Virus record (IMG/VR): IMGVR_UViG_3300030106_003981
Location: 1-41,280 of that record
Direction: 5' to 3' (one strand)
From: a virus
Length of the DNA stretch: 41,280 nucleotides
In this document: positions 1-41,280 of the stretch, in pieces
How positions within the stretch are numbered: position 1 is the first letter of the stretch
How the letters are laid out: each line of letters starts with the position of its first letter
Made by a program: the position numbers and the translations under genes
Notes under the pieces: model-generated
Seen by the model: only the letters and a program-made list of their open reading frames with translations
The model's database searches: none
What the model was told of the DNA's origin: nothing

Positions 1-180
1 GTCATGTTCCACCCTGAATCGCCTTTTTCTGCGATCTGCGCGGATGTGGTTTTGACGAATCCGCCTGGTGTTTTGCCGCCCCATATTCATCCAATCCCTA
101 AGGTTTCAATGAACGACGTAGCGCAAGAATCGCCCGATTCCTATCCCGTTGAGCAAGAATCCGATCTCGTAAAGCAATAG
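1..180 (+). CDS. Secreted protein, C-terminal fragment (second copy)
   Basis: This is the last 59 codons of the same protein encoded whole at 40428-41165, cut by the window edge. It reads in frame from base 1 to a TAG at 178-180. Compared with the complete copy it has Ile for Val and Pro for Thr near the PPH motif, and Leu-Val for Pro-Ala just before the final Lys-Gln. Bases 98-180 also encode the end of the minus-strand proline-rich protein. Its presence shows that the window wraps round the genome; it is not a second gene. Confidence 0.85.
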   Translation, partial: VMFHPESPFSAICADVVLTNPPGVLPPHIHPIPKVSMNDVAQESPDSYPVEQESDLVKQ

Positions 181-295
181 GACGCTCCCCCTTTCTTTTC
201 AAGATCATCTTAGTCACCTTTTTTACTGTAGGCTTCACGATCTTCAACACCACATCACCTAGCGGCCTTGACGCCACAGCGACAGTCGTCGCCAT
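1..295. repeat. Terminal direct repeat, left copy
   Basis: These 295 bases align without gaps to 40986-41280. I count about 17 mismatches (about 94% identity). The repeat covers the end of a secreted-protein gene on the plus strand and the end of a proline-rich-protein gene on the minus strand. A true phage terminal redundancy would normally be identical in both copies. Diverged copies suggest a circular or circularly permuted genome whose contig ends come from two close relatives. Confidence 0.93.
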
Positions 296-790
296 AGCCG
301 CAATCACTGCAGTCGTGACCACAACAGGCGCACCAGGTAAATAAGCGCTGATGATCGTTGGTACGTCCAGCGGTTTGAGGATTGGTTCACACGTCCCAGT
401 CATCTCATTGCGTTCGTAACCAATTATGACGGCGGTTTGAGATTTGTTCCGCGCTCCTAAAGGAATTGCGTCGGGTGGCGGACAAGGCAACTTCGGCTTT
501 ACCATTGAAGGCGGAGGAGTTTGAGACGCTTCTTCGTTCAGGGACGGAATCGGAGGGCTTGACACACCCTCCGGTTTTGCTTCCTCTGCGGGTTGCATCG
601 TCGGTTTCGGGCTTGCCGGCGGTGCAATCCCAGGCGTTATATCCATTGGGTCATACACTGGCAGATCTGCTGTTGGTATGTCCATCCACGTCGTTATTGG
701 TGGCACCTTTGGTAAAACTGGATTTGGTATCGGCCTAGGCGCTGGTATCTCTGTCAAACTAATATCCTTGATAGGTCTAATCTGAGGCAT
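98..790 (-). CDS. Proline-rich membrane protein
   Basis: A 230-residue protein of unknown function. The first 110 residues are very rich in Pro, with a CPPPDA motif near residue 103. A YERN...TGTCEP segment follows, then one hydrophobic stretch at about 152-172 (likely membrane-spanning), and a basic tail rich in Lys and Arg. This layout resembles an uncharacterised protein I recall from marine cyanophages. It is the last gene of the late minus-strand block. Its last 83 bases overlap, in antisense, the end of the secreted-protein gene. The part repeated at the right edge of the window has 12 base changes but no amino-acid change, which shows the frame is under selection. Confidence 0.8.
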   Translation of the reverse strand: MPQIRPIKDISLTEIPAPRPIPNPVLPKVPPITTWMDIPTADLPVYDPMDITPGIAPPASPKPTMQPAEEAKPEGVSSPPIPSLNEEASQTPPPSMVKPKLPCPPPDAIPLGARNKSQTAVIIGYERNEMTGTCEPILKPLDVPTIISAYLPGAPVVVTTAVIAAMATTVAVASRPLGDVVLKIVKPTVKKVTKMILKRKGERPIALRDRILAQRDRNRAILALRRSLKP

Positions 791-1127
791 GAAAGCAGAA
801 CGGTTTCAATCAGGACAGTTGATCGTGGAACGTATCCGAAACCGTGAAGGTCCGCCTGTAGTGTACATAGCTTTTAATGGCAAAACTGCTAGACCATTCA
901 CTGACAAAAAAGAACTCCTCAAGTTTATTCGCTGCCCCAAGAGCGTTCCAACAGGTGAAGCCATTCGTGATTGGATCGATAGCTTTGATCAGCCACCGGG
1001 CAACGTGATTGATGGGATTGCAGGACCAGTTTCAACCGGCAACTCTGGCATCGCATCCTGTACAGCAGGGGGCAACGCTCCAGCAATAGCCTCACTAATC
1101 TTGCTTTGGATTTCAGTCTGTACTTGA
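789..1127 (+). CDS. Hypothetical protein opposing its neighbours
   Basis: A 112-codon plus-strand frame in an otherwise minus-strand region. It fills the 198-base gap between two minus-strand genes. Residues 1-67 look protein-like: charged, with an aromatic-rich VVYIAFNGK segment followed by Lys/Arg-rich helices. The rest lies antisense to the 989-1243 gene and is low in information. Its ATG overlaps the ATG of the 98-790 gene within a CATG. I do not recognise a family. It may be a real regulator or small early protein, or a chance frame in a leader. Confidence 0.42.
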   Translation: MKAERFQSGQLIVERIRNREGPPVVYIAFNGKTARPFTDKKELLKFIRCPKSVPTGEAIRDWIDSFDQPPGNVIDGIAGPVSTGNSGIASCTAGGNAPAIASLILLWISVCT

Positions 1128-1243
1128 TCCATGAACCGCGTCGTCAGTTGCGGAATCTTCGTGTAGGCAACAACAGCAACGGCAGTCAACGCTCCAGACA
1201 TCAGGAACGCTGTCACAGCCATGGCATTGACTAGCTTTTGCAT
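989..1243 (-). CDS. Small membrane-anchored late protein
   Basis: An 84-residue protein with one N-terminal hydrophobic segment (about residues 8-27), then an amphipathic helix and a Pro-rich tail containing VETGPAIP. I recall similar short proteins ending in a TGPALP-like motif from marine cyanophages, with no known role. It lies between the porin-like gene and the proline-rich membrane protein gene, both also predicted to be envelope proteins. A minus-strand terminator lies just upstream, so it may depend on read-through. Confidence 0.7.
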   Translation of the reverse strand: MQKLVNAMAVTAFLMSGALTAVAVVAYTKIPQLTTRFMDQVQTEIQSKISEAIAGALPPAVQDAMPELPVETGPAIPSITLPGG

Positions 1244-1271
1244 TTGACCTTAGACGGGTTCGTTGGCAAAC

Positions 1272-1306
1272 AAAAAGCCCCCGGGCAGCTCTACCTAACC
1301 GGAGGC
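1272..1306 (-). terminator. Intrinsic terminator after the porin-like gene
   Basis: On the minus strand the arms GCCTCCGG (1306-1299) and CCGGGGGC (1284-1277) form an 8-bp stem with one G-T pair, followed by five T residues (1276-1272). It sits 40 bases after the stop of the 1346-1705 gene. Confidence 0.8.
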
Positions 1307-1345
1307 TAATTGCTGTTCCGTGCGAGAGAACAATCAGATTCTAGC

Positions 1346-1705
1346 TCAGAAGACGAGCTTGCCTCCCAGCTTGATGCCATAAGCGGCATCTTCGTCGTCG
1401 AACTTAGCCATCCCAACCTCGGTATAGAGATCGATGTTGCTACTCACAGCAGCCGAAATCCCGGTTTTGCCTGAAAAACCCCATTCGGAGTCAGAACCGT
1501 CGTTAGACAGAGCAGGTCCAGCTTGGATGTAAAAAGGCCCTTCTTGGAACCCCGCGTGCAGCTCTAGCGAACTCGCAACAAACTCAGCGCCTGAAAATCC
1601 AGCGTTATACTCTGGATTCACGTAAATCTCGCCAGCCTCGGAGGCAGGAGATCCCAGCACAGACGCCATAGCGACGGCAGTACTCGCAATCAGTTTTTTG
1701 ATCAT
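1346..1705 (-). CDS. Small porin-like outer-membrane protein
   Basis: A 119-residue protein with a clear Sec signal peptide. Residues 1-24 are MIKK, then a hydrophobic run, with probable cleavage after SEA and before GEIYVNPEY. The mature part has alternating aromatic/polar strands (FYIQAGPA, WGFSGK, LYTEVGMAKF) and ends in KLVF, a terminal Phe typical of outer-membrane beta-barrels. I recall close relatives in marine cyanophages and picocyanobacteria, about the same length and lacking a full 16-strand porin. The phage could place it in the outer membrane of the infected cell; the function is unknown. It is the last gene before a terminator. Confidence 0.8.
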   Translation of the reverse strand: MIKKLIASTAVAMASVLGSPASEAGEIYVNPEYNAGFSGAEFVASSLELHAGFQEGPFYIQAGPALSNDGSDSEWGFSGKTGISAAVSSNIDLYTEVGMAKFDDEDAAYGIKLGGKLVF

Positions 1706-1823
1706 GTGAAAAAAAATTATCGGGAGCCTTGGCCACGGTAAGGCTTTTTGTCGTTTTTGGGGCGGGAGTGTTGGCCATTTCCTTGTCTGGTTTTTTTGGG
1801 TTTACCAACAATGAAAATGTCAT
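1605..1823 (-). CDS. Doubtful small frame upstream of the porin-like gene
   Basis: A 72-codon frame that starts 18 bases after the preceding gene ends and fills the gap of about 135 bases before the porin-like gene. Its last 100 bases overlap that gene in another frame. An internal ATG at 1778 has AAGGAA just upstream. The sequence is Lys/Pro-rich with no known family. It may be only a leader region. Confidence 0.3.
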   Translation of the reverse strand: MTFSLLVNPKKPDKEMANTPAPKTTKSLTVAKAPDNFFSHDQKTDCEYCRRYGVCAGISCLRGWRDLRESRV

Positions 1824-1841
1824 TACTTAATGACTTGGCCA

Positions 1842-2024
1842 TTACCCTTCCGCTCCAAGCAACATACCAGCATATTTCTGGTGTAGCCCTACGAACAATC
1901 CATGCTCTGGATGATCGACGGATTCACGACCGTCCAAAGCATAAAGAAAATTCAGCCATGCCACGCGGGATCTCATGACATGCACATCTTCTCCGCCAGG
2001 CAGCTTTGCCGCTAATGGGTTCAT
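1842..2024 (-). CDS. Small conserved late protein
   Basis: A 60-residue protein of unknown function with a helical centre (residues about 15-30, RSRVAWLNFLYALDGR) and an HPEHGLF motif. I recall small proteins with a HPEHGLFxGL motif beside fibre genes in marine cyanophages, so this is likely a real conserved family. I choose the ATG at 2024 because it overlaps the stop of the 2021-2350 gene as ATGA. An ATG six bases earlier is equally possible. Confidence 0.65.
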   Translation of the reverse strand: MNPLAAKLPGGEDVHVMRSRVAWLNFLYALDGRESVDHPEHGLFVGLHQKYAGMLLGAEG

Positions 2025-2350
2025 GCCCATGGCTTGCCTTGCGCTGTGGTTGGTGTGCGCTTCTCATCGATGCGTGCCTGGAGCGCATTCTGGATTTCAG
2101 TGACCTTCTCGTCACCGCCAAGAGCCTGCTTCGTCCACTGCAAGCAAAGTTCTTCAGTTAAATCGTCGTAAGCGACAACGGTGTAGCCCTCCTCTGGCGG
2201 AGCTTCCAAACCAACGGAACCGTAAGCGCCTTCAGAGTAGGTGCCGTCTGTTGCACTGATGTTGTAATGGACGTTATAGATAATCCCTGAACTGGTGTGC
2301 CTTTCTAGAGTGTTAATTGACCAAGTGAACGTGGTGACGGGATCAGCCAT
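2021..2350 (-). CDS. Conserved phage protein next to the fibre gene
   Basis: A 109-residue protein: a beta-rich first half (TTFTWSINTLER, NVHYNISATDG, YGSVGLE) and a helical second half ending in a charged tail. It belongs, by memory, to an uncharacterised phage family found with fibres of marine cyanophages (DUF7936-like, low certainty about the number). It lies 31 bases after the S74 fibre gene and is coupled to the next gene by ATGA. A virion or fibre-associated role is an inference from position. Confidence 0.7.
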   Translation of the reverse strand: MADPVTTFTWSINTLERHTSSGIIYNVHYNISATDGTYSEGAYGSVGLEAPPEEGYTVVAYDDLTEELCLQWTKQALGGDEKVTEIQNALQARIDEKRTPTTAQGKPWA

Positions 2351-2381
2351 GATTTAAATGCTTTCGGGATGAGTTTAGCCG

Positions 2382-4049
2382 CTACGACTCTAATGCGGCA
2401 ATACGGGTTTCTAGACTTTCAATCTTTGCGATTGCCTCTTGTAATGCCGCAGTCAGCAATGGCACAAGTTTTGACTGGTCAATGCCCTGCATTACAGCGT
2501 TGCCATCATCATCGACTTCGTTGTGCACTCCAGTGACTGCTTCTGATACAACAGTTTGTGCTTCGTGGGCAAGGAAGCCGTCAACTGTTGTGTCAGGGTC
2601 TGCGATGAAGTTGAAACGCTTTGGCTGAAGTTGTTTTACGCGAGTGATACCATCAGCAATGTCAACGACGTTTTCTTTTAAGCGGTGGTCGGAGGATGTG
2701 TTGTAGGCGACGGCTGTAGTTCCGTTTTGTGTAATGCTGCCAATTTGCGTTCCGTTATAGCCAAAACGAGCAAATACATCTCCAGGATCATTATCCGTTG
2801 AATGGTTGATGGCAATGTCACCGCTTTGTGCCAATGTAAAAACAATGCTTCTCGCTGCATGAATTGCGGTTGAGTTGGTGGTGTTAAGCAGTATCTGACC
2901 GTTACTTGCGATCCTCATCCGCTCTACAGTGCCTGCAGAAGCGTTTCTAGTTGAAATAGCAAAATACCCATCAGCATTATTGTCTGTCCCGTTTTCTTTT
3001 TTGCCATGAAGATTGGCGAACGGAATACTGTTTGATGTTCCGTTATAAAAACCACCAAGGCCAATAGACCCGCCTTTGTCTACAGCAGCACTATCTGATG
3101 AAATTACATTTATGTTTCCAACTGAATCAGTAAGACCGTTGCTTGCGTCTTTTACTACCAATTTAGTGTTGGGAGCAGTTTCTCCAATTCCGACATTTCC
3201 CGCAAACGTGCCAGCTCCACCAGCTGTAATCAGACAATTGTAACCACTTGCATTACCTCCACGAAAAACATGATTTCCATCACCATCAGTTCGAGATGCT
3301 TGGAAAGCACCGCTTGTACTATTAGCATTTACTTGCCCACCAAACTCCGCAGCTCCGGTGCTGGTGATGGTGAACCTGTTTTGACTAGCCGTGTAATCAA
3401 ATACTTTAAAGTTACTTCCAGTGTTTTGAATGCCGTAAATCTTAGAAGTATTTGTATCGTTTAGAACAATGCCAATGTTTTTGGATGCGCTTGATCCTTG
3501 TACATTTAATAAATTGCTATCAGTAATTGTAGTTCCACCTATGCAGACAATTCCGCCTGTCATATTGACCGGCTGGTTAAATGTCCACGCTCCAGTGCTA
3601 TTTACCCAAGTAATTGTTTTATCACTTGCACCTTTCAGCGTAATTCCGCCACCGTCGGCAGTCGTATTGGAAGGACTGCTTACAACACCCAACTCAATGT
3701 TCTTGTCTTCAATCCGAAGCGTCTGCGAGTCAATGAATGTCGTGGTTCCTTCTACTGTCAGATTATTCGGGATCGTTACATTGCCAGTCGCATCAATCGA
3801 AATTCGTGCCGCTCCATTCGTCACCAGCGCAATCGCATCCGTTCCAGATCGATACAGCCCACTGTTCAGGTCTGATTGGAACGCTATCCCTGGTGCGCTT
3901 AATGTCCCGTCTGGTACAGATCGATGCAGATCCGAGATGGCAAGCTTTTTCGTCGCGTCAGCACTAACGTCAACAATCGGCAGGACATCGGTAGCCGCCG
4001 AATCCGCTGCCGTCAAAGCTGTCAGTTCGGTGATTTTGACGTTTGCCAT
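2382..4049 (-). CDS. Tail fibre with C-terminal S74 intramolecular chaperone
   Basis: A 555-residue receptor-binding candidate. Residues 1-100 form an N-terminal virion-attachment region that begins with NVKITELTAL and has a GIAF...GLYRSG motif shared with the neighbouring fibre. The middle is a repetitive beta-rich shaft rich in Asn, Ser, Thr and Gly. The C-terminus has the S74 chaperone: SSDHRLKENV at about 449-458, then FNFIAD, DGFLAHE and a final coiled coil. In this family the Ser of the SD pair cleaves the chaperone off once the trimer has folded, helped by the Lys five residues later (K in RLKE). It is one of two fibres at the end of the tail module. Confidence 0.9.
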   Translation of the reverse strand: MANVKITELTALTAADSAATDVLPIVDVSADATKKLAISDLHRSVPDGTLSAPGIAFQSDLNSGLYRSGTDAIALVTNGAARISIDATGNVTIPNNLTVEGTTTFIDSQTLRIEDKNIELGVVSSPSNTTADGGGITLKGASDKTITWVNSTGAWTFNQPVNMTGGIVCIGGTTITDSNLLNVQGSSASKNIGIVLNDTNTSKIYGIQNTGSNFKVFDYTASQNRFTITSTGAAEFGGQVNANSTSGAFQASRTDGDGNHVFRGGNASGYNCLITAGGAGTFAGNVGIGETAPNTKLVVKDASNGLTDSVGNINVISSDSAAVDKGGSIGLGGFYNGTSNSIPFANLHGKKENGTDNNADGYFAISTRNASAGTVERMRIASNGQILLNTTNSTAIHAARSIVFTLAQSGDIAINHSTDNDPGDVFARFGYNGTQIGSITQNGTTAVAYNTSSDHRLKENVVDIADGITRVKQLQPKRFNFIADPDTTVDGFLAHEAQTVVSEAVTGVHNEVDDDGNAVMQGIDQSKLVPLLTAALQEAIAKIESLETRIAALES

Positions 4050-4101
4050 TAGAAATACCGCATTATCCTGATTCTACAAGCTTCGCAAGCCAACGCCTAG
4101 A

Positions 4102-5217
4102 TCACCAGCTGCCATCCAGTTCGATACGCTTCCACGTCCCGTTAGGCGTGCCTCCACTTACACAGATATATAAATAACTTGTGTTCCAAGCTATTTCACC
4201 TGTCACGCCAGGAGAATTACTTGCTGTTGGCACTGTGCCTTGCGATAGCACGACAGGCTTGCCAAACGTCGCATGCGTTGAATCAAGCGTCAGCAATGCT
4301 GTATTGGTTCCTGCAACCTGAGCGTTGAACGTAATCTTGCCATCCTCACTGCCGTCAGTAGGATCGCCAATGCCGCCAACAATCTCGGCGTATTGAATAG
4401 ACTCAGGTGTGCTAGCAGCGTTGTTTGATTGAAATAAAATCGAGCTGATCTCGTCGTTTGCTACACCAGCAGCAGCACCTCTGGTATTCCTAAGCAGCAA
4501 ATCCGCTCCAGATGCTGCTGACGCCTCAGTGCATTCAATCTTCACCACCGCTCCAGCAACACTGCTTGTAATGTGCAGTAGATTGTCTGGTGACGTTTCG
4601 TTGATTCCTACATTGGCGCTGTTAACAACCATTCTTGTGCCAACAGTGCCGCCTGATATTGTTTGAAATTCAAGCTTGCCGTCCTCTTCTGAGTTTGTTT
4701 GGTCAACAATCGACGCTCTGATTTCAGCATAATCTTCCGGCCCTCCAGCGCTATTTTCGCCTCTGTAAACAACACTGCCTAAAACGTCATTATCGGCGGG
4801 ACTTGCGCTATTCCGAAACAACACAATGTTTGGGCCTTCTGTTGCACCAGCCTCTGTGTTCTCAATGATTAACTGCTCATTGGTCAGGCTGCTGCTAAAC
4901 AGGTGAAGCTGACCTGTTGCCGTTCCAGTGCCCAGCTGCAACCCTGTTGCCGTGATCTTCGCAACTTGGCTGCCAGCAGCAGCAAACCCAAGCTCATTAT
5001 CTGCAGAGCGGAATAAGCCTAAAGCCGTAGAGTTTGCAAATGATATTGATGGAGCGCCTGCTGTCCCGTTAGGGGCCTTGCCTAAAACGTTCGCATACGT
5101 GATCTGCTTGTTCTTATCCGCGTCTGACACCCCAGTCGCAGTGTCTAAAAGCAAAAACGCATCCGTGCTGATTGGAGTCGCCTTAGCTGCTAGAGCTGAA
5201 ATTTTGCGGTTGGCCAT
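4102..5217 (-). CDS. Second tail fibre or adaptor
   Basis: A 371-residue protein whose first 90 residues resemble the start of the 2382-4049 fibre (NRKISALAAK, APSISFANS, LGLFRSADN). The middle repeats NVGINETSP, GSVVYRGEN and similar beta-helix-like units. The tail ends in a YICVSGGTPNGTWKRI motif, which is common at the ends of phage fibres. There is no S74 chaperone. It follows the tail tip gene by 12 bases. It may be an adaptor on which the second fibre sits, or an alternative fibre. Confidence 0.85.
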   Translation of the reverse strand: MANRKISALAAKATPISTDAFLLLDTATGVSDADKNKQITYANVLGKAPNGTAGAPSISFANSTALGLFRSADNELGFAAAGSQVAKITATGLQLGTGTATGQLHLFSSSLTNEQLIIENTEAGATEGPNIVLFRNSASPADNDVLGSVVYRGENSAGGPEDYAEIRASIVDQTNSEEDGKLEFQTISGGTVGTRMVVNSANVGINETSPDNLLHITSSVAGAVVKIECTEASAASGADLLLRNTRGAAAGVANDEISSILFQSNNAASTPESIQYAEIVGGIGDPTDGSEDGKITFNAQVAGTNTALLTLDSTHATFGKPVVLSQGTVPTASNSPGVTGEIAWNTSYLYICVSGGTPNGTWKRIELDGSW

Positions 5218-5229
5218 GATTTACGGTCC

Positions 5230-8200
5230 TTAGTTGGCAGGAAGTTTTTTGCCAAACCCAGTCGCAGTATAGCGGTAGGTCCGCACAACATTAATATTAG
5301 AAGAATTTACCGCTCTTATGTAGTAGGCTTCGCCTGCTGGCACTTGGCTTAATCCTATGAATGGACTGTAGGGGAAAGTAATTAGACGATCCGTATCCGT
5401 GTTGCTTGACGCCTGTTTTAGTTCAGCAGAAAGCGCTGGCACTTCATAAAATGAATTTACATACCTTCTAAAATTGTCGGTTGCGGTTAAAGAAGAAGTC
5501 GCTTCGGCTGTTTCTACGCGCTGTAACAACTGCACGTCAACACCAAGCTGACTAATTTTTGGGATAATGCCTGTTCTTTTTGTAGTCAGCTCTGCCTTAA
5601 ATTGAAACACTCGACCAGTCGCGAAAACAGCAGTAAACGGCTTCCAGTCAGTAAACGTAATCGTGCTGGCGTCAGTAAGCATTAAGTCATTATCTTCATA
5701 GATGATTTTGTCGCTACCTGCTTCATCTGCAATGTCATCAGTGCTAGGTGCGTCAAGCGAAGTTCTAAAATATAGCTGAACATTTGTTACGCCAAGAGCG
5801 GCATCTTCTGTTTCATTCTTTGCAATCGCTTTTAGAATCACCTCGTACTGTCCTTCCATGTCAACTTCATTGTGGAAGTGGTATGTTCCGGTATTGGTCC
5901 CCGCGACCACAAACACTTCAGTGGCATCTGTGACAGACCTAGACTGGGGAGAGGTTACGGTAAAACTACTGTCTGTGACTGATACAACTCTAAAAGGTCT
6001 TAACCGCGTAACATTGTTAATCGTGATGAACATGTCATAATACGCGGGGCCTGTAGGTATTAAATAGACATTATCGTCAACGTTAAAACCAAGTCTTGAG
6101 GAAACAGTCATCGCATAGCCGCTTTGCGTATAAGTTCCCGTCGCTTGCTGCGTAGTTGATGGCCCAACCCCTAACGTTAATTTTGTAGATGAACCGCTTC
6201 CTTCTGTCACAATGTCTGTATTAAACTCCCCGGCAAATCTTTGGTTGTTATGGTCCTGAGGAAAGTCCTCTCTAATTGTAAAATCGTCTAAAAGCTGTGT
6301 TGCCGTTCCAGTGCCAGACCCCTGCCCAGTCGCCACAAATCTAGTGCCAACCACGTTGGCGATTGCACCAATGCTTTCAAAGTTTGTGCCAAGGCTAACT
6401 ATTTTGTAAGACTCTCCAATAACAAAAGACCCAGCATCGACCACTCCATCTGTTCCATTCCCATACGGCATGGTTTTAACCAACAATTTTGGAACGTCAG
6501 ATACATCAGTCACAGCAACCTGCGCTGCTGTTGCGCTTTGTCTGTTGGTGCCAATGTCACGCAACTTGGCATAGTAAACACCTGGACGATATGGAACTAT
6601 AATGCTTGTCTCTGTTGCAGAAACTTCCTTAACGAAGGTAGTCTGCCCCCATGAGCTAGCCGTTGCGCTATAGCGGATAACAACACGATGTTGAGTTAAA
6701 ACTTCTTTGGTTAAGTTCACTGGGTCAAAATCAACTTGAGCCAAAACCTCACTTGTTGTCCTTACAGACAATCCAGTAATAGAAGGCGGGTCAAGGGTTA
6801 CATCCTGTGCCGGGATAAACTTGGCAGACTGCAAAATGCCAGCGTCTGGAGACGTTATTGTTGTTTTCACAATCTTGCCTTTTTTGCCATCTAAATCGAA
6901 AGCACAAACACGCGCCGTTAAAGGGGAATTTGCCGGAATAAATAGCTCTGCTCCAACCTCTTTGAATTGTGGGGTTAGATCATACTCATTACTGCTAGTA
7001 GTAGACGTCACGGTCAAATGATACCCAGTAGTAACACCTGTCGCTCCACGATCCCAAGAAATCAGCGCCTGAAACAGCAAGTTGCCAGAAGTCTGGACTG
7101 GTCGGAAAGTTATATTTAGATTCTCAGGCGGAGAAGGGTTTGACGTATAAGTGCTTACAGGCTCTTCATATAACTCATTACCCGCTACGTCTGCTACTTC
7201 ATAGATGCTGTCGTTATGCTGGACGCCTACGATCGCATACGTTCCATCACCATTGTCAGCTACTGCTAAGCATTTGTATTTTTGCTCGGCAACCGTAGAG
7301 GTTGAAATAGAGTACACAGATTGCGGCTGAGGTGCTTCGCTGAAAGCTGAGCTAACCACAATCGTTCGCACACCGTTTGCGACCGTTGAAGAGTTAGGGT
7401 CAAACCCTTTAGTTTCTACCGTTCCATCATTCAAAACGCACGTCAGTTCGCTGCCTGAGCCGCTAGGCAGCGTGACGTTAGCGTCCAACGTGACTGCTGT
7501 TGTTGTTGCTGATCGAACGCGTCCTGCAATTCGCGTGCCAGCACGCATCTCGTCAGAGATAGCAAAAACCTGACCAGGCAAGACGACTCCACCATCAAGG
7601 CCAACAGCAAACTTCACAATGTCGCTGTCAAGCTCTTCGGATGCCAGCATCCAACGCCCTAAGCGAGCTGCTTGCCCTTTTGACGTACAGCCAAATCCAA
7701 CAATATCGCGAACCTGATGACCGTATTTTTCACGTAAAGCCGCATTTTCAACACACACAAAATCTGGGCGATACAAATTATTTACGTTGTTAAACCTTAC
7801 TTTCACGGTTGTGCTTCGTGTTTTTATTGACGTGCCTTCATACTCAAATTCTCCGCCAACAACATTTGAGTTGTTAAAAATATGAACAGGCGGAACACTG
7901 CTGCTTAACGCTCCAACCTTTCCGAGTTCTCCGTGATCAGCCGCAGCAAAGATACCGTTAGTTTGGTAGTAGAGCATTCCACGAAACACGCTTGCCAAAT
8001 CTTGCAGAACATTAAACGCTTCTGCTTGGCCAGAGATTGCAACATTGCAAGCAAAACGCGGCTCTGACACCTTTGCAACCAAGCAGTTGCCACCAGAAGT
8101 GTTTGTCTGCTGGTCGCTTCTTACTTGGACAGCAACTTGGGTTGCGTTCGTTGCGATAACTGTATAGGTAACAATTTCAGCAGGTGTCGCCAACAGGCCC

Positions 8201-9567
8201 CCATCTTTAAAAAACACTTTTATAATGTTGTTAGGGCTTGTTGTCGTATAACCATGGTCAGCCCCAACTGTTATGTTAATTCTGTTTGGGTGAGATTGGC
8301 CACTTGTGCTATTAAAATTGGCGCTATATGCTGCCTCTGTCGGTTCAGACAAAATCTCTTCGTTTGCATATCTAATTAACGGATAAAGATCAACCCAGCT
8401 GACATTCTCAGCCCTAACAAAATCTCCCGCTCCAAATCTAGTGTTAAGAAGCATATGGCGAAAAATACAAACTGGACAAGTCGTCCAAACCGTCTGTCCG
8501 CCTTCACCGTCAAAATCTACGCCTTGAGTTACCTGCAAGCTGCCATCTGCTCTCGCAGACATGTTGCTAGGAATTTGCACCTTAGTGCCTTTAATTAAAT
8601 ATGAACGACGAGGTAGTGTAGGAAATGATTTTGTGCTTATTGACAACGATGCACAAGCGGAAAAGTCGTAACTTACATTGCTCGGCACATCTTGAATTAA
8701 AGACGTCCAGATTAACTGGTTGCCACGTTTGTTTTGATAAGAAACAGTGTTTCTTGTTTCAAACGTAGCTACGTTGTCATCATCAATGCCATAAAGATTG
8801 GCCTCAAAAATTGCTTCATTACCTCGCGGCGGTGCTCCTAATTCAAATTTGTTATCGTTCGACTTTATAGCGGTATCTTTATCGTCCGGGAAAACTGCAG
8901 GTTTGTAAGTGTAACTGTCAAAAAATCTATTATTAGCTATTTCGTTTTTAATGTAGATGTAGTCTAGTTTTTTAACTGTGACCGTGCAAGGATGCCCGCA
9001 CTGATCAGCAATTTCAAATTCCTCAGTTTCAAATTGATAGCTTGAAGTCGTTATACCTGTTATCTGCATTCGCCCTTTTTTTGCGCTAATGCTGCCCTTC
9101 GGGCCTTTTGCAGTTACTTCAAGGCATATTGTTGCGTTAAAAAGTTGATTCTGAGCAAGCCCGTCAACAGCGGTTGAAAATAAACGAGAAATTGTAAATA
9201 AGCACTTAAATTTTTTAACCGCTGTATCAGTAATTGTTCTAGAAACAGACCCGCCACCATAATTTCGCGATTCAACAGTGCCGTCGGCTTTTAGCTCTTC
9301 GCTGTAATTAGCGCCAACCTCAGTACCTACGTTGACAATGCTTGAAGTAAACGCACCGTTGTCCGGCACCGTTTGATTGTCTGTACCATGCAGAAGAGAC
9401 ACATTTACATCATTAGGATCAAAATTATCCGTTCCATCAGCCTGTTGCAGCGGAGTGTCGTTTAAAAACGTGCTTTTCTTAGGGTTGCCATCTACGCCCC
9501 AACCCTCGATCTCTCCTTCGCAAAGGAGGTCCAACATCTTGATCGCAGAAGTGCTTTCTAAAGTCAT
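5230..9567 (-). CDS. Tail tip attachment protein J-like
   Basis: The largest gene, 1445 residues, in the position and style of lambda gpJ, the central tip protein. The N-terminus (KMLDLLCEGEIEGW, then DTPLQQADGT and NVSLLHGT) is the conserved start of this family. Residues about 300-800 match the baseplate-hub part, including a CPVCIFRHMLLNTRFG-like segment and a GFGCTSKGQAARLGRWML helix. The rest looks like fibronectin-III-type beta domains. The C-terminal 200 residues are likely receptor-facing. It overlaps the stop of the preceding I-like gene by four bases (ATGA). Confidence 0.92.
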   Translation of the reverse strand: MTLESTSAIKMLDLLCEGEIEGWGVDGNPKKSTFLNDTPLQQADGTDNFDPNDVNVSLLHGTDNQTVPDNGAFTSSIVNVGTEVGANYSEELKADGTVESRNYGGGSVSRTITDTAVKKFKCLFTISRLFSTAVDGLAQNQLFNATICLEVTAKGPKGSISAKKGRMQITGITTSSYQFETEEFEIADQCGHPCTVTVKKLDYIYIKNEIANNRFFDSYTYKPAVFPDDKDTAIKSNDNKFELGAPPRGNEAIFEANLYGIDDDNVATFETRNTVSYQNKRGNQLIWTSLIQDVPSNVSYDFSACASLSISTKSFPTLPRRSYLIKGTKVQIPSNMSARADGSLQVTQGVDFDGEGGQTVWTTCPVCIFRHMLLNTRFGAGDFVRAENVSWVDLYPLIRYANEEILSEPTEAAYSANFNSTSGQSHPNRINITVGADHGYTTTSPNNIIKVFFKDGGLLATPAEIVTYTVIATNATQVAVQVRSDQQTNTSGGNCLVAKVSEPRFACNVAISGQAEAFNVLQDLASVFRGMLYYQTNGIFAAADHGELGKVGALSSSVPPVHIFNNSNVVGGEFEYEGTSIKTRSTTVKVRFNNVNNLYRPDFVCVENAALREKYGHQVRDIVGFGCTSKGQAARLGRWMLASEELDSDIVKFAVGLDGGVVLPGQVFAISDEMRAGTRIAGRVRSATTTAVTLDANVTLPSGSGSELTCVLNDGTVETKGFDPNSSTVANGVRTIVVSSAFSEAPQPQSVYSISTSTVAEQKYKCLAVADNGDGTYAIVGVQHNDSIYEVADVAGNELYEEPVSTYTSNPSPPENLNITFRPVQTSGNLLFQALISWDRGATGVTTGYHLTVTSTTSSNEYDLTPQFKEVGAELFIPANSPLTARVCAFDLDGKKGKIVKTTITSPDAGILQSAKFIPAQDVTLDPPSITGLSVRTTSEVLAQVDFDPVNLTKEVLTQHRVVIRYSATASSWGQTTFVKEVSATETSIIVPYRPGVYYAKLRDIGTNRQSATAAQVAVTDVSDVPKLLVKTMPYGNGTDGVVDAGSFVIGESYKIVSLGTNFESIGAIANVVGTRFVATGQGSGTGTATQLLDDFTIREDFPQDHNNQRFAGEFNTDIVTEGSGSSTKLTLGVGPSTTQQATGTYTQSGYAMTVSSRLGFNVDDNVYLIPTGPAYYDMFITINNVTRLRPFRVVSVTDSSFTVTSPQSRSVTDATEVFVVAGTNTGTYHFHNEVDMEGQYEVILKAIAKNETEDAALGVTNVQLYFRTSLDAPSTDDIADEAGSDKIIYEDNDLMLTDASTITFTDWKPFTAVFATGRVFQFKAELTTKRTGIIPKISQLGVDVQLLQRVETAEATSSLTATDNFRRYVNSFYEVPALSAELKQASSNTDTDRLITFPYSPFIGLSQVPAGEAYYIRAVNSSNINVVRTYRYTATGFGKKLPAN

Positions 9568-11003
9568 AATTCAATGCCAACTAACTCGTGGGTTTCGTTT
9601 TGATCTTGATTGTTAAACCAATCGTAGCCTGTGTACAATATATTTAATTGCATTTGGACAAATCCGTCAGTTGGGCGCCGGTGTGTGTCGTGATCAACAA
9701 TCGTAATTCTAGTCTTAACTTTAGCATCGCTAGAGTCCGTTAGCTTAGGGAAAGACAACGCGTGGCACCAGCGATACTTCATATTGTTGGTAGTCGTTGC
9801 CATAGGCAACATCCCTTGAACCGTCGCTTGTATTTCAGCAATGACAGGCTCGTCTCGATAATCGTCAGCAGTACAGGTGATTTTATATGTAATAAACCCC
9901 GGTATCATTGTTGAGCCTGGCTGGTCCCCAACTCGATCAAACAAGCCCCGACCAAGTTCAAGAAAAATCATAAAATTTGACCTCAAAACTTTATTCCTGT
10001 AATACCTAGTGTTTGTTAAAGTTAAAGAGTTTAACTCTTTTTCTCCAGTGCTTTGATTGCGCAACAGTATAAATTTGCCTTCTTGTTTTACTTTTTCCGC
10101 ATTTGCACTGGTTGTAACACCACTTTTGTTAAGCATATCGCTGTCGTTATCACGTTTATGTTTCCATTGACGAGTCCTTACACCACCTGCAACTACAAAC
10201 GCCATGCCAAGTTTTTGACCGTTAACAGTCATTGTCTCAAAACCAGGCTTAGTAATTGACGTTTGCAGCGACACTTCTGGAGTGGTGACGTTTGCCGTAA
10301 TTGACAACAGATGACTACCAATCAGCACTTTACCAAACGCTACAGGTACTGTCGCTCCAATCCCTACGCTGTTTTCACTGCCTCCTGTGTAAGCGTATGA
10401 CTGCGCTCCATCCATTGCACGGCTAATGTTCTGCGGTCCAACACCACGACTGACTTCAGCGCGACCAGCCATACGACCTGACCCTAAGTTTGGCAACTTA
10501 GGCTGCGGTGAAATGACATCAGCAATGCCGCCAAGAATCATTCCGGCACCAGCTGCACTCAAAGCTGTACCTAATGTCGTTAATGCCACGCCAGTAGCAG
10601 TTGCACCCGCAGTCCCTGCGACAACAGCACTACCAGCGCCAAATAATCCTGTCGCTCCAAACAACCCGGCACCGGGAAGCAAAAACGACGCCGCGACTAA
10701 ACCAACACCGATTAAAATCTTTGTTGTTGTGCCTCCACCACCACTACCGCCAATAACTGGCACAATATACAAATCTTTTGAACCCAAAGGCAGCTGCAGA
10801 TCTTTATAACTCATATCTGCGCCAGACTGCACAACCCTGTAATACACACCATTATTGTGCGCCTCTAATAATTCTTTTTCAAAAGCAGGCCGATTGATGC
10901 ACAGCAGTTTGATTGCATCCGCAGGCGAACGCAAATTCTGGTACGTGTGCTCTTCGCCGTAACGCTCTCCTAAGGAGTCAAGCAGCCTTACCGTCTGCTG
11001 CAT
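9564..11003 (-). CDS. Tail assembly protein I-like, extended
   Basis: A 479-residue protein between NlpC/P60 and J homologues, as lambda gpI is. The first 85 residues are a compact ubiquitin-like region ending in LYIVPVIGG, followed by a Gly/Ala-rich hydrophobic segment at about 92-165 (the 'tail I' hallmark). Lambda gpI is only about 220 residues, so the last 280 residues here are an extension. They are beta-rich and contain a GVGPQNISRAMDG segment, possibly a further tail-tip domain. It overlaps both neighbours. Confidence 0.85.
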   Translation of the reverse strand: MQQTVRLLDSLGERYGEEHTYQNLRSPADAIKLLCINRPAFEKELLEAHNNGVYYRVVQSGADMSYKDLQLPLGSKDLYIVPVIGGSGGGGTTTKILIGVGLVAASFLLPGAGLFGATGLFGAGSAVVAGTAGATATGVALTTLGTALSAAGAGMILGGIADVISPQPKLPNLGSGRMAGRAEVSRGVGPQNISRAMDGAQSYAYTGGSENSVGIGATVPVAFGKVLIGSHLLSITANVTTPEVSLQTSITKPGFETMTVNGQKLGMAFVVAGGVRTRQWKHKRDNDSDMLNKSGVTTSANAEKVKQEGKFILLRNQSTGEKELNSLTLTNTRYYRNKVLRSNFMIFLELGRGLFDRVGDQPGSTMIPGFITYKITCTADDYRDEPVIAEIQATVQGMLPMATTTNNMKYRWCHALSFPKLTDSSDAKVKTRITIVDHDTHRRPTDGFVQMQLNILYTGYDWFNNQDQNETHELVGIEL

Positions 11004-11367
11004 ATCGGAAAACGGCGGCAGTCTTCATCCGATAATAGCGGGTCAACGCCTCAACACCACTTACAGAGTTCATCCGCTGGTGCAAGATCTGCTGATCACC
11101 GATATAGATGGCTGCGTGCATTGGGGCGTCAGTGCCCAAACGCATGATCAACACATCGTCTGCTCTTAAGTCGCTTAGGGCAGTCTCGCGAAATCCTAGT
11201 GCGCTAGCCTGCTCCAAAAAAATGCTAGGCGACGTTTCCAGTCTTTCAGGACGTTCAAAGTCTGGCAGCAACACACCTGCAAGGGCGTAGTACCGACGCA
11301 CCAATGAAAAGCAGTCGTTTATGCCGTACCGCCACGGCAATCCGATCAAGGATCTATAGTCAGCCAT
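10978..11367 (-). CDS. NlpC/P60 tail-tip peptidase (K, C-terminal half)
   Basis: A 129-residue cysteine peptidase of the NlpC/P60 fold, expected to cut peptidoglycan during DNA entry. The catalytic Cys is C19 in GINDCFSLVRRYY. The His is H84 in MHAAIYIG, and H96 in ILHQ fits the third catalytic position. In lambda gpK this domain is fused behind a JAB metallopeptidase. Here the two are separate genes overlapping by 22 bases. Confidence 0.9.
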   Translation of the reverse strand: MADYRSLIGLPWRYGINDCFSLVRRYYALAGVLLPDFERPERLETSPSIFLEQASALGFRETALSDLRADDVLIMRLGTDAPMHAAIYIGDQQILHQRMNSVSGVEALTRYYRMKTAAVFRYAADGKAA

Positions 11368-11642
11368 GCATCAGCTGGAACGTCCAAGACAAACCAAGGC
11401 AATCTGGTCGCTTTGCAGGCATTCTTATCAAACTCGCTAGGCCCTCCACCATTTGGGTGTGAATGCACAACTGCCTCTATCCTGCCCGACATAGCAGCTG
11501 CCAAGTAGTCATTTGGGCAAATAATAAAATCAGCTGTAGGGTCTTTTGCGACATTGTTGCAAGGAAAATATCTGTTGTTCACAACAAGACCGCAAGACTC
11601 TGACGGTGCTTCACGCAACGCATGAGCCTTAGCGTCAATCAT
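11346..11642 (-). CDS. JAB/MPN metallopeptidase of the tail tip (K, N-terminal half)
   Basis: A 98-residue JAMM protein. The zinc motif H-x-H-P...S-x-x-D is complete (H60, H62, S69, D72 in VVHSHPNGGGPSEFD), with the upstream Glu in PSESCG. The ATG at 11642 is chosen because it overlaps the end of the L-like gene and places the family start (MIDAKAHALREAP) at residue 1. An upstream GTG/ATG extension adds only a low-complexity, Cys/Arg-rich stretch. It corresponds to the N-terminal domain of lambda gpK. Confidence 0.9.
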   Translation of the reverse strand: MIDAKAHALREAPSESCGLVVNNRYFPCNNVAKDPTADFIICPNDYLAAAMSGRIEAVVHSHPNGGGPSEFDKNACKATRLPWFVLDVPADAWLTIDP

Positions 11643-12615
11643 GAATTCGCGCACCTGGGAACCCTCCAAACGGCAACGGCACAGGGTTTGAGGGGTCAAC
11701 AGTAGGGTATCGCAATCTGCATGATTTCAAACGCTTGCCGCATTGATCATCAGCAAGACTAGTAGTGCTGCTGTCATCAGCTTTAGCGACAGCGCCGCCA
11801 GTGTAACCGCATTCAACTCCTCGATACTTCCACGGGCAATGCTCAACAACTGTTCTGCGAGGAAGCAACACATTCGTCAGTTCTAGTTTTGATGCCAGCT
11901 CAAATTCAACTAGCTGCTGGTTTTCACTAGAGATGCGATCGATGTACCAAACTTCGTTTGGATACCTAGCCGTGCCGTCTCCTGTCCCGTGCGCTGCAAA
12001 AACAAGTGTGTCGCCGCCTTGCGTGATCGCAGTGTCTCCATCCTGGAACGTGTAAACCTGATCAAAAAAGTTAACGGCGTCAATAAACTTTTTGCAAGTT
12101 CTGATCCGTGTAACCTTAGCCATTAACGGATTAATCTGATTCGTTGATCGGTGCATCAACGACGTTATCGCGTTATTCACATTGGCAACCCGCAGTGTCG
12201 GCCTAGGCAACGCACCATTAACCTTTTTCTCAAACCCGTCTGCTTCTACTGGTGCGGCCGTGTAAGTTATCCCATCAAAAACAAGACTGACAGGAATACC
12301 GTTCGTGCCAGCGTGAAAATACAAATCATCTTTAGCGCCATTTATTGCGCTCGTGAACTCTAGATGAAACAGTTCTACGATTGCTTCTGGCTCAAGCTTG
12401 TAAAGTTGCTCGTAGACAGGGCTTATCGTTTCCCATGTCACTCCACCATCGGTGACAGTTGAGCCAAAAATTAACGGGAACGCAGGCTGATCGTCTCCTG
12501 ACGTCCCAGCAACTTTACACCGAAACGCATACGCTCCTTCGCCTGCTATTGGGTTGCTGTTAACAATATTGCCGACAGCATACGTTACTCCTGCAAACCA
12601 AAAATCGTAACTCAT
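11635..12615 (-). CDS. Minor tail protein L-like with an iron-sulphur site
   Basis: A 326-residue homologue of lambda gpL, which binds a [4Fe-4S] cluster and helps start the tail tip. Four Cys lie at 260, 269, 292 and 299. Their spacing (9, 23, 7) equals the spacing I recall for lambda C173, C182, C205 and C212. Residues 1-75 are extra: a module with YAVGNIV, YAFRC and DGGVTWE patterns like small carbohydrate-binding modules. It overlaps the M-like gene by four bases. Confidence 0.9.
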   Translation of the reverse strand: MSYDFWFAGVTYAVGNIVNSNPIAGEGAYAFRCKVAGTSGDDQPAFPLIFGSTVTDGGVTWETISPVYEQLYKLEPEAIVELFHLEFTSAINGAKDDLYFHAGTNGIPVSLVFDGITYTAAPVEADGFEKKVNGALPRPTLRVANVNNAITSLMHRSTNQINPLMAKVTRIRTCKKFIDAVNFFDQVYTFQDGDTAITQGGDTLVFAAHGTGDGTARYPNEVWYIDRISSENQQLVEFELASKLELTNVLLPRRTVVEHCPWKYRGVECGYTGGAVAKADDSSTTSLADDQCGKRLKSCRLRYPTVDPSNPVPLPFGGFPGARIHD

Positions 12616-12956
12616 GGCTCAAACACCTGCACGAATGTTGCCGTAATCTCAGCGCGATTGGTAAACAAGATAGTCTTACTCCACTGCTGGCAGATAAACT
12701 TGGCGCTAGCAGATTCGTTCGGCGGCGTAAAATCAAAATGCTCTACACCAGCCCTAGCATCGAGAAATGTTTCGATGGTGTCAGCATCAGTCTCTGACAC
12801 GTTAAAAGTCAGCTGATATTGCTTCGGATTATTGTTAATCCCGAAGGTGGCACGTTGCGAGTAGCCCGAACCAAACTGGACATTTCGCACCGCAGGCTGA
12901 CTGCTCTTGACCGTGTTGTAGGTCGGTTGAATAGAAGGGAATGTCTGTGTAGTCAT
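12612..12956 (-). CDS. Minor tail protein M-like
   Basis: A 114-residue protein of the lambda gpM type. It contains the FGSGYSQRATFG motif (about residues 28-39), YQLTFNVSETDADTIETFL and a C-terminal TATFVQVFEP. It sits between the tape measure gene (1-base overlap) and the L-like gene (4-base overlap), the same order as lambda H-M-L. Its expected role is at the tail tip. Confidence 0.88.
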   Translation of the reverse strand: MTTQTFPSIQPTYNTVKSSQPAVRNVQFGSGYSQRATFGINNNPKQYQLTFNVSETDADTIETFLDARAGVEHFDFTPPNESASAKFICQQWSKTILFTNRAEITATFVQVFEP

Positions 12957-15565
12957 CAGGCTGCGAGTAGTCCTCCAGGTCGTTTTTGTTTGATCAGTTC
13001 AGCTTGTACGGCTGCACCAATCGCCTGTCCCAATAGCTTGGCATTCGGCTGGTTGCCTTGTGCCTGCGTTCCAGAAGCATCAACGTTCACAGTAACGTTA
13101 GCGCCGCCCATCGCATGGTTTGGAACGATAGTACCTTTAGCGCCTGGAATAAACAACTCAGGACCACGTTCACCAACCATATAAGGACGACCTGAGCTAA
13201 CTGGACCTCCATCTGCCATTGGCGCAGCACTTGTTAGTATTTTGCCTGCAGGAGTTGCAACGCCGAAACCGCCTTGTGGCACAGGGGACGGCAAAGAAGG
13301 AGACAAAAGATTTTTCATAAATCCTATAGCCTGTTCAATTATATATATTTGAATTAACTGTTTTGCTATGTCGCGCAAAACGTTAGCTGCAATATCCTGA
13401 AGAGCGCGACCCCAGTTTTCGGCTCCATCAATAAGCGCATCAAAAGCTTGAGTCATTCCTTGACCCATAACGCTTGAGATACCATCAGCAAGTGCAAGTT
13501 GCTGCTGAACAGCTTCATTTAATTCATATTGTATTTCTAATGCTTTTTCCATGTTTTTAATGTTTTCTGCAGCCTGGTCTCGCTCCGTAACACGGATTTG
13601 GTGAGCAAGATCTAGCCGCTCCATTGAAACTTGTTGTTGGGCTTCTTCTGTTATCTTTAACGCCTCCGCAGCTCTTTGCGACTCTGGCAACTTCTCATTA
13701 ATACGCTCAATAGTACGATCCCTTTGGTAGTTAATCTCTAAAATACGTTTTTCTGATTGCAGTTGCAAAGACTGCAACTTGTTGCCATAAAAATTAGCTT
13801 CATTAATATCTTCTTGGATGCCAGACAACTTTGCGTTCTTTTCGATCTGAAGATCAATTAAACGAATCCGCTCGCGGCTTTGCTCCATTAACCGCTTTGC
13901 GCGCTCCGCTTCCCTATCCCTAGATGGCTTAGGTGGCTTGAACCCTAATGTGTCATCAAGAGTAGTTTGACCTACAACATTAAGTGTTTGACGAAGTGCT
14001 GCTGTTCTTGGATCCTGAAGAGCCTTCTGCTTTGCGGCTACCGTCTCTAAGCCAGGCACAGTAGTAGGCAGACCTTTTCGCCGAGCAGTTCTTAAATCTC
14101 GACCAGTTAGATCTCTAGTCCCGCGAGCTTCAAGAAAAATTCTTTCAAACTCAGCTGCCGCTTCTCCAGTTAAAGAGCTCCGAAGGTTTTTGAACTGCAT
14201 CTCCGTAGAGACACCACCCAAGGCCGTATTGATTACACCAAGAAGCTTGGCTAATGGCCCTGCAACAAACCCCTGAACAGCCAAAAACAGCTGGTTGATT
14301 GTTCCAAGAAACTCCTTAAGCTCACCGCCAAGCTCTTGGAAGTTCTTGACAGCATTTACACCAATCTGACTGGCAAGATCCTTCGCGAGAAGAGTCGCAA
14401 GTTCTTGCATCTTGCCCTGCTCTTCCAACTGGAAAGCGTGTTCTTTTACAGCATCACTGCTAAACAAATTCTTTTCCCGGAACATGTCTACCGTTCCAGA
14501 AGCTGACGTTAATGCTGTTCCAACGGCTCCAACGCTGGCTATAAACTGATCAATCTGCTGGCCAATAGCGCTAAACGCAATCTGCGCTCCAAAAGATCCT
14601 GTTAGGCCGCCTAAGCCACCGCCAAGCACTGACCCTGCACCACCGCCAAACAGCAGCGGAAATCCTGCACCAAGGCCAACTTGTTCAAGTTGTTTCCTTC
14701 TAGCTCTTCTAGCAGCGGGCGATCCAGCAATGTTAACGGCACCTCCAATAGGACTGCTTCTAAAACGACCAATCTCAAGAGCCCTATTAAACTCTGGAGA
14801 ACCTGGGATTCCTGCTGTTCCGCCAATAGGAAACGCCGCGCCTTGCATTGGAGCCATGGCTGGCCCAATTGGCTGTGCGTATTGATTTCTATTGCCAGCC
14901 AATCGTTTTGCTCGCGCTGCGTCAGACGCTTCAAGTTTTTTGTCAAACTTTTCAAGGGCTCTTATATCAGCCTGTAGCAACTTATCTACGTTATCTAGTT
15001 CTATTTTTTGTCTTTTTTGTATTAACTTAAGCTCTGCAAAGTGAACATTTTTATCTGCTCTTATTTCTGCCATTTCCATTTTTCTGATAGCCGCCATTTG
15101 CGCTGGAGAGCCGGCAATATCTATCCTTCCACCAATGGGGCTTACTCTTTGCCTACCAGACGCAGCGATCTGGGCTGGAGAGCCCATCATGCTTCTTATC
15201 CCACGAATTGGACTTGCAGGAAACCCTTGTCGCTGTGCCCGAAGAATTCTTAGTTTTGACTGCTCCAATCGTATAGTTCTTCCTAAAATACGAAACTCTT
15301 TTTCAGCGTTGTCTAAATCTCTACGGCCTTGCTCGGTTGTAGCCTTGCCCATTTGTTTTCTGAGCTTAACCACATTTAACCCTTTACTTTCTAGCTCGTT
15401 AATGCGATTCATCAAACGAGCACGTTTATCTACAATTTCTTCAAGGCTTTTTTCTTGAGAAGTTGCTGATTTGCCAAGATTTTTTATTTTAGTGTCAACC
15501 TTGTTAAGGTCAGTGACAATCTTGTCTGTATTTATTTTGATATTAACTTCGTACTCAGCAGCCAC
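12956..15565 (-). CDS. Tape measure protein
   Basis: An 869-residue protein that sets tail length and is ejected with the DNA. It has a long N-terminal coiled coil (residues about 20-115), four copies of a short SPIGG...GSP motif at 118-285, a Gly-rich hydrophobic zone at about 296-350, and a second long coiled coil at about 545-690 (RLMEQSRERIRLIDLQIEK). The C-terminus (GGPVSSGRPYMVGERGPELF) is typical of the family. It starts with GTG. At about 2.6 kb it would predict a tail of about 120-130 nm by the usual rule of one residue per 0.15 nm (inference). Confidence 0.93.
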   Translation of the reverse strand: MAAEYEVNIKINTDKIVTDLNKVDTKIKNLGKSATSQEKSLEEIVDKRARLMNRINELESKGLNVVKLRKQMGKATTEQGRRDLDNAEKEFRILGRTIRLEQSKLRILRAQRQGFPASPIRGIRSMMGSPAQIAASGRQRVSPIGGRIDIAGSPAQMAAIRKMEMAEIRADKNVHFAELKLIQKRQKIELDNVDKLLQADIRALEKFDKKLEASDAARAKRLAGNRNQYAQPIGPAMAPMQGAAFPIGGTAGIPGSPEFNRALEIGRFRSSPIGGAVNIAGSPAARRARRKQLEQVGLGAGFPLLFGGGAGSVLGGGLGGLTGSFGAQIAFSAIGQQIDQFIASVGAVGTALTSASGTVDMFREKNLFSSDAVKEHAFQLEEQGKMQELATLLAKDLASQIGVNAVKNFQELGGELKEFLGTINQLFLAVQGFVAGPLAKLLGVINTALGGVSTEMQFKNLRSSLTGEAAAEFERIFLEARGTRDLTGRDLRTARRKGLPTTVPGLETVAAKQKALQDPRTAALRQTLNVVGQTTLDDTLGFKPPKPSRDREAERAKRLMEQSRERIRLIDLQIEKNAKLSGIQEDINEANFYGNKLQSLQLQSEKRILEINYQRDRTIERINEKLPESQRAAEALKITEEAQQQVSMERLDLAHQIRVTERDQAAENIKNMEKALEIQYELNEAVQQQLALADGISSVMGQGMTQAFDALIDGAENWGRALQDIAANVLRDIAKQLIQIYIIEQAIGFMKNLLSPSLPSPVPQGGFGVATPAGKILTSAAPMADGGPVSSGRPYMVGERGPELFIPGAKGTIVPNHAMGGANVTVNVDASGTQAQGNQPNAKLLGQAIGAAVQAELIKQKRPGGLLAA
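14711..15214 (-). repeat. Four short repeats inside the tape measure protein
   Basis: The unit is 15 residues, consensus SPIGGxxxIxGSPxx. Copies are at residues 118-132, 142-156, 245-259 and 271-285 of the tape measure protein. Copies 1 and 2 are separated by 9 residues, copies 3 and 4 by 11, and the two pairs by a coiled coil. Confidence 0.8.
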
Positions 15566-15592
15566 GACGAACCCGAAGACATTGCCCTTAGA

Positions 15593-15787
15593 CTAGCGCA
15601 CCTTGCGGTACTGGGCCTGCTGACGGGCTTTTTCCATTTCCTTCTCCTCTCGCTCAGACTTCAACGTACAGTACGCACTCCAGCCGAGCAGCTCCTCAGC
15701 CGACATAGTTGCCCGTAGCTGACCCAGTGTCATACCAAGCTTTTCAGCGATAAAAAACTGTAGAAACAGGTAGTTGTCCTGCTCAAG
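15593..15787 (-). CDS. Tail assembly chaperone extension (GT-like), frameshift candidate
   Basis: A 64-codon open frame without its own good start at the left end. It begins with LEQDNYLFLQFF immediately behind the end of the 15783-16154 gene and reads on in the +1 frame. The content is like lambda T: MTLGQLRATMSAEELLGW, then a Glu/Arg/Lys-rich helix. An internal ATG at 15733 would give a 46-residue protein. The frame is closed by a stop in CTGAAAA just upstream, so a shift would have to occur in the last few codons before the TGA at 15785. The tape measure gene starts 28 bases after it, as expected for a G/GT pair. Confidence 0.7.
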   Translation of the reverse strand, partial: LEQDNYLFLQFFIAEKLGMTLGQLRATMSAEELLGWSAYCTLKSEREEKEMEKARQQAQYRKVR

Positions 15788-16154
15788 CTTCGCTTTTCAG
15801 CTCGTCTGATTCTTCCACCTCTTCCATCCCCTGCATCTTGCTCATAATGTCAAGGACAATACTCATCGGCAGGCGGTTTTGAATCTTGGCACGGTCACCG
15901 TCTGCAAAAAGCCGGTTGCCTGCCTCGTCTTCCGCCTTACGGATCACCATCTGAATCGCAAAATCCAAGTTGTCCTCGGAACGCCCCAAATTCAAGGCTT
16001 TCATGGTCTTGTTGATCGAGTCCCGATCAGCAATGGTCAAAGGCTTCCAATACAGCTTGAGAATAAGCTCGTCATTTTTTTTAATGGCATAGCTGCTGCG
16101 TTCTTCAACGCTAAATGCCTGACACAGCTTGTCAATTGCGCGTTGGTCAGCCAT
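15783..16154 (-). CDS. Tail assembly chaperone (G-like)
   Basis: A 123-residue protein in the position of lambda gpG, upstream of the tape measure gene. The centre (YWKPLTIADRDSINKTMK) and the helical, acidic C-terminus ending in MQGMEEVEESDELKSEA fit this family. It is thought to coat the tape measure protein while the tail tube grows. A 3-prime frame that overlaps its last codons supplies the likely T-like extension. Confidence 0.8.
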   Translation of the reverse strand: MADQRAIDKLCQAFSVEERSSYAIKKNDELILKLYWKPLTIADRDSINKTMKALNLGRSEDNLDFAIQMVIRKAEDEAGNRLFADGDRAKIQNRLPMSIVLDIMSKMQGMEEVEESDELKSEA

Positions 16155-16182
16155 AAATCCAAGTCAACTATGACAATATAGC

Positions 16183-16698
16183 TTATCCCAAGCGAGTTGC
16201 CCTAAATGCTCTATCTAAATCCGCAAACAAACCGCCAGACTGAGTGTAGACCTTGTACCAATCAGGGTTTTGACCGCGAGAAGTTAATTTAAATCCACGC
16301 TCCTTATGCTCTGCGTATGTGACTTCGGTTCCATCTCTTCGAGGGACTGTTGCACCTGGGTTGTTAACTGCAAATCCCGCGTAAGAAGTTGAGTTTCCAA
16401 TAAACATAGGGCGAGAAATGGGAAACTTTAAAGAAGACACAGTAAGAGGTCCGCTCGCCGTAGGCTTTGGGGCAGTAGTTCGTTTAGGAATTTCATCATC
16501 AAAATCGCGCCTAAACCCAGGACGATCATCAGTTGGCTTTACAGCGTTTTGACTTAACTGCCATTTACGACCAAAACTAGACGTCCACCACGGACCTTCG
16601 CTTTGAAGCGAACGAATAATTACAGGTCCAGCAGTTTCACGCGCTGTTTCAACAAGTCTGCGAATATCTTTTGTCATTTCTGTAATTGGTTTTGCCAT
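16183..16698 (-). CDS. Tail completion / minor tail protein
   Basis: A 171-residue protein of unknown exact family in the slot between the tail terminator and the chaperone. It has a helical N-terminus (residues 1-35), a basic, Pro-rich centre and a YAGFAVNNPGATVP segment typical of phage neck proteins of the HK97 gp10 type. I choose the ATG at 16698, which overlaps the preceding stop as TGATG. A GTG one codon earlier is possible. Confidence 0.6.
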   Translation of the reverse strand: MAKPITEMTKDIRRLVETARETAGPVIIRSLQSEGPWWTSSFGRKWQLSQNAVKPTDDRPGFRRDFDDEIPKRTTAPKPTASGPLTVSSLKFPISRPMFIGNSTSYAGFAVNNPGATVPRRDGTEVTYAEHKERGFKLTSRGQNPDWYKVYTQSGGLFADLDRAFRATRLG

Positions 16699-17123
16699 CA
16701 CACCGCAGTAAACGTACAGCGAACAACACTGACAAAATGGCTTGTTCCCTCATCGGTTACAGCTGTAGGTCCAGTAATCTGCCCTACACGCGGCACAACA
16801 GAATACGTGTCAACATATCCAGCAGCATTTACTGACGTCAAACCATCAATAACTGACTCTGCTATCGCAGCCGCTGCAGCACTACCTCTATTCCTTGGCG
16901 TAAAAATGCCGCATTGCACCGTTCCAGCATACTGATCGATCGCTGCGCCATGAGGTTGGATCGTAGCCTGATCAAAGTTGATCGTTACTAACACATACTT
17001 CTTAGTCTTACCAGGCGTTGTAAATGGCATATTGTCAAAAACAACCGACACAGTAGCGTCAGCAGCTGTGACTGCAGTGTTAATCGCAGTTTCAAGCGCA
17101 GCCCTAGCATTAACAAGTGTCAT
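16698..17123 (-). CDS. Tail terminator-like protein
   Basis: A 141-residue protein: an N-terminal helix (NARAALETAINTAV), strands (VSVVFDN, KKYVLVTINF), a GTVQCGIFTPRNRG strand-turn and a helix AAAAAIAESVIDGL. This alpha/beta order is that of tail terminator proteins (lambda gpU fold, DUF4128-like). Its place just after the head-closure pair agrees. It overlaps both neighbours by one base or shares a base with the stop. Confidence 0.65.
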   Translation of the reverse strand: MTLVNARAALETAINTAVTAADATVSVVFDNMPFTTPGKTKKYVLVTINFDQATIQPHGAAIDQYAGTVQCGIFTPRNRGSAAAAAIAESVIDGLTSVNAAGYVDTYSVVPRVGQITGPTAVTDEGTSHFVSVVRCTFTAV

Positions 17124-17509
17124 CAGAAGGCCACCCGCAAAACATACAGATACTTTTGCTTTCCACGCAATGTACGAATGTCTACGATGTGAGCCACTCG
17201 CGTCGTGCCAGCATACGTCAAGCTTACCTCATCCTGAAGTGTTGGGCGATTGTTGCCAATCGTACTAGGCGAAACATAAATTTTTGCTGCTTGACTGCTT
17301 TCAGAGCCTTCGTCGTCTGAGTTTACAAACTCGACAGGCGCTTTGATGTCAGAATAGATTGTGTCAGTTGTTGCTACGGCACCTGTCGTAATATCATAAG
17401 ACTCAGATGTTTTTCTTGTGTAAGTAATTGTTGTGTCTAAAGCGTCACCTAAGTCAGCAACAACGCTTTTAGCAACACTTTGCAGAATACCATCAAGATC
17501 AATTGCCAC
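17123..17509 (-). CDS. Head-closure/connector protein, paralogue B
   Basis: A 128-residue protein, GTG start. It shares a fold-long pattern with its upstream neighbour (17511-17972): SVAKSVVADLG, YDITTGA, KAPVEFVNSD, QAAKIYVSPSTIG, then DIRTLRGKQKYLYVLRVAF at the end. Expected role: a neck protein joining head and tail, from position between the connector and the tail terminator. It is 25 residues shorter than its paralogue, mainly through loss of a loop after the IG motif. Confidence 0.7.
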   Translation of the reverse strand: MAIDLDGILQSVAKSVVADLGDALDTTITYTRKTSESYDITTGAVATTDTIYSDIKAPVEFVNSDDEGSESSQAAKIYVSPSTIGNNRPTLQDEVSLTYAGTTRVAHIVDIRTLRGKQKYLYVLRVAF

Positions 17510-17510
17510 G

Positions 17511-17972
17511 TCAGAACCTCACTCGAATAATGTAAAAATACTCTTGCTTGCCTCCATAAGTGCGAATGTCAGTAATTTGACAATTATCACCAGAGCCGCT
17601 AAGCGGATCAATCATCAGAGTGTCGCCTACCTGCGTTATAATATCCGCTCCGCTTTGTGTTCCCAAAGCCTCTTCAATATCAAATAAAACAATTTGATCG
17701 TCTAGATCTGGATACGATCCACCGATCTGACTTGGTGCAATATAAACCTGAGCGGCTTGCTGCTCAGTACGCCCTGCCTCCTCAGCATCAATAAATTCAA
17801 CTGGTGCTTTAAAAAAATAAGACGTCTGCGTTGAATTAAATTCACCAGTCGCTACATTGTATGTGCCACCAGACTGTTTTAAAAATGAAATATCGACATT
17901 AAGACCAACGCCTAAATCGCTGACAACCGTCTTGGCTACTGAAACCAACGTTTTGTCTAGCGCTCCAGGCAT
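17511..17972 (-). CDS. Head-closure/connector protein, paralogue A
   Basis: A 153-residue protein with the same series of motifs as its downstream neighbour: SVAKTVVSDLG, YNVATGE, KAPVEFIDAE, QAAQVYIAPSQIGG, DIRTYGGKQEYFYIIRVRF. It has an additional loop (about residues 105-130) with IITQVGDTLMIDP. The two genes are one base apart and lie head to tail, so a tandem duplication is likely. Function is inferred from the neck position. Confidence 0.7.
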   Translation of the reverse strand: MPGALDKTLVSVAKTVVSDLGVGLNVDISFLKQSGGTYNVATGEFNSTQTSYFFKAPVEFIDAEEAGRTEQQAAQVYIAPSQIGGSYPDLDDQIVLFDIEEALGTQSGADIITQVGDTLMIDPLSGSGDNCQITDIRTYGGKQEYFYIIRVRF

Positions 17973-17973
17973 A

Positions 17974-18504
17974 TCAACCCCTCACGACGCGGACAGAATA
18001 GCTACCGCTGCCGCCCAAACAGTAAGCCCCAAGATAAGACTGAAGCCAAGGATAAACGTCGAATACGTTGTTAACAGTTCCAGTAGCCTGACTAGAAGTG
18101 TTATACTCCACTTCCATTTCTCCGAGCTTGACGGATTTGTATAGCCCCGTATCGCCGGTAGACCCTGTAATCGAGTCCGTGTCATTGGCCAAAGCGTTCG
18201 CTAACTCATAGGTAGCGTATTTAATGTCGTTGGGAATAGATGTACACGCCAACTCAACACGATCGACATGATAATTATTGCGAGGCCAGCTCAACGCTTG
18301 GCTTACGTCGCAACGATCACCATAAAAATTCAAGGTATCAATCCAGCGCGTGGCTGAAATCAATGATCGATTTTTTTGATCGTCTGTTTTGTCGTCCCAG
18401 TTTGTGCTACTTGGAACGGTTTCAAAATACGTGTTGGCTTCGGCCAACGTCACATAGCTGTTGGCTGTCTCGCTCTTTAATGTGGCGTTGATCGTGGCAG
18501 CCAT
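17974..18504 (-). CDS. Head-tail adaptor (DnaT-like fold)
   Basis: A 176-residue protein beginning MAATINATLKSETANSYVTL. This start, and the helical centre with SATRWIDTLNFYGDR and LSWPRNN, match a phage adaptor family that databases often label 'DnaT-like ssDNA-binding'. It is the first gene after the major capsid protein and a terminator, the normal place for a head-tail adaptor. I prefer the ATG at 18504; an ATG 24 bases upstream lies inside the terminator. Confidence 0.75.
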   Translation of the reverse strand: MAATINATLKSETANSYVTLAEANTYFETVPSSTNWDDKTDDQKNRSLISATRWIDTLNFYGDRCDVSQALSWPRNNYHVDRVELACTSIPNDIKYATYELANALANDTDSITGSTGDTGLYKSVKLGEMEVEYNTSSQATGTVNNVFDVYPWLQSYLGAYCLGGSGSYSVRVVRG

Positions 18505-18507
18505 AGC

Positions 18508-18542
18508 AAAAAAAGAAAGTGGCCCCACCTAATGGTAGGGCC
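18508..18542 (-). terminator. Intrinsic terminator after the major capsid gene
   Basis: On the minus strand GGCCCTACC (18542-18534), loop ATTA, GGTGGGGCC (18529-18521) form a 9-bp stem with one T-G pair. It is followed, after a short ACTTTC, by a run of seven T ending at 18508. It lies 20 bases after the capsid stop. A partial terminator here would raise capsid expression relative to the tail genes. Confidence 0.8.
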
Positions 18543-18562
18543 TTTGCTCTGATCAGGAAAGA

Positions 18563-19642
18563 TCAGATGGTGCTGGTGTCCAGCGAACTGTTGACAGTAA
18601 TCTGAACCATAGGAATCAGATCGATGTCGTAGGTCGCAGACCAGTTGCCAGCAGTAGCAAGGTCGCTGTTGTTCGGATTATCGAAGCTACCACCCCATGC
18701 AGTACCCATCACATGGTACGTGGAGTGGTAGTCAACTGACAGCACGTCCTGCTTAGACAGCACGTTACGGTCAGCTTCAATCCGCAGCTCTTGCTGCACG
18801 CCTTCCATAATTGTTCCTGCTTTCGTCAGATAGCAATAGAACTCACGCTGGTGACCGCCAGTGCCAGGAGCCACAGTATTAACCTGAGGATCCATAATCA
18901 CGTTCATACCGGCAAATTCACCGATAGAACGAGCACCAACGCCAACACCGCCGCCACCCCAAGTGATTGCACCACCAGTAGACAGTGCAGAAGTGGAGAA
19001 GGTCAACAGGCCAACTTGATACAGGTAGTAACCCACAGAAGGGTGAACTACCAGAGTATCCAGCTCGTCACCACGCTCTCCAAGCAGAGAGCGTCCGCGT
19101 GCTACAGCAGCAGCAGTAAGAAAGTTGTTCTCATCTGCTCCAGATGCAGCAGCCTTGCCCAGGTCTAGTGCGTTGCCAGACAAAGCAGTGCCAAACAAGC
19201 CAGCAAGCTGAGAGAACAGACGTGCGCTGTTCAGCTTGTTAATAGCATCAGCCAGTTGGTTGCGAATGTGAAGCATTGGATCTTCACCAGCAGCCAAAAC
19301 TGCAATGTCATCTACGGCATACGCGAAACCGCGATGGCAGATGGTTGCAATCTGAGTGCCTGTACCGATTTTCTGCGGGGTCAGATAACCGGCTCCACTG
19401 GTTCCCCAGGTGGCAGTGCCACTCATGATCTCCTCAGTTGGAGACGTAGGGTTGAACTCAGGAACTTGAATCCGCGTACCGCCCTGACGAGAGTCTAGAA
19501 GAGCATTACGGGAGACAGCGCCAGACTTGATAAACAAGCTGCGCTCTTTGATCGCCTCAGACACATAAGTGCTGAGATTATTCCTTTTTACGATGTCCGC
19601 CAGAAGGACACCGCCGGAATAATTCTGAAATGGTGCGGCCAT
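18563..19642 (-). CDS. Major capsid protein
   Basis: A 359-residue protein in the canonical place downstream of a scaffold-like gene. It has an N-terminal helix-rich arm (VKRNNLSTYVSEAIKERSL), a GGTRIQVPEFN strand, a LNSARLFSQLAGLFG spine-helix-like segment at about 140, and DELDTLVVHPSVGYYLYQVG followed by a Gly-rich loop and IGEFAGMNVIMDP. These match HK97-fold capsid proteins. The C-terminus is rich in Asn, Ser and Thr. A terminator follows immediately. Confidence 0.88.
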   Translation of the reverse strand: MAAPFQNYSGGVLLADIVKRNNLSTYVSEAIKERSLFIKSGAVSRNALLDSRQGGTRIQVPEFNPTSPTEEIMSGTATWGTSGAGYLTPQKIGTGTQIATICHRGFAYAVDDIAVLAAGEDPMLHIRNQLADAINKLNSARLFSQLAGLFGTALSGNALDLGKAAASGADENNFLTAAAVARGRSLLGERGDELDTLVVHPSVGYYLYQVGLLTFSTSALSTGGAITWGGGGVGVGARSIGEFAGMNVIMDPQVNTVAPGTGGHQREFYCYLTKAGTIMEGVQQELRIEADRNVLSKQDVLSVDYHSTYHVMGTAWGGSFDNPNNSDLATAGNWSATYDIDLIPMVQITVNSSLDTSTI

Positions 19643-19672
19643 TTCTTATTCTAGGATAAAGTTTGCGGGGTC

Positions 19673-19689
19673 TCAAGTCACGGACTTGA
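19673..19689. promoter_or_regulatory. Hairpin ahead of the capsid gene
   Basis: A perfect inverted repeat TCAAGTC / GACTTGA with a three-base loop lies between the scaffold and capsid genes. It would form in the mRNA about 30 bases before the capsid start. There is no T run, so it is not a terminator; it may be a processing or stabilising stem. Confidence 0.5.
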
Positions 19690-19709
19690 AAGTGGTGTCC
19701 CACTGGGAC

Positions 19710-20414
19710 TTATTTACCAGCCTCTCTACGCAGCACGGCTGCAAGATCGGGGTCGGTAGCGTCCAAGGCCATTTGCCTTGTTAAGTTAATACTACCCTCT
19801 AACCAGGGATTTGCGACACCTGCAGCACCAGCTGTCCCTGTTGCGGGCTTTGCACCCATCCCAGCAGCTGTACTAGGCTTAAAATGATGTTCAAACCCAG
19901 AACCAGGATTTTTTAACTTAGCGAGATAAACGCCAAGATCCTGCTCAACACCGCCATCAAGAATCTTGACGGCACCAGTGTCAGACTTTTTCAAATTTGA
20001 CTGAACCAACTGAAGCATCTGCTCAGCGTTGATTGCACCAGCCTGGCTAATAGCAGCCAACGCAGACGTTTTCATCGCTGCAGTCTCATTCGAAACCTTC
20101 AACTCATCAAGCTGACGCTGCAGATCTACAATCTGTTGATCTTTGCTTTGGGCGGTTTTGTTGGCCTCCTCCCAAAGATCCTTCCATTGACCTTGATCTT
20201 CAAGCGTTTTACGCCGTTGATCATCCTGTTTTTTGTAAACCTCGTCTAACTTACCTTTGATGCCTTGAAATTTTTCCTCGGCTTCACTGGCACGTTGTTG
20301 AAGTGTTTGAATCTGCTGTTCATAAGCAGAAACATCGGCAGCAGCAGGTTCAGTCGCAGCCACAGGCTGTTCAGGCGACGCCACTGGCGTTTCCTGGATG
20401 ACTTGTTCTTCCAT
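19710..20414 (-). CDS. Scaffolding-like protein
   Basis: A 234-residue acidic protein: a Pro/Ala/Glu-rich N-terminus, a long coiled coil at about 30-112 with Gln-rich heptads, and an Ala/Gly-rich linker before a short C-terminal helix (ATDPDLAAVLRREAGK). Scaffolds of HK97-fold phages have this organisation, and it lies just upstream of the major capsid gene. I see no protease motif. Confidence 0.8.
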   Translation of the reverse strand: MEEQVIQETPVASPEQPVAATEPAAADVSAYEQQIQTLQQRASEAEEKFQGIKGKLDEVYKKQDDQRRKTLEDQGQWKDLWEEANKTAQSKDQQIVDLQRQLDELKVSNETAAMKTSALAAISQAGAINAEQMLQLVQSNLKKSDTGAVKILDGGVEQDLGVYLAKLKNPGSGFEHHFKPSTAAGMGAKPATGTAGAAGVANPWLEGSINLTRQMALDATDPDLAAVLRREAGK

Positions 20415-20416
20415 TA

Positions 20417-20536
20417 TTAGGAGTCAGTAGACTTTTCTACTTTACTAGATTTAGTGCTTTTAGCCGAAGTTTTTTTGGCTGTTGCAGGCTTTTCCTCTTT
20501 TTTGGGAGGATTGATCTCTTCAAAGCGAAGTCCCAT
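20417..20536 (-). CDS. Tiny Lys/Ser-rich protein between portal and scaffold
   Basis: A 39-codon gene that exactly fits the gap of 136 bases: it starts 14 bases after the portal stop and ends just before the scaffold start. The protein starts MGLRFEEINPP and continues as a Lys/Ser/Thr-rich, probably disordered tail. No strong ribosome site is seen. Function unknown; a head-assembly helper is a guess from position. Confidence 0.55.
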   Translation of the reverse strand: MGLRFEEINPPKKEEKPATAKKTSAKSTKSSKVEKSTDS

Positions 20537-20550
20537 GAGATTAGAACGTA

Positions 20551-22002
20551 TTACTCCTCTACTGTACCGCTAGTTGGAGCCTCTGCAGCTGTAGGCAGGA
20601 TTTCGCCCTGCACCAGCATGTCGCGGAACTCTTCACGATCAATGATCTGATCCTGGAACAACTGAGACATTGCAGCAATATCCTGCCCAATCAACCGCTG
20701 CAGATCAAAGTCACGACTGATTTTGACCTCCGGTGCCTCAAGACCCAAATAATTAGCTGCCATGTCATACGCTTTCTGAAGACCTTCCTCAAGATCCATC
20801 GATACCATCGATAGCATTGAATTGGTATCGATTCGATCCAAACGTCGTGCATCAGCAGATTCAGCTACGAACTTTTGCTGGCTGAGCGTGCTGATCCCCA
20901 ACGTCGCCATTTGCTGTTGCAATTCTTTAATTTCTGCAGATTGCGCTTCAAAAGCATTAGCTGCCGGCTCCACGTAATAGATCTTATTGCCTGGTTGCGT
21001 TGCCATCGCATAATTTACGCTGATTGCGACGTCCTTAGTCTGATCGTCCCAACCCTCCATCACCAGCATTGGCTGCGAAGCAATATGCAGACTATGGATC
21101 AGGTCAGCCTGTCGCTGAAAATGAGCCAAGTTCAAATGTGCAATATCCAGCAACGGCGGACGACTGGTCATTGTGTCCGTCTTGTTCGCATAAACAGTGA
21201 CTAACGGTATTTGCTCCAATGAGTAAGGGCCTGATTCAACCAGCTCGTACTGCGCTGTAGCGTCGGATTGATCGAACGAAGAGGGGTATGGGTACTGCCC
21301 TTGCATCTCCTTACGTTGTTCTGCCTGTCGAAACACGCGATAACGACCCGGCTCAATAACACGGATTTGGTCATAGACTTTTTCTCCAAATTCACCGTCA
21401 GGAACTACAGCTTTTTCACCAATTCGTACTTGAGTAAGATTACCGTAATTGGTTTCGCGGTCCAGTCGCCAACCGTACACATTGGTTGGATCCACTTCAA
21501 TCCAATAGGGCCGACGATTAAGAGCACGCTCCTCTGCAAGACTTCTTGCATCCGAAGGCGCAGGAAAATCAACCAACGTGTGACAGTGCCCATAAGTCAG
21601 GGCACAAATCAGGAGTCGTCGAGCGTATTCATCTAAATCAGATCCACAGCCATCGACGTCTTTGTTGAAGACATCTGTCCAGTATGGATCGCCTTGAACA
21701 CTAATGGGCTTTCTTAAGATCAATCCAGCTGCCGCACGAATCAATCTTTGTGTATATGGCGTAAAAACAGCTCGATTTACTCGCGCTAAATACGCTGAAT
21801 AGTCTTCGCGTGGCTCTAAAGGCAAAAAAGCTTCAGAATTGTCACGAAGATATTCCGTTCCAGCAGTCACGGCCTTCATAATCTCCCAGCCCTTCATCTG
21901 GTCGATTACAGCCCGTGTTCGCACAAACGGACTATCAACACTTCCCATATAGGAAGAGCTGACCAAATGCGTTCGTACTAGACCTGGAACGGAATACGTC
22001 AT
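20551..22002 (-). CDS. Portal protein
   Basis: A 483-residue protein with features of portal proteins of the DUF4055 type: YLARVNRAVFTPYTQRLIRAAAGLI in the N-terminal stem, then RPYWIEVDPTNVYGWRLDR, then a helix-rich wing with a long helix from QSAEIKELQQQMATLG. A dodecameric channel for DNA packaging at the capsid vertex is the expected role. It lies two genes after the tail tube gene and directly before the scaffold region. Confidence 0.88.
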   Translation of the reverse strand: MTYSVPGLVRTHLVSSSYMGSVDSPFVRTRAVIDQMKGWEIMKAVTAGTEYLRDNSEAFLPLEPREDYSAYLARVNRAVFTPYTQRLIRAAAGLILRKPISVQGDPYWTDVFNKDVDGCGSDLDEYARRLLICALTYGHCHTLVDFPAPSDARSLAEERALNRRPYWIEVDPTNVYGWRLDRETNYGNLTQVRIGEKAVVPDGEFGEKVYDQIRVIEPGRYRVFRQAEQRKEMQGQYPYPSSFDQSDATAQYELVESGPYSLEQIPLVTVYANKTDTMTSRPPLLDIAHLNLAHFQRQADLIHSLHIASQPMLVMEGWDDQTKDVAISVNYAMATQPGNKIYYVEPAANAFEAQSAEIKELQQQMATLGISTLSQQKFVAESADARRLDRIDTNSMLSMVSMDLEEGLQKAYDMAANYLGLEAPEVKISRDFDLQRLIGQDIAAMSQLFQDQIIDREEFRDMLVQGEILPTAAEAPTSGTVEE

Positions 22003-22011
22003 TGACCTGTT

Positions 22012-22278
22012 TTAGTTAGAGCAGCCCCATCGTCTCCGAGCGGCTTTTCCTCTTTCACCTGTCCAGCTTTTGCTACGAGCGCAAAAAGATTTTTTACGTG
22101 CAGCCTCAGCTTTTGTCTTGGGTTTTCCCGTAACAGGTGGCTTGAGATTGGATCCTGTCTCACGGTTGTAACGAGCCCGACCTTTGGCAGTCAAGCCAGC
22201 ACCCTTGCTAGCCGGAAGTTTTTCACCCCGGCCAACACTTAAACTAGGACCACGCTTTCGCTTTTTACGCTCAGCCAT
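22012..22278 (-). CDS. Small basic protein, conserved in marine phages
   Basis: An 88-residue, strongly basic protein with repeated short motifs: SLSVGRGEKLPASKG, then TAKGRARYNRETG and a SFCARSKSWTGERGKAARRRWGC end. I recall very similar short proteins next to head genes in marine phage genomes. The role is unknown. The pattern suggests RNA or DNA binding, possibly a capsid-internal protein. Confidence 0.75.
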   Translation of the reverse strand: MAERKKRKRGPSLSVGRGEKLPASKGAGLTAKGRARYNRETGSNLKPPVTGKPKTKAEAARKKSFCARSKSWTGERGKAARRRWGCSN

Positions 22279-22288
22279 GACCTAAGCC

Positions 22289-22711
22289 TCACTCAAGGTT
22301 GGAAGTGATAGTGCCGCTGGTAATGAAGTTGCAAGTGGCAATAACCAAGTCACCAACTGTAGAAGTAATGTCCATGCTGGTAATAATTCCAGCAAAGCTT
22401 ACAGAATCAGTATTAGTGGTGCTGCCAGTGGTAAATAACTCAAAGCTTGCATCGGCAGCATCGCTGGTTTTTACGATATCCTCAATCAGTCCAGCTTGTC
22501 CAGTTGCGTCAGGATCGTAAACTAATTCGACTGTACCAGAGCCGGAAATCATGCTGCCAACAAAGCTACGGAAAGTATCTCCGTGCTTAGTGGTATCCAA
22601 TGTTTCTTTGCTAATGTTTAGGCTCCAGCTGCGAGTGCCGACGACTGGAGCAAGTGAGCCAGAACCAGTTTCAAACTGAACTGAGCCCTGTTCTCCGCGT
22701 AGAACAGCCAT
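22289..22711 (-). CDS. Major tail tube protein
   Basis: A 140-residue protein: MAVLRGEQGSVQF, then SWSLNISKETLDTTKHGD and a C-terminal TSTVGDLVIATCNFITSG. This is the tail tube fold of siphoviruses (WSLNISKETLDTT is a typical strand-turn). Remarkably it sits between terminase and portal, about 5 kb upstream of the other tail genes. That the frame is conserved and lacks a second tube candidate near the tape measure gene supports the call. Confidence 0.82.
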   Translation of the reverse strand: MAVLRGEQGSVQFETGSGSLAPVVGTRSWSLNISKETLDTTKHGDTFRSFVGSMISGSGTVELVYDPDATGQAGLIEDIVKTSDAADASFELFTTGSTTNTDSVSFAGIITSMDITSTVGDLVIATCNFITSGTITSNLE

Positions 22712-22768
22712 GAGTTGACAAAAGAAGGGTTATACCCCTCATTCTAACCTGTCAAGCTCGGTAAGCCA

Positions 22769-23068
22769 TCACTTCTTAGACCGCTTTGCCTTAGATCCCG
22801 GCTTTCGACGCTTATGTTGATACCCGATCTTCTTTGAACTGGTCTTCTCACGCTTAAATCTAGCCTTCTCCGCTGGACTCATCTCCTTTGTCGTCTTCGG
22901 CGTCTTGTCAGATACACGCTTCGATGGACGACACGCAGGATAATCCCGCTTCTCCCCCTTGGAACGCCCACACGGCTTCCCGGTCTTTACGTCGACCCAC
23001 TTCTCCGCAAACCATCGCCCCAATCCACCACGGGGTTTAGCGGCGCTTTTTCGCTTTTTTTCCGCCAT
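22769..23068 (-). CDS. Small basic protein with a WxxEKWVDV motif
   Basis: A 99-residue basic protein. A central segment RGGLGRWFAEKWVDVKTGKP (residues 13-32) is followed by Cys residues (CGRSKG and CRPSKR) and a Lys-rich tail. I recall this small family from marine phages and metagenomes; it has no known function. Two Cys suggest metal binding, an inference. The stop of this gene lies near the start of the tail tube transcript. Confidence 0.7.
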   Translation of the reverse strand: MAEKKRKSAAKPRGGLGRWFAEKWVDVKTGKPCGRSKGEKRDYPACRPSKRVSDKTPKTTKEMSPAEKARFKREKTSSKKIGYQHKRRKPGSKAKRSKK

Positions 23069-23228
23069 CGCTTACCTTCCGATAGGTGCCACCACGCTTC
23101 TTATACTCGCGCACCAACCATGCATTCGCGTAAGCGCTGGGATAAACAGCAAACTTACGCTTCGCCTCGGCTTTGACGCGAGAATACAGCGCCTTGTTCG
23201 TAGGCTCGTTCCTACTTGCCACAATCAC
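23037..23228 (-). CDS. Small basic protein, YSRVKAEAKRKF family
   Basis: A 63-residue protein with a conserved helix YSRVKAEAKRKF and SAYANAWLVREYKKRGG, which I recall as an uncharacterised phage family (DUF5872-like; number not certain). It starts with GTG, overlaps the next basic gene by 32 bases and the preceding one by 17. Together with its neighbours it forms a block of small, very basic proteins. A nucleic-acid-binding role is likely but not shown. Confidence 0.7.
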   Translation of the reverse strand: MIVASRNEPTNKALYSRVKAEAKRKFAVYPSAYANAWLVREYKKRGGTYRKVSDGGKKAKKRR

Positions 23229-23319
23229 ACCGCATCTTCTTAGAGCCTTTGCTCATGCCCTTCTTCTTGGTGCTTTTCTTAGTGCCCTTTTTGGCACCAT
23301 TTCCATAATGGCCAGGCAT
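23212..23319 (-). CDS. Tiny Lys-rich protein with a CDC end
   Basis: A 35-codon gene that fills the 117 bases between the zinc-ribbon gene and the 63-residue gene. The protein starts MPGHYGNGAKKG, continues Lys-rich and ends MRCDCGK. I recall short proteins starting MPGHYG in marine phages. Its end overlaps the next gene by 17 bases. The product would be nearly all charged. Confidence 0.6.
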   Translation of the reverse strand: MPGHYGNGAKKGTKKSTKKKGMSKGSKKMRCDCGK

Positions 23320-23345
23320 AGCAGTGATGAGGATCTGTCACCATC

Positions 23346-23603
23346 CTAACGGGTCTTGGACGCATATTCCAATGTCACACGCCGCTCCTTCCCCGCAGGC
23401 GACGTCCAACGGTTAAAAATTATCCTAATTGACTCGTCTAGCACTTCTTCGGGTGGCTGCACTGTACTCCATTGATAATTACAATCCCTGCACTTACGCA
23501 TTCGCACAAAATCATCATCCTGAGACGTAAACCGCCCCAAAACAACAACATCCTTTGACTCGCACGCTGGACATGTTGGTGCGTTTAGTGCTCGATGACC
23601 CAC
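23346..23603 (-). CDS. NrdR-like zinc-ribbon protein
   Basis: An 85-residue protein, GTG start, with a zinc ribbon formed by C11-x2-C14 and C38-x2-C41. The ribbon resembles the N-terminal domain of the NrdR repressor (CPACESKDVVVLGRF, RMRKCRDCNYQWSTVQ), but the ATP-cone domain is missing. It directly follows the large terminase. It may be a phage regulator or a packaging accessory factor. Confidence 0.7.
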   Translation of the reverse strand: MGHRALNAPTCPACESKDVVVLGRFTSQDDDFVRMRKCRDCNYQWSTVQPPEEVLDESIRIIFNRWTSPAGKERRVTLEYASKTR

Positions 23604-23609
23604 AAAAAA

Positions 23610-24863
23610 TCAATACAAACGATAGGTCGTAGTCCCCATGGCCTCTGGTTTGGCCAAGTTGAACTGCTGCAAAACAAGATAGCCGAAAGCGTCGAACGCA
23701 TGGTCCACTCCTAAATTTTTGTTGGGCAACCCGGTCCCAGGCGCATACGTCAAAGTCCGTAGTGACTTGATCAATTCCTTACATCTAGGATGAATCTTTA
23801 CTCTCCGCGCTCCAGAAGCATCTAGCAGGCCCGTATTGACTGCCGTAATTTTGTCGCGGATCTTCCACGGTGCCTTGGGACTCTGAACCGTAAAGCCGTT
23901 TCGCCTTAAAATAGCGTGGTCCGTTACGCCAACACCACTTGTCTTTCGTGCTCCGCCAGTAGGGTCAGGACACGCTATAACTCGTCGCTCCACACCGTAT
24001 CGACGGGTAACCTCCTCCGCAAAATCCCATGTTGTTGCACCGCCTGTCAGCATAATTTCGTCAAATACATATAAAGTGTCTGCATCCTTTACTGCACAAA
24101 TGCCAGACATAGGATCCACGTTAAAATCAACGCCCAATAACAACGGTTGAATTGAAATATCCTTTGCATCTGTTGAAATGTTGTCGTCTGAAAAGCTGAT
24201 CGCAACCAAACCAGTTAAATTCTCGAAGCTTGCTTCAAACTCTTGCCGAAATGTTCGAGAATCTAATTGAGCGCGGGCTGCTTCAACCTCATGAGCACTA
24301 ACATTACCGCCTTCAATCGTTGTATAACTCCATCGCTGCCATTCTCCTGTCTCGTCCTCTGGCACATAACACCACAAGTCATAAAACCAGCTAGCTGTAC
24401 CGTCAGGTGTTGAAATAAATAATGCCCACCCCTCCTTATCCGCTAAAGCAGGTCGAATTACCTCAAACCATACCTCCGCATCCATAAATGCAGCCTCGTC
24501 AAGCACTACCCCAGATAAACTGCGGCCCCTTAACGCCATCGCGTTCTCTGTACCCTTCAATTCGATCGTTGAACCGTTAATCAGCTCGATCCTTAGGTCC
24601 GTCTCGTTCTTAGTCTTGATCCATACCCTTGGTACAAGCTTCTTTAATGCTCTCCAAGCAATGTCCTTTGCCATTCGATACGTCGGAGCACAATAAAAAA
24701 ATGTCTCTCCCGGTCGGTTGATCGCTCCACGTAACAACTCCACGCATGACAAGTACGATTTCCCAAATCGACGCCCCGCTACCAATACTCGGAAGCGCTT
24801 TTCGCTCGAAAATACTTGGCCCTGTGCCCATCTCAGGCTTACAGGTGCTGTTTTTTGACTCAT
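23610..24863 (-). CDS. terL: Terminase large subunit
   Basis: A 417-residue ATPase-nuclease packaging motor. Walker A is VAGRRFGKS (28-36); Walker B is VVLDEAAF (119-126) with the catalytic Glu 123. The nuclease region has Asp in LLGVDFNVD (about 245), a VIACPDP stretch and NLGVDHAFDAFGYL near the end. I choose the ATG at 24863 (MSQKTAPVSLRWAQ), the normal start of this family. Upstream codons to 25001 lie antisense to the TerS gene. The gene runs opposite to the small subunit, 94 bases away. Confidence 0.95.
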   Translation of the reverse strand: MSQKTAPVSLRWAQGQVFSSEKRFRVLVAGRRFGKSYLSCVELLRGAINRPGETFFYCAPTYRMAKDIAWRALKKLVPRVWIKTKNETDLRIELINGSTIELKGTENAMALRGRSLSGVVLDEAAFMDAEVWFEVIRPALADKEGWALFISTPDGTASWFYDLWCYVPEDETGEWQRWSYTTIEGGNVSAHEVEAARAQLDSRTFRQEFEASFENLTGLVAISFSDDNISTDAKDISIQPLLLGVDFNVDPMSGICAVKDADTLYVFDEIMLTGGATTWDFAEEVTRRYGVERRVIACPDPTGGARKTSGVGVTDHAILRRNGFTVQSPKAPWKIRDKITAVNTGLLDASGARRVKIHPRCKELIKSLRTLTYAPGTGLPNKNLGVDHAFDAFGYLVLQQFNLAKPEAMGTTTYRLY

Positions 24864-24957
24864 ACCTATCACATTACACGCTTTTTCAACCCCTACCCCC
24901 CTCCCGGCGTGCCAAAATGACCCCCATACCGTTAATATCGTAAAAAAGGTCGATTTG

Positions 24958-25338
24958 ATGGCTGACACTGACCGCACCACACGAATTAAGCAAGATCGCA
25001 TCCGTAGGCTGTATCGCCGTCAGCTTGATGGCCTCTCCGCTAGAGCACTCGTTTATGATCACGCCGAGAAAGAACAGTGCTCTATCCCAACCGCTTGGCG
25101 TGATTGGGCTGAAGTTAAACAGCTCGTTGATGAAGACTGGCAGGCTGATCGCGAAAATATGCTTGCTCGCCTTCAGCACATGCGTACCAAACTCTTCCAT
25201 CAAGCCCTTAAGAAAGGCCAGCTCCAAACCGCTAGCCAAGTCCTTGACTCCATCGGACGTGTCATCGGTGAATCCGTTGAAACCGTCAATATCCAAGCAC
25301 CCGACCTGAAAATCTCTATCGAAAATAAAGGCGACTAG
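24958..25338 (+). CDS. terS: Terminase small subunit-like
   Basis: A 126-residue protein in the size range of small terminase subunits. The N-terminus has a helix-turn-helix pattern (residues 15-55: RRLYRRQLDGLSARALVYDH, then IPTAWRDWAEV), followed by a long helix pair and an oligomerisation-like LKKGQLQTASQVLDSIGRV. It would bind the packaging start site. I take the ATG at 24958, with AAGG seven bases upstream. It is divergent from terL, an unusual arrangement. Confidence 0.75.
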   Translation: MADTDRTTRIKQDRIRRLYRRQLDGLSARALVYDHAEKEQCSIPTAWRDWAEVKQLVDEDWQADRENMLARLQHMRTKLFHQALKKGQLQTASQVLDSIGRVIGESVETVNIQAPDLKISIENKGD

Positions 25339-25366
25339 CCTACACGCTCCAATAAAACCAAACCCT

Positions 25367-25393
25367 GCCCCCCGCCTATAGGGGGCTTTTTTA
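25367..25393 (+). terminator. Intrinsic terminator after terS
   Basis: GCCCCC (25367-25372) and GGGGGC (25381-25386) form a 6-bp GC stem, followed by six T (25387-25392). It lies 28 bases after the terS stop. Confidence 0.88.
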
Positions 25394-25475
25394 TTACACG
25401 AATGCTGTTGAACAGATATATGTTTAGGTTCCCCGCCCTGAGCAAGCGGCTGACACTTTTGCAACTGCACCCCCC

Positions 25476-25508
25476 AAAAAAAGCCGGGGGTCAATCGACC
25501 CACCGGCT
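25476..25508 (-). terminator. Intrinsic terminator at the end of the 46-residue gene
   Basis: On the minus strand AGCCGG-t-GGGTC (25508-25497), loop GATT, GACCC-CCGGCT (25492-25482) make an 11-bp stem with one bulge, followed by seven T (25482-25476, plus-strand A run). The stop codon of the gene lies within the hairpin, at the loop. Confidence 0.85.
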
Positions 25509-25631
25509 CCAATTTTTTAACCACTCTTCAGTCTCTTCTTCTTCAGTTTTTTTGTTCAAGATTTCGTGACAAATGTTTAAAGAAGTTTCAACCTGTTGGA
25601 GTTGTTTTTTGAGCTGTTCAGATAGTTTCAT
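25491..25631 (-). CDS. Isolated small coiled-coil protein
   Basis: A 46-residue protein: MKLSEQLKKQLQQVETSL, a short coiled coil, then a Glu-rich stretch and a C-terminal ...EWLKNWSRWVD. It has no neighbours on its strand for hundreds of bases, with its own strong promoter (25659-25687) and its own terminator. I choose the ATG at 25631; an upstream frame would run into the promoter. An early transcribed regulator or inhibitor of a host protein is a reasonable guess; no family is recognised. Confidence 0.65.
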   Translation of the reverse strand: MKLSEQLKKQLQQVETSLNICHEILNKKTEEEETEEWLKNWSRWVD

Positions 25632-25658
25632 TTGGTTGCGTAGGTTAACTACTCTTTT

Positions 25659-25687
25659 AAGATAGCACAGGAGAGGAGGGAAGTCAA
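25659..25687 (-). promoter_or_regulatory. Sigma70-type promoter of the isolated small gene
   Basis: On the minus strand TTGACT (25687-25682), a 17-base spacer and TATCTT (25664-25659). Only two of twelve bases differ from strong consensus. It lies about 28 bases before the start codon at 25631. Confidence 0.8.
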
Positions 25688-25755
25688 GTGATATTTGATA
25701 AGCATTCCTGATCACACTCGTGTCTCACATTAGTTATAATTCGTAACTTAAAATC

Positions 25756-25785
25756 TTGCCCGGATGGCATCATTTTTGCTATACT
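25756..25785 (+). promoter_or_regulatory. Sigma70-type promoter of the leader operon
   Basis: TTGCCC (25756-25761), an 18-base spacer and TATACT (25780-25785). A second, weaker -10 (TATAAT at 25735-25740) lies upstream. The transcription start is expected near 25792. The promoter faces away from the minus-strand one at 25659, so the two are back to back about 70 bases apart. Confidence 0.75.
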
Positions 25786-25984
25786 ACAGGAGAAGGGCAA
25801 CCCTTCACCTTGCACCTAGAAAACGCGGTAAACCCGCTTCATGAGCCTGAGCTGATAGCTAATTAGCCTCTGATGCGACCAGTGCGGGTTATCCTCGCCA
25901 GCGTTCGCACCGCCGGAGACTGACTCACCGCCTCACGGCGACGCTATCAGTGAAGGACGATAAACCAACCCTACCAACTCCACC
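25786..25984 (+). ncRNA. Structured leader without genes
   Basis: About 200 bases between the promoter and the first tiny gene with no open frame of note. A perfect hairpin GAAGGG-CAA-CCCTTC (25792-25806) would lie right at the start of the RNA. Further stems are GCGG-taaac-CCGC near 25825 and CGCC-tcac-GGCG near 25930. CTGATAGC (25852-25859) can pair with GCTATCAG (25943-25950) and enclose them. An 8-bp match of this type is expected about once by chance in such a stretch, so the closing stem is weak evidence. A regulatory leader or riboswitch is possible; I matched no known class. Confidence 0.4.
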
Positions 25985-26125
25985 ATGAAGTCATTTTGTG
26001 AGCTATTGGCGGCCGTTGTGGCTGCCGGGTCGTTTGGCGCTGCTCTCGCATTAACTGCGGCAACGGAGCCAGGGGCGTTCCATCATCACAGTGGGACTCA
26101 ACGTTATGTGCGGGTCGTACGATGA
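25985..26125 (+). CDS. Tiny secreted-like peptide upstream of the Cys-rich protein
   Basis: A 46-residue peptide: MKSFCELLAAVVAAGSFGAALALTAATEPG, where the hydrophobic run (about residues 7-26) looks like a signal or membrane anchor, then a HHH segment and a basic end (RYVRVVR). Its stop overlaps the next start as ATGA. It is the first gene behind the leader. It could be a leader-peptide-type regulator, a small membrane protein or a secreted peptide. No family recognised. Confidence 0.6.
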   Translation: MKSFCELLAAVVAAGSFGAALALTAATEPGAFHHHSGTQRYVRVVR

Positions 26126-26250
26126 GAACAGAAATCCTGGCAAGAATAGTTAACATTTTTCCCGATTCGTTTATGTGGTTTTTCCCTGTTTCCGTAATTC
26201 ACAGAAGCATAGAGATTAGTCGCATTAAATCATCGAGGGCGATTCAATGA
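26122..26250 (+). CDS. Tiny hydrophobic peptide, coupled on both sides
   Basis: A 42-residue peptide, ATG at 26122 inside an ATGA overlap with the preceding gene, and stop at 26248-26250 overlapping the next start as ATGA. The sequence (ILARIVNIFPDSFMWFFPVSVIHRSI) is a likely membrane helix followed by a basic end. Double four-base overlaps argue that it is a real gene, translated with its neighbours. Function unknown. Confidence 0.6.
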   Translation: MRTEILARIVNIFPDSFMWFFPVSVIHRSIEISRIKSSRAIQ

Positions 26251-26939
26251 CTATTTCTGAATCATTGTTTCACCTTTCGCGGGTTTCGTCTAATAAAAAG
26301 ACGGGACCGATCGCAGTCACGACGACATCAAAAAATAGTTGTCCGAAGGATTGCGGAATGCGCGAAGTTTGTTATGCGGCATCGGGTCCGCTTAATCTTC
26401 ACTGGAATGCCGTTTCAAGCGGTCAACGTTCCAGGGGATGGCGGGATCATTTGGATGATCTTTCTACTTTGCCAGTTGGTTCAGCGTTACGGTTGAATCA
26501 AGCTGGTGACTTAGTGGCGGGGATGTCCGGTCGATTGTCTCGAGCTTTTCTCAATGGCCTTGTGTCTGTTGTGAAGGCTCGCAGGCTGCAGGCTTGGACG
26601 TATACGCACCATGATCACATGATCGGCGAGAATGCCAAACTGCTGAGGCGTGCTAATCGTGAGGGCTTGCGGATCAACGTTTCGACAGAAACAGAAAAAT
26701 CTGCAGACCGTGCGATAGCTGCAGGCCTTCCGGCTGTATTGGCTGTCTCAAGCCATGAAAGCCGAACAGTTTGGAGAACAGCAGACCGAAATCTAGTTAA
26801 GGTTTGCCCTGCTCAGATTCGGGACACTGACTGCAGTCGATGCATGTTATGCCATAAGCGAGGTTCAAAGGTGATTATCGCTTTTCTCGCGCATGGTATT
26901 AGAAAAAAAACTGCAAATTTGTTTCTATCACCCGCCTAA
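26247..26939 (+). CDS. Cys-rich phage protein (DUF7227-like)
   Basis: A 230-residue protein of a family I recall from many phages but which has no known function. Near the N-terminus is C32-x3-C36-x5-C42 followed by SGPLNLHW. The middle has LRLNQAGDL and WTYTHHDHM. Near the end is C187-x8-C196-x2-C199-x2-C202, then AFLAHG. These Cys and His could bind zinc or an iron-sulphur cluster, a guess. It is the third member of a coupled group and its TAA stop is the loop of the terminator. Confidence 0.75.
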   Translation: MTISESLFHLSRVSSNKKTGPIAVTTTSKNSCPKDCGMREVCYAASGPLNLHWNAVSSGQRSRGWRDHLDDLSTLPVGSALRLNQAGDLVAGMSGRLSRAFLNGLVSVVKARRLQAWTYTHHDHMIGENAKLLRRANREGLRINVSTETEKSADRAIAAGLPAVLAVSSHESRTVWRTADRNLVKVCPAQIRDTDCSRCMLCHKRGSKVIIAFLAHGIRKKTANLFLSPA

Positions 26940-26951
26940 TGGCGGGTTTTT
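26931..26951 (+). terminator. Intrinsic terminator whose loop is the stop codon
   Basis: CCCGCC (26931-26936), loop TAAT, GGCGGG (26941-26946) and five T. The TAA of the Cys-rich protein gene is the first three bases of the loop. Confidence 0.88.
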
Positions 26952-26954
26952 CTC

Positions 26955-27218
26955 ATGACTCACGAAATCACCGCCGCAGACTGTACATGGGCAGAGCTTC
27001 ACTTTTCTGATTTAGGTGAGGCTCGGGAACATTTGAACGATTTAATCCAGACCAGGAAAAGTTTAGAAAGCATGCAAAGGCTTAAAGTTTTTGCGATTTC
27101 TGACGTTCCAGGGGCTGACATTGGTCGAATTGATCAACAGATCAAAGCGCTTGAGGAGGAGGAATCGGAATTGTCCGATTTAATCGCTGAATGCGCCTTA
27201 AATGATTTGTTTGATTAA
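26955..27218 (+). CDS. Small coiled-coil protein
   Basis: An 87-residue acidic protein: WAELHFSDLGEAREHLNDLIQTRKS, a short middle part and a Glu-rich coiled coil (QQIKALEEEESELSDLIAE). It starts four bases after the T run of one terminator and is followed by another. Its start is therefore close to the terminator, so some read-through or a nearby promoter is needed. No family recognised. Confidence 0.65.
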   Translation: MTHEITAADCTWAELHFSDLGEAREHLNDLIQTRKSLESMQRLKVFAISDVPGADIGRIDQQIKALEEEESELSDLIAECALNDLFD

Positions 27219-27229
27219 CAGTAAAATGA

Positions 27230-27253
27230 CCCCGGTTTATCCGGGGTTTTTTT
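27230..27253 (+). terminator. Intrinsic terminator between convergent genes
   Basis: CCCCGG (27230-27235), loop TTTAT, CCGGGG (27241-27246) and seven T. It separates the 87-residue gene from the convergent minus-strand gene, and with its weak T run on the other strand may act both ways. Confidence 0.88.
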
Positions 27254-27271
27254 ATGTTTACGTTCCAATGA

Positions 27272-27463
27272 TCAGGAGTTGTAGCAGCGGATGGCAGCGC
27301 CGTCTAATTTGGCTCTGACAAGTTTGGATCGAATCCAGGCTAAGCGGCCTGAATGGCGCTTGCCGTCGTTGGTGGTTTTGAATGCGTGAATGGCTTCGAG
27401 GATGAGTTCCATCTCATCGGGGCAGAGCCATTCGGTGTCGGGTTGCGCTTGCGGTTTTTCCAT
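27272..27463 (-). CDS. Small hypothetical protein near a palindrome
   Basis: A 63-residue protein with a helical centre (CPDEMELILEAIHAF) and a basic C-terminal half (LAWIRSKLVRAKL). Its start lies 31 bases from a 20-bp palindrome (27495-27514), on the side facing the plus-strand operon. AGAGGAA lies directly before the ATG. It is the only minus-strand gene in this stretch. A regulator is a fair guess from its position; I do not see a definite DNA-binding motif. Confidence 0.6.
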   Translation of the reverse strand: MEKPQAQPDTEWLCPDEMELILEAIHAFKTTNDGKRHSGRLAWIRSKLVRAKLDGAAIRCYNS

Positions 27464-27494
27464 TTCCTCTGTATTGTATTACAAGAGACGGGGA

Positions 27495-27514
27495 TCAGTG
27501 GGAATTCTCACTGA
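27495..27514. promoter_or_regulatory. Operator-like palindrome in a divergent region
   Basis: The sequence TCAGTGgGAATTCtCACTGA is a 20-bp palindrome apart from one mismatched pair (9 of 10 pairs match). It lies between the divergent starts at 27463 and 27547, 31 bases from one and 32 from the other. A dimeric repressor site is the simplest reading. The central GAATTC is itself a restriction site. Confidence 0.7.
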
Positions 27515-27546
27515 GAACCGCCTCCGCTCCAACAAAACCTAACACC

Positions 27547-27783
27547 ATGAAACATCGAACCTTGCTCAGTTTTTCACTTGAAAATGATCCTGTCGTCACT
27601 ATTGAACTGGGTTGTATTACTGCAGCCGATGACTCTGGTGAATCGATCATCATTCACACCGGCCTAACCTGCTTGAATGCTGCAATTTTGGATTACGTCA
27701 AAACTTGCAACCGTCCGTTCCAAGATCAACTAATTCAAATCCTCACCGATCAAATCAGACCAAGCCAAACCGATGCAAACTGA
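27547..27783 (+). CDS. Hypothetical protein, first gene of a small operon
   Basis: A 78-residue protein with beta-rich first half (LLSFSLENDPVVTIEL) and a helical C-terminus. The leader contains CGCTCCAAC but no strong ribosome site. It overlaps the next gene by 11 bases. It is the first of seven closely packed genes up to a terminator at 29563. Function unknown. Confidence 0.6.
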   Translation: MKHRTLLSFSLENDPVVTIELGCITAADDSGESIIIHTGLTCLNAAILDYVKTCNRPFQDQLIQILTDQIRPSQTDAN

Positions 27784-28102
27784 TTACCATGAAAAGGCGC
27801 GACTTATTCGTGAAGAATCCACAAGCATCATTGCTTCATTGCACGCAGAAGGCCTCAGCCGTAAAGAGATCACTGACATCCTGGTGGCTGACCATGGTGT
27901 TCCCCAATCCTCTGCTTATCGTTTCTACTCTGCTTTTATCTCGCAACAGGAGGAGGAACCGTGGGGCAATCCAGCACTTAACACCACAAGAACTAAGGCG
28001 ATACAGGCTCTGGAACGACTCCTAGAAGACGCGGAAAACCGCGACGATAAAACAGAGATTAAAGAAATCTCATCCATCATCCTCAAAGCTATCAAACGAT
28101 GA
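27773..28102 (+). CDS. HTH protein, terminase-small-like architecture
   Basis: A 109-residue protein. Residues 20-55 form a helix-turn-helix (HAEGLSRKEITDILVADHG, then VPQSSAYRFYSAF). After a short linker a helix-pair follows (TRTKAIQALERLLEDAENRD and IKEISSIILKAIKR). This layout is also that of small terminases and phage regulators. It overlaps both neighbours. It may control this operon or the 27495 palindrome, an inference. Confidence 0.7.
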   Translation: MQTDYHEKARLIREESTSIIASLHAEGLSRKEITDILVADHGVPQSSAYRFYSAFISQQEEEPWGNPALNTTRTKAIQALERLLEDAENRDDKTEIKEISSIILKAIKR

Positions 28103-28404
28103 CTGACATCATCAGAATCGACACCATTGAACCCCTGGACGACAATCCGGGGGTGATGGCGTTCCAACAACATCCGATCACCTATGAAGTGATCGCGTGG
28201 ATTGACGATATGGTCCAGACTTCTCCGGCGATACTTAATCCGCCAGACATTGCTGAACCTGCACAGTTTAGTCCTGCAGAATGCAGAGCTGAATTCACAC
28301 TAGAACCAGGAGAGCTTCGGCCTCCTGTTAACGCTCCAATGATGGAGATCATTCAGTTTTTGGATGGTCTTGATCTCGACTGGCAACCTACCGGATTCAA
28401 TTGA
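28099..28404 (+). CDS. Hypothetical acidic protein
   Basis: A 101-residue acidic protein with several Pro and Glu residues and no known motif. ATGA overlap with the preceding gene. It lies in the middle of the operon of small proteins. Nothing in the sequence points to a function. Confidence 0.6.
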   Translation: MTDIIRIDTIEPLDDNPGVMAFQQHPITYEVIAWIDDMVQTSPAILNPPDIAEPAQFSPAECRAEFTLEPGELRPPVNAPMMEIIQFLDGLDLDWQPTGFN

Positions 28405-28688
28405 TGGCATTGACCACACGAACAGAAGCTGAACGTTCCATCACACAGCTGTTGTGTCTGATCCTAGGAGGGAAACATGCTAATGCTTCCTCTCACCTCT
28501 CTCAGAGCCTCCCAGAGCGCTTAGAGCTGTGCTTCAAGCTAGTTCAGGGGGAGATGCAGCAAGCCATCACCAATGGCGATCCAGAAGTCCTTGGTTCAGC
28601 CATGACAGCGGGACAGCGCAAACTCACTAGCCTTCAATCCCTTAGCACTCTTAATAAATTGATTGAGGAGTGTGAGTGGAATGACTGA
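28404..28688 (+). CDS. Hypothetical helical protein
   Basis: A 94-residue protein with a mostly helical pattern (SITQLLCLILGG, RLELCFKLVQGEMQQAIT, LQSLSTLNKLIEE). I choose the ATG at 28404, which overlaps the preceding stop as TGATG; a TTG one codon upstream is possible. The end overlaps the next gene by eight bases. Unknown function. Confidence 0.6.
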   Translation: MALTTRTEAERSITQLLCLILGGKHANASSHLSQSLPERLELCFKLVQGEMQQAITNGDPEVLGSAMTAGQRKLTSLQSLSTLNKLIEECEWND

Positions 28689-28887
28689 ATACGAATCCAC
28701 TAAAATTCAACGTGCTCTCGACATCCTTAAAGGTGTCGTAGAGCGCGAGGATAAACGCCACATGATGGATGAACAGCTTACCGCTTCAATGCGAAACCTT
28801 CTGGAGTATGAGGTCATTCCTCAGCTGGAAAATGAGCTTGATTACGATCCAACACCACAAACCGCTTACGATTTCTTTCATTCATGA
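28681..28887 (+). CDS. Hypothetical small helical protein
   Basis: A 68-residue protein, helical and charged (IQRALDILKGVVEREDKRHM, then LEYEVIPQLENEL). I choose the ATG at 28681, which overlaps the preceding stop (ATGACTGA) and has GAGGAG about 12 bases upstream; an ATG six codons earlier is less likely. Coupled to the next gene by ATGA. Unknown function. Confidence 0.6.
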   Translation: MTEYESTKIQRALDILKGVVEREDKRHMMDEQLTASMRNLLEYEVIPQLENELDYDPTPQTAYDFFHS

Positions 28888-29297
28888 ACTACTCTACAGA
28901 TTGGCAGCCAGTCGCACCTTCCACTCGTGCAGGTTCATCTGGCAAGTTGATTCAATGCCCAAACTGCAACGCAGTTCGTCGCGTCTACCACTTCTCATGG
29001 TCTGCGCTCCAATGCTCTCAATGCGACACCATGGTCGATAAGTACGCTTGGAGCTGTGAATCCTATGAACACAAACATCATCTGGCACCACAACAGGTTG
29101 ATGCCATTGTTGAAAGTCATCTTCTGAAACGCGAAAAAAGACGCGCGTACCAGAAAAACAACTGGGCTCAAATTAATTTGAGGCTTCGCATTGGCAGTGA
29201 CACACTGATCCAACTTGACAAAGCTAGAGGCGATATTTCACGCCTCGCATATGTCCAAAGCCTAGTAGAACAAGCTATGTCTAAACACGACTCATGA
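28884..29297 (+). CDS. Zinc-ribbon plus RHH-like regulator
   Basis: A 137-residue protein with a zinc ribbon C25-x2-C28 and C44-x2-C47, and a C-terminal ribbon-helix-helix-like segment (QINLRLRIGSDTLIQLDKA, then SRLAYVQSLVEQAM). The two parts are joined by a basic, Lys/Arg-rich linker. The combination suggests a DNA-binding regulator. It is coupled to both neighbours by four-base overlaps. Confidence 0.7.
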   Translation: MNYSTDWQPVAPSTRAGSSGKLIQCPNCNAVRRVYHFSWSALQCSQCDTMVDKYAWSCESYEHKHHLAPQQVDAIVESHLLKREKRRAYQKNNWAQINLRLRIGSDTLIQLDKARGDISRLAYVQSLVEQAMSKHDS

Positions 29298-29503
29298 GCA
29301 GCAAACTTAAAGGTAAACCTCACTCCCCAGAAGGTTCCCGCGTTCCAACAGACCTTCTGCCGAAAGCGATTCGCTATGAAGCAGCTAGAGCAGTTGTATT
29401 TGAACGACAGGGCAAACCTGATCACGCCAGTGAATGCCTCAAACTAAAACGCTTCTATGAACGTAGAGCAATGGAAGAATGCCTAGACCCAGGGCCAACC
29501 TAA
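29294..29503 (+). CDS. Small basic helical protein, last in operon
   Basis: A 69-residue protein, charged and helical (LPKAIRYEAARAVVFERQGK, then LKLKRFYERRAMEE). Its last 21 bases overlap a minus-strand frame that ends at 29483. A terminator follows 60 bases later. Unknown function. Confidence 0.6.
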   Translation: MSSKLKGKPHSPEGSRVPTDLLPKAIRYEAARAVVFERQGKPDHASECLKLKRFYERRAMEECLDPGPT

Positions 29504-29662
29504 TTCCACATCTCTCGACCATCCGTCCTCCTCCATAGGACGCTCCAAAACATACAATCTGAGCAGGCGTTTCATCTCTTCGAGATCGACGTCTGCTTTT
29601 TTTGCACCTATCGCTACGTTGTAACGTAGGTGATATAAATCATCTAAGATTTCGTCGATCAA
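29483..29662 (-). CDS. Small acidic helical protein after the exonuclease
   Basis: A 59-codon frame with a TTG start at 29662 that overlaps the exonuclease stop, with GGAG seven bases upstream in TTGGAGCG. The product starts with MIDEILDDLYHLRY and ends WSRDVELGWPWV. It fills the gap that would otherwise be empty and overlaps the convergent gene by 21 bases. A terminator for the opposite strand lies inside it. Likely real but of unknown function. Confidence 0.5.
   Translation of the reverse strand: MIDEILDDLYHLRYNVAIGAKKADVDLEEMKRLLRLYVLERPMEEDGWSRDVELGWPWV
29563..29603 (+). terminator. Intrinsic terminator of the small-protein operon
   Basis: GCAGGCG (29563-29569) pairs with CGTCTGC (29590-29596; one G-T), with an inner ATCTC/GAGAT stem, followed by seven T. 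It lies 60 bases after the end of the 69-residue gene, within the convergent minus-strand frame. Confidence 0.75.
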
Positions 29663-30489
29663 TCTAACGCTCCAAGATCAAGCATCGCCATATAGTTATC
29701 AAGCCGTTCTTGCCATCGGCATTCACAGCCTCTCATCTCAAGTTCGCTCAACATCCTGAGCTGAACATTACCGTTCGGTTTCGCAATTACCACCGCTCCA
29801 GCATCAACACGAATTCCAGCTCTCTCATGAAGAGCCATACTGTAAGCGCCCAGTTGGTCTTGGTGATCTTTTAGCCATGCCTCAGGCTTATCAGCCTCAC
29901 GGCTGGTCGTCTTAAAATCACAAATTGTCAGGCCCAGTGGTGTGTCGATCAGGGCGTCTGCTGTCCCCGCAAACCCGCCTGAATGACTCACACTAAATTC
30001 CGACGCATGAATGGCCGTTACCGTTCCACTAACCAGCCAATCTGATAAACCTCTGGCGTACTCACGGGCGGGCCATGCAACTTTCGGCGCTCCTTCCATC
30101 GACTTCTTAAGTGCCCAGGCGGTGATGGCTTTTGGAGCGCGTGCCAAACCATCATCCCAAATAGACCACGATCCTTTCTTGTTGGCACTCTGACGGGCCA
30201 GCTTCGCTGCGGTCTTGAGCACGTACTCACAATGCTCATGAGCGATAGTCCCCCGATCGCAAGCAAGCTCACGCTCCAAACCACTGCCGGCTCGCTTTGA
30301 CCAACGTTCCAATGCATCCTTCTGTGCTTGAGGTGCGGTGTGCTTCAGGATATGCGTGACAGAGTGATAAATCTGTCCGTCTTGATCCCGATAAACCCTG
30401 AATGGGCCTGAATTGTCCTGCTCTAACTGCCAACGCCGTAACGAAGCCAGAATGTTCTGCGGATCAGCTTCAATCGTCGTGGTTGGCAT
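29659..30489 (-). CDS. PD-(D/E)XK exonuclease (RecB/Cas4/MGME1-like)
   Basis: A 276-residue nuclease of the PD-(D/E)XK fold. Motifs in order: GTIAHEHCE (H84), GFAGTADAL with Asp178, DFKTTSR with Asp191 and Lys193 (the D-x-K site), and DHQDQLGAYSMAL (Gln212, Tyr216). These are the motif set of RecB-type nucleases (MGME1-like). Expected role: 5-prime end processing or degradation of host DNA in recombination and replication. It is in an operon with an SF2 helicase. Confidence 0.88.
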   Translation of the reverse strand: MPTTTIEADPQNILASLRRWQLEQDNSGPFRVYRDQDGQIYHSVTHILKHTAPQAQKDALERWSKRAGSGLERELACDRGTIAHEHCEYVLKTAAKLARQSANKKGSWSIWDDGLARAPKAITAWALKKSMEGAPKVAWPAREYARGLSDWLVSGTVTAIHASEFSVSHSGGFAGTADALIDTPLGLTICDFKTTSREADKPEAWLKDHQDQLGAYSMALHERAGIRVDAGAVVIAKPNGNVQLRMLSELEMRGCECRWQERLDNYMAMLDLGALD

Positions 30490-30634
30490 GGTCCTCTAAC
30501 CATCGTTTGCGAAGCTGCTCAGCCTTTGGCTCCACTAGGTGAGCGCTGGAGACAACTCCGGTCAGATTACCGACCGTGACAGCCACGCAGCCGTCTTCCA
30601 TGAATGTCGTTACGGCTTCTGGTGGTTCTGGCAT
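30470..30634 (-). CDS. Small acidic protein before the exonuclease
   Basis: A 54-residue gene with a strong ribosome site (AAGGAG six bases before the ATG at 30634). The protein has a beta-rich start (VTTFMEDGCVAVTVGNLTG) and a helical, charged end. It overlaps the exonuclease start by 20 bases. Its good start signals and packing argue that it is real. No family recognised. Confidence 0.65.
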   Translation of the reverse strand: MPEPPEAVTTFMEDGCVAVTVGNLTGVVSSAHLVEPKAEQLRKRWLEDHANHDD

Positions 30635-30662
30635 TAGACGCTCCTTCCCGAGACTAATATAC

Positions 30663-31331
30663 TTACAAATCAGGTTTTAGCAATACCTGAAGCTCCTGAA
30701 TCAATGCTGCAGAAAACTCGCTCCCTGCTTTGACAACAATCGTTTGAGCAGCTTTGGCTGGATCAGTCAGTCGAACACTTGGAATGTCCTTGATAAATCC
30801 AGCAGCAATAGCGGCAGCACGGGCTGATCGGTACTCACCTCGCTCCAGCTGCTCAGCAATTTCTGGGTGATCACGCCTGAGCCGGGCTTTGATGTAGTCG
30901 GCGCTTTCACTGCCTCTTTTCAACGTGCGGTCCGCACCTTGATCTTGCTGGGCTTGCTCCGACCGTCGATCACCACCGTGACGACTCAGGATTGCTTTCG
31001 CTGGAACCTCTGCTTGAAGCTGTTCTGGATGCTGCAAGTGCAGCAACCTCACTCCTTCGACAACTTGCTCAATCCACGCAGCAGGTCGATGAAACACTTT
31101 CTCGCAAAACTCGTTCCAATTCGGATCGATCTGCTTCCAGTAGTCATCGCGCTGCAGCTCAAGCACCGTTCCAACAAGCCCTCTGCAATCAGAGTCAGCA
31201 ACAAACGCAGACTGTTCTGCAATCAGTCGTCCATGCTGATTCCACCAGTCCAAAGTCTTGCCTACAAAGCGAGGCTTTCGATTTGGGTCAAACAAAGTCT
31301 CCAGATCGGAAACATTCACAGGTTTAGCCAT
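30663..31331 (-). CDS. Hypothetical DNA-binding-like protein
   Basis: A 222-residue protein. The first 115 residues are helical, with WWNQHGRLIAEQSA and WNEFCEKVFHRPAAWIEQVV. A GGDRRSEQAQQ linker leads to a segment DYIKARLRRDHPEIAEQLERGEY followed by SARAAAIAAGF. I recall this last part from phage and cyanobacterial proteins of ParB-like or partition-associated type, with no proven function. It overlaps the helicase stop by 16 bases. Confidence 0.65.
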   Translation of the reverse strand: MAKPVNVSDLETLFDPNRKPRFVGKTLDWWNQHGRLIAEQSAFVADSDCRGLVGTVLELQRDDYWKQIDPNWNEFCEKVFHRPAAWIEQVVEGVRLLHLQHPEQLQAEVPAKAILSRHGGDRRSEQAQQDQGADRTLKRGSESADYIKARLRRDHPEIAEQLERGEYRSARAAAIAAGFIKDIPSVRLTDPAKAAQTIVVKAGSEFSAALIQELQVLLKPDL

Positions 31332-33202
31332 GGGAAATTAAAGCGAATGTGATCAAGAGGGTTAGAGGCGGACTTTAATTCGTCATTTATTGATTTAACC
31401 CATTCATACTTACGAATAAGCTCTTCGATATTCATCTCATCAGTACTCAAGCGAGTTTCACGAACCCAACGCCTATGAATCGCTTTGTGTAAATCACCAA
31501 TTATTGACTTAACAGCAGTGCCGCCCGCTGCTTCTGCCTTGATTCGAGCGACATTCTTGGCTAAAGACCTTACAGCTTCAGCAACCTTGCCTCTTGCCTC
31601 CTTTAGCTGTTCAGTAGTTGAAACACGCTTAGGTTCTACATCGAAGATTTTTCGCAAACGAGCGTCAATCTCATCGTCCGAAGCGTTTTTCAGAGCATCA
31701 AGGTTAGTGCGAGCCTTTGCTCGCGCTTCTGACGCTGAAATCATCTCGCCACCTACTGGATAATAAAACTCCTCGCCTGTGTATTGAGCGTTAAGAATAA
31801 AAAAATCAGGGATGTTATAAATCGGAACACCTGAACTACTACGCTCGGTATCGTTAAATTGCTCCTCATCGTCCTCTGGAAGCAATGTATTATCAGCCAG
31901 GCTTTTCATGTAATCCAAGCCAGGATGATCATCTGATACAAAAATCCAGCACTTATCCTTTCTTGCTCGCGCTCCAGTGTCAGGCTCTAGCGCATAATTT
32001 CGCCGCAGTCCTCTACCAATCATCTGCTTGAGCTGTACGCTCTCGTTGACAAGGTTCAAAAACAACAGGACTGAACATTTAACGTCGTTAAACCCTTCTG
32101 TTGCTTTCTTTACTTGTACTAAAACATTAAACTGACCGTCCTTGAACCGCTGAAGAACTAAACGGTTCTCAGACTCAGACCTGCCAATAACCTTCTTGGT
32201 TCCGTCGTCTCGCACAACTGTTGACTGAACGCCAATCCAATCAGCAACTTTTGCTCCAGCGATATCATTCATTTGATCACAAACGCTTTTGGCGTGACCA
32301 ACGCCAAGCGCAAAAACCAGCATCTTGTGCTGTCCCTGATTCTCAGCATTCAGTTCGTCCAACTTGCCTGAAGCGTCAAGCAAAGCTCTGTGTAAGTATT
32401 TAGGCAGATAACGGAGATCTCTCTTGACCTCCGCTCCAGAAATGTCTTTACCGTCAGCTTGCAGCTCTTTGACTAGATCGCTTGTAGTAAACCGCTGAGG
32501 AGAGTTTTCTTTGCCAAAGCTGATGTCCAAGGCATATTCACTGCTTCTGACCACAACTGGCCTAATTGCGCCCTCCTCAACTGCGTCAACCAGACTGATT
32601 TGAACGTCTGGCTCTCCACTGACAACCTTTTCGGCTTGGTCTGTTCGATTAGGTGTCGCTGAAACCGCAAGCTCAAAAACAGCAGAACTTCTAACAGAAG
32701 CAATGCTTTTACCCCAACTGTTGTTCCTGGCGTAACGATGATACTCATCAAGAGCCAAAAACCATTTGCCGCTGGTCAGCAAATCACTGATAGTCGCAAT
32801 ACTGCCGTTGCCTAAAGCTTGAACGGTAGTAACGAATATCTCTGCTTCGTTCCTCCTGTGACTTCTCAGCGCAAGATTGCTGTTTGCTTGTAAAGCGGCT
32901 GTAATTGGCGCACCAATTTGCGCCATGTCTTGCTCAATCTCTCCTAAATAGCTTTGCAGCTGCTCATCGGAAGGAACAACAATCAAAGCCCGATTGACCA
33001 CACCCTGCGACTTGAGCAATGCATAGGCAGCACAAATTACAAATGTCTTGCCGTACCCAGTTGGCAACTCAGCAGCTAAAAGCCTGGCCTGCCTTGGCCC
33101 TGATTGAGCGTCATCAAGCAGATTCAGGACACGTTCCTGACCCTTCCGTAGCTTGATCGATGACGGCAGCTGCCATCTAAACAAGTCTTTTGTTTGTGAC
33201 AT
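31316..33202 (-). CDS. SF2 helicase
   Basis: A 628-residue helicase of superfamily 2. Walker A ELPTGYGKT (45-53), motif II LDEYH (151-155, a DExH box), motif III VSATPNRT (180-187), and motif VI QMIGRGLRRN in the C-terminal RecA domain. There is a charged, helical C-terminus. No nuclease or methylase domain is fused, so it is not an obvious restriction enzyme. I choose the ATG at 33202; a GTG three codons upstream is possible. Its start overlaps the HNH gene by 79 bases. It likely helps replication or recombination. Confidence 0.9.
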   Translation of the reverse strand: MSQTKDLFRWQLPSSIKLRKGQERVLNLLDDAQSGPRQARLLAAELPTGYGKTFVICAAYALLKSQGVVNRALIVVPSDEQLQSYLGEIEQDMAQIGAPITAALQANSNLALRSHRRNEAEIFVTTVQALGNGSIATISDLLTSGKWFLALDEYHRYARNNSWGKSIASVRSSAVFELAVSATPNRTDQAEKVVSGEPDVQISLVDAVEEGAIRPVVVRSSEYALDISFGKENSPQRFTTSDLVKELQADGKDISGAEVKRDLRYLPKYLHRALLDASGKLDELNAENQGQHKMLVFALGVGHAKSVCDQMNDIAGAKVADWIGVQSTVVRDDGTKKVIGRSESENRLVLQRFKDGQFNVLVQVKKATEGFNDVKCSVLLFLNLVNESVQLKQMIGRGLRRNYALEPDTGARARKDKCWIFVSDDHPGLDYMKSLADNTLLPEDDEEQFNDTERSSSGVPIYNIPDFFILNAQYTGEEFYYPVGGEMISASEARAKARTNLDALKNASDDEIDARLRKIFDVEPKRVSTTEQLKEARGKVAEAVRSLAKNVARIKAEAAGGTAVKSIIGDLHKAIHRRWVRETRLSTDEMNIEELIRKYEWVKSINDELKSASNPLDHIRFNFPWLNL

Positions 33203-33369
33203 GAAAGGCACAGAGCTTGAAACTCTGCAGTCGATGATCCGCCTCCCATCGACAACGGCACCACATGATCACACTCAAAACGCTCTCCGATCTCTTGACC
33301 GCAGAGCGCACACCGATAGTCCTGTAGTGCTAATAAGGCACGTTTTTGACGCTTGGTGGCGTAAGGCAT
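33124..33369 (-). CDS. HNH endonuclease
   Basis: An 81-residue small HNH nuclease. It has C20-x2-C23, the core DH at 34-35 (CDHVVPLSMGG) and C54-x2-C57-H58 (LCLSCHKQKT). These are the metal-binding and catalytic positions of the family. The C-terminal 20 residues are coded by the region shared with the helicase. In many phages an HNH protein works with the terminase; here it is joined to a helicase instead. Confidence 0.85.
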   Translation of the reverse strand: MPYATKRQKRALLALQDYRCALCGQEIGERFECDHVVPLSMGGGSSTAEFQALCLSCHKQKTCLDGSCRHRSSYGRVRNVS

Positions 33370-33418
33370 GACTTGATAGTCGGTGCCGCCATCTTGGGCA
33401 GCACAAATATCTTACTCG

Positions 33419-33438
33419 AAAAGGGGCCTTTAGGCCCC
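33419..33438 (-). terminator. Short terminator after the SSB-like gene
   Basis: On the minus strand GGGGCC (33438-33433), loop TAAA, GGCCCC (33428-33423) and a four-T run. It is 11 bases after the stop of the 33449-34054 gene. With the short T run, read-through to the HNH gene is plausible. Confidence 0.65.
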
Positions 33439-33448
33439 CGTTCCAAAA

Positions 33449-34054
33449 TCAAGCCTCACTAAACGGATCACCGCCGCCGACAAGTCGGCTTAAGTCGAAC
33501 CCTGCCTTGTCTACGGCTTTCCAAGCCTTCTCCATCTCAGCTTCATCATGCTCGTCCTCATCACGGGGAACGATCAGAAGCTCATACTTCACCATGTCAG
33601 CCTTGATCTTTGACAGCTCGAAGTCCCAGTCCAGCAAATTACGGCTGTACTTCTTGTTCAAGCCATACTTTGCAAACTGACGTGCCAATGAAATGTGAGA
33701 CACTTCGAGCACTTGGACGCGATTTGTGTCCCAGTTGTAAACAGGCCAGGTCAGGCATTGTGAAGGCTTACGCACTGCAGTCTTTTCAAAATTCATAGAC
33801 TGCACGTAATCCTTGCCAAGTTCTAGCTCAATATCTTCTTGGCTAGGTTGCTCAACAAAACGAAACGGCTTCATTTTGTCGTTCTCCTTGGCAATACCCC
33901 AGACAAGCCAGTATTCGAGCGGGTCTTGCTCCAATAATGCAAAGTTTGCAGGCTTGCCTTGATCAAGTTTTGTGTACCGCAAATAATCATCTGCGGATGA
34001 AGAACCTTCGTTCTCTTTTTCGATTGAAGCTAGGAAACTGTCTGAGAATTTCAC
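33449..34054 (-). CDS. Single-stranded DNA-binding-like protein
   Basis: A 201-residue protein, GTG start, first gene of the minus-strand replication operon. The layout is a charged N-terminus, a central beta-rich domain (ANFALLEQDPLEYWLVWGIA, KPSQCLTWPVYNW, RVQVLEVSHISLA), and an acidic C-terminal tail DEDEHDEAEME that ends GGGDPFSEA. Phage ssDNA-binding proteins have such an OB-like core and an acidic tail that ends in hydrophobic residues. The call rests on pattern and context only. Confidence 0.55.
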   Translation of the reverse strand: MKFSDSFLASIEKENEGSSSADDYLRYTKLDQGKPANFALLEQDPLEYWLVWGIAKENDKMKPFRFVEQPSQEDIELELGKDYVQSMNFEKTAVRKPSQCLTWPVYNWDTNRVQVLEVSHISLARQFAKYGLNKKYSRNLLDWDFELSKIKADMVKYELLIVPRDEDEHDEAEMEKAWKAVDKAGFDLSRLVGGGDPFSEA

Positions 34055-34100
34055 GAGAAGTTGTCGTGTGGGTTATCGCGTCTCAGTAAGACGCTTTGAT

Positions 34101-34129
34101 ACTGTAAGAGGGGATTGCCTGTCTGTCAA
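34101..34129 (-). promoter_or_regulatory. Strong promoter of the minus-strand replication operon
   Basis: On the minus strand TTGACA (34129-34124), a 17-base spacer and TACAGT (34106-34101), nearly consensus. It is about 47 bases before the GTG start at 34054. The -35 element overlaps the spacer of the divergent plus-strand promoter. Confidence 0.85.
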
Positions 34130-34142
34130 GCTGGGCTAAACT
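34115..34142 (+). promoter_or_regulatory. Divergent promoter of the primase operon
   Basis: TTGCCT (34115-34120), 16-base spacer and TAAACT (34137-34142). The transcription start is expected at about 34149-34150, so the hairpin at 34150-34189 would sit at the 5-prime end of the RNA. Confidence 0.65.
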
Positions 34143-34149
34143 AAAAAAA

Positions 34150-34189
34150 GACCCGACCAAGCCCCGCAGCAAAAGGGCTTAACCGGGTC
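34150..34189. promoter_or_regulatory. Strong hairpin; terminator-like on the minus strand
   Basis: GACCCG (34150-34155) with CGGGTC (34184-34189) and AAGCCC (34159-34164) with GGGCTT (34175-34180) form a 12-bp stem with a 3x3 internal loop. On the minus strand it is followed by a run of seven T (34149-34142 region), which fits an intrinsic terminator for antisense RNA entering from the primase gene. On the plus strand it would be the 5-prime end of the primase mRNA. Confidence 0.8.
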
Positions 34190-34213
34190 ATACCCTCTCC
34201 GCTCCAATCTTAC

Positions 34214-36466
34214 ATGGCTTTTCAGGACTTCGTCAACACTCTCCCTGAGGGACTTGTTTACGCACCAATATATAAAAAAGGTGCCAAAATGCTATCTGGC
34301 AAATTGGCTACTGGCAAAAACCCTTTGGAAGCCAGTTACGAACAAAAGTTTGGCCCTGCTGATGTCGCTCTAGCTATTAAACGTAACCCTGATCTTCAGG
34401 CTGTTGGCATCTTCACTGGTATTCGTGGCAACGGTATTGTCATCCTTGATGTTGATCGTGGGCTGAAAAAACATCTTCGCGCCTGGGGCACCTCCCTCAA
34501 CGGCGCTCCAATAATTACATCCACCAAGACTAACGCCGCTAAATATCTTTTTCGTGTTCCTGAAGAATTATGGGCTGATGTAAAAGGTCATGGTCTTCGC
34601 AAGGAAGATGGTGGAGACTATGAAATCCTCTGGGGTCGCCAGGGTGTTGTCTTCGGCGCTTATCCAGGCGGCAAAGTTTCTACGCCTGGTGAATATCACT
34701 TTGAGGGCAACCTAGATAAAATACCGACAGCTCCTGATTGGCTGCTAGCTGAAATGAAGCAGCCGCCACGTACCATCACAAAAAAAGATCTGGATTTCTC
34801 TGATCGCACTCAAGACGAGATTGCCCAGATCGTTCATGAATGCCTCTCTGTCATTACGCCCCAAGGGAAAGGCACCCGTGATCACTGGATCAAGATCGGC
34901 ATGGCGATCAATTCCACGCTGCCAAACGATCTTGGACTCATGTTGTGGTCAGCCTGGTCAGCCGAAGATCCTGATTACGCTAATGAATGGGAAGATTACA
35001 ATCCCTGCGAAGAAGTCTGGTATTCGTTCAGCGGCAATGGTGTTGGCCTTGGCACTCTGATCTGGCTTGCAGACCGGGAGGATCCACAACGTAAACGATT
35101 TTCAGAAGACACTGCAAAAATCGTTCAATCCGCAGAAGCCAAAGTTGTAACTGAAATCCGTCAGGCCACTCTTGACTTCGCTGAAGTCATGCGTCGTGCC
35201 AAACAAATTCTTGATCTTGATAACCCGGCTGAGGTAAATTACAAGCTAAATTCTTTGGCTCTGCAGGCTGGTTATCGCGATCAGACTGCTTTGGAAAAAC
35301 TGATCGTCGATCAGATCGCTTACGAAAAAGCTCAATCACTTATGACTGTTGAAAAACTAATGGAGCTTGATGAAAAGCGTGGCTACCTTATCCCTGATGT
35401 TCTTCCGCATCCTTCTGTCATCCTCATCTATGGCGCTGGTGGTGATGGTAAATCCACTGCGGCTTGGGCGCTTGCTAAGCACATCGCAACTGGCAAACCT
35501 TTCAAGGTTCGTGGTGCTGACGTCCCAACAACGCAAGGCCCTGTTTTGCTTCTCAACGGTGACCAGCCTCTGATCCAGTTAAAGGAACAGCTGATTGAAG
35601 CTGATTTTCCGATCACTGATCAAACCTTTATTCAAACTGATTGGCAACTTCAAAGGTATGCTCAGTTCATTAAGTTGATGGAGACTTATAAGCCTAAGCT
35701 TGTTGTTATTGATTCTTTGATTGGTTGCTCTGGTGGTCGGGCGTTTGATGAAAACAAATCTGATTTCGCTACTCCGTTGTACTGGTTGACCAAAAACAAC
35801 GGTGATCTTTTCCCCGCTACCACCATTCTGATCATCCACCATGCCAACAAAAACGGTGGATTCCGGGGCACCTCAGCCATCCGTGACGCCGTAGATGAAA
35901 CATGGTCTCTCAAGCGGAGTGAGCCAGACCCCCAGAAACGCTCCAAACAGCAACAGCAGCTGCAGCCGCATGAACGGCTCATTGAGGTGGAGAAGAGCCG
36001 CTCAGGCCGCTCTGGGACGCATCTCATCCTTGGACAGGACGATGACCTCAACTTCTACATTGCTGACTTCACGCCTGAGATGGATCCAGACGACACCACA
36101 CCCTCCTCTGTTCAGGGTCGTGTGCTGAGTCGCTTGAGAACCGCTTACCCCGAGTCACGCACCAAAACCGATCTCCTCGCTGATCCGCTGGTGGCTGGTT
36201 CTGCTGCCGCAATCAAGAAGACGCTCCAAAGACTCGAAGCTCAACAACTCATAGTCTCTTACGTCCCAAAAAATTCTCGTTCCAAACAATACACAGCTAA
36301 TCTCGCGCGTGGAGAGGGTCAGAGGCTGTCCCCTTTTGGTACGGATGCCAGTGATGGAGCGGGATCTGATGCGGGACAAAGCTTAGGGGACATTGATCTT
36401 GTCCCCGAGCTTGCTGATGGAGCGGTTGAGATTCAGCTGACTGAAGAACAACAGGGACAAGTCTGA
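34214..36466 (+). CDS. Primase-polymerase / RecA-like helicase
   Basis: A 750-residue replication protein with three parts. Residues 1-170 are a prim-pol domain, with a VILDVDRG motif (Asp79, Asp81). About 200-290 is a PriCT-like linker domain (ITPQGKGTRDHWIKIGMAI). About 395-590 is a RecA-like ATPase with Walker A GAGGDGKST (about 406-414), Walker B LVVIDS (about 497-502) and a HHANKNGGFRGTSAIRDA segment. The rest is a small winged-helix-like tail plus a Gly/Asp-rich end. It is the only replicative helicase/primase here, and no DNA polymerase is encoded. The strong hairpin lies 25 bases upstream of the ATG. Confidence 0.88.
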   Translation: MAFQDFVNTLPEGLVYAPIYKKGAKMLSGKLATGKNPLEASYEQKFGPADVALAIKRNPDLQAVGIFTGIRGNGIVILDVDRGLKKHLRAWGTSLNGAPIITSTKTNAAKYLFRVPEELWADVKGHGLRKEDGGDYEILWGRQGVVFGAYPGGKVSTPGEYHFEGNLDKIPTAPDWLLAEMKQPPRTITKKDLDFSDRTQDEIAQIVHECLSVITPQGKGTRDHWIKIGMAINSTLPNDLGLMLWSAWSAEDPDYANEWEDYNPCEEVWYSFSGNGVGLGTLIWLADREDPQRKRFSEDTAKIVQSAEAKVVTEIRQATLDFAEVMRRAKQILDLDNPAEVNYKLNSLALQAGYRDQTALEKLIVDQIAYEKAQSLMTVEKLMELDEKRGYLIPDVLPHPSVILIYGAGGDGKSTAAWALAKHIATGKPFKVRGADVPTTQGPVLLLNGDQPLIQLKEQLIEADFPITDQTFIQTDWQLQRYAQFIKLMETYKPKLVVIDSLIGCSGGRAFDENKSDFATPLYWLTKNNGDLFPATTILIIHHANKNGGFRGTSAIRDAVDETWSLKRSEPDPQKRSKQQQQLQPHERLIEVEKSRSGRSGTHLILGQDDDLNFYIADFTPEMDPDDTTPSSVQGRVLSRLRTAYPESRTKTDLLADPLVAGSAAAIKKTLQRLEAQQLIVSYVPKNSRSKQYTANLARGEGQRLSPFGTDASDGAGSDAGQSLGDIDLVPELADGAVEIQLTEEQQGQV

Positions 36467-36530
36467 CTGTCCCTATAGGCTGTCCCCAACTAAATCCCTT
36501 GGCATCACTGGCATTTGGAGCGTTGGGGAC
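36326..36530. repeat. Cluster of TGTCCC repeats, origin- or operator-like
   Basis: Within 205 bases I find seven exact TGTCCC sites and one near copy. Positions: 36328-36333 (+), 36373-36378 (-), 36387-36392 (-), 36400-36405 (+), 36454-36459 (-), 36468-36473 (+), 36481-36486 (+), and GGGGAC at 36525-36530 (-). Four neighbouring pairs are inverted. GGGGACA-N7-TGTCCCC (36386-36406) and AGGGACA-N8-TGTCCCT (36453-36474) are perfect. GTCCCCAAC (36482-36490) pairs with GTTGGGGAC (36522-36530). The cluster spans the end of the primase gene and the gap behind it. Random expectation is about 0.1 sites. Confidence 0.75.
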
Positions 36531-36557
36531 GTATTTCACATCTATACGCGCGCGAGA

Positions 36558-36692
36558 ATGAACTGGACTGAGATTTTGGAGCGTGCCGGCGTACCAGAGC
36601 CACCTGGCTACCATGAAACTGTAAAATTAGTGATGGCTAGGACATATATCAAATCGTCTCAAAAGCAAAAGTCAAAACGCAAAAAGAAGTAA
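36558..36692 (+). CDS. Tiny helical protein with a Lys-rich tail
   Basis: A 44-residue gene after the TGTCCC cluster: MNWTEILERAGVPEPPGYHE, then a helix and a Lys/Ser-rich tail. It follows the primase gene by 91 bases and precedes a regulator gene by nine. I recall short proteins starting with WxEILxxAGVPEPPG in marine phages. Function unknown. Confidence 0.65.
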   Translation: MNWTEILERAGVPEPPGYHETVKLVMARTYIKSSQKQKSKRKKK

Positions 36693-36701
36693 ATTCTTCG
36701 C

Positions 36702-36974
36702 ATGAAAGAGATCAAAGCGTACCTGCCGCCTGAGCTTGTAGACCAACTCTCTAGTCAGGCCAAAGAGCAAGGTATCAATCGCTCAGAGTTGATTCGCAAT
36801 CGACTCATGGCCTCCCAGTCCGACTTCAAACTTTCTCCCAATGATTTTCAGAAAACTGTTATTAAAATTCGTCGCCGCTATAGCTATGGTCTGGACAGGC
36901 AACAAGCCGAAAGCGTTGTTGCTGCAGTCATCTCCGAACTCTTTAACAACATCCAAAATGACCAGAAAAATTAA
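36702..36974 (+). CDS. Ribbon-helix-helix regulator
   Basis: A 90-residue protein whose first 45 residues are a typical ribbon-helix-helix (EIKAYLPPELVDQLSSQAKEQ, then INRSELIRNRLM). The C-terminal half is helical with LDRQQAESVVAAVISELF. RHH proteins bind DNA as dimers of dimers, often to inverted repeats; the TGTCCC cluster 170 bases upstream is a possible target. It overlaps the next gene by 17 bases. Confidence 0.75.
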   Translation: MKEIKAYLPPELVDQLSSQAKEQGINRSELIRNRLMASQSDFKLSPNDFQKTVIKIRRRYSYGLDRQQAESVVAAVISELFNNIQNDQKN

Positions 36975-37209
36975 TTTTCACTACTGCCAAATTCTCAACG
37001 ATCCAAACATGCCGTTAGCTATCGCAAGATATACGGCTTATGATGATCAAGATCAAATTTATGCAGTTTCGCAAGTTACTTATGAAAACAACTCAGACTA
37101 TTTTCAGTCTGAAATCTCTTCAGCCCTTGAATGTGGAGTTGATGTGAGCATCCTAGCGCCAGCTCCCCTGTCAGATTTTCAAGAGCTTGAACAATTTGTT
37201 GGCACATGA
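36958..37209 (+). CDS. Hypothetical protein
   Basis: An 83-residue protein: MTRKINFHYCQILNDPNMPL, a beta-rich centre (IYAVSQVTYENN) and an acidic end. I choose the ATG at 36958, because upstream codons would lie inside the preceding gene in another frame. It is coupled to the next gene by ATGA. Unknown function. Confidence 0.6.
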   Translation: MTRKINFHYCQILNDPNMPLAIARYTAYDDQDQIYAVSQVTYENNSDYFQSEISSALECGVDVSILAPAPLSDFQELEQFVGT

Positions 37210-37382
37210 GGTATGTTCAGATCTTTCGACGAAATAAAGATTGGATTGTTTTAACCGATGATCATACAGTAACGTTCCATCAAACCCTTGCTGGAGCGAT
37301 GGAACATGCCTCCGCCCAAATCAGGACGCCAGCTTATTCTGGAGCGGCTTTACAAGGCCATGAATCTCTCGACTACTGCTGA
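37206..37382 (+). CDS. Small protein, coupled to the previous gene
   Basis: A 58-residue frame with its ATG inside an ATGA overlap. The protein starts MRYVQIFRRNKDWIVLTDDH, a beta-hairpin-like pattern, and continues with an Ala-rich helix. Its last 77 bases overlap the next frame. Overlap of this size makes one of the two doubtful; the ATGA start speaks for this one. Confidence 0.5.
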   Translation: MRYVQIFRRNKDWIVLTDDHTVTFHQTLAGAMEHASAQIRTPAYSGAALQGHESLDYC

Positions 37383-37515
37383 CCTCCAAAGAGCTGCAAT
37401 GTTTTTGGAACGGGCGCGAGAGATCCGCAACGGCTGTCGCAACCAGCGCAACACCTCCCGCTCCAATCAACGCACAGCCTGGAAAAAGCGTGTCGATGAT
37501 TCCGTTACATGGTAA
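37306..37515 (+). CDS. Small basic protein overlapping its neighbour
   Basis: A 69-residue frame with ATG at 37306; a TTG start at 37288 would give 75. It has a helical pattern (SGRQLILERLYKAMNL, LQRAAMFLERAREI) and a basic, Arg/Asn-rich tail. It overlaps the preceding frame by 77 bases. Its helix pattern and basic tail look protein-like, but it could be a shadow. No family recognised. Confidence 0.5.
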   Translation: MPPPKSGRQLILERLYKAMNLSTTADLQRAAMFLERAREIRNGCRNQRNTSRSNQRTAWKKRVDDSVTW

Positions 37516-37540
37516 CGTTTGGCTAGCACATTATTGAGCA

Positions 37541-37819
37541 ATGGCGACCAAACATGGTAACCGTGTCTATATCCAAGTCTTGTTAGAGCCCTATCGGGGC
37601 GAGTTGTTCCTGCTAGAAGCCGAAAAACAAAACCTCAAACCCTCCGCACTCTTAAGGCAACTAGCGTACGAATACGTCGCAGAAAACGTTGATGAAGAAA
37701 CCTACTGTGATGCCATTGTTAAAGACAAACAGAAATGGCAAGAAGCAGTAGATGCAAGGCTTTTGGGACGTGCTCAGTCCCGCGCAGCAGTCATTGAATC
37801 GTCGAATGAAGCGATATGA
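37541..37819 (+). CDS. RHH-like small protein
   Basis: A 92-residue protein whose first 45 residues (VYIQVLLEPYRGELFLLEAEKQ, then KPSALLRQLAYEYV) resemble ribbon-helix-helix proteins. The C-terminal half is helical and charged. The end overlaps, by 46 bases, a convergent minus-strand gene. It is the last gene of the primase operon. Regulatory role inferred. Confidence 0.65.
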   Translation: MATKHGNRVYIQVLLEPYRGELFLLEAEKQNLKPSALLRQLAYEYVAENVDEETYCDAIVKDKQKWQEAVDARLLGRAQSRAAVIESSNEAI

Positions 37820-37992
37820 GCGACTGCCTGCTTTAATAATTTAGATTGGTGCCAGCTCTGTCTCGCTAAGGCCACACATAATTGAGACAAGACCTCTATA
37901 TCACTGCAACTTTCAATCTCACGCACTGACCGTTCCAAACCTAATTCCTCTTCAAGGGTTTGCCCCACGATCATCCAGTCGGCCCAGCCCAT
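37774..37992 (-). CDS. Small helical protein, last in the lysis-like cassette
   Basis: A 72-residue protein: MGWADWMIVGQTLEEELGLER, then helices with a Cys-containing centre. I choose the ATG at 37992, with AGGA about six bases upstream. It overlaps the preceding minus-strand gene by 41 bases and the convergent gene by 46. Function unknown. Confidence 0.5.
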   Translation of the reverse strand: MGWADWMIVGQTLEEELGLERSVREIESCSDIEVLSQLCVALARQSWHQSKLLKQAVAHIASFDDSMTAARD

Positions 37993-38185
37993 TGGATTCC
38001 TGCAAAGTACACTTCTCCGCATGATAAGCGCCATTTTCGTGCATGTGAACCACGTCGTGAATCCAAGGCACCATCCATTCATGCACAGGAAAACAATTAT
38101 CCCAATTTGTGGGGTGAGCGCAAGTGATCACAACTGTTGTAAAGAAGCTGTGTATAAATGCCCATACCCAGTAAAGATCACTCAT
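37952..38185 (-). CDS. Small membrane protein of the lysis-like cassette
   Basis: A 77-residue protein with a hydrophobic N-terminal stretch (about residues 4-23, YWVWAFIHSFFTTVVITCAH), then a His-rich segment HEWMVPWIHDVVHMHENGAYH. It starts with ATG 8 bases inside the peptidase stop, so it is translationally coupled. His residues could bind a metal. A holin- or spanin-like helper is a guess from context. Confidence 0.6.
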   Translation of the reverse strand: MSDLYWVWAFIHSFFTTVVITCAHPTNWDNCFPVHEWMVPWIHDVVHMHENGAYHAEKCTLQESNGLGRLDDRGANP

Positions 38186-38915
38186 TGTCCACCAAGATCA
38201 CCCAGCCAGTTCCAGGGCCTTCTACTTCCCAGCGTGGCTTGAACTCACGTTGAAGAACTTTGACGTCGCGACCTTTATGCGGGTTTTTATGGCCGCCTTT
38301 GACTAAGTCTGGTTCGCCTCTAGGGTCTTGCATAATCCAACCCGGGTCAGCACTATTCTTGCCGTAATATCCACTGATTACGCTCCAATGCCCACACCCC
38401 ATCCCACCGCAACCAATCGAATGACCAAGGCTCAAATCGCCGTGATGATACCAACCAACCATCACAGGTCTTGCGTTTTCTAGCTCTAGCTCTACTAAGT
38501 CTGCATCGCCATCATTCCGAAACTGCACGTTTAAACCCAAACTTTCTAACGTCTCAATTTGCGCCTGAACAGACGTCGTGTCACCAAACTTGGCGCGAAT
38601 CTGATTATATTCATCATCTGTTTTAACCTTATTATAAAAAGCTGCCACCATCGCTGCCGCTGAGCTGAAACACTCTCGATAACCAGTCCCTGTGATGTTA
38701 TCGTGCTGGGTGAAGTATGGCATGTAAATCTCTTGATCATATCCAGATGCCTTCCATGCCTCAAACCATTCGGCATCCGTCTTAAGTAATTCCGGGTCAA
38801 TGGATTCTTCAAGCTGTTTAACAGCTGCAAGTTGGTGAGGGGAGTCATTTCTGAAATGTTCAAAGAAAGGTAGCAATGACAGCAAGCCCACGGAAAACCA
38901 AATGCGTTGCTTCAT
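38178..38915 (-). CDS. C39-like cysteine peptidase, lysis candidate
   Basis: A 245-residue protein with an N-terminal hydrophobic signal-anchor (residues 4-18, RIWFSVGLLSLLPFF). The peptidase region starts at about 60 (YMPYFTQHDN), with the catalytic Cys82 in RECFSSAAAM and the His in GCGHWSVISGYYG, followed by WIMQDPRG. This is the C39/papain-like pattern. I choose ATG 38915 (ATGA overlap with the upstream gene); a TTG six codons earlier is possible. With small membrane proteins around it, it is the best endolysin candidate. A tail-related or maturation protease cannot be excluded. Confidence 0.75.
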   Translation of the reverse strand: MKQRIWFSVGLLSLLPFFEHFRNDSPHQLAAVKQLEESIDPELLKTDAEWFEAWKASGYDQEIYMPYFTQHDNITGTGYRECFSSAAAMVAAFYNKVKTDDEYNQIRAKFGDTTSVQAQIETLESLGLNVQFRNDGDADLVELELENARPVMVGWYHHGDLSLGHSIGCGGMGCGHWSVISGYYGKNSADPGWIMQDPRGEPDLVKGGHKNPHKGRDVKVLQREFKPRWEVEGPGTGWVILVDNE

Positions 38916-39052
38916 TCTAACGAGGCTTGGCAACTAGCATTTAGCCCAGCAGTGTACGCAGCTCCAAACAATAAGCCAGAAAGCCCTATAAATCCGGCTG
39001 CCGCTCCACCAAGAAAAAACCAGCCTAGGGCTAATCCCCAATGTGGCTTCAC
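38912..39052 (-). CDS. Tiny membrane protein before the peptidase
   Basis: A 46-residue gene with GTG start that overlaps the preceding stop (GTGA) and whose own stop overlaps the peptidase start (ATGA). The protein is one long hydrophobic, Gly/Ala-rich helix (LALGWFFLGGAAAGFIGLSG, then LLFGAAYTAGL). A single-pass holin, pinholin or anchor is plausible. Four-base overlaps on both sides make it very likely real. Confidence 0.7.
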   Translation of the reverse strand: MKPHWGLALGWFFLGGAAAGFIGLSGLLFGAAYTAGLNASCQASLE

Positions 39053-39222
39053 TTCTCTACCCTGCTGGTTGGGAACAGATTCTGCCTCACATAATCCACA
39101 ACACGATCATCAATCGTTGTGTCAGTTGTCTTGGCATATGCCTCCAACATCTCGATCAGCATTTTCTTGACGCCTTCAGACTGAAGGAACCTGAACAAAA
39201 TTGGCTTGATCAGTAGCAGCAT
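39049..39222 (-). CDS. Small helical protein, first in the lysis-like cassette
   Basis: A 57-residue gene: MLLLIKPILFRFLQSEGV, helices and a charged tail with DDRVVDYVRQNLFPTS. It starts near the divergent plus-strand gene at 39267 and is coupled by GTGA to the next gene. The N-terminal hydrophobic part could insert into a membrane. Function unknown. Confidence 0.65.
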   Translation of the reverse strand: MLLLIKPILFRFLQSEGVKKMLIEMLEAYAKTTDTTIDDRVVDYVRQNLFPTSRVEK

Positions 39223-39266
39223 GGATCGAAATCAGCGTTACCCTTTAAGCGTAGCTGTCTTGTGCA

Positions 39267-39512
39267 ATGGCTAACCAAAACGAAGAGCATCCAGGCTGGA
39301 TCTCAGATCTCATCCGTTTGATCGTCTTGGCGTGGTCACTTGCCTGCCTGTCACTGTCCTATCTCGGACAGGTCAAAGCCATGGACCCAACTTTCGCCGC
39401 TTCGATGCTGACAGCTGTTCTCAGCTCCTATGGCGTCAGCGTTGGCAAGAACGGCAAAAACAAAGAAGAGCCTAAACTAGAGTCAAGCACTGCTCCCGCT
39501 GTCAAAAAATGA
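39267..39512 (+). CDS. Holin-like membrane protein
   Basis: An 81-residue protein: a short charged start, one or two membrane segments (about residues 13-32, LIRLIVLAWSLACLSLSYLG, and 44-58, SMLTAVLSSYGVSV), and a Lys/Glu-rich tail. This is the layout of small phage holins. It lies divergently from the lysis-like cassette and is coupled by ATGA to the first secreted-protein gene. Confidence 0.6.
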   Translation: MANQNEEHPGWISDLIRLIVLAWSLACLSLSYLGQVKAMDPTFAASMLTAVLSSYGVSVGKNGKNKEEPKLESSTAPAVKK

Positions 39513-40003
39513 AGCGTCTCCTCCTAGCATTCACGCTCACGTTGATTGCCGCTCCAGTGCAAGCGGATATTATCAATAAAATTTCGTCGTCAGTTCAACT
39601 CACTGTTGATGGAGCGGGATCAGTTGCAACGCGAATCCCGTCTTCAATGGCAGTATCTGGCAATAACGTCACTCTGGACACTGCTCCTGTGCTTGGCACA
39701 CTTACTTCCGGCACCGCTCTTGGTTACACTCCTGGTAAGTACAGCATTACTACTGCTGGTGACGCTTTTTCGTATGCAGAGTCATACACAGAAGGAGACG
39801 ACGTTCCAGCGATCCTCTCAACAACAGTCACCTCCGGAGTAGTGCCTAGTCTTCCAATCTTTGGCAGCACAACCACAACTTCCGGCGGACTTAAAGGTGA
39901 TCTTGCTGGTACGATTGCAACCGATGGTGCCATCTCAATTACATCTGGCGGAGCTGGTACAACCGCAATCGGCCAAGTTATTCAAGAGCTGACGATCAAG
40001 TGA
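39509..40003 (+). CDS. Secreted protein 1 of a cyanophage-type trio
   Basis: A 164-residue protein with a Sec signal peptide (about residues 1-19, MKRLLLAFTLTLIAAPVQA, cleavage before DIINKI). The mature part is Ser/Thr/Gly-rich and beta-rich, with SSVQLTVDGAG at the start and GGAGTTAIGQVIQELTIK at the end. I recall this type from marine cyanophages, where it stands beside two other secreted proteins, as here. Role unknown; it may act in the envelope of the infected cell. Confidence 0.78.
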   Translation: MKRLLLAFTLTLIAAPVQADIINKISSSVQLTVDGAGSVATRIPSSMAVSGNNVTLDTAPVLGTLTSGTALGYTPGKYSITTAGDAFSYAESYTEGDDVPAILSTTVTSGVVPSLPIFGSTTTTSGGLKGDLAGTIATDGAISITSGGAGTTAIGQVIQELTIK

Positions 40004-40431
40004 TGCTTAAAGTATTTGTCGCGCTCATCCTACTGGATGCAACAGCTGCTGCTGCAGTCCCTGTCATACCAAACTTTCAACAGGGCACAACCAGCAGCAC
40101 AACAACGACAAAAACTAAAGTCAATGAAGTCATAAATTCTTACCAGTACCGCACTGGCTACGAATACACTGTCTCGGGATCTAACGTAAAATCTGATGAG
40201 TTCGTCGCGCCAATGGCTCTAACGACGACAACAAACACAATCGATGGTATTTCTAGTCGCTGGGTGGGGCTTGATCCTGCTGATAAGCCTATTTGGAACA
40301 TTGTGGAAGAAGGTGCGCCGTTCCAATTTGCTGAAACGCTTCAGGGGCCAGGGCTTACGCAACACACAGTCATCGTCCGCGAAACGGACATTGAACAGCT
40401 AACTGAGACTACATCTACATTTAGCCAATGA
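40003..40431 (+). CDS. Secreted protein 2 of the trio
   Basis: A 142-residue protein with a hydrophobic signal peptide (residues 1-18, MLKVFVALILLDATAAAA), then VPVIPNFQQGTTSSTTTTKT, a conserved-looking start, and a beta-rich remainder (YQYRTGYEYTVSGSN). I choose the ATG at 40003 overlapping the preceding stop as TGATG; a GTG one codon earlier is possible. Coupled to the next gene by ATGA. Function unknown. Confidence 0.78.
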   Translation: MLKVFVALILLDATAAAAVPVIPNFQQGTTSSTTTTKTKVNEVINSYQYRTGYEYTVSGSNVKSDEFVAPMALTTTTNTIDGISSRWVGLDPADKPIWNIVEEGAPFQFAETLQGPGLTQHTVIVRETDIEQLTETTSTFSQ

Positions 40432-41165
40432 AACGTCTCCTAGCAGCAATCCTGCTAACCTCCGCTCCAGTGAACGCACAAGTCTCAAGTACCGCAGCCC
40501 CGGTCGCGAACAGTAGTGGCAGTGTTACCAACCAAGCCGTTCAGGTGGTGCCTTCGCGTCAATACACTTGGAATTACGGTTCTGGAATCAGCTGCCAAGG
40601 TGCCACGTTAAATATCAATCCATTCCTTACTACCACCACAGGCTGGAGCACTCCAACCGAGCATTATTACGACAACCCTGTTTACGACAACAGTGACATT
40701 GAAGGCGCATTCGATCCAGAAGGCAATCCTATTCCTGATGGCGTCCCTGATCGCCCAGGCCATGTTCTCTACTACCAGCCAGTCAGAACAGGACAAAAAA
40801 CAAACTTTTCCGTCAACGGAGGAATCACCGCAACGATCTCAGTCCCTCTCGACCGCCATCATGTAAAGCTTTGCAGGCAGGCGGCGGAAAAACAAGTAAA
40901 GCTCTTTGAGGCCCAGCTGGCAGATAAGCGCCTGAACTACGAAATTGCACGCCTGAAAAATTGCGCGAAACTGCTTAAAGATGGTGTCATGTTCCACCCT
41001 GAATCGCCTTTTTCTGCGATCTGCGCGGATGTGGTTTTGACGAATCCGCCTGGTGTTTTGCCTCCGCATGTGCATACAATCCCTAAGGTTTCAATGAACG
41101 ACGTAGCGCAAGAATCGCCCGATTCCTATCCCGTTGAGCAAGAATCCGATCCCGCAAAGCAATAG
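40428..41165 (+). CDS. Secreted protein 3 of the trio, intact copy
   Basis: A 245-residue protein with a short signal peptide (residues 1-17, MKRLLAAILLTSAPVNA). The centre begins with SGSVTNQAVQVVPSRQYTWNYG and has a Cys (SCQGATLNINPF), which I recall as the typical start of this cyanophage family. The second half is a coiled coil (about 160-180, KQVKLFEAQLADKRLNYEIA) followed by a Pro-rich end. The last 83 bases overlap the minus-strand proline-rich protein gene in antisense. The end is duplicated at the left edge of the window. Confidence 0.82.
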   Translation: MKRLLAAILLTSAPVNAQVSSTAAPVANSSGSVTNQAVQVVPSRQYTWNYGSGISCQGATLNINPFLTTTTGWSTPTEHYYDNPVYDNSDIEGAFDPEGNPIPDGVPDRPGHVLYYQPVRTGQKTNFSVNGGITATISVPLDRHHVKLCRQAAEKQVKLFEAQLADKRLNYEIARLKNCAKLLKDGVMFHPESPFSAICADVVLTNPPGVLPPHVHTIPKVSMNDVAQESPDSYPVEQESDPAKQ

Positions 41166-41280
41166 GACGTTCTCCCTTTCTTTTCAAAATCATCTTAGTC
41201 ACTTTTTTAACTGTGGGCTTCACGATCTTCAGCACCACATCACCTAGCGGCCTAGATGCAACAGCGACAGTCGTCGCCAT
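40986..41280. repeat. Terminal direct repeat, right copy
   Basis: This is the right copy of the 295-base repeat described for 1-295. Mismatches lie in clusters: five within 13 bases near 41063-41075, the rest spread. No gaps. Confidence 0.93.
41083..41280 (-). CDS. Proline-rich membrane protein, C-terminal fragment (second copy)
   Basis: The last 65 codons of the protein encoded by 98-790, cut by the window edge. It has the same amino-acid sequence as the first copy although 12 bases differ. It carries the Val/Ala end of the hydrophobic segment and the Lys/Arg-rich tail. Confidence 0.85.
   Translation of the reverse strand: MATTVAVASRPLGDVVLKIVKPTVKKVTKMILKRKGERPIALRDRILAQRDRNRAILALRRSLKP

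Follow-up and report, generated by a model that had tools for sequence, protein, structure and literature searches.

What a primase recognizes is usually learned from biochemistry alone: most of these enzymes read few bases, so that little trace of their sites is visible in the genome. Among the closest described systems, PrimPols recognize a short stretch of template through a helix-bundle domain; the NrS-1 enzyme, whose template sites are 5'-TTTGGTTA-3' and GTG, begins its primer at the nucleotide just 5' of the site (PMC8718748). In pRN1, a putative origin lies directly downstream of the PrimPol-helicase gene (PMC4234260). RSF1010, which replicates in leading-strand mode, has a single 40-nt ssi on each strand (PMC4434180), and T7 has 177 pentanucleotides of the gp4 type, 5'-(G/T)2GTC-3', in its lagging-strand region (PMC12839067). 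The window analysed here, the whole 41,280-base IMG/VR virus record IMGVR_UViG_3300030106_003981, codes for a portal, TerL, a major capsid protein and a siphovirus-like tail, and is from a tailed phage. It carries along its entire length a polarised 7-base word that we consider a probable priming site. Our literature search, of incomplete coverage, found no description of such a genome-wide signature.

Exact counting over positions 1..41280 yields 89 CGYTCCA sites, 68 on the plus and 21 on the minus strand, including 49 of CGCTCCA/TGGAGCG (39 plus, 10 minus) and 40 of CGTTCCA/TGGAACG (29 plus, 11 minus). A previous sequence-only reading had estimated about 83 (46 + 37), so that the excess is confirmed and larger than it had proposed. 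CGCTCCA and CGTTCCA rank first and second among all 7-mers of the window, against Markov expectations of 5.6 and 6.7 at order 2 and of 8.9 and 6.4 at order 3, that is, 12–15 sites for both forms. The mirrored word, used as a control, has only 9 matches, and after synonymous-codon shuffling within genes the coding sites number 12.2 ± 3.4, whereas the real sequence has 67. The same reading had named 60 or more sites predicted by a Markov model of order 4–5 as grounds to abandon the excess; at order 5 the model does predict 70 (42 + 28), but this figure is circular, since the model is fitted to 6-mers lying inside the motif, a flaw that the other controls do not share. The preference for a pyrimidine at the third base also holds in the window, where CGATCCA occurs 12 times (7.4 expected) and CGGTCCA twice (4.2 expected), and the plus-strand share, given as about three in four, is 76%. 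Sites are found in each of the three frames and in genes of either strand, and 22 of the 89 touch non-coding DNA, which makes up 15% of the window; the commonest form favours frame 2 of minus-strand genes, where 30 sites lie. We saw no special status for the two individual copies that had been singled out ahead of plus-strand starts (27.53 and 34.20 kb). The copy at 29.67 kb, described as overlapping a ribosome-site-like position, lies inside the 3' end of the exonuclease gene. Plus-strand CGHTCCA sites have a mean gap of 537 bp with Poisson-like spacing; the regular spacing that fixed Okazaki lengths would give was looked for and not found.

The shape of the word was examined by pooling 18 related genomes, window included. 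Any substitution at positions 1, 2, 5, 6 or 7 brings the count to 0.7–1.2 times expectation, position 3 accepts C (6.9 times), T (5.1) and A (2.7) with G at 0.8, and position 4 shows T at 5.8, C at 2.9, A at 2.8 and G at 1.9 times. In general terms the word reads CG-H-N-CCA (TGG-N-D-CG when read from the other strand) and is sharply defined at positions 1, 2, 5, 6 and 7. In the same pooled genomes, the base that follows the word is a purine in 73% of cases, compared with 59% after other TCCA. Window sites are kept in relatives more often than control 7-mers unmatched for composition (43% against 18%). Primase clades are not equally tolerant at position 3: over partly redundant loci, CGGTCCA occurs at 0.0–0.1 times expectation in clade B (0 against 4 expected; 1 against 7 expected) and at 5.1 times in clade C (123 against 24 expected). 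Clade C and the low-GC members of clade B share a GC content of 0.37, which implies that specificity shifts with the primase clade and not with base composition.

The strand bias is independent of gene direction, plus sites exceeding minus sites alike in plus-strand genes (304:123) and minus-strand genes (636:218). Near the point where the PrimPol-helicase gene ends, and in the window just ahead of it, the word turns inward, with plus sites to the left and minus sites to the right of the switch. In the window, this convergent cluster has a left arm of plus-strand sites at 35939..35945 and 36222..36228 (both CGCTCCA) and 36278..36284 (CGTTCCA, the final plus site ahead of the switch), and a right arm of minus-strand CGCTCCA at 36355..36361, the first past the switch, 36418..36424, 36516..36522 and 36577..36583. 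A second, mixed cluster follows at 37273..37465 (37273+, 37292-, 37340-, 37406-, 37459+), and many relatives have such a cluster about as far away. Left of the flip the orientation is almost purely forward over about 6 kb; it is 59–83% farther round the genome and about 48% just right of the switch, polarity being mixed to the right of the proposed origin. Primase clades A, B and C all show the inward flip, even at identities as low as about 36%; it is slightly shifted among the three, lying at around -150, 0 and +100 bp from the PrimPol gene end. A cluster of short repeats, nearly absent elsewhere in each genome, accompanies it with clade-specific spelling, TGTCCC in the window and TGTCCCA or TGTCCAGG in other relatives. 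The window array comprises seven TGTCCC/GGGACA copies within 36327..36486 (36327+, 36373-, 36387-, 36400+, 36454-, 36468+, 36481+). Such arrays are present in most genomes with the flip, clear iterons not being found in G021 and G033. Judging from this arrangement, we propose that the repeats represent the anatomy of an iteron origin, which would place a putative origin at 36.3–36.6 kb. Only a weak indication that the fork runs leftward comes from GC skew at four-fold sites, where gene-strand effects are about as large.

The gene that ends at the flip (34214..36466, plus strand) codes for a 750-aa protein with Prim-Pol, PriCT_2 and RepA-like AAA_25 domains (Pfam), our candidate for the reader of the motif. 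Its AEP PrimPol catalytic domain (PF09250) scores 24.5 bits against a cut-off of 22.8, and the PriCT helix-bundle that follows it (PF08707) 55.1 bits against a cut-off of 22; D79/D81 and the Walker A motif are invariant. In an AlphaFold model (pLDDT 74, pTM 0.43) the best match is RSF1010 RepA, and a Foldseek search retrieved 1nlf, 1olo and 1g8y (E about 4e-9 to 1e-7, TMt 0.61–0.64), so the helicase would be of RepA type by its predicted fold. Two other genes of the window accompany the motif in every motif-bearing genome compared. One, on the minus strand at 33449..34054, adjoins the PrimPol gene and codes for a 201-aa protein; its AF2 model is confident (pLDDT 90), and a fold search with it gave no significant match and only weak OB-fold matches, for which reason an SSB-like role is a guess. 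The other codes for a PD-(D/E)XK exonuclease (phrog_298; 29659..30489, minus strand).

Querying viral contigs with the PrimPol-helicase recovered 333 related stretches, of which we examined the best 80. These relatives are uncultured records, possibly incomplete. In the closer relatives (primase identity of at least 68%) the word is a leading 7-mer at about 2–4 per kb; in a distant set (about 36–38% primase identity, GC 0.37) its density is about 1.8 per kb and CGATCCA is the commonest form, and every listed distant-PrimPol locus of at least 9 kb has at least 0.96 sites per kb. Using tblastn, we found the exonuclease, the 201-aa protein and the PrimPol-helicase in 19 of 19 motif-bearing relatives, and they are the only window genes present in all motif-bearing and in no motif-lacking genomes tested; the SF2 helicase of the window (31316-33211) was found in none of these motif-bearing relatives and was rejected as the motif reader on that account. 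Low-GC phages with 97–98% identical portal segments fall into two groups, with and without PrimPol. Those with it carry the motif, with synonymous-shuffle z values of 14.2 (G033), 10.5 (G034) and 4.7 (G040). Those without it have 0 (L188), 3 (G035), 2 (G039), 10 (G038), 19 (G037) and 26 (G036) sites, in records of 30–37 kb for G036–G038 and shorter for G035, G039 and L188, some of which may be fragments. The sites of G036 and G037 occur mainly in tail genes, at 2.6–2.7-fold over synonymous expectation, and look like remnants of module exchange. There is no excess in KBS-S-2A, S-2L, L188, G035 and G039, nor in S-H1, which like KBS-S-2A is an isolate (host Synechococcus WH7803), and a scan of bacterial genomes returned five contigs only, apparently mis-binned phage. 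Five phages with a distant PrimPol, S-EIVl (first 50 kb only), phiHSIC, ZP6, Sa179lw and pYD21-A, carry no comparable word. PrimPol alone does not, therefore, imply a genome-wide signature, which would need an unusually specific primase.

Replication priming, which was missing from the functions listed by the sequence-only reading, is the best fit to these observations. We estimate at about 0.72 the probability that the phage's own PrimPol-helicase recognizes the motif on its template and that selection for priming maintains its excess. The excess and sharpness of the word, its gene-independent polarity, the flip, the iterons, the co-occurrence and the clade shift are observations; that the enzyme binds the word directly and primes from it, that the origin is active and that the fork runs leftward we infer. 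The enzyme would read 5'-TGG-N-D-CG-3' on the single-stranded template, N being usually A and D usually A or G in the window, and primer synthesis would begin opposite the nucleotide 5' of this site, mostly with a purine; this start base would be a template pyrimidine, as the preference at position +8 suggests. With a leftward fork, plus-strand CGYTCCA would supply the lagging-strand template with a TGGARCG roughly every 0.5 kb, and the minus-strand words immediately to the right of the flip would serve the leading-strand start of the same fork. The inward-facing sites at the putative iteron origin might in this way allow both strands to start, as the pair of opposed ssi sites does in RSF1010, and selection for priming would keep the word in excess across the whole genome. 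Several observations count against the primase reading, including the random spacing, the mixed polarity right of the origin, the residual excess in G036 and G037, the PrimPol phages that lack the word, the lack of clear iterons in G021 and G033, the possibility that records without PrimPol are fragments, and a site longer than those of ORF904 and T7. The exonuclease and the 201-aa protein co-occur with the motif equally well and could be its reader.

The main rival is a Chi-like site that would regulate a helicase-nuclease, either host RecBCD/AddAB or a phage recombination nuclease, and thereby protect the phage DNA. E. coli Chi has a polarity that follows replication, and a sharp 7-mer with a strand skew of about 3:1 that follows replication rather than genes, together with the co-occurring exonuclease, speaks for such a function. 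However, the window SF2 helicase does not travel with the motif; G036, with a phrog_298 exonuclease, and G038, with a phrog_16 helicase, both without PrimPol, lack or nearly lack it; and neither the dense convergent sites around the iterons nor the purine at the start position is expected of Chi. We consider this explanation unlikely, and a host Chi is disfavoured. Slightly less likely still is a site for another replication protein, such as the possibly SSB-like 201-aa protein or a helicase-loading, pausing or segregation factor. The gene for the 201-aa protein adjoins that of the PrimPol and co-occurs perfectly with the motif, but its OB-fold matches are weak, SSB proteins rarely read sequence, and the clade-dependent tolerance at position 3 and the purine beside the site fit a primase better.

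Composition, codon use, mutation bias or a host oligonucleotide habit could in principle create an overrepresented word, and the concentration of the commonest form in one frame would agree with it. Composition and codon use, the latter already dismissed by the sequence-only reading, are refuted by the shuffling, Markov, mirror and non-coding-site controls. Mutation bias, which that reading had kept as an option, is opposed by the sharp edges of the word, the conservation of its sites and the polarity flip, and by a polarity that is alike in genes of both strands. A host habit, likewise among its options, is disfavoured because the isolates KBS-S-2A and S-H1 show no excess and same-portal phages without PrimPol either lack it or keep mainly tail-module remnants. 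This whole group of explanations is very improbable. The suggestion of a binding site was right in kind, but packaging, one of the functions then envisaged, is unlikely given that one terminase lineage occurs both with and without the motif.

Beyond this genome, the data probably, though with less assurance than for the window itself, describe a family of uncultured marine phages that replicates with a fused PrimPol-RepA and carries a word of 5–7 bases genome-wide, polarised from an iteron origin, such that specificity, its shifts between clades, origin and fork direction may be read from sequence and swaps of the module leave remnants. A site that is long, sharp, genome-wide and polarised would make origin, fork direction and primase specificity predictable for hundreds of uncultured marine phages, and the clade difference at position 3 provides an immediate means of testing which residues of the PrimPol recognize the template.

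Of the described systems nearest to it, NrS-1 is also a phage PrimPol with a helix-bundle domain and a long, sequence-specific template site; a sequence profile search of the PDB with the window PrimPol did not return it, which limits their kinship to the domain level. RSF1010 (IncQ; RepA, RepB', ssiA/ssiB) shares a helicase of RepA fold, an AEP-type primase and, as far as sequence arrangement indicates, iterons with opposed initiation sites at the origin. It differs in that primase and helicase are fused in the window phage and in having one 40-nt ssi per strand without lagging-strand sites, compared with the 89 short sites of the window. ORF904 of pRN1 likewise fuses a PrimPol to a helicase, with a putative origin just downstream of the replication gene, but it reads GTG only, its helicase belongs to SF3 and its origin is a stem-loop. 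T7 resembles the window in having template-specific priming sites distributed across a genome of about 37–40 kb, whereas gp4 is an unrelated TOPRIM primase with a shorter, less specific site; the window word has 7 bases, in contrast with the 3–5 base sites of ORF904 and T7. Chi resembles it as a polarised, overrepresented short word, but here the exonuclease is conserved with the motif and the SF2 helicase is not shared, so that no phage helicase-nuclease accompanies it; the window word is tied instead to the PrimPol module, with a convergent cluster at the iteron array.

At the end of the PrimPol-helicase gene, the window carries an iteron-like array of TGTCCC/GGGACA (36327-36486), and relatives have arrays in the equivalent position that are spelled otherwise (TGTCCCA, TGTCCAGG). 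A short alternating CGCGCG tract (36545-36556) adjoins the iterons; similar tracts occur close to the switch in motif orientation in three related genomes (G003, G013 and G021). Directly downstream of the array lies the gene for a CopG/ribbon-helix-helix protein (36702-36974), which is retained in primase clade A and in the related genomes G024 and G021, and which we propose as a candidate iteron binder.

Other genes of the window include one of the early region coding for a DUF7227 protein of unknown function (26247-26939) and one (38178-38933) whose product has a papain-fold peptidase domain of C70/C39-like type and matches a phrog of endolysins. The SF2 helicase gene (31316-33211), not found in any of the motif-bearing relatives compared, is perhaps a local and recent gain.

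Some relatives (G003, G025, L122 and L083) show, in addition, a clear enrichment of CGCACCA, a variant of the CGYTCCA motif with A at position 4. Five contigs bearing this phage primase (L081-L085) come from MAG bins labeled as a proteobacterium, Microbacteriaceae, Planctomycetota, Saprospirales and Sphingobacteriales; the motif is clear in most of them, and they are probably mis-binned phage contigs. Two phages devoid of PrimPol, G036 (loci L277 and L278) and G037 (L279 and L280), keep residual motif copies mostly in the tail module, which looks as if it derived from a motif-bearing phage.
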